From positions 645,501 through 709,500 of the forward strand of contig HE613569.1 in the NCBI GenBank assembly GCA_000283635.1: 64,000 nt of DNA. Reading direction: 5' to 3'. Source of the stretch: Streptococcus macedonicus ACA-DC 198. GTDB lineage: Bacteria > Bacillota > Bacilli > Lactobacillales > Streptococcaceae. The notes under the pieces are model-generated. The model ran no database searches. It was not told where the DNA came from and saw only the letters and a list, made by a program, of their open reading frames with translations. Position numbers and translations under genes: made by a program. Positions 1-64,000 of this stretch are shown here, piece after piece; the first letter of the stretch is position 1, and each line of letters starts with the position of its first letter.

Positions 1-30
1 GTGAAAATTAATGCCCTTTATCGCACATAA
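1..30 (+). CDS. argJ: ArgJ C-terminus (partial)
   Basis: The first ten codons of the window read VKINALYRT and a TAA stop. This is the usual C-terminal end of the bifunctional glutamate N-acetyltransferase/ornithine acetyltransferase ArgJ (typically ...INASYRT). It lies 13 bases before argB, as in argCJBD operons. Only the tail is visible, so the call rests on this short motif plus context. Confidence 0.65.
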   Translation: MKINALYRT

Positions 31-43
31 AGAGAAGAAACAT

Positions 44-778
44 ATGGAAAATATTATTGTGATTAAAATCGGAGGTGTTGCTAGTCAGCACCTTTCGCAA
101 GACTTTATTAATCAAATAAAAAACTGGAAAGAAGCGGGCAAGCAGTTGGTTATCGTTCATGGTGGCGGCTTTGCGATTAACAAATTAATGGAAGACGAGC
201 ACGTGCCTGTTAAGAAAATCAACGGTCTGCGTGTGACAAGCCAATCTGACATGAAGCTTGTTAGCTATGCCTTGTTAAACATCGTTGGAGAAAATTTAGT
301 TAAAAAACTTAACCAGTCGTCTATTGATAGCATTCAACTCTTGTCTGATATTGAAAAAGTCGTTCAGGCTGATTTCTTAGACCAAGAAACTTACGGTTAT
401 GTTGGCAATGTTTCACAAATTCAGACGGAAATCTTGGAAAAAATGTTGGCGAATCAAATGTTACCTGTCCTTGCCTCAATTGGCTATTCTAAAGATGGTG
501 ATATGCTAAATATCAATGCGGATTATCTTGCAACAGCTGTTGCCGTTGCCCTCGGCGCTGAAAAATTAGTCTTGATAACTGATGTTAAAGGTGTTTTGGA
601 AAATGGTGCGGTGCTCGATAGCCTTTCTTCGACAGAATTTCAAGATAAGATTGAGCAAGGAATTATCACAGGAGGCATGATTCCTAAGATTGAATCAGCG
701 GTAAATACCGTTTTAGCAGGTGTTGGTGAGGTATTGATTGGCGACAATCTGGTAACAGGAACTTCAATCATCTGCTAA
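44..778 (+). CDS. argB: Acetylglutamate kinase
   Basis: Phosphorylates N-acetyl-L-glutamate with ATP, the second step of arginine synthesis, in the cytoplasm. The protein begins MENIIVIKIGG, the amino acid kinase phosphate-binding start; the substrate-site motif VHGGGFAIN follows near residue 40, and the late ITGGMIPKI motif (near residue 208) is typical of the C-terminal ATP region. The start at 44 is preferred over an in-frame ATG at 11 because it follows a purine-rich AGAGAAGAA and the homologous N-terminus begins here. At 244 aa it has the usual length. It sits between the argJ end and argD, so it belongs to the arg operon. Confidence 0.95.
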   Translation: MENIIVIKIGGVASQHLSQDFINQIKNWKEAGKQLVIVHGGGFAINKLMEDEHVPVKKINGLRVTSQSDMKLVSYALLNIVGENLVKKLNQSSIDSIQLLSDIEKVVQADFLDQETYGYVGNVSQIQTEILEKMLANQMLPVLASIGYSKDGDMLNINADYLATAVAVALGAEKLVLITDVKGVLENGAVLDSLSSTEFQDKIEQGIITGGMIPKIESAVNTVLAGVGEVLIGDNLVTGTSIIC

Positions 779-803
779 CTCTAGCATGAAAAGGAAGATA
801 ACA

Positions 804-1934
804 ATGACAAAATTATTTAAAAATTATAAACGCGCAGCCGTTGAATTTGTCAAGGCAGAAGGAAATTACCTCTTTGACCAAGACGGCAAGAAATGCCTTG
901 ATTTTTCAACAGGAATCGGCGTAACAAATCTTGGTTTTCACCCAGAAGTAAAAGCTGCTTTGCAAAAACAAGCTGGAGAAATCTGGCACACACCAAACTT
1001 GTACCTTAATTCTTTGCAAGAAGAAGTGGCAGGCAAGTTGATTGGGGAAAAAGATTATCTTGCTTTCTTTGCCAATAGCGGTGCTGAAGCCAATGAAGCT
1101 GCCATTAAAATTGCACGTAAGGCGACTGGCAAGCAAGAAATCATTACTTTTGTTAATTCTTTCCATGGTCGTACTTTTGGGTCAATGTCCGCAACTGGGC
1201 AAGACAAAATCAAGGATGGTTTTGGTGATGTAGTGCCACATTTTAGCTATGCGATTTACAATGATTTAGATAGCGTGAAAAGCTTGGTGACCGATGATAC
1301 TGCCGCTATTATGTTGGAGTTGGTTCAAGGAGAATCAGGTGTTCGTCCAGCTGACAAAGACTTTGTGACAGCATTAAGCGCATTTTGCCAAGAAATAGGT
1401 ATTTTGCTGATTGTTGATGAGGTGCAAACTGGTATGGGACGTACTGGTAAATTGTTCTCATTTGAACATTATGGCATTGAGCCTGATATTTTCACTTTGG
1501 CAAAAGGTCTTGGAAATGGTGTACCAGTCGGTGCCATGTTAGCCAAGGAAAAACTTGGTCTAGCTTTCTCTTACGGTAGCCATGGTTCAACCTTTGGTGG
1601 TAATAAACTTGTCATGTCAGCAGCCTCAAGCGTACTCGATATTATGTTGGCTGACGGTTTCTTACCACAAGCGTTTGACAATGGAAATTACTTGCAAGCT
1701 GAATTGAAGAAAGCTTTGGCTGGTAATGCAAAAGTGACTGATGTTCGTGGTCTCGGTTACATGATTGGGGTTGAAACGACTGAAAACCTTGCCAAATTGG
1801 TCGAAAAAGCACGTGACAAAGGCTTGATTGTCTTGACAGCAGGAATAAATGTCGTTCGTCTCTTGCCACCATTGACCTTGACGAAGGAAGAAATTGATCA
1901 AGGCGTAGCCATTTTGGCGGAGGTTTTTGCGTAA
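804..1934 (+). CDS. argD: Acetylornithine aminotransferase
   Basis: PLP-dependent class III transaminase converting N-acetylglutamate semialdehyde to N-acetylornithine. The sequence shows SGAEANEAAIKIAR near residue 100 (PLP phosphate contacts), the LIVDEVQTGMGRTGK block near residue 210 and TLAKGLGNGVPVGAM, whose lysine is the Schiff-base residue. The start at 804 (MTKLFKNYKRA) follows AAAGGAAG at ideal spacing; an in-frame ATG at 786 has no comparable ribosome site. The product is 376 aa. It is the last gene of the operon and is followed directly by a terminator hairpin. Confidence 0.95.
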   Translation: MTKLFKNYKRAAVEFVKAEGNYLFDQDGKKCLDFSTGIGVTNLGFHPEVKAALQKQAGEIWHTPNLYLNSLQEEVAGKLIGEKDYLAFFANSGAEANEAAIKIARKATGKQEIITFVNSFHGRTFGSMSATGQDKIKDGFGDVVPHFSYAIYNDLDSVKSLVTDDTAAIMLELVQGESGVRPADKDFVTALSAFCQEIGILLIVDEVQTGMGRTGKLFSFEHYGIEPDIFTLAKGLGNGVPVGAMLAKEKLGLAFSYGSHGSTFGGNKLVMSAASSVLDIMLADGFLPQAFDNGNYLQAELKKALAGNAKVTDVRGLGYMIGVETTENLAKLVEKARDKGLIVLTAGINVVRLLPPLTLTKEEIDQGVAILAEVFA

Positions 1935-1941
1935 AAGCTAG

Positions 1942-1974
1942 AGAAGTTGGGAAAGTTTGTCTCAACTTCTTTTT
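1942..1974 (+). terminator. argD operon terminator
   Basis: AGAAGTTG and CAACTTCT form an 8-bp stem around a 13-base loop and run into TTTTT. It starts 8 bases after the argD stop. Confidence 0.8.
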
Positions 1975-1977
1975 AAG

Positions 1978-2018
1978 TTGATAAATTGGTTGAAAATGTA
2001 TATCATTTTCTGAAAATA
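1978..2018 (+). promoter_or_regulatory. Promoter with overlapping CodY-like box
   Basis: TTGATA (1978-1983), a 17-base spacer and TATCAT (2001-2006) form a sigma-A promoter. CATTTTCTGAAAATA at 2004-2018 matches the CodY consensus AATTTTCWGAAAATT at 13 of 15 positions and covers the end of the -10 and the start site. That is a repressing position for the gene at 2033. CodY control is inferred from the motif. Confidence 0.6.
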
Positions 2019-2032
2019 CGAGAGGTAAAAAT

Positions 2033-2590
2033 ATGTCAAAAAATATTTTAATTGTTGCAGGGTATCTCGATTTGAAAAATAATTCTTTAGCCAATAAAAC
2101 GATTTTGGAAGAAGTGAAGAAAGCTTTGCCAAAGGTAGAATTGGACATCTTGAGTGATTTGTATCCTGATTATCAGATTGATGTGGCAGCAGAGCAGTAT
2201 AAATTGCGAAAGGCTGATGTGATTATTTTCCAATACCCATTGTACTGGTATATGACGCCGTCTTTGCTTAATAAATGGATTGAAAAAGTCTTTGTTCACG
2301 GCTTTTCACATGGTTCAACTGGTGATGCTTTGAAAGGAAAATATTGGGTGGCTTCTTTGACAACTGGAGCAGGAGAAGCGACCTATAGTGCAGAATCAGG
2401 CACGACGATTGACGACCTTTTGGCACCAATTCGTTTGACAGCGAAATTAACACAGTTAAATTATGCAGGTCACATTGTCACACATGGTGTTTCTTACTCA
2501 CTTCGAAACGACGCTGACAAAGCACAAAAAATGATCGTAAAATCACAAGAACATGCCCAAAAATTGGTGGCGTTGGTGAATGGTTTGTAG
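2033..2590 (+). CDS. NAD(P)H-dependent oxidoreductase, flavodoxin fold
   Basis: 185-aa protein of the NAD(P)H:quinone reductase/KefF-MdaB type. The N-terminus NILIVAGYLDLKNNSLANK is the usual flavin phosphate-binding start. FQYPLYWYMTPSLLNKWIEKVFVHGF near residues 72-95 is the hallmark active-site/dimer region, followed by a TTGAGEATY loop. It probably reduces quinones or flavins with NAD(P)H in the cytoplasm; the physiological substrate cannot be read from sequence. It stands alone between two terminators, with its own promoter carrying a CodY-like box. Confidence 0.8.
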   Translation: MSKNILIVAGYLDLKNNSLANKTILEEVKKALPKVELDILSDLYPDYQIDVAAEQYKLRKADVIIFQYPLYWYMTPSLLNKWIEKVFVHGFSHGSTGDALKGKYWVASLTTGAGEATYSAESGTTIDDLLAPIRLTAKLTQLNYAGHIVTHGVSYSLRNDADKAQKMIVKSQEHAQKLVALVNGL

Positions 2591-2609
2591 AAGATATTGA
2601 TATTTTAGG

Positions 2610-2638
2610 AACTCGGATTAAATAATCTGAGTTTTTTT
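2610..2638 (+). terminator. Terminator after the oxidoreductase gene
   Basis: AACTCGGATT pairs with AATCTGAGTT (one G-U pair) around a short loop, followed by a run of T. Confidence 0.85.
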
Positions 2639-2673
2639 GACAAAAGTCATAGTCTATTTGACAAATATTTTTT

Positions 2674-2720
2674 TATTTTTGATAACTATCTTTATCAAAA
2701 ATAAAAAACGATGTTATAAT
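2674..2720 (+). promoter_or_regulatory. Promoter with perfect inverted repeat
   Basis: TTATCA (2692-2697), 17 bases and TATAAT (2715-2720). An 11-bp perfect inverted repeat, TATTTTTGATA (2674-2684) and TATCAAAAATA (2693-2703), has its right arm on the -35 box. The position suggests an operator, but the regulator is unknown. Confidence 0.5.
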
Positions 2721-2745
2721 CAAATCAACAAAAGGGAGAAAATTT

Positions 2746-3312
2746 ATGTCTGAAATATCAAAAGAGCGCTTGGTTGCCTTTACGGATGCTGTTCTGGCTA
2801 TCATTATGACCATTTTGGTTTTGGAATTAGAACGTTCATCAGAATTAACATGGTCAGCCTTGTGGGAGTTAAAAACCAACTTTTTTTCCTATGCCATTTC
2901 CTTTTTCTGGCTAGGAACAATGTGGGTCAATATGCACAGAGCTTGGGACAATGTTGAAAAAGTCAATAACCGCTTGGTTTGGATTTCCATGCTTTTGTTG
3001 TTTTTCTCATCATTTTTCCCTTATACGACTTCTTTAGTGGCTAATGATTTTAACAGTTTAGTAGCACAAATTATCTATGGTGGTATTGTTATGCTCGTTT
3101 CTTTCACTAATGTTTGGATGTATTCAGAATTAACCAATGTTGCTACCACAAATGAAGCAGAAGCAGCTACAAGAAGCCATAATAATTGGATGCGTTGGGA
3201 TATTGCTATAAAAGTTATTGGTATGCTATTTAGCATGACCGTTTTCCCACAAGTCATGATGTGGGCTGTACTTTTTACCGCCGTTGTCATCGTTGTCCCA
3301 AGGTCAATTTAA
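2746..3312 (+). CDS. TMEM175-family membrane protein (DUF1211)
   Basis: 188-aa integral membrane protein. The N-terminus RLVAFTDAVLAIIMTILVLEL closely fits the TMEM175 pore-helix signature (FSDAV...T, here FTDAV). Further hydrophobic helices lie near residues 45-60, 82-98, 105-122 and 155-185. Family members form potassium-permeable channels in the cytoplasmic membrane. The role here is inferred only from family. AAAGGGAGA precedes the start. It is a single-gene unit, convergent with thiT. Confidence 0.75.
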   Translation: MSEISKERLVAFTDAVLAIIMTILVLELERSSELTWSALWELKTNFFSYAISFFWLGTMWVNMHRAWDNVEKVNNRLVWISMLLLFFSSFFPYTTSLVANDFNSLVAQIIYGGIVMLVSFTNVWMYSELTNVATTNEAEAATRSHNNWMRWDIAIKVIGMLFSMTVFPQVMMWAVLFTAVVIVVPRSI

Positions 3313-3338
3313 AAAACACGCTACAAACGTGTTTTTTT
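3311..3338. terminator. Bidirectional terminator
   Basis: AAAAAACACG - CTACAAA - CGTGTTTTTTT: symmetric A-tract/T-tract hairpin between the convergent TMEM175 and thiT genes, usable from both sides. Confidence 0.8.
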
Positions 3339-3341
3339 GTT

Positions 3342-3908
3342 TTATCTCTTAACTAAGAAAAGTTTTCCTTGTGTCGGAATGATAATAGCTAGCGCTAAAA
3401 TAACGAAAATCAAGGTTAACAGCCCAGCTGTTCCGTTAACGGTGAATGAATACCAATAAGGCGACATTCCTTTTGGCGCATAACTTCCCCAGAAAATAAA
3501 GCCAGCGACGAAATGCCAAAAATAGCGGACAAAGACAGCTAAGATAGCACCACCTGTCGCGTAAAATAAAGCACGTCCTTTATTGTCCTTGGCAAGAGCA
3601 TTTTGAAAAGAAATAGTAAAAATACCAGCTAAGCCCATGGAAACAAAGGCAACGATGTATTCAATAAGCACTTGTGATAAGGTTAAATACCACACTTTAC
3701 CAAGGATAAAATGCAGTAAGCCCCAAATTAGCCCAGCCAATACGCCATATTTTGTGCCACGACGTAGCGCAAAGAGGACCAAGGGAATAGCTCCAAACGA
3801 CGGTGTGAACCAGCTTGCAAAATCTGGAATGTAAGATAAAGCCATGGCTAAAGCAGCTACTAAAGCTGTTTCAATCAAAGCAGACAGTTGAGAATTTTTT
3901 GACGACAT
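3342..3908 (-). CDS. thiT: Thiamine transporter S-component ThiT
   Basis: Substrate-binding membrane subunit (S component) of an energy-coupling-factor transporter for thiamine. 188 aa, about six hydrophobic segments; the family features visible are AMALSYIPDF near residue 25, LRRGTKYGVLAGLIWGLLHF near residues 50-70, and a late SPYWYSFTVNGTAG motif. The start at 3908 (MSSKNSQL) follows AAAGGAGC; a possible upstream ATG lies before that ribosome site and is rejected. A TPP riboswitch in the leader supports thiamine as the substrate. The ECF energizing subunits are not in this window. Confidence 0.92.
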   Translation of the reverse strand: MSSKNSQLSALIETALVAALAMALSYIPDFASWFTPSFGAIPLVLFALRRGTKYGVLAGLIWGLLHFILGKVWYLTLSQVLIEYIVAFVSMGLAGIFTISFQNALAKDNKGRALFYATGGAILAVFVRYFWHFVAGFIFWGSYAPKGMSPYWYSFTVNGTAGLLTLIFVILALAIIIPTQGKLFLVKR

Positions 3909-3997
3909 AGATAAAAGCTCCTTTTGATACAAAGGAGCTTTTAATTTCTGATAATCTGTGCAATGATATTCAAAACAAAGTTTAAAACGGTCATGTC

Positions 3998-4074
3998 ACA
4001 ATCCCTACGCTCGTACTAACGAGATCAGGTTATCAGGATTTCGCAAATGCGATCTCAGCCAGAGGCACTCCTTT
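3998..4074 (-). promoter_or_regulatory. TPP riboswitch (THI element)
   Basis: On the minus strand the leader reads GGAGTGCC...CTGAGATCGC...ACCTGATCT...GAGCGTAGGGA. These are the conserved thi-box blocks (CUGAGA pyrimidine sensor; ACCUGAUCU and GCGUAGGGA in the pyrophosphate sensor arm). It lies about 90 bases upstream of thiT and should lower thiT expression when thiamine pyrophosphate is abundant. Confidence 0.93.
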
Positions 4075-4092
4075 GTGAATCTAATTTCTTAT

Positions 4093-4122
4093 AGTCTAGC
4101 ATGAAAGAAAGTTTCTTGTCAA
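4093..4122 (-). promoter_or_regulatory. thiT promoter
   Basis: On the minus strand TTGACA (4117-4122) and TAGACT (4093-4098) are separated by 18 bases, just upstream of the TPP riboswitch. Confidence 0.6.
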
Positions 4123-4176
4123 GCTTAGTTTTCATGCTTTTTGAAAATTATCACATATTTTCAAAATTGGCTCAGA

Positions 4177-5139
4177 CTAGAGACCATAATTGTAATCATC
4201 ATCTTGCATGGCTTCAACAGAACCAAGGAGATAACCATTTCCAACCTGACTAAAGAAATCGTGATTAGATGTTCCTGTTGAAATACCGTTCATGACAATA
4301 GGGTTAACGTCGTTAGCAGTATCTGGGAAAAGTGGATCTTGCCCCAGATTCATCAGAGCTTTATTGGCGTTGTAGCGCAAGAATGTCAACACTTCATCAG
4401 TCCAACCAACACCGTCATACAGCGATTTGGTATAATTTTCCTCATTTTCGTAAAGTTGATAAAGTAAATCATACATCCACTCACGAAAACTGTCTTGTTC
4501 TTCTTCAGACAATTCATTGAAACCAAGTTGGAATTTATAGCCAATGTAAGTGCCGTGAACAGATTCATCACGGATAATCAATTTGATAATTTCAGCAACG
4601 TTTGCCAATTTGTTATTGCCAAGATAATAAAGTGGTGTGAAAAATCCTGAATAGAAGAGGAAAGTTTCTAGGAAAGTAGAGGCAACTTTCTTTTGCAACG
4701 CATCCCCATTTTCATAAATATCATTGATGATTTTTGCCTTTTTTTGCAGGTAGTTATTGCTATTTGTCCATTCAAAAATGGCTTCAATTTCAGATTTTGT
4801 GTTAAGCGTTGAAAAAATAGAGGAATAAGATTTGGCATGAACTGACTCCATGAATTGAATGTTATTCAGAACAGCTTCCTCATGAGGTGTTCTGACGTCC
4901 GCACGAATCGCTTCAACGCCAGATTCAGATTGCATGGTATCTAGCAAAGTTAATCCGCCAAAGACTTTTCCGACAAGGTCTTTTTCCTCGGCTGACAATT
5001 TACGCCAATCATCAAGGTCATTTGATAACGGAATACGTGTATCAAGCCAAAATTGCTCCGTCAACTTTTCCCAAGTTGATTTATCAATGATGTCTTCAAT
5101 CTCATTCCAATTAATGGCTTCATAATAAGTTTGTGACAT
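4177..5139 (-). CDS. nrdF: Class Ib ribonucleotide reductase beta subunit
   Basis: 320-aa radical-generating subunit that supports NrdE in reducing ribonucleotides. Metal ligands are visible in the DTMQSESG region near residue 67, in NIQFMESVHAKSYS near residues 92-106 (ExxH) and in IIRDESVHGTYIGY near residues 186-200 (ExxH); the tyrosine in HAKSYSSIF is the likely radical site. A well-placed TAGGAG precedes the start. It is separated from nrdE by 578 bases of non-coding DNA, which is unusual for an nrdHEF-type operon. No nrdI (flavodoxin partner) is present next to it. Confidence 0.95.
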   Translation of the reverse strand: MSQTYYEAINWNEIEDIIDKSTWEKLTEQFWLDTRIPLSNDLDDWRKLSAEEKDLVGKVFGGLTLLDTMQSESGVEAIRADVRTPHEEAVLNNIQFMESVHAKSYSSIFSTLNTKSEIEAIFEWTNSNNYLQKKAKIINDIYENGDALQKKVASTFLETFLFYSGFFTPLYYLGNNKLANVAEIIKLIIRDESVHGTYIGYKFQLGFNELSEEEQDSFREWMYDLLYQLYENEENYTKSLYDGVGWTDEVLTFLRYNANKALMNLGQDPLFPDTANDVNPIVMNGISTGTSNHDFFSQVGNGYLLGSVEAMQDDDYNYGL

Positions 5140-5233
5140 TTATATTCTCCTAAAAGTGATTAAGAAAGCCAGCCAAACGACTGGGATTTCAGAAATAGTA
5201 TTTAAATTTTTAAGATTGTTTTTTTCCATGGAG

Positions 5234-5262
5234 TAAGCTAACCTAGCAAGGTATTTTGTCAA
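5234..5262 (-). promoter_or_regulatory. Possible nrdF promoter
   Basis: On the minus strand TTGACA lies at 5257-5262. A TAGCTT about 16 bases downstream is only a weak -10. It would let nrdF be transcribed separately from nrdHE. Confidence 0.35.
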
Positions 5263-5390
5263 GAGTGAAAGTTACCCCAATGTTAACATCTTTTTGAATT
5301 CCTAAGCGAAAGTAGTTACTGCTTTGATTTTAGTTTTTGTAGAACAAGGACAAGTTTTCTAATCATGAATTACTAACAGCCGTTTACGGC

Positions 5391-5712
5391 AACGCGTCAA
5401 TAAGCAAGCCGATTTGTTAAAGTGAATATTGTCTTGTTCATGTTTAACAGTACACAAATCAAAGTTACGCCACGTAATTAATCGACTCGATACTAGCCGA
5501 TTAATGGAGTTGTAAGTGAGTTAGCCATTTCGCTATAACGTTTGCCGTCTTGCTATTAGGTTTTGCAGAGACAAATCCAAGTGTTCGATAAGTCACGACA
5601 TAGAACCAAATGACTCAATAATAATCATTTGGTAAAGTTAGTCAGTGAACTAGGCAAACTGCCATAGTGATTGCGGTCTTGTTATTAGGTCCTTTAGGAC
5701 TAATAACAAGTG
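5391..5712. repeat. Degenerate ~125-bp repeats with hairpins in the nrdE-nrdF spacer
   Basis: The 5140-5717 gap has no gene. It contains two clear and one weaker copy of a degenerate unit: CCGTCTTGCTATTAGG at 5545-5560 recurs as CGGTCTTGTTATTAGG at 5674-5689 (129 bases on), and a weaker copy has GTCTTGTTCATGTTTA near 5431. Each clear copy also has an upstream hairpin with a similar loop (ACTCGATACTA, ACTCAATAATA) but a different stem: TTAATCG/CGATTAA at 5478-5504 and ACCAAATGA/TCATTTGGT at 5605-5633. The last copy ends in a 14-bp stem at 5678-5710 (CTTGTTATTAG...CTAATAACAAG). Stem change with loop conservation suggests function as RNA; the role is unknown. Confidence 0.55.
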
Positions 5713-5717
5713 TTCAG

Positions 5718-7877
5718 TTAAATCACACAGCTTTCGCATTGGTTTGAGCCGACTTCATCACCGTCATCGGTAAAGGTACGGATGTAGTAGATTGATTTAA
5801 TGCCTTTATTAAAAGCGTAATGGCGCAGGATAGACAGGTCACGAGTGGTTTGTTTGCTTTGCGTTTTCCATTCATAGAGGCCTTGCGGAATATCGCTGCG
5901 CAAAAAGAGCGTTAGTGACAATCCTTGGTCAACGTGTTCAGTCGCCGCTGCATAAACATCAATGACTTTTCGCATATCCATATCATAAGCAGAAGTGTAA
6001 TAAGGAATAGTATCTGTCGATAAACCAGCAGCTGGGTAATAAATCTTACCAATTTTCTTTTCCTGACGTTCTTCAATACGTTGCGTAATCGGGTGAAGCG
6101 ACGCAGAAACATCATTAATGTAAGAAATAGAACCATTTGGAGCAACTGCTAGACGATTTTGGTGGTAAAGTCCGTCTGTCATCACAGCATCGCGGAGTTT
6201 AGCCCAATCCTCACCGCTTGGAATAAAATGTTCTGCAAAGAGTTCTTTCACACGGTCAGATTTTGGAATAAATTCACCTGTAATGTATTTATCAAAGTAG
6301 CTTCCGTCAGCGTATTTTGAGTTTTCAAAACCTACAAATGTTTGCTGACGTTCACGAGCGATATGATTTGATTCCACCAAAGTCCAATAATTCATTAACA
6401 TAAAGTAAATATTGGTAAATTCAATGGATTCTGGGCTACCATAATGAATGTGGTGTTGAGCTAGGAAGGTATGAAGGCCCATAGCACCAAGTCCAAAGGT
6501 ATGCGCTTGTTCGTTGCCATGCTTGATTGTTGGCACAGCTTCAATAGATGAGGTGTCTGAAACAAAAGTCAAGGCGCGTGTCATGGCTTTGATAGAACGT
6601 CCAAAATCAGGTGAAGTCATCATATTAACCACATTTGTTGAGCCCAAATTACATGAAATATCAGTTCCCATTTTGACAAATTCTTGAGCGTCGTTAATCA
6701 CGCTAGGGGTTTGAACCTGAAGCACTTCTGAACAAAGATTTGACATGATAATTTTACCGTCAATTGGATTGGTACGATTAGCCGTATCAATATTGACCAC
6801 ATAAGGGTAACCAGATTCTTGTTGTAATTTCGAAATTTCAGTTTCCAAATCACGTGCTTTAATTTTGGTTTTGACGATATTTGGGTTAGCAACCATTTTG
6901 TCATATTCAGCCGTAATATCAACATAGCTATAAGGCACGCCGTATTCACGCTCAACACTATATGGGCTAAAGAGATACATCTCTTCGTTATTGCGAGCCA
7001 ATTCGTAAAATTTATCAGGTACGGTGATACCAAGAGAGAGCGTTTTGACACGGATTTTTTCGTCAGCATTTTCTTTTTTGGTTGATAGGAATGCCATGAT
7101 ATCTGGGTGGAAAACATCAAGGTAAACAGCACCAGCTCCTTGACGTTGCCCCAGTTGGTTAGAATATGAAAAACTATCTTCAAAGAGCTTCATGACAGGA
7201 ACAACACCAGAAGCTGCCCCTTCATAACCCTTGATAGGAGCGCCAGCCTCACGTAGATTTGAAAGACTGATACCAACACCCCCACCAATACGGGACAATT
7301 GTAGCGCCGAATTGATAGAACGCCCAATCGAATTCATATCGTCAGTTACTGAAATGAGAAAACAAGAGACGAATTCACCACGGCGACTGCGACCAGCATT
7401 TAAAAAGGAAGGTGTAGCAGGTTGATAGCGTTGATGAATCATTTCAGTTGCCAAATCACGTGCCAATTCTTCATTACCATCAGCAAAATAAAGAGCGTTA
7501 AAGAGGATACGGTCTTCAATACTTTCAAGATAATATTTACCGTCATTTGTCTTTAAAGCATATTGCTGATAAAACTTATAGGCAGCCATGAAAGACTTAA
7601 AACGAAATCTTTGCGCTTGCAAATCCTTAGCCAAACTTTCAATAAAATCTGGCGTATATTTGCTGATAAATTCTGATTCGATATAATCATTGTCAATCAA
7701 ATAGTTGATTTTATCAATAATCGTGTCAAAAGCCATTGAATTTGGAATGACATTTTCACGAAAGAAAGCTCTAAGAGCTTCTTTATCTTTATTAAGAGGA
7801 ATTTGTCCATTCACAGGACGGTTAATTTCATTATTAAGGCGAAAATAAGAGACATCGCCGAGATTTTTTAGACTCAT
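5718..7877 (-). CDS. nrdE: Class Ib ribonucleotide reductase alpha subunit
   Basis: 719-aa catalytic subunit reducing ribonucleoside diphosphates to deoxy forms. Visible features: ATPSFLNAGR and the CFLISVTDD region near residues 165-185 (active-site cysteine), the NLCSEV motif near 385, GLGAMGLHTF, the radical-transfer region, and the C-terminal NQCESCVI with the redox pair that exchanges electrons with NrdH. The start at 7877 (MSLKNLGDVSYF) matches the family N-terminus; an in-frame TTG at 7892 is possible but less likely. The nearest strong ribosome site (AAAGGAG) is about 35 bases upstream, so the start region is slightly unusual. It follows nrdH on the same strand. Confidence 0.95.
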   Translation of the reverse strand: MSLKNLGDVSYFRLNNEINRPVNGQIPLNKDKEALRAFFRENVIPNSMAFDTIIDKINYLIDNDYIESEFISKYTPDFIESLAKDLQAQRFRFKSFMAAYKFYQQYALKTNDGKYYLESIEDRILFNALYFADGNEELARDLATEMIHQRYQPATPSFLNAGRSRRGEFVSCFLISVTDDMNSIGRSINSALQLSRIGGGVGISLSNLREAGAPIKGYEGAASGVVPVMKLFEDSFSYSNQLGQRQGAGAVYLDVFHPDIMAFLSTKKENADEKIRVKTLSLGITVPDKFYELARNNEEMYLFSPYSVEREYGVPYSYVDITAEYDKMVANPNIVKTKIKARDLETEISKLQQESGYPYVVNIDTANRTNPIDGKIIMSNLCSEVLQVQTPSVINDAQEFVKMGTDISCNLGSTNVVNMMTSPDFGRSIKAMTRALTFVSDTSSIEAVPTIKHGNEQAHTFGLGAMGLHTFLAQHHIHYGSPESIEFTNIYFMLMNYWTLVESNHIARERQQTFVGFENSKYADGSYFDKYITGEFIPKSDRVKELFAEHFIPSGEDWAKLRDAVMTDGLYHQNRLAVAPNGSISYINDVSASLHPITQRIEERQEKKIGKIYYPAAGLSTDTIPYYTSAYDMDMRKVIDVYAAATEHVDQGLSLTLFLRSDIPQGLYEWKTQSKQTTRDLSILRHYAFNKGIKSIYYIRTFTDDGDEVGSNQCESCVI

Positions 7878-7954
7878 AAAGTAAGATACCAACGCTCATT
7901 AATTGAAGCGTGGTAACTCCTTTCTAATTTTAATAATAGTTAATAATAGAAGGT

Positions 7955-8182
7955 TTAGATAATTTCTTTTAATTTTGCAGGTTGAAAGCCAGAAAAAATA
8001 ATGTCACCTGCTTTAACGACTGGCGCAGCAGAGAAGCCAAGGTCTTTTACGTAATCAATCATATCAGGGCGTTCGTCAATGTTGATTTCTTGGTAATCAG
8101 CTCCCTCTTTATCCAAGAGTTTTTTTGTCATTTTGCACTGCATACAGTTATTTTTTGAAAAAATTATGATTTTATTAGCCAT
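7955..8182 (-). CDS. nrdH: Glutaredoxin-like NrdH-redoxin
   Basis: 75-aa thioredoxin-fold electron donor for NrdE. It has the redox pair C13-M-Q-C16, the cis-proline loop SAAPVV near residue 52 and the C-terminal FSGFQPAKL typical of NrdH. A strong AGGAGG ribosome site lies 8 bases before the ATG. First gene of the minus-strand nrdHE unit, downstream of the NrdR boxes. Confidence 0.95.
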   Translation of the reverse strand: MANKIIIFSKNNCMQCKMTKKLLDKEGADYQEINIDERPDMIDYVKDLGFSAAPVVKAGDIIFSGFQPAKLKEII

Positions 8183-8233
8183 TAGGGCATCCTCCTAAAA
8201 AATATTTCCTTATGGAAAACTCATTGTTCATTT

Positions 8234-8262
8234 AGAATAACCAAAATTAGTCAAAAAATCAA
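8234..8262 (-). promoter_or_regulatory. nrdHE promoter
   Basis: On the minus strand TTGATT (8257-8262), 17-base spacer, TATTCT (8234-8239). The NrdR boxes lie 19 bases upstream of the -35. Confidence 0.6.
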
Positions 8263-8280
8263 GAAATATCTCTCGAAAAA

Positions 8281-8328
8281 ACACAATATATGGTATTTAA
8301 AAATAATATCACACACAAAATATTGTAA
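8281..8328. promoter_or_regulatory. Pair of NrdR boxes
   Basis: ACACAATATATGGTAT (8281-8296) and ACACAAAATATTGTAA (8313-8328) fit the NrdR box acaCwAtATaTwGtgt. Their starts are 32 bases apart, close to three helical turns, the spacing NrdR tandem sites normally show. They probably mediate dATP/ATP-sensing repression of nrdHE. The divergent acnA promoter begins 79 bases away. Confidence 0.8.
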
Positions 8329-8406
8329 AATCAAGCTTTTTAGAAAGGCTAAAATTTTATATTACATATTATGTTACAAAAACTAACATAGGATTATGGA
8401 TTATAC

Positions 8407-8435
8407 TTGACTAAATATTCTGAAAGTTGTATAAT
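8407..8435 (+). promoter_or_regulatory. acnA promoter with CodY-like box in the spacer
   Basis: TTGACT (8407-8412), exactly 17 bases, TATAAT (8430-8435). The spacer holds AATATTCTGAAAGTT (8414-8428), a 13/15 match to the CodY consensus, so bound CodY would block RNA polymerase. Regulation is inferred from motif and position. Confidence 0.7.
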
Positions 8436-8469
8436 TAAAAAACGATTATTATATTTCGGGGGTCTGTAC

Positions 8470-11133
8470 ATGACAGAATTTTTATCAAAGTTTTCCTTCA
8501 AAGATAGTGAGTATTCGTATTTTAATCTTGAAGAAGTGGTTTCTCATTATGGAGGAGATATCAAGAAAATCCCTTACACTATTCGTATATTACTTGAAAG
8601 TTTACTCAGAAAGTATGATGGTATAGATGTTACAAAAAATCACATTGAAAATTTAGCAACTTACAATCCTAAAAAAACAAGCGGAGAAGTTCCATTCAAA
8701 CCAAGTCGTGTCATCTTACAGGATTTCACAGGAGTTCCTGTTGTTGTTGACCTTGCGTCAATGCGTGATGCCATTGTTGCCAACGGTGGAGATGCTGAAC
8801 TTATTAATCCAGAAATTCCAGTTGACTTGGTTATTGACCACAGTGTCCAAGTCGATTTCTTTGGCTGTGACACAGCTTTAGAAGATAATATTAACCTTGA
8901 ATTTAAACGTAATAATGAACGTTATGAATTTTTGAAATGGGCAGAAAAATCGTTTGATAACTACCGTGCGGTGCCACCTGCAACTGGTATCATTCATCAA
9001 GTTAACATTGAGTTCCTTAGTGATGTTGTCATTGAAAAAGATGGCATGCTTTATCCAGATTCAATGTTTGGTACTGATAGCCATACAACAATGATTAATG
9101 GTATTGGTGTTCTTGGTTGGGGTGTCGGAGGTATCGAAGCAGAAGCAGCGATGCTTGGTGAAGCATCATTCTTCCCAGTTCCAGAAGTTATCGGTGTTCG
9201 TTTGACAGGTAAACTTCCTAAAATTGCAACTGCTACCGACTTAGCTCTTAAAGTGACACAAGTTCTTCGTCAAGAAAAAGTTGTTGGTAAATTCGTTGAA
9301 TACTTTGGTGACGGTTTATCAAATCTTAGCCTTGCCGAACGTGCAACTATTGCCAATATGGCACCAGAATACGGTGCAACTTGCGGATATTTCCCAATTG
9401 ATGATGAAACGCTTAATTATATGCGTTTAACAAACCGTAAAGAAGACCATATTGCTTTAACAAAAGAATACGTCAAACACAATAATCTTTTCTACGATCC
9501 AGAGCATCAAGCAGAATATACTAAAGTCGTTGAAATTGATTTATCAACAATTTCACCAAGTATTTCTGGACCAAAACGTCCACAAGATTTGATTGATTTG
9601 ACACAAGCCAAACAAGCTTTCCAAGAAAGCTTAGTTCGTGAAGCTGGTGTTCAAGGCTTTGGTTTGACAGCTGATGAAATCAATAAAAAAGTAACCGTTC
9701 ATTTTGATGACCAAGATATTGAGATTCAAACAGGACACGTGGCTATCGCAGCTATCACATCATGTACAAATACCTCAAACCCTTACGTCTTGATGTCAGC
9801 TGGTTTGCTTGCGAAAAATGCTGTTGAACGTGGCTTGCGCGTAGCTCCAACAGTTAAAACATCACTTGCTCCAGGATCTAAGGTGGTTACAGGTTACCTA
9901 CGTAATTCTGGTTTGCAAACTTACTTAGATACACTTGGCTTTAACATTGTCGGTTATGGTTGTACGACATGTATCGGTAACTCAGGTAGCCTTCATCCAG
10001 AAGTGGCAGAAGCTATTACAGAGACAGACTTGTTAGCATCTGCTGTTTTATCAGGTAACCGTAACTTTGAAGGACGTGTTAATCCACTTGTCAAAGCAAA
10101 CTTCCTTGCTAGCCCACCACTTGTTGTGGCATATGCACTTGCGGGAAACACAAATATTGATTTAACAACAGAACCACTTGGCTTTGACCAAAATAATGCA
10201 CCTGTTTACCTTAAAGACATCATGCCAACAAATGACGAAGTGGCAGAGTATGTCAATAAATACGTAACGCGTGAATTATTCGAGCAAGAATATGAGCATG
10301 TCTTTACAGACAGCGAAAAATGGAATCAAATTCCGACAGAGGAAAGTAAGATTTATCATTGGAACGAATCATCAACTTATATCCAAAATCCACCATATTT
10401 TGACAATCTAGGTGATGATTTAGTAATTAAACCATTGAAAAATCTGAAACCGTTAGCCAAATTTGGTGATAGTGTGACAACTGACCACATTTCACCTGCT
10501 GGTAATATTGCTAAAAATAGCCCAGCTGCTAAGTATTTAGATAATCATGGTGTTGATTACGTTGACTTCAACTCATATGGTAGCCGTCGTGGTAATCACG
10601 AAGTCATGATGCGTGGAACATTTGCCAATATTCGTATCCAAAACCAATTAGCGGACGGTAAAATCGGCGGTTACACAAAATACAATGGTGAAATCGTGCC
10701 AATTTATGACGCTGCTATGCATTATAAAGAGGATAATGTCGATACTTTAGTCATTGCAGGTAAAGATTATGGTATGGGGTCTAGTCGTGACTGGGCTGCC
10801 AAAGGTTCTAACCTTCTAGGGGTTAAAGCTGTTTTGGCTGAAAGTTTTGAACGTATTCACCGCTCAAATCTTGTCATGATGGGTGTGTTACCATTGCAAT
10901 TTTTAGAAGGTGATACAGCAGAAAGCCTTGGTTTAACTGGTCTTGAAACATACGATATTAATCTTTCAGAAAATCCTGGTATTCACGATATTGTTGATGC
11001 TGTAGCTCGTGATGACTCAGGTGAAAAATACTTTAAAGTCATGGTACGTTTTGATGCCGACGCTGACATTCGTTACTATAAAAATGGTGGTATCTTACCA
11101 ATGGTTGTTAGAAAGAAATTGGAGGAAGCATAA
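8470..11133 (+). CDS. acnA: Aconitate hydratase
   Basis: 887-aa cytoplasmic [4Fe-4S] enzyme interconverting citrate and isocitrate. Cluster cysteines are visible as C432 (TSCTNTSNP) and C498/C501 ([12 protein letters not shown]). The swivel domain carries [14 protein letters not shown] near residue 765 and the [13 protein letters not shown] substrate segment. The start at 8470 ([10 protein letters not shown]) is chosen from the family N-terminus; an upstream TTG at 8407 lies inside the promoter. First gene of acnA-citZ-icd, with only three bases before citZ. This branch would supply 2-oxoglutarate for glutamate; no other TCA cycle genes are in the window. Confidence 0.96.
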
Positions 11134-11136
11134 TCT

Positions 11137-12255
11137 ATGACAGGAGGAAGCGGATTAAAAGATTTAATAGCTTGTAATACCCATATTAGTTCAATTATTG
11201 GTGATAATTTATCCTACGCAGGTTATAATATTTCTGAATTAATGGATAACGATGCTAGTTTTGAAGAAGTGATTTACCTTCTTTGGAACTTGCACTTGCC
11301 AAATAAAGCAGAGTTTAATAGTTTTGTTAAGGAACTTCGTGAAAGTTATGCTATTAGCGATGCGGTTGAACAATGTATTATGATTCAGTCGCGCAGGCAT
11401 TTGCACCCAATGAGCGTGCTTCGTTCAACAGTTAGTTTGCTTGGTGTGTATAATGTCAATGCTGAAGATAATTCTGAAGAAGCAACATACGAACAATCTA
11501 TTCAATTAATGGCTAAAATGCCAACTATTATTGCAACTTTTGCGCGTTTACGTAACGGGAAAACACCAGTTGCTCCACGTGAAGATTTAGGATTTGCAGC
11601 GAATTTCCTTTATATGTTAAACGGCGAAGAACCAACACCATTGCAAGTAAAAGCTTTAAATCGTGCCTTGGTTTTACATGCTGACCATGAATTAAATGCG
11701 TCAACATTCGCAGCGCGTGTCTGTGCGTCAACATTGGCTGATATTTATTCTTGTGTGACAACTGCAATTGGTACGCTTAAAGGACCACTTCACGGTGGTG
11801 CTAATGAACGTGTCTTTGACATGTTAACTGAAATTCGTGAAATGGGTGATACCAAAGCGTATTTGAAAGAAAAATTGGATTCGCAAGAAAAAATTATGGG
11901 CTTTGGTCACCGTGTTTATAAAACACAAGACCCACGTGAAAAATATTTGCGTGAAATGGCACAAGCTCTTACCGAAGGTACTGAAAACGAAGTGTGGTTC
12001 AACTTGTCACGTGAAATTGAAGATTACATGAAACACACTAAGGGGCTTATCCCAAATGTCGATTTCTATTCGGCAACGGTTTATCATGTTCTTGGTATTG
12101 ATAGTTCGATTTTTACCCTTATTTTTGCAATGAGCCGTGTATCAGGCTGGATTGCTCATATTCAAGAACAACAAAAAAATAACAAATTGATTCGACCACG
12201 TTCTCATTATACTGGAGAGCTCGGTTTGAAATACACACCACTTAAAGAACGCTAA
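11137..12255 (+). CDS. citZ: Citrate synthase
   Basis: 372-aa type II-like citrate synthase condensing oxaloacetate and acetyl-CoA. Catalytic histidines and aspartate are visible in the [11 protein letters not shown] block near residue 180, GPLHGGANE near 220, [14 protein letters not shown] near 255 and the [14 protein letters not shown] segment near 310. A strong TTGGAGGAAG ribosome site overlaps the end of acnA, so the two genes are tightly co-transcribed. The N-terminal [13 protein letters not shown] is normal for streptococcal members. Confidence 0.95.
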
Positions 12256-12283
12256 AAACCCTTAGAAAGGAAAAACGAGAAAA

Positions 12284-13459
12284 ATGGCAGATAAAATCAT
12301 TTTAGAAAATGGTCACTTGACTGTTTCTAACAATCCAATTATCCCTTTTATTGAAGGGGATGGCGTTGGACGTGACATTTGGAAAAATGCGCGTGCTGTC
12401 TTTGATGCAGCGATTGATAAGGCTTACCAAGGTCAGAAAAAAGTTGAATGGCTTGAGCTTTTGGCTGGTAAAAAAGCGCATGAAGCAACAGGAGAATGGT
12501 TACCAGAAGAAACTCTTGAGACGATTAAAGAAGATTTGGTCGCTATCAAAGGTCCACTAGAAACACCAGTTGGTGGTGGGATTCGTTCACTAAATGTTGC
12601 CCTTCGTCAAGAATTGGATTTATATGCTTGTGTGCGTCCTGTTCGTTATTTTAAAGGGATTGAAAGCCCACTTAAAGAACCAGAAAAAACAAGCATTACT
12701 ATTTTCCGTGAAAATACGGAAGATATTTATGCAGGTATCGAGTGGAATGCTGGCACAGAAGAAGTGAAAAAAGTCATTGATTTCTTGCAAACTGAAATGT
12801 CTGTCAGCAAGATTCGTTTTCCTGAAACAAGCAGTATCGGAATCAAACCTATCTCACAAGAAGGTAGTGAACGTTTGATTCGCTCTGCGATTGAATACGC
12901 TCTTGCTAACAATTTGACTAAAGTCACTCTTGTTCACAAAGGAAATATTCAAAAATTCACAGAAGGTGGCTTCCGTAGCTGGGGTTATGACCTTGCAAAA
13001 CGTGAATACGCTGATGAATTAGCCAGCGGAAAATTGGTGATTAATGACATTATTGCCGATAATTTCTTGCAACAAATTTTGCTTAATCCTGAAAAATTTG
13101 ATGTTGTGGCTTTGACAAACCTCAATGGTGACTACGCTAGTGATGCCCTTGCTGCCCAAGTTGGTGGTATTGGAATCTCACCAGGTGCCAATATCAACTA
13201 CTTGACAGGTCACGCTATTTTTGAAGCGACACACGGAACTGCACCAGATATTGCTGGTAAAGACATTGCCAATCCATGTTCTGTTCTTTTGTCTGGTTGC
13301 ATGTTGTTTGATTACATTGGTTGGACAGAAGTGGCTAGCTTAATTACAGTAGCGATTGAAAAAACATTCGCTCAAGGTCAATTTACAGCTGATTTGGCTC
13401 AAGGAAAAGTAGCTTGTTTAACAAGTGAATTTGCAGCAAAACTCATTGAAAATTTGTAA
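12284..13459 (+). CDS. icd: Isocitrate dehydrogenase (NADP-type)
   Basis: 391-aa enzyme oxidizing isocitrate to 2-oxoglutarate and CO2. Motifs: [13 protein letters not shown] near residue 25, substrate arginines in [21 protein letters not shown] near 100-120, [11 protein letters not shown] near 145 and the cofactor segment [17 protein letters not shown] near 320. It closes the operon and is followed by a strong terminator. Cofactor preference for NADP is inferred from family; it could be one of the cell's NADPH sources along with GapN. Confidence 0.94.
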
Positions 13460-13466
13460 AATAATA

Positions 13467-13502
13467 ACCTAGAACAAGTCAAAGTCATGTTCTAGGTTTT
13501 TT
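13467..13502 (+). terminator. acnA-citZ-icd terminator
   Basis: CCTAGAACA (13468-13476) and TGTTCTAGG (13488-13496) form a perfect 9-bp stem followed by TTTTTT. An extended -10 (TGATATAAT, 13502-13510) for the next gene begins at its end. Confidence 0.9.
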
Positions 13503-13544
13503 GATATAATGAGAATGGTTTGAATCTTAGAAGGTTGGAGTTTT

Positions 13545-14348
13545 ATGACATATTCATTGGCAGACATTGTCTTTTTGTTTTTTATTTATTCGTTTGTAGG
13601 CTGGCTTTGGGAGACGGTTTATTGTTCGATTAAGGATAAGAAGTTTGCTTATCGTGGTTTTTTAGTGGGACCGTATTGCCCCGTTTATGGCTTTGCAGTG
13701 ACAACGGTTTTACTAGCGACAGAGCCGTTTCAGAGTAATATTTTATGGCTGTTCTTGAGTGGTTTGCTTGTAGCAACAGCATTTGAATACGTTGCAGGCT
13801 GGCTGTTAGAGACGGTCTTTCATATGAAATTATGGGACTACAGTCAGGAGTTTGGTAATATTCAGGGACGTATTGCACCACGGATATCACTTTTCTGGGG
13901 ATTTGGAATTGTTGTTCTCGTTGAATTTATTCAACCAGGAGTGATGTGGCTAATTAATCACTTGAATGATTGGGTAGCGTTGAGTATTGTTATTGTGATG
14001 ACAGCAGATTTGATTTGGACAGTTGTCGATACGGTGAAATTCCAACAAGCTGCTATTGCATTTGAAAAATACGTTCGTGCCGAGCAAGAAAGATTACGCG
14101 AATCAGTACAAACAGGACTTGGTGATTTAACACAGCAAGCTGAAGTCTTTAGCAAACGTTTGGAAAATTTACGACTTCACATCAATGAAACCTTGAGAGA
14201 AAAAGGAATCGAGCCATTCCGTTTCAATCAACGTCGTATGCTTAGAAACTATAAAAATTTCCGATTAACGACAGCGCCATTCTTGAACGAAATTCGTAAA
14301 CAAACAGCTGCCTTAAAAGAAAAACGTAATGAGAAAAACAATCATTAA
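13545..14348 (+). CDS. CmpB-like putative ABC-transporter-type membrane protein
   Basis: 267-aa membrane protein with the features of the ABC_trans_CmpB family: an N-terminal YSLADIVFLFFIYSFVGWLWETVY helix, the RGFLVGPYCPVYG motif near residues 37-50, and helices near 60-85, 115-135 and 140-160. After residue 170 comes a charged, probably coiled-coil cytoplasmic tail rich in Glu, Arg and Lys. It is a single-gene unit with an extended -10 just upstream and a strong terminator after it. The family has no clearly established function; no ATPase partner is next to it. Confidence 0.65.
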   Translation: MTYSLADIVFLFFIYSFVGWLWETVYCSIKDKKFAYRGFLVGPYCPVYGFAVTTVLLATEPFQSNILWLFLSGLLVATAFEYVAGWLLETVFHMKLWDYSQEFGNIQGRIAPRISLFWGFGIVVLVEFIQPGVMWLINHLNDWVALSIVIVMTADLIWTVVDTVKFQQAAIAFEKYVRAEQERLRESVQTGLGDLTQQAEVFSKRLENLRLHINETLREKGIEPFRFNQRRMLRNYKNFRLTTAPFLNEIRKQTAALKEKRNEKNNH

Positions 14349-14354
14349 GATAAT

Positions 14355-14398
14355 AAAAGCACCCTAACAGTGAGAATTCCTCTCACCAGGGTGCTTTT
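14355..14398 (+). terminator. Two-part terminator hairpin
   Basis: AAAAGCACCCT/AGGGTGCTTTT outer stem encloses a second GTGAG/CTCAC stem, ending in a T run. The rest of the gap up to 14574 shows a 10-bp palindrome (TGACTAGTCA near 14459) but no gene. Confidence 0.9.
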
Positions 14399-14574
14399 TA
14401 CGTCATGTCAATGTTTTAGTTACCATGAGGTTGGGAGCGTATTTTTTAGAATTGACAATGACTAGTCAAATAACTAACGGCATCACTGATTATGCACGAC
14501 TATTGTTATAAAGGTAAAGAAGCTTTTTGTAAATACTTGAAAATAAATGAAAAAAATTTCTTTTTAAAAAGGGC

Positions 14575-14605
14575 TTGATCTGGAACGCGTTTCATAAATT
14601 ATACT
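14575..14605 (+). promoter_or_regulatory. Promoter with LacI-type palindromic operator
   Basis: TTGATC (14575-14580) and TATACT (14600-14605) flank TGGAACGCGTTTCA (14581-14594), a 14-bp near-perfect palindrome with a central CG as in LacI/GalR operators. The spacer for this pairing is 19 bases, so the exact boxes are uncertain. The operator probably serves the LacI-family regulator encoded two genes downstream. Confidence 0.55.
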
Positions 14606-14636
14606 TTAGTCAAATCAAACAAGCGAGGTAAAAAAG

Positions 14637-15447
14637 ATGATTAAACGTATTTTTTCAGACATGGATGGAACGCTTCTAGACAATACTGGCGCAGTTTCAG
14701 AGGAAAATGTTTCTCTGATTAAATCAGCTGGTATTCCGATGACCTTGGTATCAGCTCGTGCTCCAATGGAAATGATGGCAGCGATTGAAAAATTAGATTT
14801 GACGGGTGCACAAGTTGGATTTAATGGTGGTTTGATTTATCGTGTTGACAATGGTCGTGTCCTTCCGATTCACAGTCAACCAATAGCAAAAAAAGATATT
14901 CAGATTCTTCTTGGTGCGATTCATGAGAAATTTCCAGAGATCAGTTTGTCATACTATGATTTGCATGAATGGTATTGTCATGAGATTGATAAGGGAATTC
15001 TTTTTGAGCAGAAAGTTACGCAATAAAAACCAACACGAACAATGTTGCTCAGCCATTTTTTAAAACCTAAAAAAAAAGATTTATAAGTTAATGATAATTG
15101 TCTTTAATGAGAAAACATTAACAAATCTACAAGAATTTGTGCTATCATTAGGGATAGACACGGTTGCGGTGCAACAATCAGGAAAACATTATTTGGAAAT
15201 CACTCATGCGGCAGCTAAGAAATCAGCTGGTATTGATTATATCATGCAAAAAGAAGCTTTGAGCGAGGGAGAAACTGCGGTTTTTGGCGATGGGCAAAAT
15301 GATTTGCCAATGTTTGAACGGACGAGTATTCCAATTGCAATGGCAAATGCTAGCCAAGATGTAATTGCCCAAGCTAAATTTATCACATTGGTTAATCAGT
15401 GCAATGGTGTTGGTTATGGAATTCATAAATTTTTGAGGAATGTTTAA
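14637..15447 (+). pseudogene. Broken Cof-type HAD-family sugar phosphatase
   Basis: A HAD hydrolase of the Cof subfamily, in pieces. The first part (14637-15026) starts MIKRIFSDMDGTLLDN with the nucleophile DMDGT, then ends at a TAA. The last part (in a different frame, up to 15447) has KLMIIVFNE, the lysine-bearing region, and GDGQNDLPMF with the metal-binding aspartates. Between them a third frame encodes TNTNNVAQPFF, so two frameshifts are needed to restore the gene; both lie at homopolymers (A5 near 15025, T6/A4 near 15057). Intact Cof proteins are about 270 aa. It abuts the LacI gene, suggesting a former sugar-phosphate unit. Confidence 0.85.
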
Positions 15448-16371
15448 ATGGTAACAATCAGAGATGTTGCAGAACGAACGGGTTATTCTAAAGCGACGGT
15501 GTCGCGCGTGCTTAACAATCATCCTTATGTGTCAGATGACGTGCGTCAAAAAATTCAAGCGGTGATAAAAGAGCTTAATTATACGCCAAATTTGGTTGCA
15601 AAAGAATTGAGTGCTGGAAAAACTAATAAAATTGCGGTTGTTATTCCTCACAATCGTCATCCCTATTTCACTCAGCTATTGAATGGTATGCTAGATGAAA
15701 GTAAGAAAACAAACCATAATTTGCTTTTACTACATTCGGGCTACAATGAACTTTCGGAACGTGAGTATTTAGAACAATTACGTGGTCGTGCTTTTGACGG
15801 GCTTATCTTTACGTCACGTGAATTGCCGATAGAGACCATTATCTCTTATGCACAATACGGTCCCATTCTTTTATGTGAACCACTTGACAACCCTCTTTTG
15901 AAATCAGTCTATGTTGACCGCTACCAAGCTTATAATGATCTTAATGTCTATTTAGTTAAAACTGGCATTAAATCACCAGCCTATCTTTTTACGAGAGCTG
16001 ATAAAGCTAGTGCGACTTATCGGACAATGGTTTCTGTTTTAGAGCACTTTCCGCAATATCAAAATTCAGCTATTTTTAGTGGCATTCCTAATTTTCAAGA
16101 CGGTTATAATCGGGCAAAACAGCTTACGCAGGATTTTGATGCAATTGTGACGAATGAGGACCAAGTGGCTTATGGCGTTATCAAGGCTTTTAAGGATAAT
16201 GACAGAGCTTTGCCGTTGATTATCGGGCAAGAAAATCAGCATATTAGTGAGTTACTTGGGATTCCGTCAGTAGAGCATTATTCTTATGAACTGGGGAAAT
16301 TAGCAGTACGTCAGATTTTGGCTGATGAAAATAATCCTCTTGCCATTCCGTCAAAATTCATCCGACGTTAG
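15448..16371 (+). CDS. LacI-family transcriptional regulator
   Basis: 307-aa regulator. The N-terminal MVTIRDVAERTGYSKATVSRVLNN is the classic LacI helix-turn-helix followed by the hinge LAKELS-like segment near residue 52. A periplasmic-binding-like effector domain follows from about residue 60 (IAVVIPHNRHPYFTQLLNGM). It starts directly after the stop of the broken HAD gene and probably binds the palindrome at 14581. The sugar effector is unknown. It appears intact, although the gene it accompanies is not. Confidence 0.88.
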   Translation: MVTIRDVAERTGYSKATVSRVLNNHPYVSDDVRQKIQAVIKELNYTPNLVAKELSAGKTNKIAVVIPHNRHPYFTQLLNGMLDESKKTNHNLLLLHSGYNELSEREYLEQLRGRAFDGLIFTSRELPIETIISYAQYGPILLCEPLDNPLLKSVYVDRYQAYNDLNVYLVKTGIKSPAYLFTRADKASATYRTMVSVLEHFPQYQNSAIFSGIPNFQDGYNRAKQLTQDFDAIVTNEDQVAYGVIKAFKDNDRALPLIIGQENQHISELLGIPSVEHYSYELGKLAVRQILADENNPLAIPSKFIRR

Positions 16372-16409
16372 TGCCAAAAGAAATCAGAAAAATTCTCGGA
16401 GACTTGCCA

Positions 16410-17204
16410 ATGGAAAATCAAAAAATTGCAGAAAATCTTAATATCCTTGGTCAATTTTGTGGTAAAAGAGATGTTGAGGAACTTAATCAGAAAAACTTGT
16501 ATGAAAAATATGGAATAGAAAAAGCAGATGTTATGATTCTTTTTGGCGGTAGCATTCTTGCTGGCGGTGATGTACTGGCTAAGGCTATCAAAGATGGTAT
16601 TGCAGAGCATTATATTATTGTTGGTGGTGAAGGACATACAACGGCTACCTTGAGAGAGCAGATTCACAAAGAATACCCTTTGATTGCTGTAAATGGCTTG
16701 ACAGAAGCTGAACTTTTTCAACAATATCTTTTGACTGTTTATCAAATCCAAGCTGACTATCTTGAAACCAAATCAACAAATTGTGGCAATAATATCACGA
16801 ATTTGCTCAAATTAATGAAGAACAAAGGCGTTGTCCACCAGAGTATCATTTTATGCCAAGATGCAACTATGCAATATCGTATGGAAGCGACATTACGAAA
16901 ATACCTTTCAAAAGATACGGTAGTGATTAATTACGCTGCTTATCGAGCTTACCTGAATTACCAAGATAAACTCACCTATGCAACAAAGATTCATGGCATG
17001 TGGGATGTTGACCGCTATATCAATTTATTATTGAATGAGATTCCAAGATTAACAAATAATGAACAAGGTTATGGACCAAATGGAAAGAATTTTCTAGCTC
17101 ATGTGGATATTCCTAATAGAGTAGTAGCTGCTTTTGAGGCTCTAAAACCTATTTATGGCAATCACATCAGAAAAGCCAATCCCAAATATTCCTCAATTTT
17201 ATAA
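16410..17204 (+). CDS. YdcF-like DUF218 protein
   Basis: 264-aa protein of the DUF218/YdcF (ElyC/SanA-like) family. It shows ADVMILFGGSILAGGDVLAKA near residue 40, IIVGGEGHTT near 70, the TNCGNNITNLLKLM motif (usually T.NT.EN) near 125 and SIILCQDATMQYRM near 148. No signal peptide or membrane segment is seen, so it should be cytoplasmic like YdcF. The start at 16410 follows GGAGA with 7-base spacing; a GTG at 16371 without such a site is less likely. Substrate unknown; YdcF binds S-adenosylmethionine in E. coli, but that cannot be assumed here. Confidence 0.75.
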   Translation: MENQKIAENLNILGQFCGKRDVEELNQKNLYEKYGIEKADVMILFGGSILAGGDVLAKAIKDGIAEHYIIVGGEGHTTATLREQIHKEYPLIAVNGLTEAELFQQYLLTVYQIQADYLETKSTNCGNNITNLLKLMKNKGVVHQSIILCQDATMQYRMEATLRKYLSKDTVVINYAAYRAYLNYQDKLTYATKIHGMWDVDRYINLLLNEIPRLTNNEQGYGPNGKNFLAHVDIPNRVVAAFEALKPIYGNHIRKANPKYSSIL

Positions 17205-17215
17205 GCTATAAAATG

Positions 17216-17244
17216 TTTTAATTTTCAGAATATTTTGCTATAAT
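17216..17244 (+). promoter_or_regulatory. ridA promoter with CodY-like box
   Basis: AATTTTCAGAATATT (17220-17234) matches the CodY box at 14 of 15 positions, the best in this window. It overlaps the -35 region and spacer of a promoter whose -10 is TATAAT (17239-17244). Confidence 0.7.
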
Positions 17245-17275
17245 AGAGCTACTTAATTGAGAGAAGGAGTTTATC

Positions 17276-17656
17276 ATGGCAAAAACAATTCACACAGATA
17301 AAGCACCAGCAGTAATTGGACCTTATGTTCAAGGAAAGGTCGTTGGTAATTTCCTATTTGCTTCAGGTCAAGTGCCTTTGTCACCTGAAACTGGTGAAAT
17401 TATCGGAACAACTATTCAAGAACAAACTAAGCAAGTTCTTAAAAATATTTCTGCTATTCTTGCGGAAGCAGGCACAGATTTTGACCATGTGGTTAAGACA
17501 ACTTGTTTCCTTAGCGATATGAATGATTTCGTACTGTTTAATGACGTTTACGCTACGGCATTTAAGGCTGATTTTCCAGCACGTTCAGCAGTAGAAGTCG
17601 CTCGTTTGCCAAAAGACGTCAAAGTTGAAATCGAAGTCATTGCTTATCTTGACTAA
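17276..17656 (+). CDS. ridA: RidA family enamine/imine deaminase
   Basis: 126-aa YjgF/YER057c/UK114 protein. The start MAKTIHTDKAPAVIGPYVQG, the FASGQVPLSPETGEI block near residue 30, the catalytic arginine in PARSAVEVARLPK near 103 and the end VEIEVIAY are diagnostic. It hydrolyses reactive enamines/imines made by PLP enzymes such as threonine dehydratase, so it protects branched-chain amino acid metabolism. That fits control by CodY. AGAAGGAG precedes the ATG. It is a single-gene unit ending in a strong terminator. Confidence 0.95.
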   Translation: MAKTIHTDKAPAVIGPYVQGKVVGNFLFASGQVPLSPETGEIIGTTIQEQTKQVLKNISAILAEAGTDFDHVVKTTCFLSDMNDFVLFNDVYATAFKADFPARSAVEVARLPKDVKVEIEVIAYLD

Positions 17657-17713
17657 TTTTATTTTGGGATTAAGCCTGAAATGGCAGCAGTTGATTTCTG
17701 CCTAGGATAACAT

Positions 17714-17754
17714 AAAAACTCCCGCTTAGTTAGAAGCTAAGCGGGAGTTTTTTT
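17714..17754. terminator. Strong bidirectional terminator
   Basis: AAAAACTCCCGCTTAG - TTAGAAG - CTAAGCGGGAGTTTTTTT, a long perfect stem between convergent ridA and the dehydratase-like gene. Confidence 0.95.
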
Positions 17755-17757
17755 GTA

Positions 17758-20355
17758 TTAATTAGCGCTTGTGAGTGTTGCTTTTTGCATTTTCTTGGCA
17801 GTTGTCATCATCAAGCGAATGCGGTTTAATTGGTTAACCTCTGATGAACCTGGGTCGTAATCGATTGGAGCAATATTAGCACCCTTGTATTGACGACGAA
17901 GTTCTTTAACCATACCTTTACCAACGATATGGTTTGGCAAACAACCGAATGGTTGGAGACAGACAATATTTTTGACATCATTGTTGAGCAATTCAATCAT
18001 TTCACCTGTTAGGAACCAACCTTCACCAGTATGGTTACCAATTGAAATAATCTTAGAAGCACCTTCGGCAATGTCATAGATAGACTCAATGCCTTCAAAG
18101 CGTTCAGATTTTTCAAGGACTTTATTCATTGGTTTTTCAAGGAGATTAATGGCATCAATACCAAGTTTAGCGAAGTGTTTAGCTTTTTGGCTCATATTAA
18201 GCTCGTCAGCTTTCCAAATTTGGTTGAAAAGTGAATAATTCATAAAGCCAATAAGGTCAGGAACAACGGCTTCACCACCTTCATTTTCAATGATAGCAAC
18301 GATGTCGTTATTAGCTGTTGGAGCGTATTTGACAAGGATTTCTCCAACGACACCGACACGAGGTTTTTGTCCAAAATCAACGGTTTCAAGGGTATCAAAC
18401 TCTTTGATGATACGTTTCATGTTATGATTAAATTCAAAATATGAACCTGATCTCACATTTTTACGAGCAATTTCAAGCCATTTATCATAAAGAGCGTTAG
18501 CAGAGCCTGGAACGGCTTCGTATGGGCGAACACGATAGAGCACACGTTCGAATAAATCACCATACAAAACGCTGATGAGTAGGCGCTTGACGAATGAATA
18601 AGTGAGGCTCCAACCTGGTGTTTCTTCGGTACCTTGATTTCCCATAGAAATGGAAACCACAGGAACTTGAGGGAAACCAGCGTCTTTCAGAGCTTTACGT
18701 AGAAGTGGAATGTAGTTGGTTGCACGGCAACCACCACCAGTTTGGGTCATCATAACGCTGGTATTATCAAGGTCATATTCGCCGCTTTGAAGAGCTTCAA
18801 TCAATTGACCGATAGAAATGATAGCAGGGTAGCAGGCATCATTATGGACGAATTTCAATCCGACATCAACGGCTTTTCTGTCCATTGCAGGTAAATTGAC
18901 AACGTTGTAGCCAGCGTGTTTGAAGGCTTCTTCGATAAGACCATTTTGGTGAATTGGAGAAAGCATTGGCATAAGAAGCGTGTGTGTCTTTTTCATTTCT
19001 TTAGTAAAGACAGGTTCTTTGCGTTCTTCTTCCTCATCGAATTGGCTATCAAATTGTGGTGCTTGGTTGAAAATGTGGTCAAGATTAGCTTTTTTGAATT
19101 TTTTATCACGTTCTTCAACGGCGGCTTTGAGGGAACGGAGACGAATTCGGATAGCACCGAGGTTGCTACCTTCGTCAATTTTGAGCACGGTATATAGTTT
19201 GTTGTGACCACGCATGATTTCTTCGACTTGGTCAGTTGTTACCGCGTCAAGTCCGCAACCAAAGCTGTTTAGTTGAACAAGCTCAAGGTTTGGATTCTTA
19301 GAAACCACCTTGGCAGCCGCATAAAGGCGAGAATGGTAAACCCATTGGTTCACAACACGAAGTCCTGAAACTTCTTCAAGACCAGCTACCATATCTTCTG
19401 TCAAAACATGGAAGCCTTCTTGCGTGATGATATTAGCAATACCATGGTTGATTTCAGGGTCGAGGTGATATGGACGACCTGAAAGGACAATAGCCTTTTC
19501 ACTTTTGAGAGCAAGAGTAGATAAGAGCTCATCAGATTTATCTTGCAAATCTTGTTTGAAATCAGCTAGCGCTTGATAACCATGTTCAACAGCATTTTGA
19601 ATATCTTCAGCTGTAATATCTTTGTATTCGCTGAAAGCTTTAATCAATGATTTTACAACAGATTCGTGGTCAGCCAAGTTAACAAATGGATGGAAATACT
19701 TCACCTCACCATTACGGATAGGGTCCATATTTTTTTCAATAACTTCTGGGTAACTTTGAACGATTGGGCAGTTGTAGTGATTAGGCGCTTTGCTATTTTC
19801 GATTTGTTCGTAAATAACACTTGGGTAGAGAATAGCGTCAACTTTTCGGTCAATCAAACTTTGAATGTGTCCATGTACCATTTTGGCAGGATAACAAACG
19901 GTATCACTAGGAATAGTTTCAATCCCTTTTTCAAATAATTTTTTATCAGATTTTGGAGAAAGTTGAACACGGAAACCAAGGTCTGTTAAGATAGTGTGCC
20001 AAAGTGGGTAATTTTCATACATGTTAAGCACACGAGGAACACCGATAATGCCATGTACAGCATCTCGTCTAGCAAGTGCTTTGAATTTAAAGAGTTTTTT
20101 ATATTTATAATCAACAAGATTTTCTTTTTGATTGCTGCGGTCAAATTTGATTTTAGTGACTTTTTCAGCTCCGCGTTCACAACGGTTACCAGTGACAAAT
20201 TTTGAGCCATCGTTGAAAATCGTAACCGTCAATGCGCAGTTATTTTCACAAAGTCCGCAACGTGTGAATTCTTTTTGGGTTGTGAAATGATCTAGTTCGT
20301 CAAGCCCCATTAAGCTTGATTTGGCACGATTATGTTCAAGTAATGTTTCGGTCAT
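17758..20355 (-). CDS. 2-hydroxyacyl-CoA dehydratase-like protein (DUF2229/HgdB-type)
   Basis: 865-aa protein of the COG3580/3581 group. The N-terminus carries C33-x2-C36-x3-C40 and C59, a possible Fe-S site. A DUF2229 domain follows (IGVPRVLNMYENYPLWHTIL near residue 102; SDTVCYPAKMVHGH near 149). The second half (from about residue 450) resembles HgdB-type dehydratase subunits: NDACYPAIISIGQLIEALQSG near 505 and QTGGGCRATNY near 531. These families use ATP-driven one-electron transfer from an activase to a low-potential cluster. The activase gene lies 16 bases upstream. In many Firmicutes both parts are one polypeptide. Substrate unknown; it may be a double-cubane-type reductase rather than a true dehydratase. 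Confidence 0.7.
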   Translation of the reverse strand: MTETLLEHNRAKSSLMGLDELDHFTTQKEFTRCGLCENNCALTVTIFNDGSKFVTGNRCERGAEKVTKIKFDRSNQKENLVDYKYKKLFKFKALARRDAVHGIIGVPRVLNMYENYPLWHTILTDLGFRVQLSPKSDKKLFEKGIETIPSDTVCYPAKMVHGHIQSLIDRKVDAILYPSVIYEQIENSKAPNHYNCPIVQSYPEVIEKNMDPIRNGEVKYFHPFVNLADHESVVKSLIKAFSEYKDITAEDIQNAVEHGYQALADFKQDLQDKSDELLSTLALKSEKAIVLSGRPYHLDPEINHGIANIITQEGFHVLTEDMVAGLEEVSGLRVVNQWVYHSRLYAAAKVVSKNPNLELVQLNSFGCGLDAVTTDQVEEIMRGHNKLYTVLKIDEGSNLGAIRIRLRSLKAAVEERDKKFKKANLDHIFNQAPQFDSQFDEEEERKEPVFTKEMKKTHTLLMPMLSPIHQNGLIEEAFKHAGYNVVNLPAMDRKAVDVGLKFVHNDACYPAIISIGQLIEALQSGEYDLDNTSVMMTQTGGGCRATNYIPLLRKALKDAGFPQVPVVSISMGNQGTEETPGWSLTYSFVKRLLISVLYGDLFERVLYRVRPYEAVPGSANALYDKWLEIARKNVRSGSYFEFNHNMKRIIKEFDTLETVDFGQKPRVGVVGEILVKYAPTANNDIVAIIENEGGEAVVPDLIGFMNYSLFNQIWKADELNMSQKAKHFAKLGIDAINLLEKPMNKVLEKSERFEGIESIYDIAEGASKIISIGNHTGEGWFLTGEMIELLNNDVKNIVCLQPFGCLPNHIVGKGMVKELRRQYKGANIAPIDYDPGSSEVNQLNRIRLMMTTAKKMQKATLTSAN

Positions 20356-20370
20356 GCTTCCCTCCTTTTA

Positions 20371-22146
20371 CTAGACTGTTGCCATTTCAACGGCAGGTGC
20401 TTGAGCGGTTTCGTCTTCGTATTTTTCTTGGGCAATAATGGCGCAGCCGTAAGCTCCCATCAGACCAGCAATACTTGGACGAACAACTTCGCGTTCACTG
20501 ACCAATTCAAAGGCACGGAGCACCGCTTCATTGTAGAAAGTACCGCCTTGAACAACAATTTTTTCACCTAAATCTTCAGGACGTTTGAGTTTAATAACCT
20601 TATAAAGCGCATTTTTGATAACAGAATAAGAAAGCCCTGCAGAAATATCAGCAACAGTAGCGCCTTCTTTTTGTACTTGTTTGACTTTTGAGTTCATGAA
20701 CACTGTACATTTTGAACCGAGGTCAACAGGGTGTTCAGCTAGTAAAGCAACTTGTGCAAAGTCTTTAACGTCGTATTTAAGTGATTTGGCAAAGGTTTCG
20801 ATGAAAGAACCACAACCAGATGAACAAGCTTCGTTCAATTGAATACTTGAGAGGGCGCCGTCTTGAACGCTCAGGGCTTTCATATCTTGCCCACCAATAT
20901 CGAGAATGAAATCAACACCAGGGTTGAAGTAATTAGCAGCTTTGAAGTGAGCAACGGTTTCGACTTCACCATAGTCAACGTGCAGGGCTGCTCTAATCAA
21001 ATTTTCACCATAACCTGTTACGCAAGAGCGTGCGATAAAGGCTGTGTCTGGTAATTGGCGATAAACTTCTTTAAGAATTTCGATAACATTTTCAAGTGGT
21101 TGTCCTTGGTTGTTGCCATAGTGTTGGAATAAAATAGCACCATCGGGGTCAGCCAAGACAACTTTTGAGGTTGTTGAACCTGCATCAATTCCTAGAAATA
21201 CTGGACCAGAAGCTTTAGCAATATCTTTATAGTCAACGCTTGCTTCATTATGGCGAGCACGCCAAGCGTCTAATTCAGCTTGATCTTTGAAAAGAACATC
21301 TAGTGTATTTTTAGGAACTAGCGATTTTGAAGTATTATTTTCAAGGTTATGAATGATTTCTGATAGTGCTAATTGCGCTTGTTCTTCATCTAAGGCAGCT
21401 CCCATGGCAACGAAAAGTTGCGGATTTTCAGGGAAAATAACATTTTCTGGTTTAATATTGAGTGTTTCAATGAAACGTTGACGAAGTTCACTCATGAAGA
21501 ATAGTGGTCCGCCAAGAAAGGCAATATTTCCAGAAATTTTACGCCCTGAAGCCAAACCAGCAATGGTTTGATTAATAACGGCTTGGAAAATAGAAGCTGC
21601 AATGTCCTCTTTGCGAGCCCCTTCATTAATCAATGGTTGGACGTCTGTCTTGGCAAATACCCCACAACGGCTAGCGATTGGGTAAATTGTTTCGTAACCT
21701 TTGGCTAATTCATTAACGCCGTTGGCATCTGTTTTCAAAAGTTCTGCCATTTGGTCAATGAAAGCACCTGTACCACCAGCACATGTTCCGTTCATGCGTT
21801 GTTCAAGGGTATCTCCAAAGAATGTCATCTTAGCATCTTCACCACCAAGTTCGATAACAACATCGGTTTGTGGAATGAATTTTTCAACGGTAGTGGTAGC
21901 AGCAATAACTTCCTGAACAAACGGAATTTTTGCCACATCTGCCAACCCCATTCCCCCTGAACCAGTGATAGCAATACTGACGGTTTGGTCGCCGATTTCT
22001 GAAATAGCTTCCTTTAAAACTTTAATTGTTGCCGTTTTAACATCTGAAAAGTGACGTTCATAACGTGTGAATAATAATTGATACTTATCGTCGAAGATGA
22101 CAACTTTAACAGTTGTCGATCCGACATCTATACCTGCTTTATACAT
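20371..22146 (-). CDS. Tandem-domain acyl-CoA dehydratase activase (BadF/HgdC type)
   Basis: 591-aa ATPase with two consecutive ASKHA activase domains. Domain 1 begins [15 protein letters not shown] (residue 3) and domain 2 [15 protein letters not shown] (near 320). Each keeps both cluster-ligand motifs: [11 protein letters not shown] and [10 protein letters not shown] in domain 1, [11 protein letters not shown] and [10 protein letters not shown] in domain 2. In homodimeric activases one [4Fe-4S] cluster is shared by two subunits through these cysteines, so the tandem copy may form the dimer within one chain (inference). No strong ribosome site precedes the ATG. A leader of about 170 bases with inverted repeats separates it from the promoter. 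Confidence 0.8.
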
Positions 22147-22297
22147 ATATAAATACCAAAAGTGTTAGAAGGCGGTGGGAGTGAGATGAAAAACGAAATT
22201 CTTAGAAATTTTTCACTCTTATCCACGCAAATAGGTCTTTAACACTATTTTTTCCTTTCTTTGGTTTACCTGACACAGTGTTACCCTGTTAACAATC

Positions 22298-22395
22298 TGT
22301 TGCTTATTCAACAAACTGTTTGCTATAATAGTATTATAGAATGCTCTTTGTCAAATTCAATCGCTAATTTTTAAAGTTGTGTTGTTTAAACAACA
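22298..22395. promoter_or_regulatory. Divergent promoters with TetR-type operators
   Basis: TGTTGTTTAAACAACA (22380-22395) is a perfect 16-bp palindrome. TGTTGCTTATTCAACA (22298-22313) matches it at 13 of 16 positions. The plus promoter is TTGCTT (22300-22305) and TATAAT (22324-22329), with the -35 inside the second operator. The minus promoter is TTGACA (22349-22354) and TATTAT (22325-22330), whose start site also falls near that operator. A half site TGTTGCTTAT occurs near 22410. The TetR protein probably represses itself and the activase/dehydratase pair. Confidence 0.7.
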
Positions 22396-22436
22396 TATAT
22401 TCGACAAAGTGTTGCTTATCTCGGAGGAATGAACCG

Positions 22437-23048
22437 ATGAAATTTACGGATATTCGTTATTTAAGAACTGAAAAATTAATTTTTGATGCTTTTGCCAAAC
22501 TGCTCAGCGAAAAACCTTACGAAAAAATTACAGTGCAAGATATTGCTGACGAAGCAATGATTAATCGTGCCACTTTTTATGCGCACTATGCGGATAAGGA
22601 TGAACTCCAAAGTGGGATTCAACAGCAAGTTTTGGACCAAATGTCTGACATGATTGACGGTGCTCAAATCACAAATGGTGACCGTGTCAAAGTGAAACGA
22701 GCTGAAAAATTATTGACTGATTTTTACCATGGTTTGGAGAAAAATTCAGCCATTGCTAAAATTGTTCTGCGCAGCATTTCGCAAGAAGTCATGCAAGAAG
22801 AATTCAGTAGCCTTCTCCATGAAAAATATGATCACCTGCTTGCCAAACTGAACGTTACAGAATCTGGTGAGCAAGTTCCAACAGAGTTTATCGTCGCTTA
22901 CTTAACCAGTATTTTTACAGGCACTTTGCTATGGTGGATAAAATCGGATTTTTCTATGCCGGCTAAAGAGCTAGCACGCTTGGTCCTAACCCTCATCAGC
23001 AATGGACACCTAACCGTTATGGGCGTTATTATTGATCGAGAAGATTGA
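22437..23048 (+). CDS. TetR/AcrR family regulator
   Basis: 203-aa regulator with the helix-turn-helix region KITVQDIADEAMINRATFYAHYADKDEL at residues 29-56 and a C-terminal domain like the DhaS group of TetR proteins. The start at 22437 follows GGAGGAA at good spacing and matches the family; an in-frame start at 22377 lies in the leader over the operator. It is transcribed away from the activase/dehydratase genes, the usual arrangement for a local repressor. The effector is unknown. Confidence 0.9.
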   Translation: MKFTDIRYLRTEKLIFDAFAKLLSEKPYEKITVQDIADEAMINRATFYAHYADKDELQSGIQQQVLDQMSDMIDGAQITNGDRVKVKRAEKLLTDFYHGLEKNSAIAKIVLRSISQEVMQEEFSSLLHEKYDHLLAKLNVTESGEQVPTEFIVAYLTSIFTGTLLWWIKSDFSMPAKELARLVLTLISNGHLTVMGVIIDRED

Positions 23049-23073
23049 TCAAGACATTCAAAATAGTCATTCC

Positions 23074-23096
23074 AAAGCTGAGAAATCAGCTTTTTT
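23074..23096 (+). terminator. tetR terminator
   Basis: AGCTGA-GAAA-TCAGCT followed by TTTTT, a short stem with a GAAA tetraloop. Confidence 0.75.
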
Positions 23097-23139
23097 AGTT
23101 TAATTTTGCTATAATGAGGCAAATAGAAAGAGGGAATCT

Positions 23140-23904
23140 ATGAGTGATGAAGAGCTAATTTATGATGGTATTAATAATCAATTATATCCAATGGTGGAAG
23201 GAGTCTTCCTTTCTGAGCTAGATGTTCGTTTGCGTGGGATTATCAAGCAAGAACATCCTGAACTATCGGATAATGATTTTATCAGTCATAGAAATTTAAC
23301 GCATTATAGGATGCTATTTTTGGATACAATGATTGATAAAGCCAATCGTAAGAATGAGTTTGTCCGAGAATCGGTTTATGATGTCGCTAATGGAAAGAAT
23401 TACACGGCATTGGACGTGCAAGACCAGTTGGATAAGAAAACCACCTTTGGTCAACGAATTGCTGATGATGTGGCACGTTTTGGTGGTTCATGGACATTTA
23501 TCATTTCATTTATTGTTTTTATGGTAATTTGGATGGCAATAAATGTCATTAAGCCTTTTGGAATTGCCTTTGATGAATATCCGTTTATTTTGCTAAATTT
23601 GGCATTATCGACAATTGCTGCAATCCAAGCTCCTTTGATTCTGATGAGTCAAAATCGTGCATCAGATTATGATCGTTTGCAAGCAAAAAATGATTACAAT
23701 GTCAACAAAGTTTCAGAAGAAGGCATTCGGCTATTGCATACAAAACTTGACCACTTGGTGCAACAAGACCAATCAGATTTGTTAGAAATTCAAAAATTAC
23801 AAACAGAGATGTTGGCATCAATTACTGACCAAGTTGTTGAATTGCAAAAGCAAAATAAAGACTTACTTGAGGAAATGAATGCATTAAAACAAACACAGAA
23901 TTAA
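23140..23904 (+). CDS. DUF1003 membrane protein
   Basis: 254-aa protein. The segment TFGQRIADDVARFGGSWTFIISFIVFMVIWMAIN (residues 103-136) and the second helix FILLNLALSTIAAIQAPLILMSQNR (residues 148-172) are the DUF1003 hallmark of two membrane helices. A charged C-terminal region with heptad-like leucines (residues 190-250) may form a coiled coil. An extended -10 (TGCTATAAT, 23106-23114) and AGAGGGA ribosome site precede it. Function of the family is not established. Confidence 0.8.
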   Translation: MSDEELIYDGINNQLYPMVEGVFLSELDVRLRGIIKQEHPELSDNDFISHRNLTHYRMLFLDTMIDKANRKNEFVRESVYDVANGKNYTALDVQDQLDKKTTFGQRIADDVARFGGSWTFIISFIVFMVIWMAINVIKPFGIAFDEYPFILLNLALSTIAAIQAPLILMSQNRASDYDRLQAKNDYNVNKVSEEGIRLLHTKLDHLVQQDQSDLLEIQKLQTEMLASITDQVVELQKQNKDLLEEMNALKQTQN

Positions 23905-23929
23905 GGCAATTTTTTAGGAGAGGGTAGGT

Positions 23930-24819
23930 ATGAAGAAAAGTATGATGATTACTTTACTGACTATATTAGCGTTGGTTCTCTTGTTCTGTGTGGTTTATGT
24001 TGTAAAAGTTGGAAGTGTGAAGAAGCAATTTACTTATTCAACAGAGGTCGTTAGCAATCCTTTAATGGTTTAATGGGATATGCGCCTGTGGCGACTGAAG
24101 AAACGGTGACAGATGATGTTACGCTTTTGTATGTTGATATTACTTGGAGAGAATTAGAATCGCAAGAAGGCGTTTATAATTGGGATGACATTGAATCTGA
24201 AAATCAATTTGATAGATGGCGTAGTGAGGGAAAACATCTTGTTTTATGTTTTATCTTAGATTATCCGAGTAACGAAAAGCATAAAGATATTCCAGACTGG
24301 CTTTACAATCGTCTAGATGATGCAGAGGATTGATACGATTCGGATTATGGGAAAGGTTTTTTACCTAACTATGAAAGTGAAGTATTGATTGCTGCTTATG
24401 AAAAGGCTGTTCAAGCAATGGGAGAACGTTGGGGTGATGATGAGTTTATCAGTTTTATCGAATTAGGAGGACTAGGGCACTGGGGCGAATGGCATGTTGA
24501 TAGCACGGCAGGTATCCGTCAGCTGCCAGATAAATCAATTCGTGAACGGTATGTCACACCTTGGTTATCAGCTTTTCTAAATGCCAATCTACTTATGCGT
24601 CGACCGTTTACAGTAGCTAGTGAAAATGGTTTAGGGCTGTATAATGAGATGGCTGGAAATCAGAAAGCTACTCAAGACTGGCTAGAATGTATTGCCTCAG
24701 GCGGCGTTTATTCGGAGACAGGGACAAGCCTCATTGCTTATGCAGTTGTAATAAGAGCATACGCAGTGGTTTGGAGAAACTCTGTTGACTTTAGTCAACT
24801 TAGAGTTTCCCATGCATAA
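23930..24819 (+). pseudogene. Broken DUF4832/DUF4874-type glycosidase-like gene
   Basis: The product would start with a membrane anchor (MKKSMMITLLTILALVLLF) and continue with NPLMGYAP, VTLLYVDITWRELE, SEGKHLVLCFILDYP, ELGGLGHWGEWH and YNEMAGNQ. These are features of DUF4832/DUF4874 proteins that look like TIM-barrel glycoside hydrolases. Three lesions are seen. An 8-base tandem duplication (TTTAATGG twice, 24061-24076) shifts the frame; removing one copy restores NPLMGYA. A TGA at 24331-24333 interrupts the second part. The 3' end is lost near 24735, where the sequence runs into unrelated hairpin-rich DNA. Confidence 0.8.
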
Positions 24820-25220
24820 TTGATTAGGTACTTTTTGACACTTGCTTTGCAAACTAGATTTCCAACCTCAAACAATTCTCAATTGTTTGAGCAATCAATC
24901 ACAACTGATTGGCTTCTAATGCGCTGATAAATCAGCTTTTACAACCCTACTTGACATCAAGCTTCACTTGACTTTATTTACCACCTCGAAAGATTCCCCA
25001 AATCTTTCGAGCTATGCGGGAGTGAGTTATAAAGGTTTGGGGAACCTTTATAATCGGGAAATAAAACTTACGAAGTAAGTGTCAAAAACAGTCTAGGAAT
25101 AGACCGTTTTAGGTCAGCAATAGGAAATTAAGACTTGCTGAGAAATCAAGTTTCTACGAAACTACTGATTCGCTTTTTAATTTTTAGGCTATGAATAAAG
25201 TCTCCACTGGGGACTTTATT
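24773..25220. repeat. Array of consecutive hairpins (no gene)
   Basis: No gene is seen between 24820 and 25317. The stretch is a chain of inverted repeats: GAAACTCT/AGAGTTTC with inner TTGACT/AGTCAA (24776-24809); CTCAAACAATT/AATTGTTTGAG (24867-24891); GCTGAT/ATCAGC then TTTT (24923-24940); CTCGAAAGATT/AATCTTTCGAG (24985-25011); TTATAAAGGTT/AACCTTTATAA (25027-25053); ACTTAC/GTAAGT (25066-25080); AATCA...TGATT (25144-25170); AATAAAGTCTCC/GGGGACTTTATT (25194-25220). The loops of the fourth and fifth, CCCCA and TGGGG, are complementary. The last two resemble an element at 41937-42004. Function unknown. Confidence 0.65.
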
Positions 25221-25283
25221 TGTCTCATTCCCTAAATTTTGTGTGAAAAGTTTTTTCTAATCAATCTTTAAGCTGAATTTTGT

Positions 25284-25289
25284 TATAAT
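25284..25289 (+). promoter_or_regulatory. Extended -10 promoter of rapZ cluster
   Basis: TGTTATAAT (25281-25289) is an extended -10; a clear -35 is not visible. It lies 28 bases before the rapZ start, with AAAGGGGGA as ribosome site. Confidence 0.6.
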
Positions 25290-25317
25290 AAAACTAGCAG
25301 ATAAAAGGGGGACAATT

Positions 25318-26208
25318 ATGTCTGACAAAAGTATTAACTTAGTTATTGTAACTGGGATGAGTGGAGCTGGTAAAACGGTGGCAATTCAATCATTTGAAGA
25401 TTTGGGTTATTTCACGATTGATAATATGCCACCAGCTTTGGTACCAAAATTTATTGAGCTAATTGAACAATCTAGCGACAATAATCGTGTGGCACTCGTA
25501 GTCGACATGCGTAGTCGCCTCTTTTTTAATGAAATCAATTCTGTTCTTGATAAAATCGATGCCAATCCAAAAGTTGATTTTAAAATTTTATTCTTGGATG
25601 CGACAGATGGTGAATTGGTTGCTCGTTATAAAGAAACGCGTCGTAGTCATCCATTGGCAGCTGACGGACGTATTTTAGATGGTATCAAACTTGAGCGTGA
25701 ATTGTTAGCACCGCTGAAAAATTTGAGCCAAAATGTGGTTGATACAACAGAACTCACACCACGTCAACTCCGTAAAACCATTTCAGAGCAATTTTCAAGT
25801 GAGGAAAATCAAGCATCCTTCCGTATCGAAGTAATGAGTTTTGGCTTTAAGTATGGCTTACCGCTAGATGCTGATTTGGTATTTGATGTGCGTTTCTTGC
25901 CAAATCCCTACTACAAACCAGAACTCCGTGACCAAACAGGACTCGAACAAGAAGTCTATGATTACGTCATGAATCATGAAGAATCTGAAGATTTCTATCA
26001 ACATTTGACAGGCTTGATTAAACCAATTTTGCCAGGGTATCAAAAAGAAGGAAAATCTGTTTTGACGATTGCCATTGGTTGTACAGGTGGTCAACACCGT
26101 AGTGTCGCCTTTGCGCACCGTTTGGCAGAAGAATTGAAAGAAAATTGGGTTGTCAATGAAACCCACCGTGATAAAAATCGTCGCAAGGAGACTGTGAATC
26201 GTTCATGA
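25318..26208 (+). CDS. rapZ: RNase adapter RapZ / YvcJ nucleotide-binding protein
   Basis: 296-aa P-loop protein. It has Walker A GMSGAGKT near residues 13-20, the VVDMRSR motif near 62, [21 protein letters not shown] near 95-115, and the C-terminal [11 protein letters not shown] near 255-265 that defines the family. In Gram-positives (YvcJ) it binds and hydrolyses GTP/ATP; in E. coli RapZ steers RNase E to sRNA GlmZ, a role not expected here. It overlaps glmR by four bases in the conserved yvcJ-yvcK-whiA cluster. Confidence 0.95.
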
Positions 26209-27182
26209 GAAAACCTAAAATTACTGTTATCGGTGGAGGAACGGGAATTCCCGTTATTTTAAATAGCTTACGGCATGAAGAAGTTGACATCACAGCGATT
26301 GTGACGGTGGCTGATGATGGTGGTAGCTCTGGAACTTTGCGCTCCGTAACGCAGCTAACACCTCCAGGCGACCTTCGTAACGTCCTTGTGGCGATGAGTG
26401 ATATGCCAAAATTCTACGAAAAAGTTTTTCAATATCGTTTCGCTGAAACTGATGGTGCTTTGGCAGGACATCCGCTTGGCAATTTGATTATTTCAGGTAT
26501 TGCAGAAATGCAAGGTTCAACCTACAATGCCATGCAATTGTTAACAAAATTTTTCCATGTCACAGGAAAGATTTACCCAGCCAGTGAAAATCCATTGACT
26601 TTACATGCTGTTTTCAAAGACGGTCACGAAGTTATTGGTGAAAGTCATATTGCTGATTATAAAGGTATTATTGACCACGTTTATGTCACAAATACTTATA
26701 ACAATGAAGAACCGACTGCTAGTCGAAAAGTTGTTGATGCGATTATGAATAGTGATATGATTGTTCTGGGACCTGGTTCGCTTTTTACCTCAATTCTGCC
26801 CAATCTTGTCATTCCAGAAATCAAGAAAGCCTTGCTTGAAACCCCCGCAGAAGTGGCTTACGTTTGTAACATCATGACCCAATATGGTGAGACTGAGCAT
26901 TTTACTGACGCTGACCATGTTGAAGTGCTCAACCGCCACCTTGGTAAAGATGTGATTGACACCGTTTTGGTTAATATCCAAGAAGTGCCGCAAGATTACA
27001 TGAATTCTAACGAATTTGATGAGTATTTGGTTCAAGTAGAACATGATTTTGCAGGACTTCGCAAGCAGGTGAAACGTGTGATTTCATCAGATTTCTTGCG
27101 TTTGGAAAATGGTGGAGCTTTTCACAATGGAGACTTTGTCGTTGAGGAATTAATGAATTTGGTGAGGATTAGGAAGCGATGA
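26205..27182 (+). CDS. yvcK: YvcK/GlmR, UDP-sugar-binding gluconeogenesis factor
   Basis: 325-aa protein of the CofD/UPF0052 family. It begins [16 protein letters not shown] with the nucleotide-sugar binding glycine loop, then [12 protein letters not shown] and [13 protein letters not shown] near residues 40-70, [11 protein letters not shown] near 95 and [15 protein letters not shown] near 190. Known members bind UDP-GlcNAc and link carbon source to cell envelope precursor supply. ATGA overlaps join it to rapZ and whiA (stop and start overlapping by four bases), so translation is coupled. Confidence 0.94.
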
Positions 27183-28090
27183 GTTTTACAGTAAAAGTGA
27201 AAGAAGAGCTGCTCAATTTATCGCGGTTTGATAAGAGCGAATTATCAGCAATCATTAAAATGTCTGGTAGCCTTGGCTTGACAGGAGACGGACTTACTTT
27301 GTCTATCATAACGGAAAATGCTAAAATCGCTCGTCATATTTATGAATTGATTGAAAATCTTTACCATGTTCAGCCAGAAATTAAATACCACCAAAAGACA
27401 AATCTGCGTAAAAATCGTGTTTACAATGTTTTTGTGGTAGAAAATGTCAGAGAAATCTTGAATGACTTGCAGTTAGCGGATTCTTTCTTTGGCATTGAAA
27501 TGGGAATTAACCCAACTATTTTAGAAGATGATGATAAGGGACGCGCTTATTTGCGCGGCGCTTTTTTGGCGACTGGAACCATTCGTGATCCAGAATCTGG
27601 AAAATATCAGCTGGAAATTTTTTCGGTTTACCAAGACCACGCCGAAGATTTAACGAATTTGATGCGAAAATTTATTCTTGATGCCAAGGTCATTGAACAT
27701 AAAAATGGTGCGGTAACTTATTTGCAAAAAGCAGAAGACATTATGGATTTTCTTTTGGTTATTGGTGCTATGGAATGTAAAGATGTTTTTGAAGAAATTA
27801 AGATTATGCGTGAGACGCGCAACGACGTCAATCGTGCTAATAATGCGGATACGGCAAACATTGCCAAAACAGTGACAGCTAGCATGAAAACAATCAATAA
27901 TATCATTAAAATCATGGATACGGTTGGACTTGAAACTTTGCCAATTGAACTTCAACAAGTGGCTAAAATCCGTGTTGAAAATCCAGATTATTCCATTCAA
28001 CAAATTGCTGATCATTTGGAAAGCACATTGACCAAGAGTGGTGTTAACCACAGATTACGTAAGATTAATAAAATAGCAGATGAATTATAG
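27179..28090 (+). CDS. whiA: DNA-binding protein WhiA
   Basis: 303-aa protein with an N-terminal LAGLIDADG-like fold (for example [21 protein letters not shown] near residue 120) and a C-terminal helix-turn-helix ([21 protein letters not shown]..., then [15 protein letters not shown] near the end). WhiA is a transcription factor tied to cell division and chromosome segregation in Gram-positives. Last member of the overlapping yvcJ-yvcK-whiA set, 22 bases before pepD. Confidence 0.95.
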
Positions 28091-28112
28091 AAAGTAAAAG
28101 GAGAAGCGTATT

Positions 28113-29510
28113 ATGGCATGTACAACAATATTAGTAGGTAAAAAAGCGTCTTATGATGGTTCAACCATTATTGCACGTACGGAAGATTCACAAAGTGGCG
28201 ATTTTACGCCAAAACAATTTATCGTGGTGAAACCAGAAGACCAACCACGTCATTACAAATCAGTCTTGTCTTCATTTGAAATGGATTTACCAGATAATCC
28301 AATGCGCTACACGTCAGTGCCAGATGCCTTGCGTAAAGACGGTATCTGGGGCGAAGCTGGTATCAACGAAGCCAATGTTGCCATGAGCGAAACTGAAACC
28401 ATTACGACTAATGCGCGTGTTCTAGGAGCTGACCCTTTAGTTGAATCTGGTATTGGTGAGGAAGATATGTTGACATTGGTACTTCCTTACGTTCGTACAG
28501 CACGTGAAGGGGTAGAACGTCTCGGTGCTATCCTTGAACAATATGGCACTTACGAATCAAACGGTGTTGCCTTTTCTGATGTTAATGAAATTTGGTGGTT
28601 GGAAACCATTGGTGGTCACCATTGGATTGCTCGTCGTGTCCCAGATGATTGTTACGTCACAAATCCTAATCAGCTCGGTATTGATCACTTTGAGTTCAAC
28701 AACCCAAATGAGTACATGTATTCAAAAGATTTGCGTGATTTCATCGAAAGCAATAACTTGGATTTGACTTACTCAAATGAATGCTTTAACCCACGCTATG
28801 CTTTTGGTAGCCAACGTGATAAAGACCGTCACTACAATACACCACGTGCTTGGGCAATGCAACGTTTCTTAAACCCAGAAATTGAACAAGACCCACGTAG
28901 TTTCTTTATTCCATGGGCACAAAAACCTTACCGTAAAATTACGATCGAAGATGTTAAATACGTTTTGAGCAATCATTACCAAGACACAGAATTTGACCCG
29001 TACGGACCAGAAGGAAATGCAGTCACACAACGTGCCTTCCGCACAATTGGTATCAACCGCACTAGTCAAACAGCCATTCTTCAATTGCGCCCAGATCAAC
29101 CGCACGATACCACAGGAATTCAATGGTTGGCATACGGTTCAATGCCATTTGGAACAATGGTGCCATTCTTTACTCAAATTTCAACGACACCAGCCTATTT
29201 TGACAATACTGGCGAAAATGTCTCAACAGACTCATTCTATTGGGTAAATCGTCTTATTGCAGCAATTGCTGACCCACATTTCCACCAACATGAAGGTGAT
29301 ATTGAAGATTATATCGAAAAAACAATGGCAGCAGGACATGCACGAATCAAACGTGTCGATGCCCTTTTAGCAAACGGAGAAAAGATTGACTTTGATGCCG
29401 AAAACCAAGCCATGAGTGACTTTGTCCAAGAAGAAACTCAAAAACTGTTAAACAAAATCCTCTTTGACGCAAGTAATCTCATGACAAACCGCTTCTCAGT
29501 CAGTGATTAA
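28113..29510 (+). CDS. pepD: C69-family dipeptidase
   Basis: 465-aa peptidase of family C69 (formerly U34). The start [26 protein letters not shown] contains the nucleophile Cys3, with the Arg and Asp that follow conserved; [29 protein letters not shown] and the [13 protein letters not shown] segments are typical. It is a cytoplasmic dipeptidase with broad specificity (inferred from family). AAAGGAGAAG precedes the ATG. It is probably read through from the rapZ cluster, and a strong terminator follows. Confidence 0.93.
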
Positions 29511-29516
29511 TAGTAT

Positions 29517-29553
29517 CATTCCCTCTTGAATCTTAAGCAAGAGGGATTTTTTG
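29517..29553 (+). terminator. pepD terminator
   Basis: CCCTCTTG (29521-29528) and CAAGAGGG (29538-29545) form a perfect 8-bp stem followed by ATTTTTTG. Confidence 0.9.
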
Positions 29554-29670
29554 TTCAAAAGTATAGATTTAATAAAGATAGCGTGATAGAATGTGAAATG
29601 AAAAAACTGAAAAATTTCATTTTTCTTTCAATCGTGAAGATAAAATAAGATTCAGTAAAGGAGATTGACG

Positions 29671-30536
29671 ATGAAGCATTTGGGAAAATTATTTAAAAAA
29701 TACCGTGTATCACGAGGATTAACGTTGTGAGATGTCGCTAAAGCAGGAGTCTCAACATCACAATTATCACGTTTTGAGCAAGGAAAGACAGATTTAACGA
29801 TAACAAGACTTGCTTTAGTTTTAGAGGAAATGAATGTGCCAATTGCTGAGTTTATGCACGTTGCGGGAGATTCTCAGCGTAATCATTGAGAGAGATTATT
29901 AGAAAGAATTCATTACTATCGTTCAGTGCAAGATGTTGCTGGTTTAGAATATTTGTTAGCAGCAGAGCGAGGTGACAATACAGCAAATGAGCTGTTTCAA
30001 CACTTGAACACGATTTTAATCAGGATTTATCTTCATGATTTGTCAAAAGAAGAAGACGACTTAGCAGATGAGCTTGCTTACTTGAGTGAGTATCTGTTCA
30101 GTGTAGAAAATTGGGGTTGCTACGAATTATTGCTTTTCAAAAACGCCCTCGTTGCCTTTAATCACAGAACTTTTATACGCTTGTCAGAAGAATTAAACCA
30201 ACGAACAGCAGTTTATCAGGACCTACCAGCAAATCGCCAATTGAGATTAGATATCTTGTTAAATAGCTACTTGATGTGTGTTGAACGGGATGAATTATCT
30301 GATGCCTTTATTTTGAAAAACAATTAACAGCGGCTTCATTGACTGAAACAGAACTCTATGAAAGACTAGTCTTTCATTATGGCAAATATTTTTATCAGTT
30401 TAAAAAATCGCAGAGCGAACAAGCCATTCTTGAAATGCAAAATCCCATTAAAGTGTTGACATTAGCATCTAGCGACCAACTTGCCCAAAAATACCAAAAG
30501 CATCTTGAGAGATTAATAGGGAAAGGTAAGGAGTAA
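29671..30536 (+). pseudogene. Broken Rgg-family regulator
   Basis: Reading from ATG 29671 (AAAGGAGA upstream), the product is MKHLGKLFKKYRVSRGLTL, stop, DVAKAGVSTSQLSRFEQGKTDL: the XRE-type helix-turn-helix of Rgg/GadR/MutR regulators. There are in-frame TGA stops at 29728-29730 and 29887-29889. A frameshift near 30325 precedes the last part (TETELYERLVFHYGKYFYQFKK). The helical repeat domain is otherwise well preserved, so the damage looks recent. Rgg proteins are usually pheromone-responsive activators of a neighbouring gene, here the MFS transporter three bases downstream. Confidence 0.88.
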
Positions 30537-30539
30537 AGC

Positions 30540-31625
30540 ATGCCAGTAAATCGGTATCGAGCTTTGCTATTGATGAATGTTTTTAATGCGAGTTTGCCTT
30601 ATTATTTCGTTAGTCTTTTGCTTTTAAGGCAACTTGGATTTTCTTATACGGTTATTGGGACATTATCCGTAGTAACAGAACTGTTTGGAACAGCTTTTGA
30701 TTTGCCGCTAAGTATTTGTGCTCAAAAATTTGGTTATCAGCGATTATTAATATTATCGCACCTCTTTTTATTAGTTGCTTTAGGGGCGTTAATGAATGGA
30801 AAACTAGTTTTTGCTTTTCTAGCAGCCGTATTCATGGGCTTATCTGAATCATTATCTTCAGGAACATTAGTTTCCTTTAATTTTGATGTTTTAGCTAATG
30901 AACAAGAGTATGCTAAATTCCTTAAAAATTCAAATACGATAAAGTGTGTTTTTATTGCTTTGGTAACAATTATTTCGCCATTCTTACTAAAACAAAGTGT
31001 CTTATATCCATTAATATTATCCATTAGCTTTGTGATGATTAGCTTGATTTGTCTGTTGAAGCTGCCAAATAAAATCGTAAAATCAGATTCAAAGGAAGCT
31101 TCAGCATTATTGTCAGGAATTCGCTTAGCACCATGGCAGTTAATGATATTAGGGGTTAGTTTTACAACTCTTATTATGGTAAATAATTCTTATGCTAGCC
31201 TTTTATTGACAGACAAGGAAATTTCTTTAGATGTTTTAGGCATTATCCTGTTTTTGTTTAATTTAGGAATGGCATTAAGAAGCTATTTAAAAATTGAGTG
31301 GAAATATACTTTGGTTATCCCAATATTAGTCGTATTAATTTCCATGCAAACAGAAGTTCATCTGATAATCTTACTATTTTTATTGATTAGAATTTTAAAT
31401 GCTAACTATAATAACCAATTGATGTTAAAAATGAATCAAACGATTAAGGAAAATCGTGCCGTAGCTTGGTCTTTGTATAATTTTGCCATGTCAATAAGTT
31501 TTATGTTAGCAGATTTTTTAGCAAGGCTTATTGCAGATCGATTTGGCTTATTAATGGTATATCGAGTTTTTGGACTATCTGCCACGTTTTATCTTATCTA
31601 TTATTACTGGAAAGAGTGTAAGTAA
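30540..31625 (+). CDS. MFS transporter
   Basis: 361-aa membrane protein of the major facilitator superfamily with about 10-11 hydrophobic helices. Signs: an N-terminal MNVFNASLPYYFVSLLLLRQLGFSYTVIG segment, the FDLPLSICAQKFGYQRLLI loop (motif A-like, near residue 52) and GLSESLSSGT near 100. It is slightly short for a 12-helix MFS protein. Substrate unknown. It starts 3 bases after the broken rgg gene and was probably controlled by it. Relatives next to rgg genes often export peptides or toxic compounds, but that is only context. Confidence 0.7.
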   Translation: MPVNRYRALLLMNVFNASLPYYFVSLLLLRQLGFSYTVIGTLSVVTELFGTAFDLPLSICAQKFGYQRLLILSHLFLLVALGALMNGKLVFAFLAAVFMGLSESLSSGTLVSFNFDVLANEQEYAKFLKNSNTIKCVFIALVTIISPFLLKQSVLYPLILSISFVMISLICLLKLPNKIVKSDSKEASALLSGIRLAPWQLMILGVSFTTLIMVNNSYASLLLTDKEISLDVLGIILFLFNLGMALRSYLKIEWKYTLVIPILVVLISMQTEVHLIILLFLLIRILNANYNNQLMLKMNQTIKENRAVAWSLYNFAMSISFMLADFLARLIADRFGLLMVYRVFGLSATFYLIYYYWKECK

Positions 31626-31650
31626 TCCTCGAACTCTCACCTCACATAAA

Positions 31651-31694
31651 CATCCTATGAAACCATTGATTTCATAGGGTTTCTTTGTTTTTGC
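31651..31694 (+). terminator. MFS gene terminator
   Basis: CCTATGAA/TTCATAGG stem (31654-31661, 31671-31678) followed by GTTTCTTTGTTTTT. Confidence 0.7.
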
Positions 31695-31726
31695 ATGAAA
31701 AAAAATAATTTTTGTGAGAAAAAACC

Positions 31727-31780
31727 TTGCAAAAAACTTAAATTATGATATACTTAACCAGTAAACTATTAACTAGTTAA
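31727..31780 (+). promoter_or_regulatory. adcA promoter with two AdcR boxes
   Basis: TTGCAA (31727-31732), 16 bases, TATACT (31749-31754). TTAACTAGTTAA (31769-31780) is a perfect 12-bp AdcR palindrome (consensus TTAACNNGTTAA), and TTAACCAGTAAA (31754-31765) is a second imperfect site. Both lie from the -10 onward, as expected for zinc-dependent repression by AdcR. Confidence 0.88.
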
Positions 31781-31794
31781 GAAAAGGAGTTGTC

Positions 31795-33309
31795 ATGAAG
31801 AAGAAATTTCTTTTATTGATAAATTTAGTTGCATTTTTATTTGCTTGGCAAATCAGCCATATCAAGCAAGTTTCGGCAGATGACAAGATTGATGTTGTCA
31901 CAACTTTCTATCCTGTTTATGAATTTACCAAAGCTGTTACGGGAGATACCGCAGATGTAACCATGTTGATCAAAGCAGGAACTGAACCACACGATTTTGA
32001 ACCATCTACCAAAAATATTGCAATGATTTCAGACGCTGATGTTTTTGTCTATATGGACGATAGTATGGAAACATGGGTTGACAGTGTTGAAAAATCCATT
32101 GATTCAGACAGTTTAACAGTTGTTAAATCAACAGGAGATATGCTATTAATGGCAGGAACAGCTGATGAAGACGAAGAAGATAGTGATGACAATCATACTC
32201 ACGAATATAACCCACATGTTTGGCTCTCACCAAAACGCGCTATCACATTAGTTGAAAATATCCGTGACGCTTTTGTTGCAAAATATCCTGATAAAGCTGA
32301 TACTTTCAATAGCAACGCAGCTGCTTACATTAAAAAATTAAATGATTTAGATGCTGAATACACAGAAGCATTGTCAAATGCCAAACAAACAAGTTTTGTC
32401 ACACAGCACGCTGCTTTTGGTTATTTAGCACTTGATTACGGTTTGACACAAATTCCAATCACTGGTGTGTCAGCTGAATCAGAACCATCAGCAAAACGTT
32501 TAGCAAGTTTAACAAAATATGTCAAAAAATACGACATTAAATACATTTACTTTGAAGAAAATGCGTCAAGTAAAGTTACTTCAACTTTAGCAGCTGAAGC
32601 AGGGGTCAAAACAGCGGTGTTAAATCCGATTGAAAGCTTAACAAGCAAACAAATCAAAGCTGGTGAAGATTATTTCTCAGTTATGGAAGAAAATTTGAAA
32701 GCTTTGCAATTGACAACAGATGTCGCTGGTAAGACTATCAAAACTGAAACAGACACAACCAAGACTGTTCAAAATGGTTACTTCAAAGATAAAGATGTTA
32801 CCGACCGTTCATTGAGCGATTGGTCTGGTAAATGGCAATCAGTTTACCCATATCTTCTTGATGGCACATTGGATCAAGTTTGGGAATACAAAGCTAAAGC
32901 TTCAAAAGGTGAAAAAACAGCCGAAGAATATAAGGAATACTACACAACAGGTTACAAGACAGACGTTGAACAAACCAATATCAGCGGTAAAAAGAATACC
33001 ATTACATTTATCAAAAACGGTGAGAAATACAAGTTTACTTATAAATATGTAGGTTACAAGATTTTGACTTATGAAAAAGGTAACCGTGGTGTCCGTTATT
33101 TGTTTGAAACAGATGATGAAAATGCTGGTGAATTCAAATACGTCCAATTTAGTGACCACAACATCACAACAACAGATGCTGAGCATTTCCACATTTTCTG
33201 GGGTGGTGAAAGCCATGACACGCTTCTTGAAGAAATGGATAACTGGCCAACTTATTATCCAACTAGCTTAACAGGTCAAGAAATCGCACAAGAAATTGTT
33301 GCCCACTAA
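31795..33309 (+). CDS. adcA: Zinc-binding protein AdcA (ZnuA-ZinT fusion)
   Basis: 504-aa zinc-binding protein. Residues ~30-310 form the ZnuA-type solute-binding domain (TTFYPVYEFTKAVTGD, GTEPHDFEPS, NPHVWLSP, TQHAAFGYLALDYG, the zinc-ligand histidines). Residues ~325-504 form the ZinT domain (NGYFKDKDVTDRSLSDWSG, EHFHIFWGG). The acidic, histidine-poor loop AGTADEDEEDSDDNHTHEY replaces the usual His-rich loop. Oddly, the N-terminus (MKKKFLLLINLVAFLFAWQ, then VSADD) has no lipobox cysteine, so it looks like a secreted rather than lipid-anchored protein. No adcBC genes are nearby. Confidence 0.93.
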   Translation: MKKKFLLLINLVAFLFAWQISHIKQVSADDKIDVVTTFYPVYEFTKAVTGDTADVTMLIKAGTEPHDFEPSTKNIAMISDADVFVYMDDSMETWVDSVEKSIDSDSLTVVKSTGDMLLMAGTADEDEEDSDDNHTHEYNPHVWLSPKRAITLVENIRDAFVAKYPDKADTFNSNAAAYIKKLNDLDAEYTEALSNAKQTSFVTQHAAFGYLALDYGLTQIPITGVSAESEPSAKRLASLTKYVKKYDIKYIYFEENASSKVTSTLAAEAGVKTAVLNPIESLTSKQIKAGEDYFSVMEENLKALQLTTDVAGKTIKTETDTTKTVQNGYFKDKDVTDRSLSDWSGKWQSVYPYLLDGTLDQVWEYKAKASKGEKTAEEYKEYYTTGYKTDVEQTNISGKKNTITFIKNGEKYKFTYKYVGYKILTYEKGNRGVRYLFETDDENAGEFKYVQFSDHNITTTDAEHFHIFWGGESHDTLLEEMDNWPTYYPTSLTGQEIAQEIVAH

Positions 33310-33332
33310 AAACAACCTCATCAAAAATAGCT

Positions 33333-33365
33333 AAAAAATCTGAAACAAAACGTTTCAGATTTTTT
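33333..33365 (+). terminator. adcA terminator
   Basis: AAAAAATCTGAAAC - AAAAC - GTTTCAGATTTTTT with a long A/T-flanked stem. Confidence 0.9.
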
Positions 33366-33519
33366 GTTTGAAATATGATACCTGTTACCACTTTGTTGTT
33401 CTTCGTTAGTGAAAAAATATTTTATTTTAATAAAAAAATAAAGAAGTTTCAGTAAAATGCTAAGCGTTATGTAAGCAAAGGGAAGTAATTTGGGAAATAT
33501 CAAAGAAGAGGTGCTGAAT

Positions 33520-34182
33520 ATGGTTAAAGCATTGGAGACTAGTTTTAAACGCATTGAGAAAAAGTATGTTTTGGATAAAGAAAAACTAGGAGCTATTTGA
33601 GATGATTTGAAAGAACACCTTGTAGAGGATGAATATCCGACATCAATAATTACTAATATTTATTTTGACACAACAGATTTCCAAGTCATTCAGGACTCGA
33701 TTGCAAAGAAAAATGGTCGCGAAAAGATTTGTATGCGAACTTACGTCACAAATCCGACAGAAGATAGCCAAGCCTTTTTGGAATTAAAGAAAAAAGACGC
33801 CGAAGGTACCGGTCATAAATTCCGTTTGGTTTCGGAAATAGGCGCTATTAAACAATTTATTGAAAGTGGGAAATTGACACATGCCACAATCGAAGACCAA
33901 CTTTTAATCGATGAATTGAATACACTTAAAGAACGATATGGTGACTTGAGTGCACGTATGTTGATTTATTATGAACGTTCTTCTTTTAAAGAAAAACATC
34001 ATATTAAAGGGCAACCACCAAGGAAAATTCGTGTGACAGTTGACCAAAATGTTACTTATCGTGATTATGATGTAGAAAAATCAAGGGGAAATTACGGTAG
34101 TGAGCTATTCGGTGACGGAAAAGTCATCATAGAAATTAAAACCCCGCTTATTGTCAGTGATTATTTGCTTGGTGAATGGTAG
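33520..34182 (+). pseudogene. Remnant of a VTC-domain protein
   Basis: From ATG 33520 the product reads MVKALETSFKRIEKKYVLDKEK, a TGA stop at 33598-33600, then NIYFDTTDFQVIQDSIAKK, FLELKKKDAEGTGHKFR, RMLIYYERSSFK, KIRVTVDQNVTYRDYD and KVIIEIKTP. These are the tunnel-wall basic/acidic motifs of VTC domains (polyphosphate-polymerase-like). After EIKTP the normal ending is missing and the sequence passes directly into a DUF4956 gene in another frame. A nonsense mutation plus a deletion therefore make it inactive. Confidence 0.8.
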
Positions 34183-34652
34183 TCTGAGAACAAGTGTTGC
34201 CGTAGCTGGAACATTTAGTTTGGTACGTTTTCGCTCAGCCGCAGGTGGTGCGCGTGAATTATTGGCACTCTTTTTAACAATGACTATCGTATTAAGTACA
34301 GGAATGGGGTACTTAACTTTAGCTATTTTGTCAACAATTGCTATCTTGGTGATTTGGCTTGGAAAAAACGACCTTCTTTAGTTCGGGACAAACGGTGAGA
34401 CATTTGGTGATTGATTTGCCAAAAGACCGAAAAGATGAAAAGTTAATCCGCCACATCTTACACCAATTTTGTCGAGATATTGAATTGGTATCATTGAAGA
34501 GTGGTCATAGCGGTGAACATTTGACGTTAACCTATCAAATCGACCTAAATTCGGATGACGATGACGTTTTATTAACCGATGAATTGGTCAAACACATTGC
34601 TGATATTGACATATCAATGACCAAATTAGCTAAGAAAAAGAAAAACTTGTAA
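34146..34652 (+). pseudogene. Remnant of a DUF4956 membrane protein
   Basis: Starts inside the protein with LVNGSLRTSVAVAGTFSLVRFRSA and ELLALFLTMTIVLSTGMGYL, the conserved membrane core of DUF4956 proteins. The N-terminal helices are gone. A stop at 34379-34381 and a frame change near 34360 separate it from the soluble C-terminal part (RHLVIDLPKDRKDEKLIRHIL). DUF4956 genes normally follow VTC-domain genes, so one deletion seems to have removed the end of the VTC gene and the start of this one. Confidence 0.75.
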
Positions 34653-34669
34653 TACAAGTTAACCAGAAC

Positions 34670-35889
34670 GGCACTGCACCCATAAAGTGAGACAATAGAA
34701 AAACACTCCTAGAATTCTGGTAAACTAGAACTCAGGAGTGTTTTATTATGGTGAAAAAAGCTTATTCTTTAGAAACCAAACTTGCCTCTATCGAGATGAA
34801 GAAAGCAGGCAAGTCCACAAAGGTTATCATGGAAACCTTAGGAGTAAAAAATAAAAGTCAAGTTTATACTTGGTGGAAATGGTACCAAAATGATGAACTC
34901 TATCGCTTTTACCAGCCGGTTGGGAAACAGTATAGCTACGGAAAAGAGAGGAAGGAATTATCTGAACTGGGTCAATTGAAATTACAGGTGAAACTTCTAA
35001 AAAAGTATCGCAGCTTGACGAGAAACCAGACAAAGTAGCCATCATCAAGCTGGTTAAAGTCTATAAACAAGATTATCCCATTCAACAGATTTTTCAGTGC
35101 TTCAATGCCCCTAAATCTACCTATTACCGTTGGTTAAAAAGTCTAGACAATGGAGAAAGTAAATTTGACAAGGTTACAATAGGATAGAAGAGCTCTGTCT
35201 GAAATCTCAATTTATCTATGGCTATCGTACGATTACTCGCTTGTTGTTCAAAGAATACGGACTGGTTGTCAATGCCAAGAAAGTGTATCGAATCATGAAA
35301 GAGAATGAATGGTTGTGTCGTACTAAGCCTAAGAAATTCCCAAATCTTGGCAAACCTTACTATGTTATCGATAACAAGATGGACAGGGACTTCCAATCAA
35401 GCAAACCGCTTCATAAGCTGGTAACGGATATTACTTACTTATACTTTGGAAATTGTAAGCTCTACCTTTCCTCTATCATGAATTTGTTCAATCGTGAAAT
35501 TATCGCTTATTCTATTTCTGATGTGCAAAATACAGATTTTGTATTAGATACACTGAATCAACTAGAACTCCCCAGAGAAGCTATTCTTCATAGCGACCAA
35601 GGTTCTGTCTACACTTCAAAGGCCTCACCCGCTCCATGTCCCGTAAAGGAAGACCTGCAGATAATGCCTGCATTGAATGGTTTCACTCCGTTCTAAAGTC
35701 TGAAACCTTTTATATCCATAACTGGAGAAACCTCAATAGAGATAGTATAACAGATATTGTCAAAAACTATATCACATTTTATAATGAAACTAGAATTCAA
35801 CGGAACTTAAAAGATATGTCTCCTGTTGAATACAGGAAACATGTCTTACAATAGTGTTTTTCTTTTGTCCTACTAACGGGGGCAGTGCC
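34670..35889 (+). mobile_element. Decayed IS3-family element inside a terminator
   Basis: Imperfect inverted ends start GGCACTGCACCCATAAAG (34670) and, from the right, GGCACTGCCCCCGTTAGT (ending 35889); both sides later carry GAAAAACACT. AAC lies on both flanks as a 3-bp target duplication. Removing the element and one AAC gives AACCAGAAC-TTCG-GTTCTGGTT-TTTT, a perfect terminator with a UUCG tetraloop. The element thus landed at the apex of a terminator hairpin. Confidence 0.85.
34748..35854 (+). pseudogene. Frameshifted IS3-family transposase
   Basis: OrfA (34748-35038) begins MVKKAYSLETKLASIEMKKAGKS with a helix-turn-helix. OrfB pieces follow in several frames: STYYRWLKSL near 35115, then LVTDITYLYFGNCKLYLS (first catalytic Asp), ILHSDQGSVYTS (second Asp), and ADNACIEWFHSVLKSE (catalytic Glu). 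Frameshifts near 35165-35190 and 35620-35640 separate the parts, so no active transposase can be made. Confidence 0.85.
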
Positions 35890-35984
35890 AACTTCGGTTC
35901 TGGTTTTTTGATGAACAATTAAACAAGCTTGTAAGTTCTTGCAGATTGAATTATCAGTGTGACAATAGACGATTTTTGAGTGCG

Positions 35985-36013
35985 TTGTCAGCTTCTGAAA
36001 ACTTTGTTATAAT
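35985..36013 (+). promoter_or_regulatory. Promoter of the GH73 gene
   Basis: TTGTCA (35985-35990), 17 bases, TATAAT (36008-36013), 35 bases before the GTG start. Confidence 0.75.
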
Positions 36014-36047
36014 GAATTAAGATAGCACTTACAATTAAGGAGACACC

Positions 36048-36764
36048 GTGAAAGAAAAGCGTATTACAAAGTTCTTTTTAACCTGCGCAACTGTAGTTAC
36101 TTGTATTACCTTGGGTGTTAACCTTTGTTTTCAACATTCTACAAAAGCGGTTGTCGCAGAATCTTCGGAAACATCAGATATAGCAACAGTTGATTTTATT
36201 GCAAGCATTGGCGAAACAGCACGACAAATTGGGCAAGATCGTAATCTCTACGCTTCTGTGATGATTGCACAATCTGTCTTAGAATCAAGTAGTGGGCAGT
36301 CTGCGCTCAGCCAGTCTCCTTATTATAATTTCTTTGGTATCAAGGGAAGTTACAATGGCAATTCTGTGACCATGCTAACTTGGGAAGATGACGGAAATGG
36401 CAATACTTACGAAGTTGACCAAGCATTCAGGTCATATGATAGTTTAAGCGATTCGTTGAATGATTACGCTAATTTGCTTAGCTGGGATTTGTATTCTGGA
36501 ACGTGGAAATCTAACACTACATCTTATCAAGATGCCACGGCAGCCTTGACTGGTTTGTATGCCACAGACACATCTTACGCTGATAAATTAAATGCTTTAA
36601 TTGAGCAATATGGTTTGACAGCCTACGATGAACCAGCAAGCACAGAGGAAGAAACAAGTAGCGAGGACAATTCAGACCATGTCTGGAATGAATACCGTGG
36701 TTCTTACACAACAGCAGCCATCCTAGCAGAAGACGAAGCATGGTTTAGCTTCATTGGTCAATAA
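36048..36764 (+). CDS. Secreted glucosaminidase (GH73) hydrolase
   Basis: 238-aa exported cell-wall hydrolase. A signal peptide or anchor spans residues ~8-28 (FFLTCATVVTCITLGVNL). The glucosaminidase domain follows: SIGETARQIGQDRNLYASVMIAQSVLESSSGQSALS near residues 50-85 (catalytic Glu in ESSSG), YYNFFGIKGSYNGNSV, and the YADKLNALIEQYGL end near 185. A short acidic tail (residues ~195-238) follows. Start is GTG at 36048, supported by AAGGAGA at normal spacing. A terminator directly follows. Confidence 0.88.
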   Translation: MKEKRITKFFLTCATVVTCITLGVNLCFQHSTKAVVAESSETSDIATVDFIASIGETARQIGQDRNLYASVMIAQSVLESSSGQSALSQSPYYNFFGIKGSYNGNSVTMLTWEDDGNGNTYEVDQAFRSYDSLSDSLNDYANLLSWDLYSGTWKSNTTSYQDATAALTGLYATDTSYADKLNALIEQYGLTAYDEPASTEEETSSEDNSDHVWNEYRGSYTTAAILAEDEAWFSFIGQ

Positions 36765-36769
36765 AATAG

Positions 36770-36796
36770 AAAAGAGGAATTTTCTCCTCTTTTTTT
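36770..36796 (+). terminator. GH73 gene terminator
   Basis: AAAAGAGGA - ATTTTC - TCCTCTTTTTTT hairpin. Confidence 0.85.
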
Positions 36797-36826
36797 ACAT
36801 TATTTTGAAAATAAAAAAAGAGCACA

Positions 36827-37954
<1,128 letters not shown>

Positions 37955-37959
37955 GCGGC

Positions 37960-37997
37960 AAAATAAAAAAAGCCATTTCGATTGCTCGAAAATGACT
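37960..37997 (-). terminator. rpmE2 terminator
   Basis: On the minus strand GTCATTTTCGA - GCAA - TCGAAATGGC (with G-U and one bulge) followed by TTTTTTTATTTT. The IS30 right end lies 5 bases beyond the U-tract. Confidence 0.8.
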
Positions 37998-38017
37998 TTC
38001 CTGTAAAATGCGGTTTC

Positions 38018-38260
38018 TTATTTGAGACCGTATTTTTTGTTGAAGCGATCCACACGACCGTCTACTTGTGTGAATTTTTGGCGTCCAGTGTAGAATGGGT
38101 GAGAATCTGATGAGATTTCCACACGTACAAGTGGATAAGTAGCGCCTTCAAATTCCACAGTTTCGTTAGAAGATTTTGTAGAACCGCTAAGGAATTTGTA
38201 ACCAGTAGTTGTGTCCATGAACACTACTGGACGGTATTCTGGATGGATGTTTTGTTTCAT
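38018..38260 (-). CDS. rpmE2: Ribosomal protein L31 type B
   Basis: 80-aa large-subunit protein. [24 protein letters not shown] and the end [18 protein letters not shown] are those of L31. It lacks the CxxC zinc motifs of the C+ form, so it is the zinc-independent type B, in many bacteria made under zinc limitation. No AdcR box was noticed upstream. AGAAAGGAAA precedes the ATG. Confidence 0.96.
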
Positions 38261-38419
38261 TGTTAAAAGATTTCCTTTCTGCCATGGTACTTTTTTGACG
38301 CACCATAGTTATTTTAACTTCTATAGTTTATCAAATAATGCGATATTTGACAAGACTTTTAAGCAAATTAATTGAATTAAAATCAAGTTGTCATTAAGTC
38401 AAGCCTATCAAGGGATAGC

Positions 38420-39364
38420 TTAGTCTTTTGGTGTTAGTAAGTCTTTGATTTCTTGGTAAATTTTGTCGTTTTCTTCAAGGCTATAAGAATTCGCTCCGCT
38501 GGCTAATGGGTGTCCGCCACCGCCGTGGCGTTTAGCGATTTCATTGATAACCTGTGATTTACTACGGAGACGCACACGGTAATGTTTATCATCTTGTTCG
38601 ACAAAAATTGCCCATGATTGGATACAATCGATTTTTCCAGGCGTTCCAACGATGGCAGATATTTCAGCATCAGTTACGTTGAATTTTTTCATGGTATCCT
38701 GTGTCAATACCACACGAGCAGCGCCATTTTCATCAACTTCAAGATTGTCAAAAACGTAGCCTTGAAGTTTAGCAATTTTAAATGAAAACGAGTCCATTTG
38801 ACGAGCTAGTGTTGAAAAATCAAAATCATATTCGCGTAGCTTGCTCGCAATTGAGAGCGTTTTGCTTGTTGTTGCAGGATAAAGGAAACGTCCAGTATCA
38901 CCGACGATACCACAATAAAGCAGGCGAGCTGCCTCATTTGACAAAGCTAGATTAGTTGAAAGGGCAAAATCGGTGATGATTTCGCTAGCGCTAGAAGCAG
39001 TTGTATCAACATAAAGCAAATCACCGTAAGCATCGTCATTAGGGTGATGGTCGATTTTAATCAGAAAGTCACCTTTCGTATAGCGGTCATCGTCAACACG
39101 TGGCGTGTTTGCAGTATCGGTAACAATAACTAAAGAGCCTTGGTAATCATCATCAGAGACAGTATCCATTTTTGTCAACCAAGTAAGAGTTGGCTCGTCT
39201 TTCCCAGTCGCCAAGACTTTTTTTTCTGGAAAATTATGTCTGATAATATCACGAAGCCCGACTTGACTACCGAGAGCGTCAGGGTCGGGACGTTGATGAC
39301 GGTGGATAATAATGGTATCGTAAGCTTTTATTTTTTCTAAAATTTCTTCAAAAGTGTTGTTCAT
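38420..39364 (-). CDS. nrnA: DHH-DHHA1 phosphoesterase NrnA/Pde2
   Basis: 314-aa phosphodiesterase of the NrnA family. Manganese-binding motifs are visible: HRHQRPDPDALGSQ near residues 21-34, IVTDTAN near 80, the signature DHHPND near 105-110 and CGIVGDTGRF near 150. The DHHA1 part has RHGGGGHPLASGA near residue 282. Members degrade nano-RNA, pAp and, as Pde2 in streptococci, pApA from c-di-AMP turnover. Its start overlaps the stop of a small upstream ORF (ATGA). Downstream is rpmE2 on the same strand. Confidence 0.92.
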   Translation of the reverse strand: MNNTFEEILEKIKAYDTIIIHRHQRPDPDALGSQVGLRDIIRHNFPEKKVLATGKDEPTLTWLTKMDTVSDDDYQGSLVIVTDTANTPRVDDDRYTKGDFLIKIDHHPNDDAYGDLLYVDTTASSASEIITDFALSTNLALSNEAARLLYCGIVGDTGRFLYPATTSKTLSIASKLREYDFDFSTLARQMDSFSFKIAKLQGYVFDNLEVDENGAARVVLTQDTMKKFNVTDAEISAIVGTPGKIDCIQSWAIFVEQDDKHYRVRLRSKSQVINEIAKRHGGGGHPLASGANSYSLEENDKIYQEIKDLLTPKD

Positions 39365-39489
39365 CGTTTATTCTCCAATATCATATCAATATGCGGAATA
39401 CCGTTCTCTAGGTATTCATCAGAAATCGTCTTGAATGCAAAAGAAGTGTAAGATGTTTGTAAGTAAGCATGAATTCCAGTATCTTCCAT
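39361..39489 (-). CDS. Small orphan ORF upstream of nrnA (possible remnant)
   Basis: A 42-aa reading frame (MEDTGIHAYLQTSYTSFAFK...) ends in the ATGA overlap with nrnA. It has no good ribosome site and no family I recognise. Further upstream another frame from 39532 starts MVSDIKVLIHF and would join it by one frameshift at a T-run near 39495. So this may be a small gene broken by a homopolymer shift. Coding status is uncertain. Confidence 0.35.
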   Translation of the reverse strand: MEDTGIHAYLQTSYTSFAFKTISDEYLENGIPHIDMILENKR

Positions 39490-39727
39490 AAAAACAAAGA
39501 AAATGAATTAAAACTTTTATATCGCTTACCATGACATTTTTCTGATTTTCATTATACCACAGAAAAAAGAGAATTTATTTTATAATGTTTATTTGATAGA
39601 TACTTTTATTAATTTCTATACGACAACGCTCAAAAATGCCTCTAAATCAGTTTTTTAGTAGGTGTTGCAAATAAGCAAAATCAAAAGAAATATCAGAAAA
39701 GAAAGCGCGCACAAAAACGTGTAAGTA

Positions 39728-39756
39728 TTGAAATAAAAATAGGAATATGCTATAAT
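39728..39756 (+). promoter_or_regulatory. ptsHI promoter
   Basis: TTGAAA (39728-39733), 17 bases, TATAAT (39751-39756). The gap 39533-39727 otherwise holds only AT-rich DNA and a minus-strand extended -10 (TGGTATAAT near 39552) that could serve the nrnA unit. Confidence 0.75.
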
Positions 39757-39820
39757 CATGTCTTGTAAGGGTTATCATATGATAATTCGAAAAAATACAA
39801 ATAAAAAGGAGAACCATAAC

Positions 39821-40084
39821 ATGGCTTCAAAAGATTTTCACATTATTGCAGAAACAGGCATTCACGCACGTCCAGCTACTTTGCTTGTTCAAACAGCTAG
39901 CAAATTTGCTTCAGACATCACTCTTGAGTACAAAGGTAAAGCTGTAAATCTTAAATCTATCATGGGTGTTATGAGCCTTGGTGTTGGTCAAGGTGCTGAC
40001 GTTACTATCTCTGCTGAAGGTGCAGACGCAGACGACGCACTTGCAGCAATCGAAGAAACAATGACTAAAGAAGGATTGGCTTAA
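39821..40084 (+). CDS. ptsH: Phosphocarrier protein HPr
   Basis: 87-aa PTS carrier. The catalytic His15 is in GIHARPAT and the regulatory Ser46 in [11 protein letters not shown]. Phospho-Ser46 HPr is the CcpA co-repressor in Gram-positives. The start at 39821 is set by AAAAGGAGAACC; longer in-frame starts upstream lie before that site. It is four bases from ptsI and co-transcribed. Confidence 0.98.
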
Positions 40085-40088
40085 TAAA

Positions 40089-41822
40089 ATGACAGAAATG
40101 CTTAAAGGAATTGCCGCATCTGATGGTGTTGCTGTTGCTAAAGCGTATCTACTCGTTCAACCGGATTTGTCATTTGAAACTGTTACAGTTGAAGATACAA
40201 GTGCAGAAGAAGCTCGCCTAGATGCCGCATTAAAAGCATCACAAGACGAGCTTTCTGTTATTCGTGAGAAAGCAGTAGAAACACTAGGTGAAGAAGCAGC
40301 TGCCGTGTTTGATGCACACTTGATGGTTCTTTCTGACCCAGAAATGATCAGCCAAATCAAAGAAACTATCCGTGCAAAACAAACGAATGCAGAAGCAGGT
40401 CTTAAAGAAGTGACTGATATGTTTATCACTATCTTTGAAGGAATGGAAGATAACCCATACATGCAAGAACGTGCAGCGGATATCCGTGACGTTTCAAAAC
40501 GTGTATTGGCACACCTTATCGGTGTTAAACTTCCAAATCCTGCAACTATTGATGAAGAATCAATTGTTATTGCACACGACTTGACACCATCTGATACTGC
40601 TCAATTAAACAAACAATTTGTAAAAGCCTTTGTTACTGACATTGGTGGACGTACAAGTCACTCAGCTATCATGGCACGTACTCTTGAAATCCCGGCTGTT
40701 CTTGGAACAAACAATATCACAAGTCGTGTTAAAGATGGTGACATCGTAGCAGTAAATGGTATCACAGGTGACGTGATTATCAACCCAACAGAAGAAGAAA
40801 TTGCTGAATTTAAAGCAGCTGGTGAAGCATACGCTAAACAAAAAGCTGAATGGGCTCTTCTTAAAGACGCTGAAACAGTAACAGCTGATGGTAAACACTT
40901 CGAATTGGCAGCTAACATCGGAACACCTAAAGACGTTGAAGGTGTTAATGCTAATGGTGCAGAAGCAGTTGGTCTTTATCGTACTGAATTCTTGTATATG
41001 GATTCACAAGATTTCCCAACTGAAGATGAACAATATGAAGCATACAAGGCTGTTCTTGAAGGCATGAGTGGTAAACCAGTTGTGGTTCGTACTATGGATA
41101 TCGGTGGGGATAAAGACCTTCCATACTTTGACCTTCCAAAAGAAATGAACCCATTCCTTGGATTCCGTGCACTTCGTATTTCTATCTCAGAAACAGGAAA
41201 TGCAATGTTCCGCACACAAATTCGTGCACTTCTTCGTGCATCTGTTCACGGACAACTTCGTATTATGTTCCCAATGGTTGCACTTCTTAAAGAATTCCGT
41301 GCTGCTAAAGCAATCTTTGATGAAGAAAAAGCTAACCTTAAAGCTGAAGGTGTTGCAGTGGCAGATGATATCCAAGTAGGTATCATGATTGAAATCCCAG
41401 CAGCAGCTATGCTTGCTGACCAATTTGCAAAAGAAGTTGACTTCTTCTCAATTGGTACAAACGACCTTATTCAATACACTATGGCCGCTGACCGTATGAA
41501 CGAACAAGTTTCATACCTTTACCAACCATATAACCCATCTATCCTTCGTTTGATTAATAATGTTATCAAAGCAGCACACGCTGAAGGTAAATGGGCTGGT
41601 ATGTGTGGTGAAATGGCTGGTGACCAGAAAGCTGTTCCGCTTCTTGTAGGAATGGGACTTGATGAGTTCTCTATGTCAGCTACATCAATTCTTCGTACAC
41701 GTAGCCTTATGAAGAAACTTGATACATCTAAAATGCAAGAATATGCAAATCGCGCTCTTACAGAATGCTCAACGATGGAAGAAGTTCTTGAGCTTAGCAA
41801 AGAATACGTTGATTTCGATTAA
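40089..41822 (+). CDS. ptsI: PTS enzyme I
   Basis: 577-aa phosphoenolpyruvate:HPr phosphotransferase. The phosphorylated histidine is in [13 protein letters not shown] (about His191). The PEP-binding barrel carries [29 protein letters not shown], the IMFPM motif and [16 protein letters not shown], with the catalytic Cys in MCGEMAGD near residue 503. It initiates sugar uptake through the PTS. It follows ptsH and is terminated by a hairpin at 41841. Confidence 0.98.
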
Positions 41823-41840
41823 TTGTGTTTAATATTATCA

Positions 41841-41874
41841 GAAAGAGTTTGGACTATTTTCTCCGAACTCTTTC
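41841..41874 (+). terminator. ptsHI terminator hairpin
   Basis: GAAAGAGTTTGGA / TCCGAACTCTTTC stem (one mismatch) with only a modest T-rich tail (TTAATTTT). Confidence 0.6.
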
Positions 41875-41936
41875 TTAATTTTACGGATAGATATGTAGTG
41901 GTTTTCCTGTCACTTTAGTTTAGCTAATAGCTGAAA

Positions 41937-42004
41937 AATCAGCTTTTGTCGGGACTACTGATTTTTAAAGGCTTATGAATAGAATATTCACTGGAGAATT
42001 TATG
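41937..42004. repeat. Hairpin element related to 25144-25220
   Basis: AATCAGCTTTTGTCGGGACT then ACTGATT aligns base for base (27 positions) with AATCAAGTTTCTACGAAACT then ACTGATT at 25144. Both are followed by GGCTTATGAATA / GGCTATGAATA and a second hairpin with CACTGG at its tip. The outer AATCA/TGATT stem is kept and the inner arm is partly kept by G-U pairs. It lies in the gene-free 41875-42223 gap before gapN. Confidence 0.6.
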
Positions 42005-42019
42005 TTTAAAACAAAATCC

Positions 42020-42050
42020 TTGACTTGGAGTGTACTCTAAATTGTACAAT
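42020..42050 (+). promoter_or_regulatory. Orphan MerR-type promoter (19-bp spacer)
   Basis: TTGACT (42020-42025), 19 bases, TACAAT (42045-42050). The spacer region holds the dyad TTGGAGT-GT-ACTCTAA (42025-42040). Overlong spacers with such a dyad are the hallmark of MerR-family activated promoters (NmlR/AdhR-like CTTGGAGT...ACTC). No MerR gene or obvious intact target follows; gapN starts 170 bases on, with its own promoter. Confidence 0.65.
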
Positions 42051-42223
42051 ACAGATGAAATTCGTATTTTACCACGAAAAACTTTATTCAATAAATTTAT
42101 TAATATGAAAATTTGATATTGCAAAGTTTTTGTCTTAATTTTCTGAATTTTTTTCGTGTTAAAATATTGAAAAAAGTAGAAAAAGTGATAAAATGGAATT
42201 ATACATTTAAAAGGAGATATAGC

Positions 42224-43654
42224 TTGACTAAACAATATAAAAACTATGTCAATGGAGAGTGGAAACTTTCTAAAGAAGAAATTAAAATTTATGCTCCTGC
42301 CACAGGTGAAGAACTCGGTTCTGTACCTGCAATGAGCCATGAAGAAGTTGATTACGTTTATGCTTCTGCAAAAGCCGCTCAAAAAGAATGGCGTGCGCTT
42401 TCATACGTAGAACGTGCAGCTTACCTTCATAAAGCAGCGGATATTTTAGTGCGTGATGCTGAAAAAATCGGTGCTGTACTTTCAAAAGAAATTGCTAAAG
42501 GTTACAAATCAGCAGTAGGTGAAGTTATCCGTACAGCTGAAATCATTAATTATGCTGCTGAAGAAGGTATCCGTCTTGAAGGTGAAGTCCTTGAAGGTGG
42601 AAGCTTTGAAGCAGCAAGCAAGAAGAAAATCGCTATTGTTCGTCGCGAACCAGTAGGATTGGTACTTGCTATCTCACCATTTAACTATCCAATTAACCTT
42701 GCAGGTTCTAAGATTGCTCCTGCCCTTATTTCAGGGAATGTTGTTGCCCTTAAACCACCTACGCAAGGTTCTATTTCAGGTCTTCTTTTGGCTGAAGCTT
42801 TCGCTGAAGCTGGACTTCCAGCTGGTGTATTCAACACAATTACAGGACGTGGTTCAGTAATCGGTGACTACATCGCTGAACACAAAGCTGTTAACTACAT
42901 CAACTTCACAGGTTCTACACCAGTAGGTGAACACATCGGTAAATTGGCTGGTATGCGTCCAATTATGCTTGAACTTGGTGGTAAAGACTCAGCTATCGTT
43001 CTTGAAGATGCTGACCTTGACTTGGCTGCTAAAAACATCGTTGCTGGTGCTTACGGTTACTCAGGTCAACGTTGTACAGCCGTTAAACGTGTCCTTGTTA
43101 TGGATAGCGTTGCAGATAAATTGGTTGCCAAAGTTTCAGAACTTGTTAAAGATTTGACTGTTGGTATGCCTGAAGATGATGCTGATATTACTCCGCTTAT
43201 CGATACAAAAGCTGCTGACTATGTTGAAGGTCTTATCAAAGACGCTCAAGACAAAGGTGCTAAAGAAGTTATTTCATTCAAACGTGAAGGTAACCTTATT
43301 AGTCCAGTATTGTTTGACAATGTAACAACTGATATGCGTTTGGCTTGGGAAGAACCATTTGGTCCAGTCCTTCCAGTTATCCGTGTTAATTCAGTAGAAG
43401 AAGCTGTCGAAATTTCAAATAAATCTGAATACGGTCTTCAAGCAGCAGTATTTACAAATAACTTCCCATTAGCATTCAAGATTGCTGAACAACTTGAAGT
43501 GGGTACTGTTCACATCAACAACAAAACACAACGTGGTACAGATAACTTCCCATTCCTTGGTGCTAAGAAATCTGGTGCTGGAATACAAGGTTTGAAATAC
43601 TCTATTGAAGCAATGACTACTGTTAAATCTACAGTATTTGATATTGCAAAATAA
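42224..43654 (+). CDS. gapN: Non-phosphorylating glyceraldehyde-3-phosphate dehydrogenase
   Basis: 476-aa aldehyde dehydrogenase-family enzyme oxidizing glyceraldehyde-3-phosphate directly to 3-phosphoglycerate with NADP, giving NADPH. Cys284 in GYSGQRCTAVKR is the nucleophile; the general base is in LELGGKDSA near residue 250; NYPINLAGSK and FTGSTPVGEHIG line the cofactor site. The start is a TTG at 42224, supported by AAGGAGATA and by the family N-terminus MTKQYKNYVNG. Promoter TTGAAA...TAAAAT lies near 42168-42195. A CodY-like AATTTTCTGAATTTT (13/15) occurs at 42137 in very AT-rich DNA. Confidence 0.96.
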   Translation: MTKQYKNYVNGEWKLSKEEIKIYAPATGEELGSVPAMSHEEVDYVYASAKAAQKEWRALSYVERAAYLHKAADILVRDAEKIGAVLSKEIAKGYKSAVGEVIRTAEIINYAAEEGIRLEGEVLEGGSFEAASKKKIAIVRREPVGLVLAISPFNYPINLAGSKIAPALISGNVVALKPPTQGSISGLLLAEAFAEAGLPAGVFNTITGRGSVIGDYIAEHKAVNYINFTGSTPVGEHIGKLAGMRPIMLELGGKDSAIVLEDADLDLAAKNIVAGAYGYSGQRCTAVKRVLVMDSVADKLVAKVSELVKDLTVGMPEDDADITPLIDTKAADYVEGLIKDAQDKGAKEVISFKREGNLISPVLFDNVTTDMRLAWEEPFGPVLPVIRVNSVEEAVEISNKSEYGLQAAVFTNNFPLAFKIAEQLEVGTVHINNKTQRGTDNFPFLGAKKSGAGIQGLKYSIEAMTTVKSTVFDIAK

Positions 43655-43667
43655 TTCTTGATGAAGG

Positions 43668-43695
43668 TTAGAACGGTCCTGTTCTGACTTTTTTT
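43668..43695 (+). terminator. gapN terminator (U-tract duplicated by ISL3)
   Basis: GTTAGAAC - GGTCCT - GTTCTGAC followed by TTTTTTT. The last eight bases, CTTTTTTT, recur after the ISL3 element, so the insertion occurred in this U-tract. Confidence 0.85.
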
Positions 43696-45106
43696 GGCTC
43701 TATAATTTCTGTAGTGGGTAAATCCCCCACAGAGATTATGGAGCTTTTTCAGTGTATCAAAAAAGCCCCATAAGACTTATAATGAAAAGCGACTAAACCA
43801 TCATTAGGAACACCTTATGGAACAACTTAAGAATACCACAGAACTCATCGGATTAAAAGATAAAAATATTAAAATCAAGACGGTTTTTAAGGCTGATACC
43901 CACATCACGATTGAGGCTAGCCTAGACTATCAGCCTCCACTCTGCCCTCACTGCAAAAGTCAGATGAGCAAGTATGACTTTCAACGAGCCTCTACCATCC
44001 CAATCCTTGACGTCCAAGGCATACCAACGGCTCTCAAACTCAAGAAGCGACGCTTTCAATGTAAGGGCTGTCGTCGTGTGACGGTTTCTGAGACTAGCTT
44101 AGTCAAGAAACATTGCCAAATCTCAAAGCCTGTCCGCCAGAAAATCACACAATACCATACCGAAAAGTTAACTAATACTGCCATCGCTAAGAGACTCCAC
44201 CTTTCAGTATCTCTTGTCCAACGTCAGCTGGAAGCTTTCACCTTCAAGGAAGACTTTACTCGTCTTCCTGAGGTTCTATCAGTAGATGAATTTTCTCGAA
44301 ACAAGGGATAACTAGCTTTCATTGCTCAAGATTTTGAAACCAGAAAAATTGTCACTCTCCTTGAAAACAACCGACAAACCACCATCAAAAACTACTTTTA
44401 TCGCTATCCTAGAGCTGTTCGTGAGGCGGTTAAAGTCGTTGCTGTGGACATGTCTGGGTCTTATATTCCAATCCTGAAACAGCTATTTCCTAAAGCCAAA
44501 ATCGTGCTCGACCGCTTCCATATTGTCCAACACCTTGGCAGAGCTATGATGAGCACTCGAATTACCATCATGAAGAGCTTTGATAAAAAGTCTCTCCCTT
44601 ATCGAGCTATGAAAAATCACTGGAAAATACTCCAGAAAGACAGTCGCAAACTTTCTGATAAACGCTTTTATTTACGAACCTTTAGCCAAACCTTGACTCC
44701 AAAAGAAATTGTTAAGAAAATTCTAGATTTATCGGACGAATTCCGTTATTACTATGAGCTGTATCAACTCTTATTATTCCATTTTCAAGAGAAGAATACC
44801 GACCATTTTATGGCGCTGATTGACGACAACCTTCCCTTTGTCAATCCTGTATTTACCACTGTCTTTAAGACCTTCAAGAAATACAAATCCTACATTGCAA
44901 ACGCCCTGGAGCTCCCTTATTCTAACGCTAAGCTAGAAGCCACTAACAAACTCATCAAGGACATTAAGCGTCAAGCTTTCGGCTTTCGAAACTTCAAAAA
45001 CTTTAAAACTAAAATTCTCATCGCTTTGAACATCAAAATAGAGAGAACCAATCTGATTCTCTCTAGATGTTAGTGATAAGTCACCCACTACAGTTGACAA
45101 TGAGCC
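43696..45106 (+). mobile_element. ISL3-family element with 8-bp target duplication
   Basis: Left end GGCTCTATAATTTCTGTAGT from 43696, right end (opposite strand) GGCTCATTGTCAACTGTAGT from 45106, sharing GGCTC and CTGTAGTGGGT. Direct repeats CTTTTTTT at 43688-43695 and 45107-45114 are the 8-bp duplication typical of ISL3. Confidence 0.9.
43817..45073 (+). pseudogene. ISL3 transposase with one in-frame stop
   Basis: Zinc-ribbon N-terminus (CPHCKSQM...CKGCRRVTV), helix-turn-helix (NTAIAKRLHLSVSLVQRQLEAF) and DDE core: LSVDEFSRNKG, VAVDMSGSY and LEATNKLIKDIKRQAFGFRNF. A single TAA at 44309-44311, just after the first catalytic aspartate, interrupts an otherwise full-length frame of about 418 codons. 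A single substitution such as AAA to TAA would explain it. Confidence 0.9.
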
Positions 45107-45260
45107 CTTTTTTTAGTTTAAAAATATGGTTACAAATTGTGTTCTTCATGAAAATTTTTATAAATTTTTTCTTTTTTGCAATGGTTTTACACTTTTGATT
45201 ATAAAAGCGTATTTAATTACGATAAAATAAGGGTAACCATACAATAGGAGGTAGAAAACG

Positions 45261-46479
45261 GTAACACGTAATCAATTTTCAACTTTAGAAATGCGTAAAG
45301 CAAGTCCATATTTTTCTGCATTAAAAACTATTGTCGAAACAGCATTTTATGAGAATCAGGTCTTTTCAATTAAGACTTTAGAAGAGGCTTATCAATTGGC
45401 ATCGAATGCTGCTGGTACAGTGATTTTGGACATGCCTATCATTCATACGAAGGAACTTGGCTTGCCGTCCTATGCTCGAGTTTTATTGACAAATTCGGGA
45501 GCTGTGGTTGGTAGAACAGCTAAGGCACGTCGTATTTATGGCTTGGATTCAGATGAAGATGAGCGCTTGTTATCCATTGTGCGAAGTGCGGTTTATCAAG
45601 CCCATAGTCGCAAATTCTATAAAGCAGATGCTATTGTTGGTTTGGATGAAGAGTTTATGGTGCGTGCACATTTGATGGTGCCTGAGGAAGAAATCAACAA
45701 TCTCTATTCATGGTTGCTTAATTTTCAGATTTTAGATGAAGAATTTAAAAATCGTTTAAAAGTTTCTAAACGGTAAGATGAAGATGATATTTTTGTCTTT
45801 TTTGATCCTAAATGGTCTCATCCAGATTATCCAGATGGTTTAGCTTATTTTGACACGAATCACAATTGTGTGTCTATTTTAGGTATGAATTATTTTGGAG
45901 AATTGAAAAAAGCGACATTAATGTTGGCTTGGGGAACAGCTGCGCGCAATGGCTATGTTTCTTGCCACGGTGGTTTGAAAATTTACCAAGGAAAAGAGGA
46001 AAAAATGATTATGTTGCCTCTTTCTTTGGCTTGTCTGGTTCATGAAAATCAACGTTGATTCATGTTAAGCATAATGGAAAATACGATATCAAAGTGTTAC
46101 ATGACGATGCCTTTATTATTTCCGAAAAAGATGGCTCATCCATTGCGCTAGAACCGTCTTATTTTGATAAGACCAACGATTATCCAACGGGACACCCAGA
46201 GCAAGACTTTTTCGTGACTGTTCAAAATTGTGGTGTGACGTTAGATGATAATGGTCGTAAAAAATTGATGACCGAGGATATTCGTAATGGGAACGGACGT
46301 ACCGTAAAATCACGTTTTGCAACGCCAAATCGTGTTGACCATATCGAGGAGCCAATTAATGCTATTTTTTGGATTATGAAAGACGATTCATTGCCACCTT
46401 TAATCAAAACAATCCTAAACTAGCTCTGTCTGTTGAAGCTATCTCACGTTTGGAACGAGTGATTAACAATCTAAAATAA
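45261..46479 (+). pseudogene. Decayed DUF4914 (PEPCK-like) gene
   Basis: The frame from 45261 (VTRNQFSTLEMRKASPYF) has no start codon at the expected site, although AGGAGGT lies just upstream; it may have lost its initiator. It contains ILDMPIIHTKELGLPSYARVLLTNSGAVVGRTAKARRIYG, a TAA at 45774, FFDPKWSHPDYPDGLAYFDTNH, GTAARNGYVSCHGGLKIY, then a shift near 46055 to DKTNDYPTGHPEQDFFVTVQNCG. These are segments of DUF4914 proteins. The family's C-terminus is missing. At least one stop and two frameshifts or deletions are present. Confidence 0.75.
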
Positions 46480-46737
46480 GGTCATATTCTTACAAAACTA
46501 TTTATTCGGTGAAAAAGACTCCTAGCGGGTACTTTTTTTGATGCCTTTTTAATAAAAATACAATTTTAACTAATAATTATAAATAAGGTAATCCCTAGTA
46601 TTTATAACATTATTTGTCAATAAATCTGACTATAAATATTTTTTATATATATACCTATAATTATAAAACATGGTAAGAATAAAAGAATTTTCAGAAAAAA
46701 TATTGTTCTTTAAAAAACTTGTGTTTTAATGTTTTTT

Positions 46738-46758
46738 ATATTGACGAGCCGTCAATAT
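46738..46758. promoter_or_regulatory. Inverted repeat before the surface protein gene
   Basis: ATATTGACG - AGC - CGTCAATAT, a perfect 9-bp inverted repeat 27 bases before the ATG. It could be an operator or a 5'-end hairpin. The rest of the 46480-46784 gap is AT-rich, with a possible weak terminator near 46511-46540 and a CodY-like AATTTTCAGAAAAAA at 46686 (13/15). Confidence 0.45.
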
Positions 46759-46784
46759 AAAATAACCATTTTGGGAGGTTTATT

Positions 46785-47626
46785 ATGAATAAGAAAAAGA
46801 GATTCTCTTTTAGGAAGTACAAGGTCGGACTGGTTTCAGTCCTCGTAGGAGCTGTCTTTTTTGCAGTAGGTACAGGTCGTGTTTCGGCTGATGAGTTGTC
46901 AAAAGCAGCGGGAGTAAGTCAAACAGACCCTGCTTCTAATATTGAGCAAGTGGTGCAGGCAACAGAAAGTTCAAGCACAGCTGATTTTGCTCAAGCGGCA
47001 TCAGTAGAATCGACGACTGAAGCAAGTAGTGTTGAAAGCACAGTGCAACAGCAGATGAAGTGGCATTAGCTTCTAAAACGCAGAAGACAGTATCAGAAGA
47101 ACTTTCTAGCCCAGCTGCTACATCAGAAGCGACTGCTGTTGGTAATGTGGCTAATGCGCAAAATAGTGGTGTTTCGAGTGAAGTTGCTGAAGAAATAGCA
47201 CAAGATGTTGAAACATCTGCAGCAAGTGTTTCTAGTGAAGTGGTTACTGAAGTGACAGAAAAAGCTCTAGACGGTCAAGAAATTATCGAGGACACTGATG
47301 TTCTAAAAGAAGAATCTCTCATTCCTGAAGAGATTATCAAACCAGAAACACCACCGAAAGTGGGACCGCAGGTTAGTGAAAACGAGAAAGGAGGAGAGGT
47401 AGCTGCCCTAGGGGTCGTAACCGTTCATAAAGAAGTTAAAGCTTCAACTCCTGCTAAACCTTTGGCAAGTTCAAAAGCGACCGACGAGCTCCCTCAAACG
47501 TCAAACGTTATACAAAATTATCTTCTTGCTCTCGACTTTGCTTTAGTGACACTAACAGCAGGTATCTGGAAACGAAGAAAAGTCCTAAAGACTAATAAAT
47601 TTAAGTTTAGTCATCCCTTCCTCTAA
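46785..47626 (+). pseudogene. Frameshifted YSIRK/LPXTG-type surface protein
   Basis: Starts with RFSFRKYKVGLVSVLVGAVF, a YSIRK/GS signal peptide used for septal secretion, cleaved after GRVSA. A low-complexity Ser/Thr/Ala/Glu region follows. The frame ends at a stop after VQQQMKWH (47067-47069); another frame carries on with ATADEVALASKTQKT, so a shift lies near 47035-47045. The end shows DELPQTS, a hydrophobic helix and KRRK, a sortase signal in which the usual LPXTG glycine is serine. With no recognisable adhesive domain it may be a deletion relic or a short spacer-type wall protein. Confidence 0.8.
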
Positions 47627-47627
47627 C

Positions 47628-47674
47628 AAAAAGCACATCTGAAAGAGAAAATTCTTAATCGGGTGTGCTTTTTG
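47628..47674. terminator. Bidirectional terminator
   Basis: AAAAAGCACATC ... GGGTGTGCTTTTT stem around a loop of about 24 bases, between convergent genes. Confidence 0.7.
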
Positions 47675-47688
47675 AGTGTATTGAACGC

Positions 47689-48774
47689 TTATTTTTTCAA
47701 ATGAAGTTCTTGATTTTTAAGATAAACTTCTGAGACTTGAGCGTATTTTTTTAGTTTTTTCAATTCTTCTTTGTGCGTAATGAAAGTAATAACAACGCCA
47801 GCTTTTCCCATACGTCCAGTTCTTCCTGTACGATGAGTATAGACTTCTTTATCACGAGCAAGGTCAAAATTGATAACGTATTCGAGATTTTCAATATCAA
47901 TCCCACGGGCAACTAAATCAGTTGCCAACAGTAGTGAAATGTCATGATTTTTGAATTTTTCAAGAATGACTTTACGGAATTTGACATTAATATCAGACGC
48001 CAAAGAAACAGCAGAAACACGATTAAATTGGAGACGTTCTTCAGCAGCTCCTAAATCTGAAAGACTGTTGAAAAAGACCAAACCACGAAATTCTGGAATA
48101 TTTGAAAATTTGCGGAGTAATTCAAGGCGGTCACGTTTATCGACGGTAATGTAATAATGAGCGATTTGTTCCAGCTTTTGGTCAGACAAATCAATCGTCA
48201 ACGTATTTTCAGCGAGTGCGTCAGCATCAACTTTATTGGTTGCACTCATGTAAACCATTTGGTGGTCACGTGGAACACGGTTGATGATATTTTCAACAAA
48301 ATGATATTGAGAGTCACCTAGCAATTCATCAAATTCATCCAAAACGATTGTGTCAACGTTCATCATTTTGATTTTTTTGAGCTTGACTAACTCGAAAACA
48401 CGCCCAGGTGTTCCGATAAGAATTTCTGGACCTTTTTTCAAACGTTCGATTTGACGTTTTTGACTAGAACCAGAAATGAATAGCTGTGCTGTAAGATTTA
48501 GAGGCTCAGCCCATGTTTTAGTTACCTCAAAAATTTGCCCTGCTAGTTCGGTATTTGGTGCTAAAATCAATAATTGTTGTGATTTTTTTGGTGTCACGTT
48601 TAAAAGTGTTGAGAAAAGATAAGCTAGTGTCTTACCTGTACCAGTTGGGCTGACACCAAGGACATTATCACCTTGTGAAATAGGCTCGAAAATTTGTTTT
48701 TGAATAGCTGTTAGCTCGCTAAATTTCAGACTAGCTAACTGCTCTTGCCAGACTTGTGGAAATTGTGAAATCAT
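47689..48774 (-). CDS. DEAD-box-type RNA helicase with DEFD motif
   Basis: 361-aa ATP-dependent RNA helicase core without long extensions. Motifs: Q motif (LTAIQKQIFEPI), I SPTGTGKT near residue 42, Ia APNTELA, Ib GTPGRVFE, II VLDEFDELL near 145 (DEFD in place of DEAD), III MSATN, IV-V VFFNS and TDLVARGID, VI HRTGRTGRMG near 320. The size resembles YfmL-like helicases acting in ribosome assembly; the exact role is not readable. Single gene on the minus strand, divergent from udk. Confidence 0.9.
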   Translation of the reverse strand: MISQFPQVWQEQLASLKFSELTAIQKQIFEPISQGDNVLGVSPTGTGKTLAYLFSTLLNVTPKKSQQLLILAPNTELAGQIFEVTKTWAEPLNLTAQLFISGSSQKRQIERLKKGPEILIGTPGRVFELVKLKKIKMMNVDTIVLDEFDELLGDSQYHFVENIINRVPRDHQMVYMSATNKVDADALAENTLTIDLSDQKLEQIAHYYITVDKRDRLELLRKFSNIPEFRGLVFFNSLSDLGAAEERLQFNRVSAVSLASDINVKFRKVILEKFKNHDISLLLATDLVARGIDIENLEYVINFDLARDKEVYTHRTGRTGRMGKAGVVITFITHKEELKKLKKYAQVSEVYLKNQELHLKK

Positions 48775-48925
48775 AATTTTCCTTTTCTATGTTTGTAATC
48801 TTCACCTATTATAACATAGAAAGAGAATCTTTTTTATTTCGTGAATAAGTAAGAGTTTTCAGTATTTAAAAAATGGTAAAAATGTAGTAGAATAGATAAG
48901 AAATATTTTTGATTTGGAGTAATAA

Positions 48926-49546
48926 ATGCGTAAAAAACCTATTATTATTGGTGTGACTGGTGGCTCTGGTGGTGGAAAAACCAGTGTTTCAAAGGCTATT
49001 TTGGCGAATTTTAAAGACCAAAAGATTGCGATGATTCAACATGATTCTTACTATAAAGACCAAAGTCATCTGACGTTTGAAGAACGCGTGTCAACAAATT
49101 ATGACCACCCACTTGCTTTTGATACGGATTTGATGATTGAACACATCAATGAACTCATTGCAGGGCGTTCTGTTGACATTCCAATTTATGATTACACACA
49201 ACATACGCGTAGCGAAAAAACATATCGCCAAGAACCACAAGATGTTTTTATTGTCGAAGGAATCTTGGTTCTTGAAGATAAGCGCCTCCGTGATTTAATG
49301 GATATTAAATTATTTGTTGATACCGATGACGATATCCGTATTATTCGCCGTATCAAACGTGATATGGAAGAACGTGGACGTAGCCTTGACAGCGTTATTG
49401 ACCAATACACATCAGTTGTTAAGCCAATGTACCACCAATTCATCGAATCAACAAAACGTTATGCAGACATTATCATCCCAGAAGGATCATCAAACGTTGT
49501 CGCTATCGATCTTATCAACACTAAAATCGCAACTATTTTAGAATGA
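48926..49546 (+). CDS. udk: Uridine kinase
   Basis: 206-aa nucleoside kinase phosphorylating uridine and cytidine in pyrimidine salvage. Walker [18 protein letters not shown] near residues 9-25, [13 protein letters not shown] near 38, NYDHPLAFD near 57, [11 protein letters not shown] near 82 and [11 protein letters not shown] near 106 are diagnostic. It stands alone between its own promoter region and a terminator. Confidence 0.96.
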
Positions 49547-49560
49547 TTTGTAGTGAATAG

Positions 49561-49594
49561 AAAAAGACACTGAGCTAAGTTTGGTGTCTTTTTC
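49561..49594 (+). terminator. udk terminator
   Basis: AAAAAGACAC ... GTGTCTTTTT perfect stem with T-rich tail. Confidence 0.88.
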
Positions 49595-49661
49595 TAACAA
49601 ATCAACAGAAAAAAGTCTCTTTTTCAGCTAAGTTATCAACTATTTTGTAAAAATCTCAGAA

Positions 49662-49726
49662 ATTATTCAGAAAATTTATTTTATTTTGATTATTCTGTTG
49701 ACTTTTATTCTAGAAAAGAGTATTAT
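49662..49726 (+). promoter_or_regulatory. leu operon promoter with upstream CodY-like box
   Basis: TTGACT (49698-49703), 17 bases, TATTAT (49721-49726). ATTATTCAGAAAATT at 49662-49676 matches the CodY box at 13 of 15 positions, 21 bases upstream of the -35. Confidence 0.7.
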
Positions 49727-49761
49727 GTAAAAAACGAAAAACATCGAAGGGAATTAAGTCA

Positions 49762-49809
49762 ATGACATTCGCAAATATGACAGTCTTGCTATTGCGTAAT
49801 GAGGGCTAG
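49762..49809 (+). CDS. leuL: leu leader peptide
   Basis: A 15-codon ORF, MTFANMTVLLLRNEG, starts 35 bases after the promoter with GAAGGGA as ribosome site. A Val and three consecutive Leu codons (GTC TTG CTA TTG) at positions 8-11 would stall the ribosome when charged tRNA-Leu is scarce. It is followed by an attenuator hairpin. Ribosome-mediated attenuation of leu operons by such leader peptides is established in lactic acid bacteria. Confidence 0.88.
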   Translation: MTFANMTVLLLRNEG

Positions 49810-49887
49810 TGCATGAAAGCATTAGTCCTGTTTGGCTTACCAAGCGGGATAAAAACATCTCGCTTGTCCGTGAGATGTTTTTATTTT
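49804..49887 (+). promoter_or_regulatory. leu attenuator (terminator/antiterminator)
   Basis: Terminator: AAAAACATCTC (49851-49861) pairs with GAGATGTTTTT (49872-49882), then TATTTTT. Antiterminator: CAAGCGGGAT (49841-49850) can pair with ATCTCGCTTG (49857-49866), taking the left terminator arm. A preceding hairpin GGCTAGTGC/GCATTAGTCC (49804-49829) overlaps the leader stop. Stalling at the Leu codons should favour the antiterminator. Confidence 0.85.
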
Positions 49888-49925
49888 TATCTTAATGCTT
49901 TTGTTAATATTAGAAAGAGGTTACT

Positions 49926-51488
49926 ATGCGTAAAGTTGGATTCCTTGATACCACTCTTCGTGATGGTGAACAAACGCCAGGCGTTAATTTTTCAATCAAA
50001 GAAAAAGTAGCAATTGCCAAACAGCTTGAAAAATGGGGTATTGCTTCAATTGAAGCTGGTTTTCCAGCAGCTAGTCCTGATTCATTTGAAGCGGTTCGTC
50101 AAATTTCAGCAGTAATGACAACAACTGCGGTGTCAGGTTTAGCACGTTCTGTGAAATCAGATATTGATGCTTGTTATGAAGCATTGAAAGATGCTAAATA
50201 CCCACAATGTCACGTGTTCATTGCAACAAGTCCTATTCATCGTGAATATAAATTGAAAAAAACAAAAGAAGAAATTCTTGATATTATCAAAGAACATGTG
50301 ACTTATGCACGCAGTAAATTTGATGTGGTCGAATTTTCTCCAGAAGATGCAACCCGTACAGAACTTGATTATCTTCTCCAAGTTGTTCAGACAGCGGTTG
50401 ATGCTGGCGCAACTTACATCAATATTCCTGATACGGTTGGTTTTACAACGCCAGAGGAATATGGTAACATCTTCAAATATTTGATTGAAAATACAAAATC
50501 AGACCGCGAGATTATCTTCAGTCCACATTGTCATGATGACCTTGGAATGGCGACAGCCAACACTTTGGCAGCTATCAAAAATGGTGCTGGACGCGTTGAA
50601 GGGACAGTCAATGGTATTGGTGAACGTGCTGGAAATGTGGCACTTGAAGAGATTGCAGTAGCTCTTAATATCCGTAAAGATTATTATCAAGCGACATCTG
50701 ATATTGTCCTTAACGAAACGGTCAATACGTCTGAATTGATTTCACGCTTCTCAGGAATTTCAATTCCTAAGAACAAAGCTGTGGTTGGTGGAAATGCCTT
50801 CTCACACGAATCTGGTATTCACCAAGATGGTGTGCTTAAAAATCCACTCACTTATGAAATTATCACGCCAGAGCTTGTCGGTGTCAAACACAACTCGCTT
50901 CCGCTTGGTAAACTTTCAGGTCGTCATGCTTTCATTGAAAAATTGAAAGAACTCGAACTTGCTTTCGAAGAATCAGAAATTGCAACGCTATTTGGTAAAT
51001 TTAAAAAATTGGCTGATAAGAAACATGAAATTACAGACGCTGATATCAGAGCTTTGGTTGCTGGAACAGAAATTGAAAATCCAGAAGGCTTCCACTTTGG
51101 CGATTTGAAATTAACATCAAATGCTGATGATACGGTGACAGCTGAAGTGTTTATGGTAAACGCTGACGGTGAAGAAGTTGAAGTTATTGCAAATGGAAAA
51201 GGTTCTGTTGAAGCTATCTATAACGCTGTCGATAAATTTTTCAATCAAACTGTCCGCCTTCTCAGCTACACAATGGATGCTGTAACAGACGGTATTGATT
51301 CACAAGCGCGTGTGTCAGTTTCAATTGAAAATGGTGATACAGGAACAATTTTCAACGCATCTGGTATTGATTTTGACGTGCTTAAAGCAGGTGCTATTGC
51401 TTATGTCAATGCGAATGCTTTTGTTCAAAAAGAAAATGCTGGTGAAATTGGCAAAGCCGTTTCATTCCGTGATGTGCCAACTAATTAA
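49926..51488 (+). CDS. leuA: 2-isopropylmalate synthase
   Basis: 520-aa enzyme making 2-isopropylmalate from 2-oxoisovalerate and acetyl-CoA, the first committed step of leucine synthesis. N-terminal FLDTTLRDGEQTPGVNF with the metal-binding DT and RDGEQ, the SPHCHDDLGMATAN motif near residue 200 and NGIGERAGN near 235 define the catalytic barrel. The C-terminal ~110 residues form the LeuA dimer (regulatory) domain for leucine feedback. AGAAAGAGG precedes the ATG. First structural gene after the attenuator. Confidence 0.96.
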   Translation: MRKVGFLDTTLRDGEQTPGVNFSIKEKVAIAKQLEKWGIASIEAGFPAASPDSFEAVRQISAVMTTTAVSGLARSVKSDIDACYEALKDAKYPQCHVFIATSPIHREYKLKKTKEEILDIIKEHVTYARSKFDVVEFSPEDATRTELDYLLQVVQTAVDAGATYINIPDTVGFTTPEEYGNIFKYLIENTKSDREIIFSPHCHDDLGMATANTLAAIKNGAGRVEGTVNGIGERAGNVALEEIAVALNIRKDYYQATSDIVLNETVNTSELISRFSGISIPKNKAVVGGNAFSHESGIHQDGVLKNPLTYEIITPELVGVKHNSLPLGKLSGRHAFIEKLKELELAFEESEIATLFGKFKKLADKKHEITDADIRALVAGTEIENPEGFHFGDLKLTSNADDTVTAEVFMVNADGEEVEVIANGKGSVEAIYNAVDKFFNQTVRLLSYTMDAVTDGIDSQARVSVSIENGDTGTIFNASGIDFDVLKAGAIAYVNANAFVQKENAGEIGKAVSFRDVPTN

Positions 51489-51538
51489 CAAGAAAGGAAT
51501 TTATAGAGAAGCGACGATGTTGCTTGCGGTATCTCATT

Positions 51539-52576
51539 ATGACGAAAAAAATTGTTACACTTGCTGGTGATGGTATTGGTCCAGAAATTATGGCAGCGGG
51601 CTTAGAAGTCCTTGAAGCTGTGGCTTCAAAAATTAATTTTGATTATGACATTGGTGCAAAACCTTTTGGTGGCGCAGGAATTGATGCCAGTGGTCATCCA
51701 CTACCAAAAGAAACTTTGGATGCGGCAAAATCAGCCGATGCGATTTTATTAGCTGCCATTGGTGGTCCAAAGTATGATAACACTACTGTTCGTCCAGAAC
51801 AAGGCTTGCTTGCCATTCGTAAGGAATTAAATTTGTTCGCAAATATCAGACCTGTTCGTATCTTTGATGCTTTGAAACACTTATCGCCTTTGAAACCTGA
51901 AGGGATTGAAGGAGTTGACTTTGTTGTTGTCCGTGAGTTAACAGGAGGTATCTATTTTGGTGAACATCAGTTACAAGATGAATCAGCACGTGATATCAAT
52001 GACTATTCAGCGCAGGAAATCCGCCGTATTATTCGCAAGGCATTTGAATTGGCACGACTTCGCGGCAAAAAAGTGACAAGCATTGATAAACAAAATGTCT
52101 TGGCAACTTCAAAATTATGGCGTAAAGTTGCTGAAGAAGTAGCCTTAGATTTTCCAGATGTCACGTTGGAACATCAATTGGTGGATAGCGCAGCCATGAT
52201 TATGATTACAAATCCATCACGCTTTGACGTTGTGGTTACGGAAAATCTTTTTGGTGATATTTTGTCTGATGAATCAAGCGTGCTTCCAGGCACACTTGGT
52301 GTTATGCCATCAGCTAGCCATTCAGAAAATGGACCAAGCCTTTATGAGCCGATTCACGGTTCAGCTCCAGATATTGCTGGACAAGGCATTGCCAATCCTG
52401 TCAGCATGATTTTATCTGTTGCCATGATGTTGCGTGAAAGTTTCGGTGAAGTAGCTGGCGCAGACCTCATTGAAAATGCGGTTGATAAGACATTTAATCA
52501 AGGCATTTTAACACGTGATTTAGGCGGTAAAGCTTCAACAGCTGAAATGACCGCAGCTATTATTGCAAATCTATGA
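51539..52576 (+). CDS. leuB: 3-isopropylmalate dehydrogenase
   Basis: 345-aa NAD-dependent enzyme oxidizing 3-isopropylmalate in leucine synthesis. Starts KKIVTLAGDGIGPEIM; has LLAAIGGPKYDNTTVRPEQGLLAIRKELNLFANIRPVR near residues 70-105, VVRELTGGIYFGEH near 130, and ESVHGSAPDIAG-like IHGSAPDIAGQGIANP near 275. The ribosome site is weak. A short ORF (MLLAVSHYDEK...) from 51516 overlaps the start in another frame after a better AGAAAGGAA, so coupling is possible. Its stop overlaps the DUF1294 start by four bases. Confidence 0.95.
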   Translation: MTKKIVTLAGDGIGPEIMAAGLEVLEAVASKINFDYDIGAKPFGGAGIDASGHPLPKETLDAAKSADAILLAAIGGPKYDNTTVRPEQGLLAIRKELNLFANIRPVRIFDALKHLSPLKPEGIEGVDFVVVRELTGGIYFGEHQLQDESARDINDYSAQEIRRIIRKAFELARLRGKKVTSIDKQNVLATSKLWRKVAEEVALDFPDVTLEHQLVDSAAMIMITNPSRFDVVVTENLFGDILSDESSVLPGTLGVMPSASHSENGPSLYEPIHGSAPDIAGQGIANPVSMILSVAMMLRESFGEVAGADLIENAVDKTFNQGILTRDLGGKASTAEMTAAIIANL

Positions 52577-52851
52577 CTTTAAAAGAATTAGCACTTCTCA
52601 TTTTCGTTTTGTGGAATGTTTTGACCTTTCTGACTTATGGTATGGATAAAAAGAAAGCAGAGCATGGACATTGGCGAATTCCAGAGAAAACATTGCTTTT
52701 AGAAAGTATCTTATTTGGTGGAATCGGTTCTTTTCTTGGTGGAAAAATCTTTCATCATAAAACTTTGAAATGGTACTTTAAAGCTTGTTGGTATTTGGGA
52801 ATGGTGATTGATATTGCAGTTTTATACTGGTATATCGTCATTTGGAAATAG
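52573..52851 (+). CDS. DUF1294 small membrane protein
   Basis: 92-aa protein with two or three hydrophobic helices (residues ~5-25, 45-60, 70-90) and the DUF1294 signature YGMDKKKAEHGHWRIPEKTLL plus GGIGSFLGGKIFHHKTLKWYF. Its ATG overlaps the leuB stop (ATGA), so it is translated with the leu operon and sits between leuB and leuC. Function unknown; nothing in the sequence links it to leucine chemistry. Confidence 0.8.
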   Translation: MTLKELALLIFVLWNVLTFLTYGMDKKKAEHGHWRIPEKTLLLESILFGGIGSFLGGKIFHHKTLKWYFKACWYLGMVIDIAVLYWYIVIWK

Positions 52852-52896
52852 TAGCTAACTAGAAAATGAAATAGTGAGAAGAATTTGGAGGATGAA

Positions 52897-54285
52897 ATGA
52901 GCGGAAAATCGATTTTTGATAAGCTTTGGGAACGCCATGTGATTACTGGTGAAGAAGGCAAACCACAGCTTATGTATGTTGACCAGCATTATATTCATGA
53001 AGTAACAAGTCCGCAGGCATTCCAAGGACTTAGAGATGCAGGTCGTAAAGTACGTCGCCCAGATTTAACATTTGGAACGACTGACCACAATGTTCCAACG
53101 GTAGATATTTTAAATATTCGCGACTTGGTGTCAAAAAATCAAATTGATACCCTTGCTCGAAATGTTAAAGACTTTGGTATTGATGCGGCAACACATGGAA
53201 CAGAACGCCAAGGGATTGTTCATATGGTAGGTCCAGAAACAGGACGTAGTCAACCTGGTAAATTTGTTGTCTGCGGAGACAGCCATACGGCAACTCACGG
53301 TGCTTTTGGGGCAATTGCCTTTGGTATTGGAACATCTGAAGTGGAGCACGTTTTTGCAACACAGTGCATTTGGCAAGTAAAACCGAAGAAAATGAAAGTT
53401 GAATTTGTCGGTAAACCACAAAAAGGTGTTTATTCAAAAGACTTTATCCTTACTTTGATTGCTCAATATGGTGTTGATGCTGGTGTAGGCTATGCAGTTG
53501 AGTATTGTGGTGAAGCCATTGATGCTCTCTCAATGGACGAACGCATGACCATTGCAAACATGTCGATTGAATTTGGAGCAAAAATGGGCTTGATGAATCC
53601 AGACCAAAAGACCTTTGATTACGTTAAAGGTCGTGAAGCGGCGCCTAAAGGTGATAAATTCGAGCAAGCGGTCGAAGATTGGAAAACATTGGTTTCTGAC
53701 CCTGATGCCGAATATGATAAAGTTATTACCATTGATGTTTCAGAATTGGCACCAATGGTGACTTGGGGAACAAACCCTGAAATGGGTGTTGAATTTGGCA
53801 AGCCATTCCCAGAAATCAAAGACATGAATGATGAACGTGCTTATCATTATATGGACATTAAGCCTGGTGATAAAGCTGAAGATATTGATTTGGGTTATGT
53901 TTTCATTGGTTCTTGTACCAATGCGCGTTTATCAGACCTTGAATTAGCAGCTAAGATTGTTAAAGGCAAACATATTTCACCAAATCTGACAGCTATTGTT
54001 GTTCCTGGTTCTCGTCCTGTTAAGAAAGAAGCAGAGCGACTAGGGCTTGATAAAATTTTCACGGATGCTGGTTTTGAATGGCGTGAGCCTGGTTGTTCAA
54101 TGTGTCTTGGAATGAACCCAGACCATGTGCCAGAAGGCGTTCATTGTGCCTCAACAAGTAATCGTAACTTTGAAGGGCGCCAAGGTTTTGGAGCACGTAC
54201 ACACCTTTGTAGTCCAGCTATGGCGGCAGCGGCAGCAATTGCTGGTAAATTCATCGATGTTCGCCAACTGTCAGAAGTTCAGTAA
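52897..54285 (+). CDS. leuC: 3-isopropylmalate dehydratase large subunit
   Basis: 462-aa [4Fe-4S] aconitase-family subunit isomerizing 2- to 3-isopropylmalate with LeuD. Cluster ligands are in [13 protein letters not shown] near residue 347 and [15 protein letters not shown] near 403-417. [28 protein letters not shown] near 125-152 is a family block. The start at 52897 ([14 protein letters not shown]) follows TTGGAGG; an ATG 12 bases earlier overlaps that site. leuD follows after 12 bases. Confidence 0.96.
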
Positions 54286-54297
54286 AGGAGAGAGATA

Positions 54298-54888
54298 ATG
54301 GAAAAATTTACTGTTTACACAGGGAAATCTGTCCCTTTGATGAATGATAATATTGATACTGACCAGCTCATTCCAAAACAGTTCTTGAAGGCTGTTGATA
54401 AAAAAGGTTTTGGTAAAAATTTGCTGTTTGAGTGGCGCTATCTCAATGATAATTACGATGAAAATCCAGATTTTATCTTTAACAAACCTAAATATCGTGA
54501 TGCAACGATTTTGATCTCAGGGGATAACTTTGGTTCAGGGTCATCACGTGAACACGCTGCTTGGGCCTTGGAAGATTATGGTTTTCGTTGTGTGATTGCA
54601 GGCTCATTTTCTGATATTCACTACAATAATGAATTGAAAAATGGGATGCTTCCAATTGTTCAACCTTTGGAAGTCCGTCAGAAGTTAGCTGCACTACCAG
54701 CTGGCGAAGAAATTACGATTGATTTACCAAACCAAGTCATCAAGTCATCTGCGGGAGAATTTCCGTTTGAGATTGATAGCGAGTGGAAGCGTAAACTTGT
54801 TCTTGGACTTGATGACATTGGTATCACGCTTCAATATGAAAATTTGATAGCAGCCTACGAAAAAAATCGTCCAAGTTATTGGCAATAA
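54298..54888 (+). CDS. leuD: 3-isopropylmalate dehydratase small subunit
   Basis: 196-aa partner of LeuC carrying the swivel domain. [17 protein letters not shown] near residues 14-30 and [33 protein letters not shown] near 72-105 (substrate loop) are diagnostic. AAAGGAGAGAGATA precedes the ATG. Last gene of the leu operon; a terminator follows at 54941. Confidence 0.96.
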
Positions 54889-54940
54889 TTTAAAGAGTAG
54901 TAGGCAAAATAACAGTTGTAGTTCATTTAATAAAATATAG

Positions 54941-54974
54941 AAAAAGTCTGAAATATGATTATTTCAGACTTTTT
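54941..54974 (+). terminator. leu operon terminator
   Basis: AAAAAGTCTGAAAT - ATGATT - ATTTCAGACTTTTT, a perfect 14-bp stem. Confidence 0.92.
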
Positions 54975-55024
54975 GTGGTGTTTGTTTATTCTAAGCAAAA
55001 TATGACGGCAGGCTAATTTTTTGA

Positions 55025-55030
55025 TATAAT
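55025..55030 (+). promoter_or_regulatory. Extended -10 seven bases before an ATG
   Basis: TGATATAAT (55022-55030) is an extended -10; only AAACCTT separates it from the ATG at 55038. Transcription would begin at or next to the start codon, implying a leaderless message. Confidence 0.6.
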
Positions 55031-55037
55031 AAACCTT

Positions 55038-55535
55038 ATGGAAAACACAAAGAAAATAGAGAATTATCAAATCATGTTAGCACAGGCGAAAGCGCTATTT
55101 GCTAACGAAAAAAATCTGCTATCAAATCTTTCAAATGCTAGCGCTCTCTTAAAGATGACTTTGCCAAATTCTGTTTTTACAGGTTTTTATTTATTTGATG
55201 GTCAGGAATTGCTTTTGGGTCCTTTTCAAGGCGGGGTATCGTGCGTTCACATTGCACTTGGAAAAGGTGTTTGTGGTGAAGCAGCAGCTAGTCAAGAAAC
55301 GATAATCGTGGCAGATGTGACAAAACATGCTAATTATATTTCTTGTGATTCAGCAGCCATGAGTGAAATCGTTGTTCCTATGGTTAAAAATAACCAATTG
55401 GTGGGTGTTCTGGATTTGGACTCACGTTTAACAGATGATTATGATGCGATTGACCAAGAGTATCTTGAAAAATTTGTTACCGTACTTTTGGAAAAATCAT
55501 ATTGGAATTTGGATATGTTTGGAGTTGAAAAATAA
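55038..55535 (+). CDS. msrC: Free methionine-R-sulfoxide reductase (GAF domain)
   Basis: 165-aa single GAF-domain protein of the fRMsr family, reducing free L-methionine-(R)-sulfoxide. [37 protein letters not shown] (residues ~47-83), [16 protein letters not shown] and GVLDLDS hold the three conserved cysteines (CVHI, GVCG, ISCD). No ribosome site precedes the ATG. It overlaps dnaX by one base (TAATG), a pairing common in streptococci. Confidence 0.9.
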
Positions 55536-57214
55536 TGTATCAAGCACTTTATCGAAAATATCGTAGCCAAACTTTTGATGAAATGGTTGGGCAAACGGTC
55601 ATTTCAACAACTTTAAAACAAGCAGTTTCTTCAGGAAAAATTAGCCATGCTTATCTATTTTCTGGTCCTCGTGGAACAGGGAAAACAAGTGCTGCTAAAA
55701 TTTTTGCTAAGGCGATGAACTGCCCTAATCAAGTCAATGGCGAGCCATGTAATCATTGCGATATTTGTCGTGATATTACAAATGGTAGCCTTGAAGATGT
55801 CATTGAAATCGACGCTGCATCAAATAATGGTGTTGATGAAATTCGTGAAATTCGTGATAAATCAACCTACGCACCAAGTCGTGCAACTTATAAAGTTTAC
55901 ATCATTGATGAAGTGCATATGTTATCGACAGGTGCTTTTAATGCGCTTTTGAAAACGTTGGAAGAACCAACAGAAAATGTTGTTTTTATTTTAGCAACAA
56001 CAGAATTGCATAAAATTCCAGCAACGATTTTATCACGTGTGCAACGATTTGAATTTAAAGCGATTAAATTAGTGGCTATTCGTGAACATTTAGCTAATAT
56101 TCTTGACAAAGAAGAAATTAGCTATGAAGAAGATGCCTTGACCTTGATTGCGCGTTGTGCTGAGGGTGGAATGCGTGATGCGCTTTCGATTCTTGACCAA
56201 GCGCTTAGTTTAACACCCGATAATCATGTGTCGCTTGCTATCGCAGAAGAAATCACAGGTAGCATTTCAATGACAGCCTTAGATGATTTTGTGGCAAATG
56301 TTTTGGCAAATCAAACCAGTCAAGCTTTGGCAAATTTGGAAACTATTTTTGATAGCGGAAAGAGCATGAGTCGCTTTGCGACGGATTTGTTAAATTACTT
56401 ACGTGATTTATTGGTCGTTCAAACTGGTGGTGAAAATACACATACGAGCCAAACATTCCAAGAGAATTTAGCGACTATTGAACAAAATCGTATTTTTACA
56501 ATGATTGATTTGGTGACGAAAGCTTTGCCTGAGATCAAAAATGGTGTTCAACCTAAAATCTATGCTGAAATGTTAACAATTCAATTATCAGAAGCAGGAA
56601 AAGAAATTTCAACAGCACAAGTTCCAGACGGATTGTCAGATGAATTAGCAAAGCTCAAGAGTGAAATCAAAGACTTGAAAGAAGAACTTTCTAAGATTGA
56701 TAGCTCAGCTCTTTCTCAAAAAACGGTAAGTCGCAAAAAATCAGTTACTGGCTTTAAGTTTAAAGTGGACCGCGTGAAGATTTTGACCATCATGGAAGAA
56801 ACGATTGTTGATAGTCAGAAATCAAGGGAATATCTAGAAGCTCTTAAAGGAGCGTGGAATGAGATTTTGGATAGTATTTCTGCTCAAGACCGCGCGCTTT
56901 TGCTAGGTTCGGAGCCGGTTCTTGCCAATAGTGAAAATGCTATTTTAGCTTTTGATGCAGCTTTTAATGCGGAACAAGCCATGAAACGAACTGACCTTAA
57001 CGATATGTTTGGCAACATCATGAGTAAGGCAGCAGGTTTTTCACCAAATATTTTGGCTGTTCCACGTAAAGACTTCAACAGTATCCGAACAGAATTTGCT
57101 AAAAATTTGAAAAAACAACGCAAAGAGCCAGCACAGGAAGAAGTGCAAGAAGAAAATTTTATTCCAGAAGGCTTTGATTTCCTAGCAGATAAAATTAATA
57201 AGATTGAGGATTAA
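55535..57214 (+). CDS. dnaX: DNA polymerase III gamma/tau subunit
   Basis: 559-aa clamp-loader subunit. [20 protein letters not shown] starts it; Walker A FSGPRGTGKTSAAKIFAK near residue 45, a zinc-binding set CPNQVNGEPCNHCDIC (residues ~64-79), Walker B IIDEVHML near 128, the SRC-like ILSRVQRFEF and the sensor 2 GGMRDALSILDQ near 215. A tau-like C-terminal part runs to 559. It is co-transcribed with msrC. Its terminator has been split by the IS3 element that follows. Confidence 0.95.
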   Translation: MYQALYRKYRSQTFDEMVGQTVISTTLKQAVSSGKISHAYLFSGPRGTGKTSAAKIFAKAMNCPNQVNGEPCNHCDICRDITNGSLEDVIEIDAASNNGVDEIREIRDKSTYAPSRATYKVYIIDEVHMLSTGAFNALLKTLEEPTENVVFILATTELHKIPATILSRVQRFEFKAIKLVAIREHLANILDKEEISYEEDALTLIARCAEGGMRDALSILDQALSLTPDNHVSLAIAEEITGSISMTALDDFVANVLANQTSQALANLETIFDSGKSMSRFATDLLNYLRDLLVVQTGGENTHTSQTFQENLATIEQNRIFTMIDLVTKALPEIKNGVQPKIYAEMLTIQLSEAGKEISTAQVPDGLSDELAKLKSEIKDLKEELSKIDSSALSQKTVSRKKSVTGFKFKVDRVKILTIMEETIVDSQKSREYLEALKGAWNEILDSISAQDRALLLGSEPVLANSENAILAFDAAFNAEQAMKRTDLNDMFGNIMSKAAGFSPNILAVPRKDFNSIRTEFAKNLKKQRKEPAQEEVQEENFIPEGFDFLADKINKIED

Positions 57215-57228
57215 AAAAGAACTTCAAA

Positions 57229-58661
57229 TGAACTGCACCCCAAAAGTTAGACAACAAATCTAACTTTTGGGGTGTTTTTCTATGAAATTAAGTTATGAAG
57301 ATAAAATTGAAATCTATCGCTTACGACAATCTGGTTGGACATGGTCTAAAATCAGTCAAACATTTAATATTAGTAAGTATAACCTTCAATACATGGTCCG
57401 TCTTATTGATATACACGGATTGGAAAGCGTTTGTAAAAGGAAAAATAGGTATTATTCTCCTGAACTAAAGCAAGAAATCATAAAAGAAGTTCTGATGAAA
57501 GGTAGGTCTCAGCTAGAGGTTTCTCTAGATTATGGATTACCAAATAAGGGAATGCTTCCTAATTGGATAGCGCAATACAAGAAAAACGGGTATACTATTC
57601 TTGAGAAATCAAGAGGGAGACCTGTAAAAATGGGACGCAAACCAAAGAAAAAACTTGAAGAAATGACTGAATTAGAGCGTCTTCAATATGAAAATGAGTA
57701 CCTTAGAGCGGAGAATGCCGTACTAAAAAAGTTGAGAGAACTCCGATTGAGGGACGAAGCAAGGCTCAAAGAGCAACAGAAATCATTCAAGGACTAATCA
57801 ATGTATTTGATTTAAGAATCCTACTTAATATTTTGAAGTTGTCTCGATCAACCTACTATTATCAGGTTAAACGTCTAACCCAGGTAGATAAAAACAAAGA
57901 ATTAAAAGAAGCTATTCAAAATATTTATTCTGAGAACAAAGGGAGATATGGTTACCGTAGAATTCACCTCGAACTTAAAAATCGAGGCTATAAAGTTAAC
58001 CATAAGAAAGTTCAACGTCTGATGACAGAACTTGGTTTGAAAGCTAGAATCCGTGCGAAACGTCGCTATAACTCTTATAAAGGTGAGGTCGGCAAGAAAG
58101 CTGATAATCTCATTAAGCGTCAATTTAAAGCTGCCCAACCACTTAAGAAGTGTTATACCGATGTAACAGAGTTTTCAATTCCTGCTAGTGATCAAAAATT
58201 GTATCTATCACCAGTTCTTGATGGCTTTAACAGTGAGATTATTGCATACAATTTATCTACCTCGCCAAACTTACAACAACTTAAAACAATGCTTTCCGAG
58301 GCTTTTCCTGAACAAACTTATCAGGACACTATTTTACATAGTGACCAAGGATGGCAATATCAACACACTTACTACCATCATTTTCTTGAGGAGCATGGAA
58401 TGAGACCGTCCATGTCGCGTAAAGGAAATAGCTTAGACAACGGCATGATGGAATCTTTCTTTGGAACATTGAAGACAGAAATGTTTTATGGGTTTGAGAA
58501 GGAATTTACTTCTCTCGAAACATTGAAAACAGCTATTTCAGAATATATCAACTACTACAACACTAAACGAATCAAACTTACATTAAAAGGACTAAGTCCT
58601 GTGCAATACAGAACTCAATCCTTAACTTAAATATTTAGTCTAACATTTGGGGGTCACTTCA
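57229..58661 (+). mobile_element. IS3-family (IS861-like) element inside the dnaX terminator
   Basis: Ends TGAACTGCACCCCAAAAGTT (57229) and, opposite strand, TGAAGTGACCCCCAAATGTT (from 58661) form ~24-bp imperfect inverted repeats. AAA is duplicated on both sides (57226-57228, 58662-58664). Length 1433 bp, close to IS861. Excising it with one AAA rejoins GAACTTC (57219-57225) and GAAGTTC (58666-58672) as GAACTTC-AAAC-GAAGTTC-TTTTTT, the dnaX terminator. The insertion therefore sits in the 4-base loop. Confidence 0.92.
57282..58630 (+). CDS. IS3 transposase OrfA/OrfAB (programmed -1 frameshift)
   Basis: OrfA (57282-57797, 171 aa) has two helix-turn-helix segments ([36 protein letters not shown]) and a leucine zipper-like end. 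A slippery A-AAA-AAG at 57725-57731 lets ribosomes move to the -1 frame, which stays open ([20 protein letters not shown]...) and runs into OrfB, whose part from 57833 to 58630 is [18 protein letters not shown] (Asp), [10 protein letters not shown] (Asp) and [17 protein letters not shown] (Glu). Both reading frames appear intact, so this is the only apparently functional IS in the window. Confidence 0.92.
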
Positions 58662-58678
58662 AAACGAAGTTCTTTTTT

Positions 58679-58978
58679 AATGTAGATAAACTTACTTTTT
58701 ACTTAAACTAAGTTGCAAACAATTGTTGTTTCTCTGTTCGATTTTAGGATTATTTGCGAACGAAGTGAGCAACAAATAATACTTACCACTGTGATGAAAG
58801 TGGCTAAGGTATTGATAAAATCAGCCACACGAAAGTTTTGAGACTTCCTTGGATGGTTTGAGGTCTGAGCCTAGAAATAAAAAAGCGAGGAACCTAAGGG
58901 AAGTATCAAAAAAACTTTTTCTAAACAACAGATTCTGTGGAATCTGTCAAAATAATGAAGGTATGTTATAATAGAAAC
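58679..58978 (+). other. Gene-free stretch with hairpins and an extended -10
   Basis: About 300 bases after the IS3 element carry no gene. Inverted repeats include AAACAATTGTT (58731 region), CCACT...AGTGG (58787-58805), TGGCT...AGCCA and ACAGATT-CTGTGG-AATCTGT (58928-58947). TGTTATAAT (58964-58972) is an extended -10 ending 6 bases before the next ATG. Confidence 0.5.
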
Positions 58979-59173
58979 ATGACTAAAAGCCGTTTTATAT
59001 TTGTGGCGCTGATGTGCGCTTTTGAAACATACTTTTTTAATGAATGTTTATTTGAAGGTGATTATTTATTTGCTTTCTTTTGGGGAATATTGCTTTTTCG
59101 CGACCTCAAGCGTACCTATAAGGTCGACAAATTCATTCACACGTTGACATCAACTACCAAGAAGAAAGACTGA
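58979..59173 (+). CDS. DUF3272 small protein
   Basis: 64-aa streptococcal protein (MTKSRFIFVALMCAFETYFF...) with two hydrophobic stretches (residues ~5-20 and ~28-42) and a basic tail, resembling DUF3272. The -10 TATAAT at 58967-58972 lies six bases upstream and there is no ribosome site, so the message is probably leaderless. A GTG start at 58937 would lie upstream of that promoter. Its 3' end overlaps the convergent birA gene by 20 bases. Function unknown. Confidence 0.7.
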   Translation: MTKSRFIFVALMCAFETYFFNECLFEGDYLFAFFWGILLFRDLKRTYKVDKFIHTLTSTTKKKD

Positions 59174-60086
59174 TTTCACCACTACGTAATAATTTTTCTT
59201 GACCATTGTCAAGTTTAACAAGAAGATGTCCATGGTCTGTAATTTCTTCAGCTACACCTGAAAAGAGAATATCATTTTCGATAAAGGTCACTTGTTTGTT
59301 TAAAACAAGTGATTTTTCTTTATAAACTTTTACCAAATCTTTTTGAGGAATTGTGAAGAAAAGATTCCAAATTTCAGTAATTAATTGATTACGTGTGATA
59401 GTTGGCTGTTCGCTAAAAAGGGTTCCAGCTTTTTGTGCAATATCGTCTGGAAAATCTGTGATATGAAAATTAAGTCCGACACCAATAATCACATCAGTAA
59501 TTAAGCCAGTTTCAACAGATGAAATCGCTTCGGTTAAAATACCTGCGATTTTTTTACCCTTTAGGTAGATATCGTTGACCCATTTTATTTCGGCTTCAAT
59601 ACCTGTCAAACGAGAAATAGCCTTGACAATGCTAGATGCAACCATGAGTGTATAGGGTTTAACTTGTTCGAAAGGAACGTTTGGTTTTAGGTGAAGAGAC
59701 ATATAGATTCCGCCTTGTTTTGAGGCGAAAAAACGTCTGCCAAAGCGTCCCTTAGCCATTTCTTGACTTGGAGCTAGGTAAAGGTGCGGCTGCTTGTCAG
59801 TATCGATATTATTTTTAGCATCTAACTGAGTTGATTCACTTTTTTCATTCAAAGTGACCGCGATATTAAGATTGGTTGCAATTTGTTCAGGGAGTAGTAG
59901 GTCACCTGAGATAATTTTATAACCCCGTTTTTTAACCGAATGAATTTGAACACTCTTGTCTTCCAAGGTTTTAATCGCTTTCCAAATAGCTGTGCGAGAT
60001 AGCTCAAATTCTTGCGCCAATTTTTCCCCGCTAACATAATCGTCTTGTGTCTTGAGATAATCATAAAGTTTTTCGTAGGTTTTCAT
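59154..60086 (-). CDS. birA: Biotin-protein ligase / biotin repressor BirA
   Basis: 310-aa bifunctional protein. Residues 1-60 form a winged helix (YVSGEKLAQEFELSRTAIWKAIKTLED, then KRGYKI), the biotin operon repressor part. The ligase domain follows: GRFGRRFFASKQGGIYMSL near residue 118 (a GRGRx-like adenylate loop), EIKWVNDIYLKGKKIAGILTE near 168-188 and VIIGVGLNFH near 205. It attaches biotin to carboxylases. The start at 60086 (MKTYEKLYDYLK) is preferred over 60113. TATACT lies six bases before the ATG and no strong ribosome site is present, so this may be another very short or absent leader. Confidence 0.93.
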   Translation of the reverse strand: MKTYEKLYDYLKTQDDYVSGEKLAQEFELSRTAIWKAIKTLEDKSVQIHSVKKRGYKIISGDLLLPEQIATNLNIAVTLNEKSESTQLDAKNNIDTDKQPHLYLAPSQEMAKGRFGRRFFASKQGGIYMSLHLKPNVPFEQVKPYTLMVASSIVKAISRLTGIEAEIKWVNDIYLKGKKIAGILTEAISSVETGLITDVIIGVGLNFHITDFPDDIAQKAGTLFSEQPTITRNQLITEIWNLFFTIPQKDLVKVYKEKSLVLNKQVTFIENDILFSGVAEEITDHGHLLVKLDNGQEKLLRSGEISLSSW

Positions 60087-60272
60087 ATCTTTAGTATAAT
60101 ATATTTTTGGCAAATATTCTTAACAAAGCTTCAATATTGTTAAATTTATAAAGGTATTGTACATGAAGTGACAAAGATGTCATCAAGATGAAACTAATAT
60201 CACCTTTATAAAGATAGGTAAAAGTTATAACTTGATAATAAATTTGTTATAGGCATTTACGGTAAAACATGG

Positions 60273-60675
60273 TACAATAAGTAAGTTAATGAGTCCCGAT
60301 AAGACAATCTGGTGGTCTAATAACGTGTTAATCTTCGTTAGCTCATCTTGATATACTTCGGTATTATCTGCGATTTCGCTACCTTGATTAACCCGCCATT
60401 AACCGCGCCATCTTTTTTAGAAGATGTAGGTTGGTACTTTGTAACTCTCTTTGTTTTATGGTGAGTGAACTCACTCATAAAACAACGGAAAATCCTATGG
60501 AATTTTTCCTAAGAGACTTACTAGGCAAAAAGCATCATTATTATCGAATGCTGCTTTTTACCGTCATAACTCGAACGGTAAGTTGATTCTGGAAGAAAAC
60601 CATGGAATTTTTAACAAGTGCTTTTTATGGTAACGTATTAAGCAATTTTTGAAATTTTTAAGGGGGGACATTTTT
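60273..60675 (+). promoter_or_regulatory. Long structured metK leader, SMK-like
   Basis: An extended -10 (TGGTACAAT, 60270-60278) starts a leader of about 390 bases. GTCCC at 60293-60297 is complementary to GGGAC in the metK ribosome site GGGGGGAC (60662-60669), the sequestering pair that defines SMK (SAM-III) riboswitches in front of metK. Between them lie GTTAATC/GATTAAC closing a multi-arm region with a UUCG hairpin (near 60352-60371), a long hairpin TTGTTTTATG...CATAAAACAA (near 60450-60486), and AAAAAGCATCATT/AATGCTGCTTTTT (60527-60560), which looks like an intrinsic terminator. The SMK core itself is not clearly recognisable. Confidence 0.5.
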
Positions 60676-61866
60676 ATGTCAGAACGTAAACTTTTCACGT
60701 CTGAATCAGTTTCTGAGGGGCATCCAGATAAGATTGCAGACCAAATTTCAGATGCTATTTTAGATGCTGTGTTGGAACAAGATCCTGATGCGCACGTTGC
60801 GGCAGAAACAGCCGTATACACTGGATCAGTTCATATTTTTGGTGAAATTTCAACGACAGCTTATGTTGATATTAATCGTATTGTTCGCGATACCATCGCC
60901 GAAATTGGTTATACTAATGCTGAATATGGCTTCGCTGCTGAATCGGTTGGGGTTCACCCGTCATTGGTTGAACAATCACCTGATATTGCACAAGGGGTTA
61001 ACGAAGCGCTTGAGGTTCGTGGAAATGCAGACCAAGACCCGCTTGATTTGATTGGTGCAGGTGACCAAGGGCTAATGTTTGGTTTTGCCATTGATGAAAC
61101 ACCTGAATTAATGCCATTACCAATTTCACTTTCACATAAATTGGTGAAGAAATTGGCTGATTTGCGTAAATCTGGTGAGATTTCCTATCTTCGTCCAGAT
61201 GCTAAATCACAAGTAACTGTTGAATATGATGAAAATGACAAGCCAGTTCGTGTGGACACTGTTGTTGTCTCTACACAGCATGACCCAGAAGCGACAAATG
61301 ACCAAATTCGTCAAGATGTAATTGAAAAAGTTATCAAAGCGGTTATTCCAGAAAAATATCTTGATGATAAGACAAAATTCTTCATCAACCCAACTGGTCG
61401 TTTCGTAATCGGTGGTCCTCAAGGTGACTCTGGTTTGACTGGTCGTAAGATTATTGTTGATACTTATGGTGGCTATGCGCGTCATGGTGGCGGTGCTTTC
61501 TCTGGTAAAGATGCGACAAAAGTGGACCGTTCAGCCTCATATGCTGCGCGTTATATTGCTAAAAATATTGTTGCTGCTGGTTTTGCCACTAAAGCAGAAG
61601 TGCAATTGGCGTATGCTATTGGTGTAGCGCAACCTGTCTCGGTTCGTGTGGATACATTTGGTACTAATACCGTTGCTGAAAGCAAATTGGAAGCTGCTGT
61701 TCGTGAAGTTTTTGACCTTCGCTCGGCAGGAATTATTCAAATGCTTGATTTGAAACGTCCAATTTACCGTCAAACGGCTGCATATGGACATATGGGACGT
61801 ACAGATATTGACCTCCCATGGGAAAAACTTGATAAAGTAGACGCTTTGAAAAAAGCAGTAAAATAA
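60676..61866 (+). CDS. metK: S-adenosylmethionine synthetase
   Basis: 396-aa enzyme making SAM from methionine and [31 protein letters not shown] (residues 3-31) has the ATP-contact His in [18 protein letters not shown] near 120, the [21 protein letters not shown] signature near 257-277 and GGGAFSGKD near 280-288 are both SAM synthetase motifs. The start at 60676 follows an unusually G-rich ribosome site (GGGGGG), as expected for regulation by its sequestration; an in-frame start at 60649 is less likely. Confidence 0.97.
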
Positions 61867-61873
61867 AAAATAT

Positions 61874-61910
61874 AAATCGTTGTACCTTTGGTGCGGCGAT
61901 TTTTAATTTT
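61874..61910 (+). terminator. metK terminator
   Basis: AAATCGTTGTACC - TTT - GGTGCGGCGATTT (G-U pairs included) followed by TTAATTTT. Confidence 0.75.
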
Positions 61911-62063
61911 ATTAACTTTTGGGATTAACTTAACTATACATGATGTTTTGATAAATTAGAAAATTTGACAAATACAAATAATATGTCATGACTTCTGTAG
62001 TGTTGAAACAATAAGAATATCATAAAACTTTACAAATCGTAAAAATATTACTTAAGAACTGAT

Positions 62064-62092
62064 TTGTCAATTTGAATAATATGTGTTAGAAT
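62064..62092 (+). promoter_or_regulatory. murA promoter
   Basis: TTGTCA (62064-62069), 17 bases, TAGAAT (62087-62092), 36 bases before the murA ATG. Confidence 0.7.
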
Positions 62093-62127
62093 AAAAAGGT
62101 TGAATTCTAGCAGAAAGTTTTGGATGT

Positions 62128-63387
62128 ATGCGTAAAATTGTGATTAATGGTGGCAAACCTTTAAAGGGAGAGGTTGCTATTTCAGGTGCAAAGAATAGTG
62201 TAGTGGCTTTGATTCCTGCGACTATTCTTGCAGAGGATATTGTTATATTAGATGGTGTTCCTGCTATTTCCGATGTTGATAGTTTAATTGAAATCATGGA
62301 AATCATGGGCGCTAAAGTAAAAAGAAAAGAGGATACTCTTGAAATTGATCCACGTGGCATAAAAAATCAGCCAATGCCTTATGGTAAGATTAATAGTTTA
62401 CGTGCATCATATTACTTCTATGGTAGTTTATTAAGTCGTTTTGGTGAGGCTACAGTAGGTCTACCAGGTGGTTGTGACCTTGGCCCTCGTCCTATTGATT
62501 TACACCTTAAAGCTTTTGAAGCTATGGGGGCTACGATTTCGTATGAAGATGAAGCAATGCGCTTGGCGACAAACGGTGAATCTATTCATGGTGCACATAT
62601 CTATATGGATACGGTCAGTGTTGGCGCGACGATTAATACGATGCTTGCAGCAACTAAGGCAAATGGTCGTACGATTATTGAGAATGCTGCGCGTGAGCCA
62701 GAAATCATTGACGTAGCTACTTTGTTAAACAATATGGGAGCTCACATTCGTGGTGCTGGTACAGATGTGATTACAATTGAAGGTGTTGATTACCTTCATG
62801 GCACACGTCACCAAATCATTCCTGACCGTATTGAAGCTGGTACTTATATTGCCATGGCAGCAGCAATGGGTGAAGGGGTTCGTATTACCAATGTCCTTTA
62901 TGAACACTTAGAGAGTTACATTGCAAAACTCGAAGAAATGGGCGTTCGTATGACGGTTGAAGAGGATTCTATCTTTGTTGAAAAACAATCAGTATTGAAA
63001 GCTGTGTCAGTGAAAACGTCACCATATCCAGGTTTTGCGACTGATTTGCAACAACCAATCACACCGTTGTTGTTGACAGCTGAAGGACGTGGTACTATCC
63101 TAGATATCATTTATGAAAAACGTACTAATCACGTTGCTGAATTGGTACGAATGGGTGCTGATATTTCTATTGTTGGTGGTCGTATTGCTTACCAAGGACC
63201 TAATAAATTAACAGGAGCTCCTGTTAAAGCGTCTGATTTGCGTGCAGGTGCAGCGCTTGTTATTGCAGGTCTAATGGCAGAAGGTCAAACAGAAATTACC
63301 AACGTTGAATTTATTTTGCGCGGTTATTCAAATATCATTGAAAAATTAACAGACCTAGGTGCTGATATTAAATTAATTGAAGATTAA
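62128..63387 (+). CDS. murA: UDP-N-acetylglucosamine 1-carboxyvinyltransferase
   Basis: 419-aa enzyme transferring enolpyruvate from PEP to UDP-GlcNAc, the first committed peptidoglycan step. [31 protein letters not shown] starts it (KN catalytic pair near residue 21), the reactive Cys116 lies in [16 protein letters not shown], and [14 protein letters not shown] and [11 protein letters not shown] follow. Low-GC Gram-positives usually carry two paralogues; which one this is (MurA or MurZ) is not decided by the window. No strong ribosome site is seen (GAAAG at a distance). Confidence 0.96.
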
Positions 63388-63388
63388 G

Positions 63389-63414
63389 AGGAAGCCTAAG
63401 GGCTTCTTTCTTTG
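63389..63414 (+). terminator. murA terminator
   Basis: GAAGCC - TAAG - GGCTTC followed by TTTCTTTG. Confidence 0.75.
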
Positions 63415-63472
63415 TCGCGCGTGGTCAGATAGCAAGAGACAAAATTAGAACCTCTTGTGATATAATAGAACT

Positions 63473-64000
63473 ATGGATATTTGGACACGTTTGGGACGTT
63501 ATGCGTTTTTTGAGACAGAGCGCATGTATTTACGCCCTTTTGCTTATAAGGATAGTCAGGACTTTTTTGAGATTTGTAGCAATCCTGATAATCTTCGGTT
63601 TATTTTTCCAAGTCGAGCTAGTCACCATGAAAGTGATTATCTAATGGTTCATTATTTCATGAAAGAGCCACTTGGGGTTTGGGCAATTGAAGATAAAAAA
63701 TCTCATAAAATGATTGGCTGTATTCGATTTGAGAAGATAGATTTGAATCGTTTATCTGCAGAAATTGGTTATTTTTTAAATCAACAGTTTTGGGGACAAG
63801 GCTTGATGACAGAATGCTTGAAAACCTTATGTTTTTTAAGCTTTCAGGAATTTGGCTTTAAAGAATTACATGTTATTGTCCATGAAGAAAATTTGGCTAG
63901 TCAACGTGTTGCGCAAAAATCAGGTTTCAAATTGAAACAACGCTTCAAAGGAAGTGACCGTTATACACGCAAAATGCGAGATTACGTTGATCATCAAATC
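63473..64000 (+). CDS. GNAT-family acetyltransferase (3' end beyond window)
   Basis: The 176 visible residues start MDIWTRLGRYAFFETERMYLRPFAYKD and show GVWAIEDKKSHKMIGCIRF, AEIGYFLNQQFWGQGLMTECLKTL (acetyl-CoA loop) and NLASQRVAQKSGFKLKQRFKG, as in RimJ/RimL-type N-acetyltransferases. The acceptor is unknown. An extended -10 (TGATATAAT, ending 63466) is six bases before the ATG and no ribosome site is present, suggesting a leaderless message. The frame is still open at the window edge. Confidence 0.85.
   Translation, partial: MDIWTRLGRYAFFETERMYLRPFAYKDSQDFFEICSNPDNLRFIFPSRASHHESDYLMVHYFMKEPLGVWAIEDKKSHKMIGCIRFEKIDLNRLSAEIGYFLNQQFWGQGLMTECLKTLCFLSFQEFGFKELHVIVHEENLASQRVAQKSGFKLKQRFKGSDRYTRKMRDYVDHQI

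Follow-up and report, generated by a model that had tools for sequence, protein, structure and literature searches.

An IS150-like clade of IS3 family insertion sequences appears to pick intrinsic terminators as its targets by their shape and to carry its own terminators as functional replacements for those that it splits; we put the probability of this reading at about 0.78. The preference of these elements for terminators, which is exact to the apex of the hairpin, is strongly supported by the sites described below. Judged from the sequences, terminator-targeting IS3 elements may swap the stop signal of the host for their own and not leave the neighboring genes running on.

Insertion sequences in the window and their empty sites

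The window, the whole stretch of 64,000 nucleotides that was analyzed, contains four insertion sequences located by a first-pass annotation, and a check of the sequence found each of them, with its described duplications, where it had been placed (Table 1). IS3-A, the element at dnaX, belongs to the IS3 family by its transposase profile (orfB matches NF033516 with 317 bits; cut-off 160), carries two ORFs, orfA-like and orfB-like, and ends in a TG..CA inverted repeat in which 16 of 20 end bases match. A target duplication (TSD) of 3 bp, within the 3 to 4 bp of the family, flanks all five copies in the source genome (2,142,762 bases, two contigs). OrfB is 52% identical to that of IS150 over 263 amino acids, which places IS3-A in the IS150-like clade. 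The five copies are 100% identical to one another, and their TSDs are CTG, TCG (CGA in the orientation of the element), CTT, GAC (GTC in the orientation of the element), and AAA. At dnaX, the AAA sits in an AAAC loop with the stems GAACTTC and GAAGTTC on either side. By inspection, all five copies lie at the apex of a terminator-like hairpin, and the apex holds the 3-bp duplication; four of the five also passed a strict hairpin score of at least 18, the copy L001 reaching 13. The suggestion that the insertions lie at terminators beyond chance therefore held for IS3-A. At the site of IS3-B, the TSD AAC forms the apex of AACCAGAAC-TTCG-GTTCTGG.

Table 1 Insertion sequences of the window, their end hairpins, and the terminators at their target sites
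Feature	Positions	Strand	Evidence or remark
Left half of the terminator hairpin split by IS3-B, AACCAGAAC; TSD AAC at 34667-34669	34661..34669	+	sequence
IS3-B, degenerate IS3 family element, orfB interrupted	34670..35889	+	one full copy in genome
IS3-B left-end inward-facing terminator-like hairpin	34702..34745	+	
Right half at IS3-B: TSD AAC, TTCG, GTTCTGG, T-run	35890..35909	+	sequence; empty form in S. gallolyticus
IS30 family element	36827..37955	.	right end ~9 nt from the L31 terminator U-tract (minus strand)
gapN terminator hairpin; its U-tract is the left ISL3-A TSD CTTTTTTT (43688-43695)	43666..43695	+	sequence; empty form in S. gallolyticus
ISL3-A, ISL3 family, transposase interrupted	43696..45106	+	
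ISL3-A left-end inward hairpin	43696-43750		
ISL3-A right-end inward hairpin	45039-45065	minus	
Right ISL3-A TSD CTTTTTTT, 8 bp	45107..45114	+	sequence
dnaX	55535-57214		NCBIfam match
Left half of the split dnaX terminator: A-run, stem GAACTTC, TSD AAA	57213..57228	+	sequence
IS3-A, IS3 family, IS150-like clade	57229..58661	+	1433 bp
IS3-A left-end inward-facing terminator-like hairpin, then T-run, ahead of the transposase ORFs	57235..57280	+	inverted repeat is one arm
IS3-A orfA-like ORF	57267..57797	+	HTH_Tnp_1
IS3-A orfB-like ORF	57833..58630	+	rve, rve_2, HTH_21
IS3-A right-end inward-facing terminator-like hairpin and U-run, overlapping the orfB end	58585..58623	-	covariation in homologues
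Right half of the dnaX terminator: TSD AAA, C, stem GAAGTTC, T-run	58662..58678	+	sequence; intact empty form in S. gallolyticus

Empty sites with intact hairpins, as expected by the first-pass annotation in a close relative, were found in Streptococcus gallolyticus BI02, a genome that surfaced in a scan with DnaX. Its dnaX terminator is empty, intact, and colinear with the joined flanks of IS3-A (301 of 321 bases), and the gapN and IS3-B sites are likewise empty with their hairpins intact, making three of the seven sites tried. At the site of L003, a different insert of about 200 bp occupies the same terminator; the L001 site has diverged, L004 was matched on the left flank only, and L002 gave no match. 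No match spanning a junction with its flanks was seen in 20 less close genomes and 8 chosen ones. A 34-nt match in G198 that touches a junction looks like a similar hairpin elsewhere.

Target sites of IS3-A relatives

A search of 197 Streptococcus genomes gave a match in 184, two candidates being scored per genome. The matches listed included 94 loci of the IS3-A clade, from which a duplicate, five loci lacking TG..CA ends, and one at the edge of a contig were dropped, leaving 87 distinct usable sites. A perfect 3-bp TSD was present at 61 of these and absent at 26. A hairpin scoring at least 18 lay within 6 nt of the TSD at 51/87 sites, the corresponding figure for 1914 background windows drawn from these loci being 2.5%. 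When ±40 nt were considered, the best hairpin fell no more than 3 nt from the TSD center at 57 sites and no more than 6 nt from it at 63, where 14 were expected; 19 sites were without any hairpin scoring at least 12. In the arm test, which measures how strongly the two flank arms of 25 nt pair and counts an energy of −10 or better as strong, 61/87 sites had strong arms, compared with 224/1724 (13%) when arms were permuted between sites and 371/2436 at other positions of the flanks. Exchanging the arms keeps the A and T tracts and still lowers the pairing, which indicates that the arms are specifically complementary. A loose RNAfold criterion (73/87 sites against 382/1044 in the background) was given no weight because its background is high. 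Strong arms occurred at 4 of 9 sites of the IS3-B clade, the site of IS3-B itself falling below the cut-off (−8.3).

Multi-copy relatives in other families, located by a protein search of 198 genomes from the order, were subjected to the same test. Pooled, 39 of 56 sites had strong arms: 4/9 in G314, 2/4 in G245a, 10/11 in G126 (same genus), 5/6 in G245b, 4/8 in G296, 5/7 in G257, 2/3 in G276, 4/4 in G270, and 3/4 in G336. The permuted baseline of such small groups spanned 0 to 0.52, in part owing to target types common to several copies, and it was high (0.32–0.52) in G314, G296, and G257. Every copy of a single-genome group was counted, including L234 and L235, whose flanks are shared, and the pair L508 and L509, which represent one site in opposite orientation. 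Left out were L484 and L496, for which no ends were found, the two copies of G201, whose left ends were not found, the two of G328, which are one-sided and lie at contig ends, and the partial IS3-B relatives L140, L146, and L150. Some copies of G245a and G257 lie in palindromic repeats and not in plain terminators. G256c, whose ends resemble those of IS3-B, had strong arms at 5/8 sites; in G256a (38% identity) only 1/5 sites had them, yet both end hairpins were present in 5/5 copies.

Three multi-copy IS3 groups outside the clade, at 28 to 31% identity, were at background, with strong arms at 2/25 sites (G282a 1/9, G256b 1/9, G255b 0/7). In a tree of 30 OrfB rows, these three non-targeting groups fall on one side of a branch (support 91/92). 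The tree has long branches, and the outer limits of the targeting clade are therefore unsure.

Terminators carried by the elements

A strict detector of inward-facing hairpins with a T-run behind them gave hits in 72 of the 87 IS3-A-clade copies within the first 100 nt and, on the opposite strand, in 86 within the last 100 nt. Internal windows gave 0/1392 at this length and 0/1562 at 120 nt, a length with which the end results were the same. A gapped detector, which allows bulges and also scores internal windows (66/400, about 16%, in IS3-A copies), gave terminators at both ends in 152/160 copies of the targeting groups: IS3-A 86/87, G314 9/9, G245a 4/4, G126 11/11, G245b 6/6, G296 6/8, G257 7/7, G276 3/3, G270 4/4, G336 4/4, G256c 8/8, and IS3-B 4/9. 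The right-end hairpin was present in only 4 of the 9 copies of the IS3-B clade. In the non-targeting groups, the gapped detector found a terminator at neither end in any of the copies (0/25).

The right-end hairpin shows compensatory changes. Among 41 distinct sequences, pairing stands at 95% of cells, which 0/500 shuffles reached. Double changes were seen at 12 of the 16 pairs, in 39 cells where shuffling gave 5.8, and within Streptococcus only at 6 of 16 pairs (9 cells against 0.8); these counts are inflated by kinship, yet sliding the register cuts the pairing to at most 62%. Terminators of this kind, facing inward near both ends, would halt transcripts arriving from either neighbor within about 50 to 80 nt. 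From the sequences and their covariation we infer that the host terminator, although split, is functionally replaced. The earlier proposal that each insertion removes termination and joins the adjacent transcripts is accordingly doubtful, since the elements bring inward-facing terminator-like hairpins at their ends.

Shielding of a transposase gene from outside transcription is well known for other insertion sequences, and the left hairpin of IS3-A lies directly ahead of the transposase ORFs. The end hairpins could thus serve as guards of that gene and be unrelated to the host, a possibility that deserves weight although we lean against it: the right-end hairpin faces transcripts that read the element backward and is kept by compensatory changes, and the non-targeting groups are without either hairpin. 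Shielding and replacement of the host terminator can both be at work together.

Features of the target

Among 143 sites, 83 have strong arms and 20 weak ones. The 83 strong sites comprise 61 with both tracts (an A-run to the left, a T-run to the right), 12 with the left tract only, 8 with the right only, and 2 with neither; at least one tract is therefore present at 81. The combination of a left A-run and a right T-run occurs at 71% of strong-arm, 61% of intermediate, and 50% of weak-arm sites, compared with 3% of background windows. Since half of the 20 weak-arm sites keep both runs, the tracts may be no less important than the hairpin. Both tracts are present in 6 of the 16 intergenic terminators of the window as against 61/83 targets (p 0.008), suggesting that two-sided terminators may be preferred. 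No loop sequence was shared across the targets, and the column composition reflected the A and T tracts only.

These tract counts would also be expected if the transposase recognized an A tract and a T tract set a fixed distance apart, as bent or easily melted DNA, with the hairpin merely lying in between. We consider this unlikely: swapping the arms spares the tracts but destroys the complementarity, two strong sites are without either tract, and some groups insert in palindromic repeats. Stem strength and tracts both mark the target, and either may be what is read. A cue from transcription, in which a paused polymerase, the nascent hairpin, or supercoiling at the terminator attracts the transposase, agrees with the terminator-like appearance of nearly all strong targets. 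It is nevertheless improbable, because the elements show no bias of orientation on the terminator (37 against 31 with 15 ties, among the 83 strong sites) and because palindromic repeats without typical U-tracts are also targeted, in G245a and G257.

The first-pass annotation had offered target preference and selection for harmless sites as alternatives; preference is what the sites favor, strongly for IS3 and well for ISL3, and selection alone does not explain them. That insertion is broad and only copies at gene ends, where terminators are common, survive is the least probable account: by a crude test, ORFs end toward the element on both sides at 38 of the 87 IS3-A-clade sites, on one side at 37, and on neither at 12, the element sits a median of 27 nt from the stop codon, and pneumococcal insertion sequences are reported to be over-represented between convergent genes, which was read as tolerance (PMC3049150), but the precision of a few nucleotides at the hairpin center, when about 1.1% of the intergenic DNA of the window lies within 3 nt of a terminator center, and the three IS3 groups of the same order without the pattern rule it out as the sole cause. 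Selection for harmless sites may add to target choice.

Recognition of terminators by shape, the reading that we prefer, would proceed as follows. The transposase would insert a copy at the apex of an A-run, stem, short loop, stem, and T-run with a 3-bp duplication, and would need no common loop sequence. The cue would be folded or bent terminator DNA, either a cruciform or a single-strand hairpin between the A and T tracts. Landing about 27 nt past stop codons, often between converging genes, the element would receive transcripts from both sides; two inward terminators would therefore be needed, and they would spare both host and element.

ISL3 and IS30 elements

Elements of the ISL3 family make an 8-bp, AT-rich target duplication. 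The interrupted transposase gene of ISL3-A matches NF033550 in two fragments of 95.9 and 170.9 bits (cut-off 180). In the source genome, the TSD of ISL3 copies is 8 bp in 16 of 19, 7 bp in one, and missing in two, and the duplication lies no more than 10 nt from a terminator hairpin in 12/19. In other streptococci, where six partial loci were excluded and 11 of 43 lacked a clean TSD, the same held for 14/32 duplications. As a baseline, 3 to 5% of AT-rich positions in the same flanks, and 8% of AT-rich intergenic positions in the window, are near a terminator hairpin. The ISL3 elements of the source genome are generally not in hairpin loops, the arm test giving 2/19, equal to background; L019 and L021 are the exceptions. 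A looser, parallel preference of ISL3 for an AT tract adjoining the hairpin is thus well supported. Of the 19 copies, 17 have an end hairpin on the left, 14 on the right, and 12 on both sides.

For IS30, the pattern was not repeated. The gene at the IS30 element of the window is that of L31 (PF01197 match), and one of four IS30 copies in the source genome is at a terminator by eye and none (0/4) by the arm test. Consequently, where three families had been proposed to choose terminators, two are involved: IS3 and ISL3 stand, and IS30 does not.

Terminator swapping might then be an evolved strategy in two unrelated families, the IS150-like IS3 clade and streptococcal ISL3. The terminator would be found by shape and split or abutted, and termination would be restored to both neighbors, one inward terminator lying inside the end of the transposase gene. 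We advance this broader idea tentatively, at somewhat less than even odds.

Comparison with known systems

The IS3 elements IS1397, ISKpn1, and ISPsy8 are reported to target REP palindromes (PMC1525189). ISPsy8 resembles the IS3-A clade in belonging to the IS3 family, in lying at the symmetry axis of a hairpin (REP), and in making a 3-bp repeat, as described there (PMC1525189). Those three elements target one family of repeats, whereas the IS3-A clade targets many unrelated terminators and so differs from REP targeting. IS1272 and TnSha1 (IS1182 family) are also reported to use hairpin targets, among them several terminators, with little common sequence (PMC4923244, PMC5678879). IS1272 is described as deleting the stem-loop and making no target duplication (PMC4923244, PMC5678879). 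Unlike IS1272 so described, the IS3-A clade keeps both arms and makes its 3-bp duplication, at 61 of 87 sites, so that it does not replace the stem-loop.

Escherichia coli IS150 shares the right-end inward hairpin with IS3-A, whereas a left-end hairpin was not found in it. Its sites were beside hok genes in 15 of the 19 loci looked at. As a clean extension of the pattern IS150 was rejected, because the arm test gave 5/12, not above a background of 37%. The IS150 sites L534 (inside gltL) and L536 (behind ogrK) have terminator-like hairpins; these hits were chosen by hand. Group IIC introns insert next to terminator stem-loops, beside the hairpin and not in its loop; they are retroelements with a different mechanism. 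In the open-licence literature we found no account of IS3 or ISL3 elements in terminator loops, an absence that is weakly supported.

Implications

For annotation, transcripts of a gene adjoining one of these elements probably still terminate, although no longer at the gene's own terminator. Two old questions can now be put to the test, namely, whether cruciform DNA is read by a transposase in vivo and whether a signal broken by the insertion of a mobile element is restored by that element. If true, targeting by shape would be a sequence-independent target rule for a large group of transposons, and it would explain how these elements multiply with low harm and gather at gene ends without selection.

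The dnaX terminator in S. gallolyticus

The IS3 family element that splits the dnaX terminator (IS3-A) was removed, and its flanks were joined to give the reconstructed empty site. The loop of the S. gallolyticus dnaX terminator was inverted relative to this site: 35 of 36 bases of the hairpin matched in the opposite-strand comparison, and most mismatches in the same-strand comparison fell in the loop. Because the loop is inverted between S. gallolyticus and the window, the comparison suggests that the dnaX hairpin takes shape in DNA.

Coordinates of the elements and sites compared
Feature	Sequence	Positions
IS3-B	window	34670-35889
ISL3-A	window	43696-45106
IS3-A	window	57229-58661
Reconstructed empty dnaX site	window	57211-57228 + 58662-58680
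dnaX terminator hairpin	S. gallolyticus, L301	5675-5711
Terminator with other insert	S. gallolyticus, L384	1001-1430

The terminator occupied by IS3-A at L003, one of its five copies in this genome, carried a different insert of approximately 200 bp in S. gallolyticus, with palindromic ends of the GGGACAAA type; such ends were also present at sites L075 and L091. The transposase frames of IS3-B and ISL3-A were both interrupted, and these window copies have therefore probably lost autonomy.

Repeats and hairpins at other sites

Several targets (L059, L060, L077, L078, L092, and L093) shared the motif ACGCATA.TATCA and may be SPRITE repeats, which PMC3049150 describes as terminator-like in pneumococcus. 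Among hand-picked matches at E. coli IS150 loci (L519-L537), hok genes adjoined the element in 15 of 19, and GCCCC/GGGGC hairpins recurred. Beyond Streptococcus, copies of the IS150-like clade lay inside palindromic repeats in two groups, G257 (L239, L241, L244, and L245) and G245a (L209 and L211), where the hairpins were 7.5 nt off the target duplication or had no U-tracts. The target range of the clade is therefore broader than terminators.
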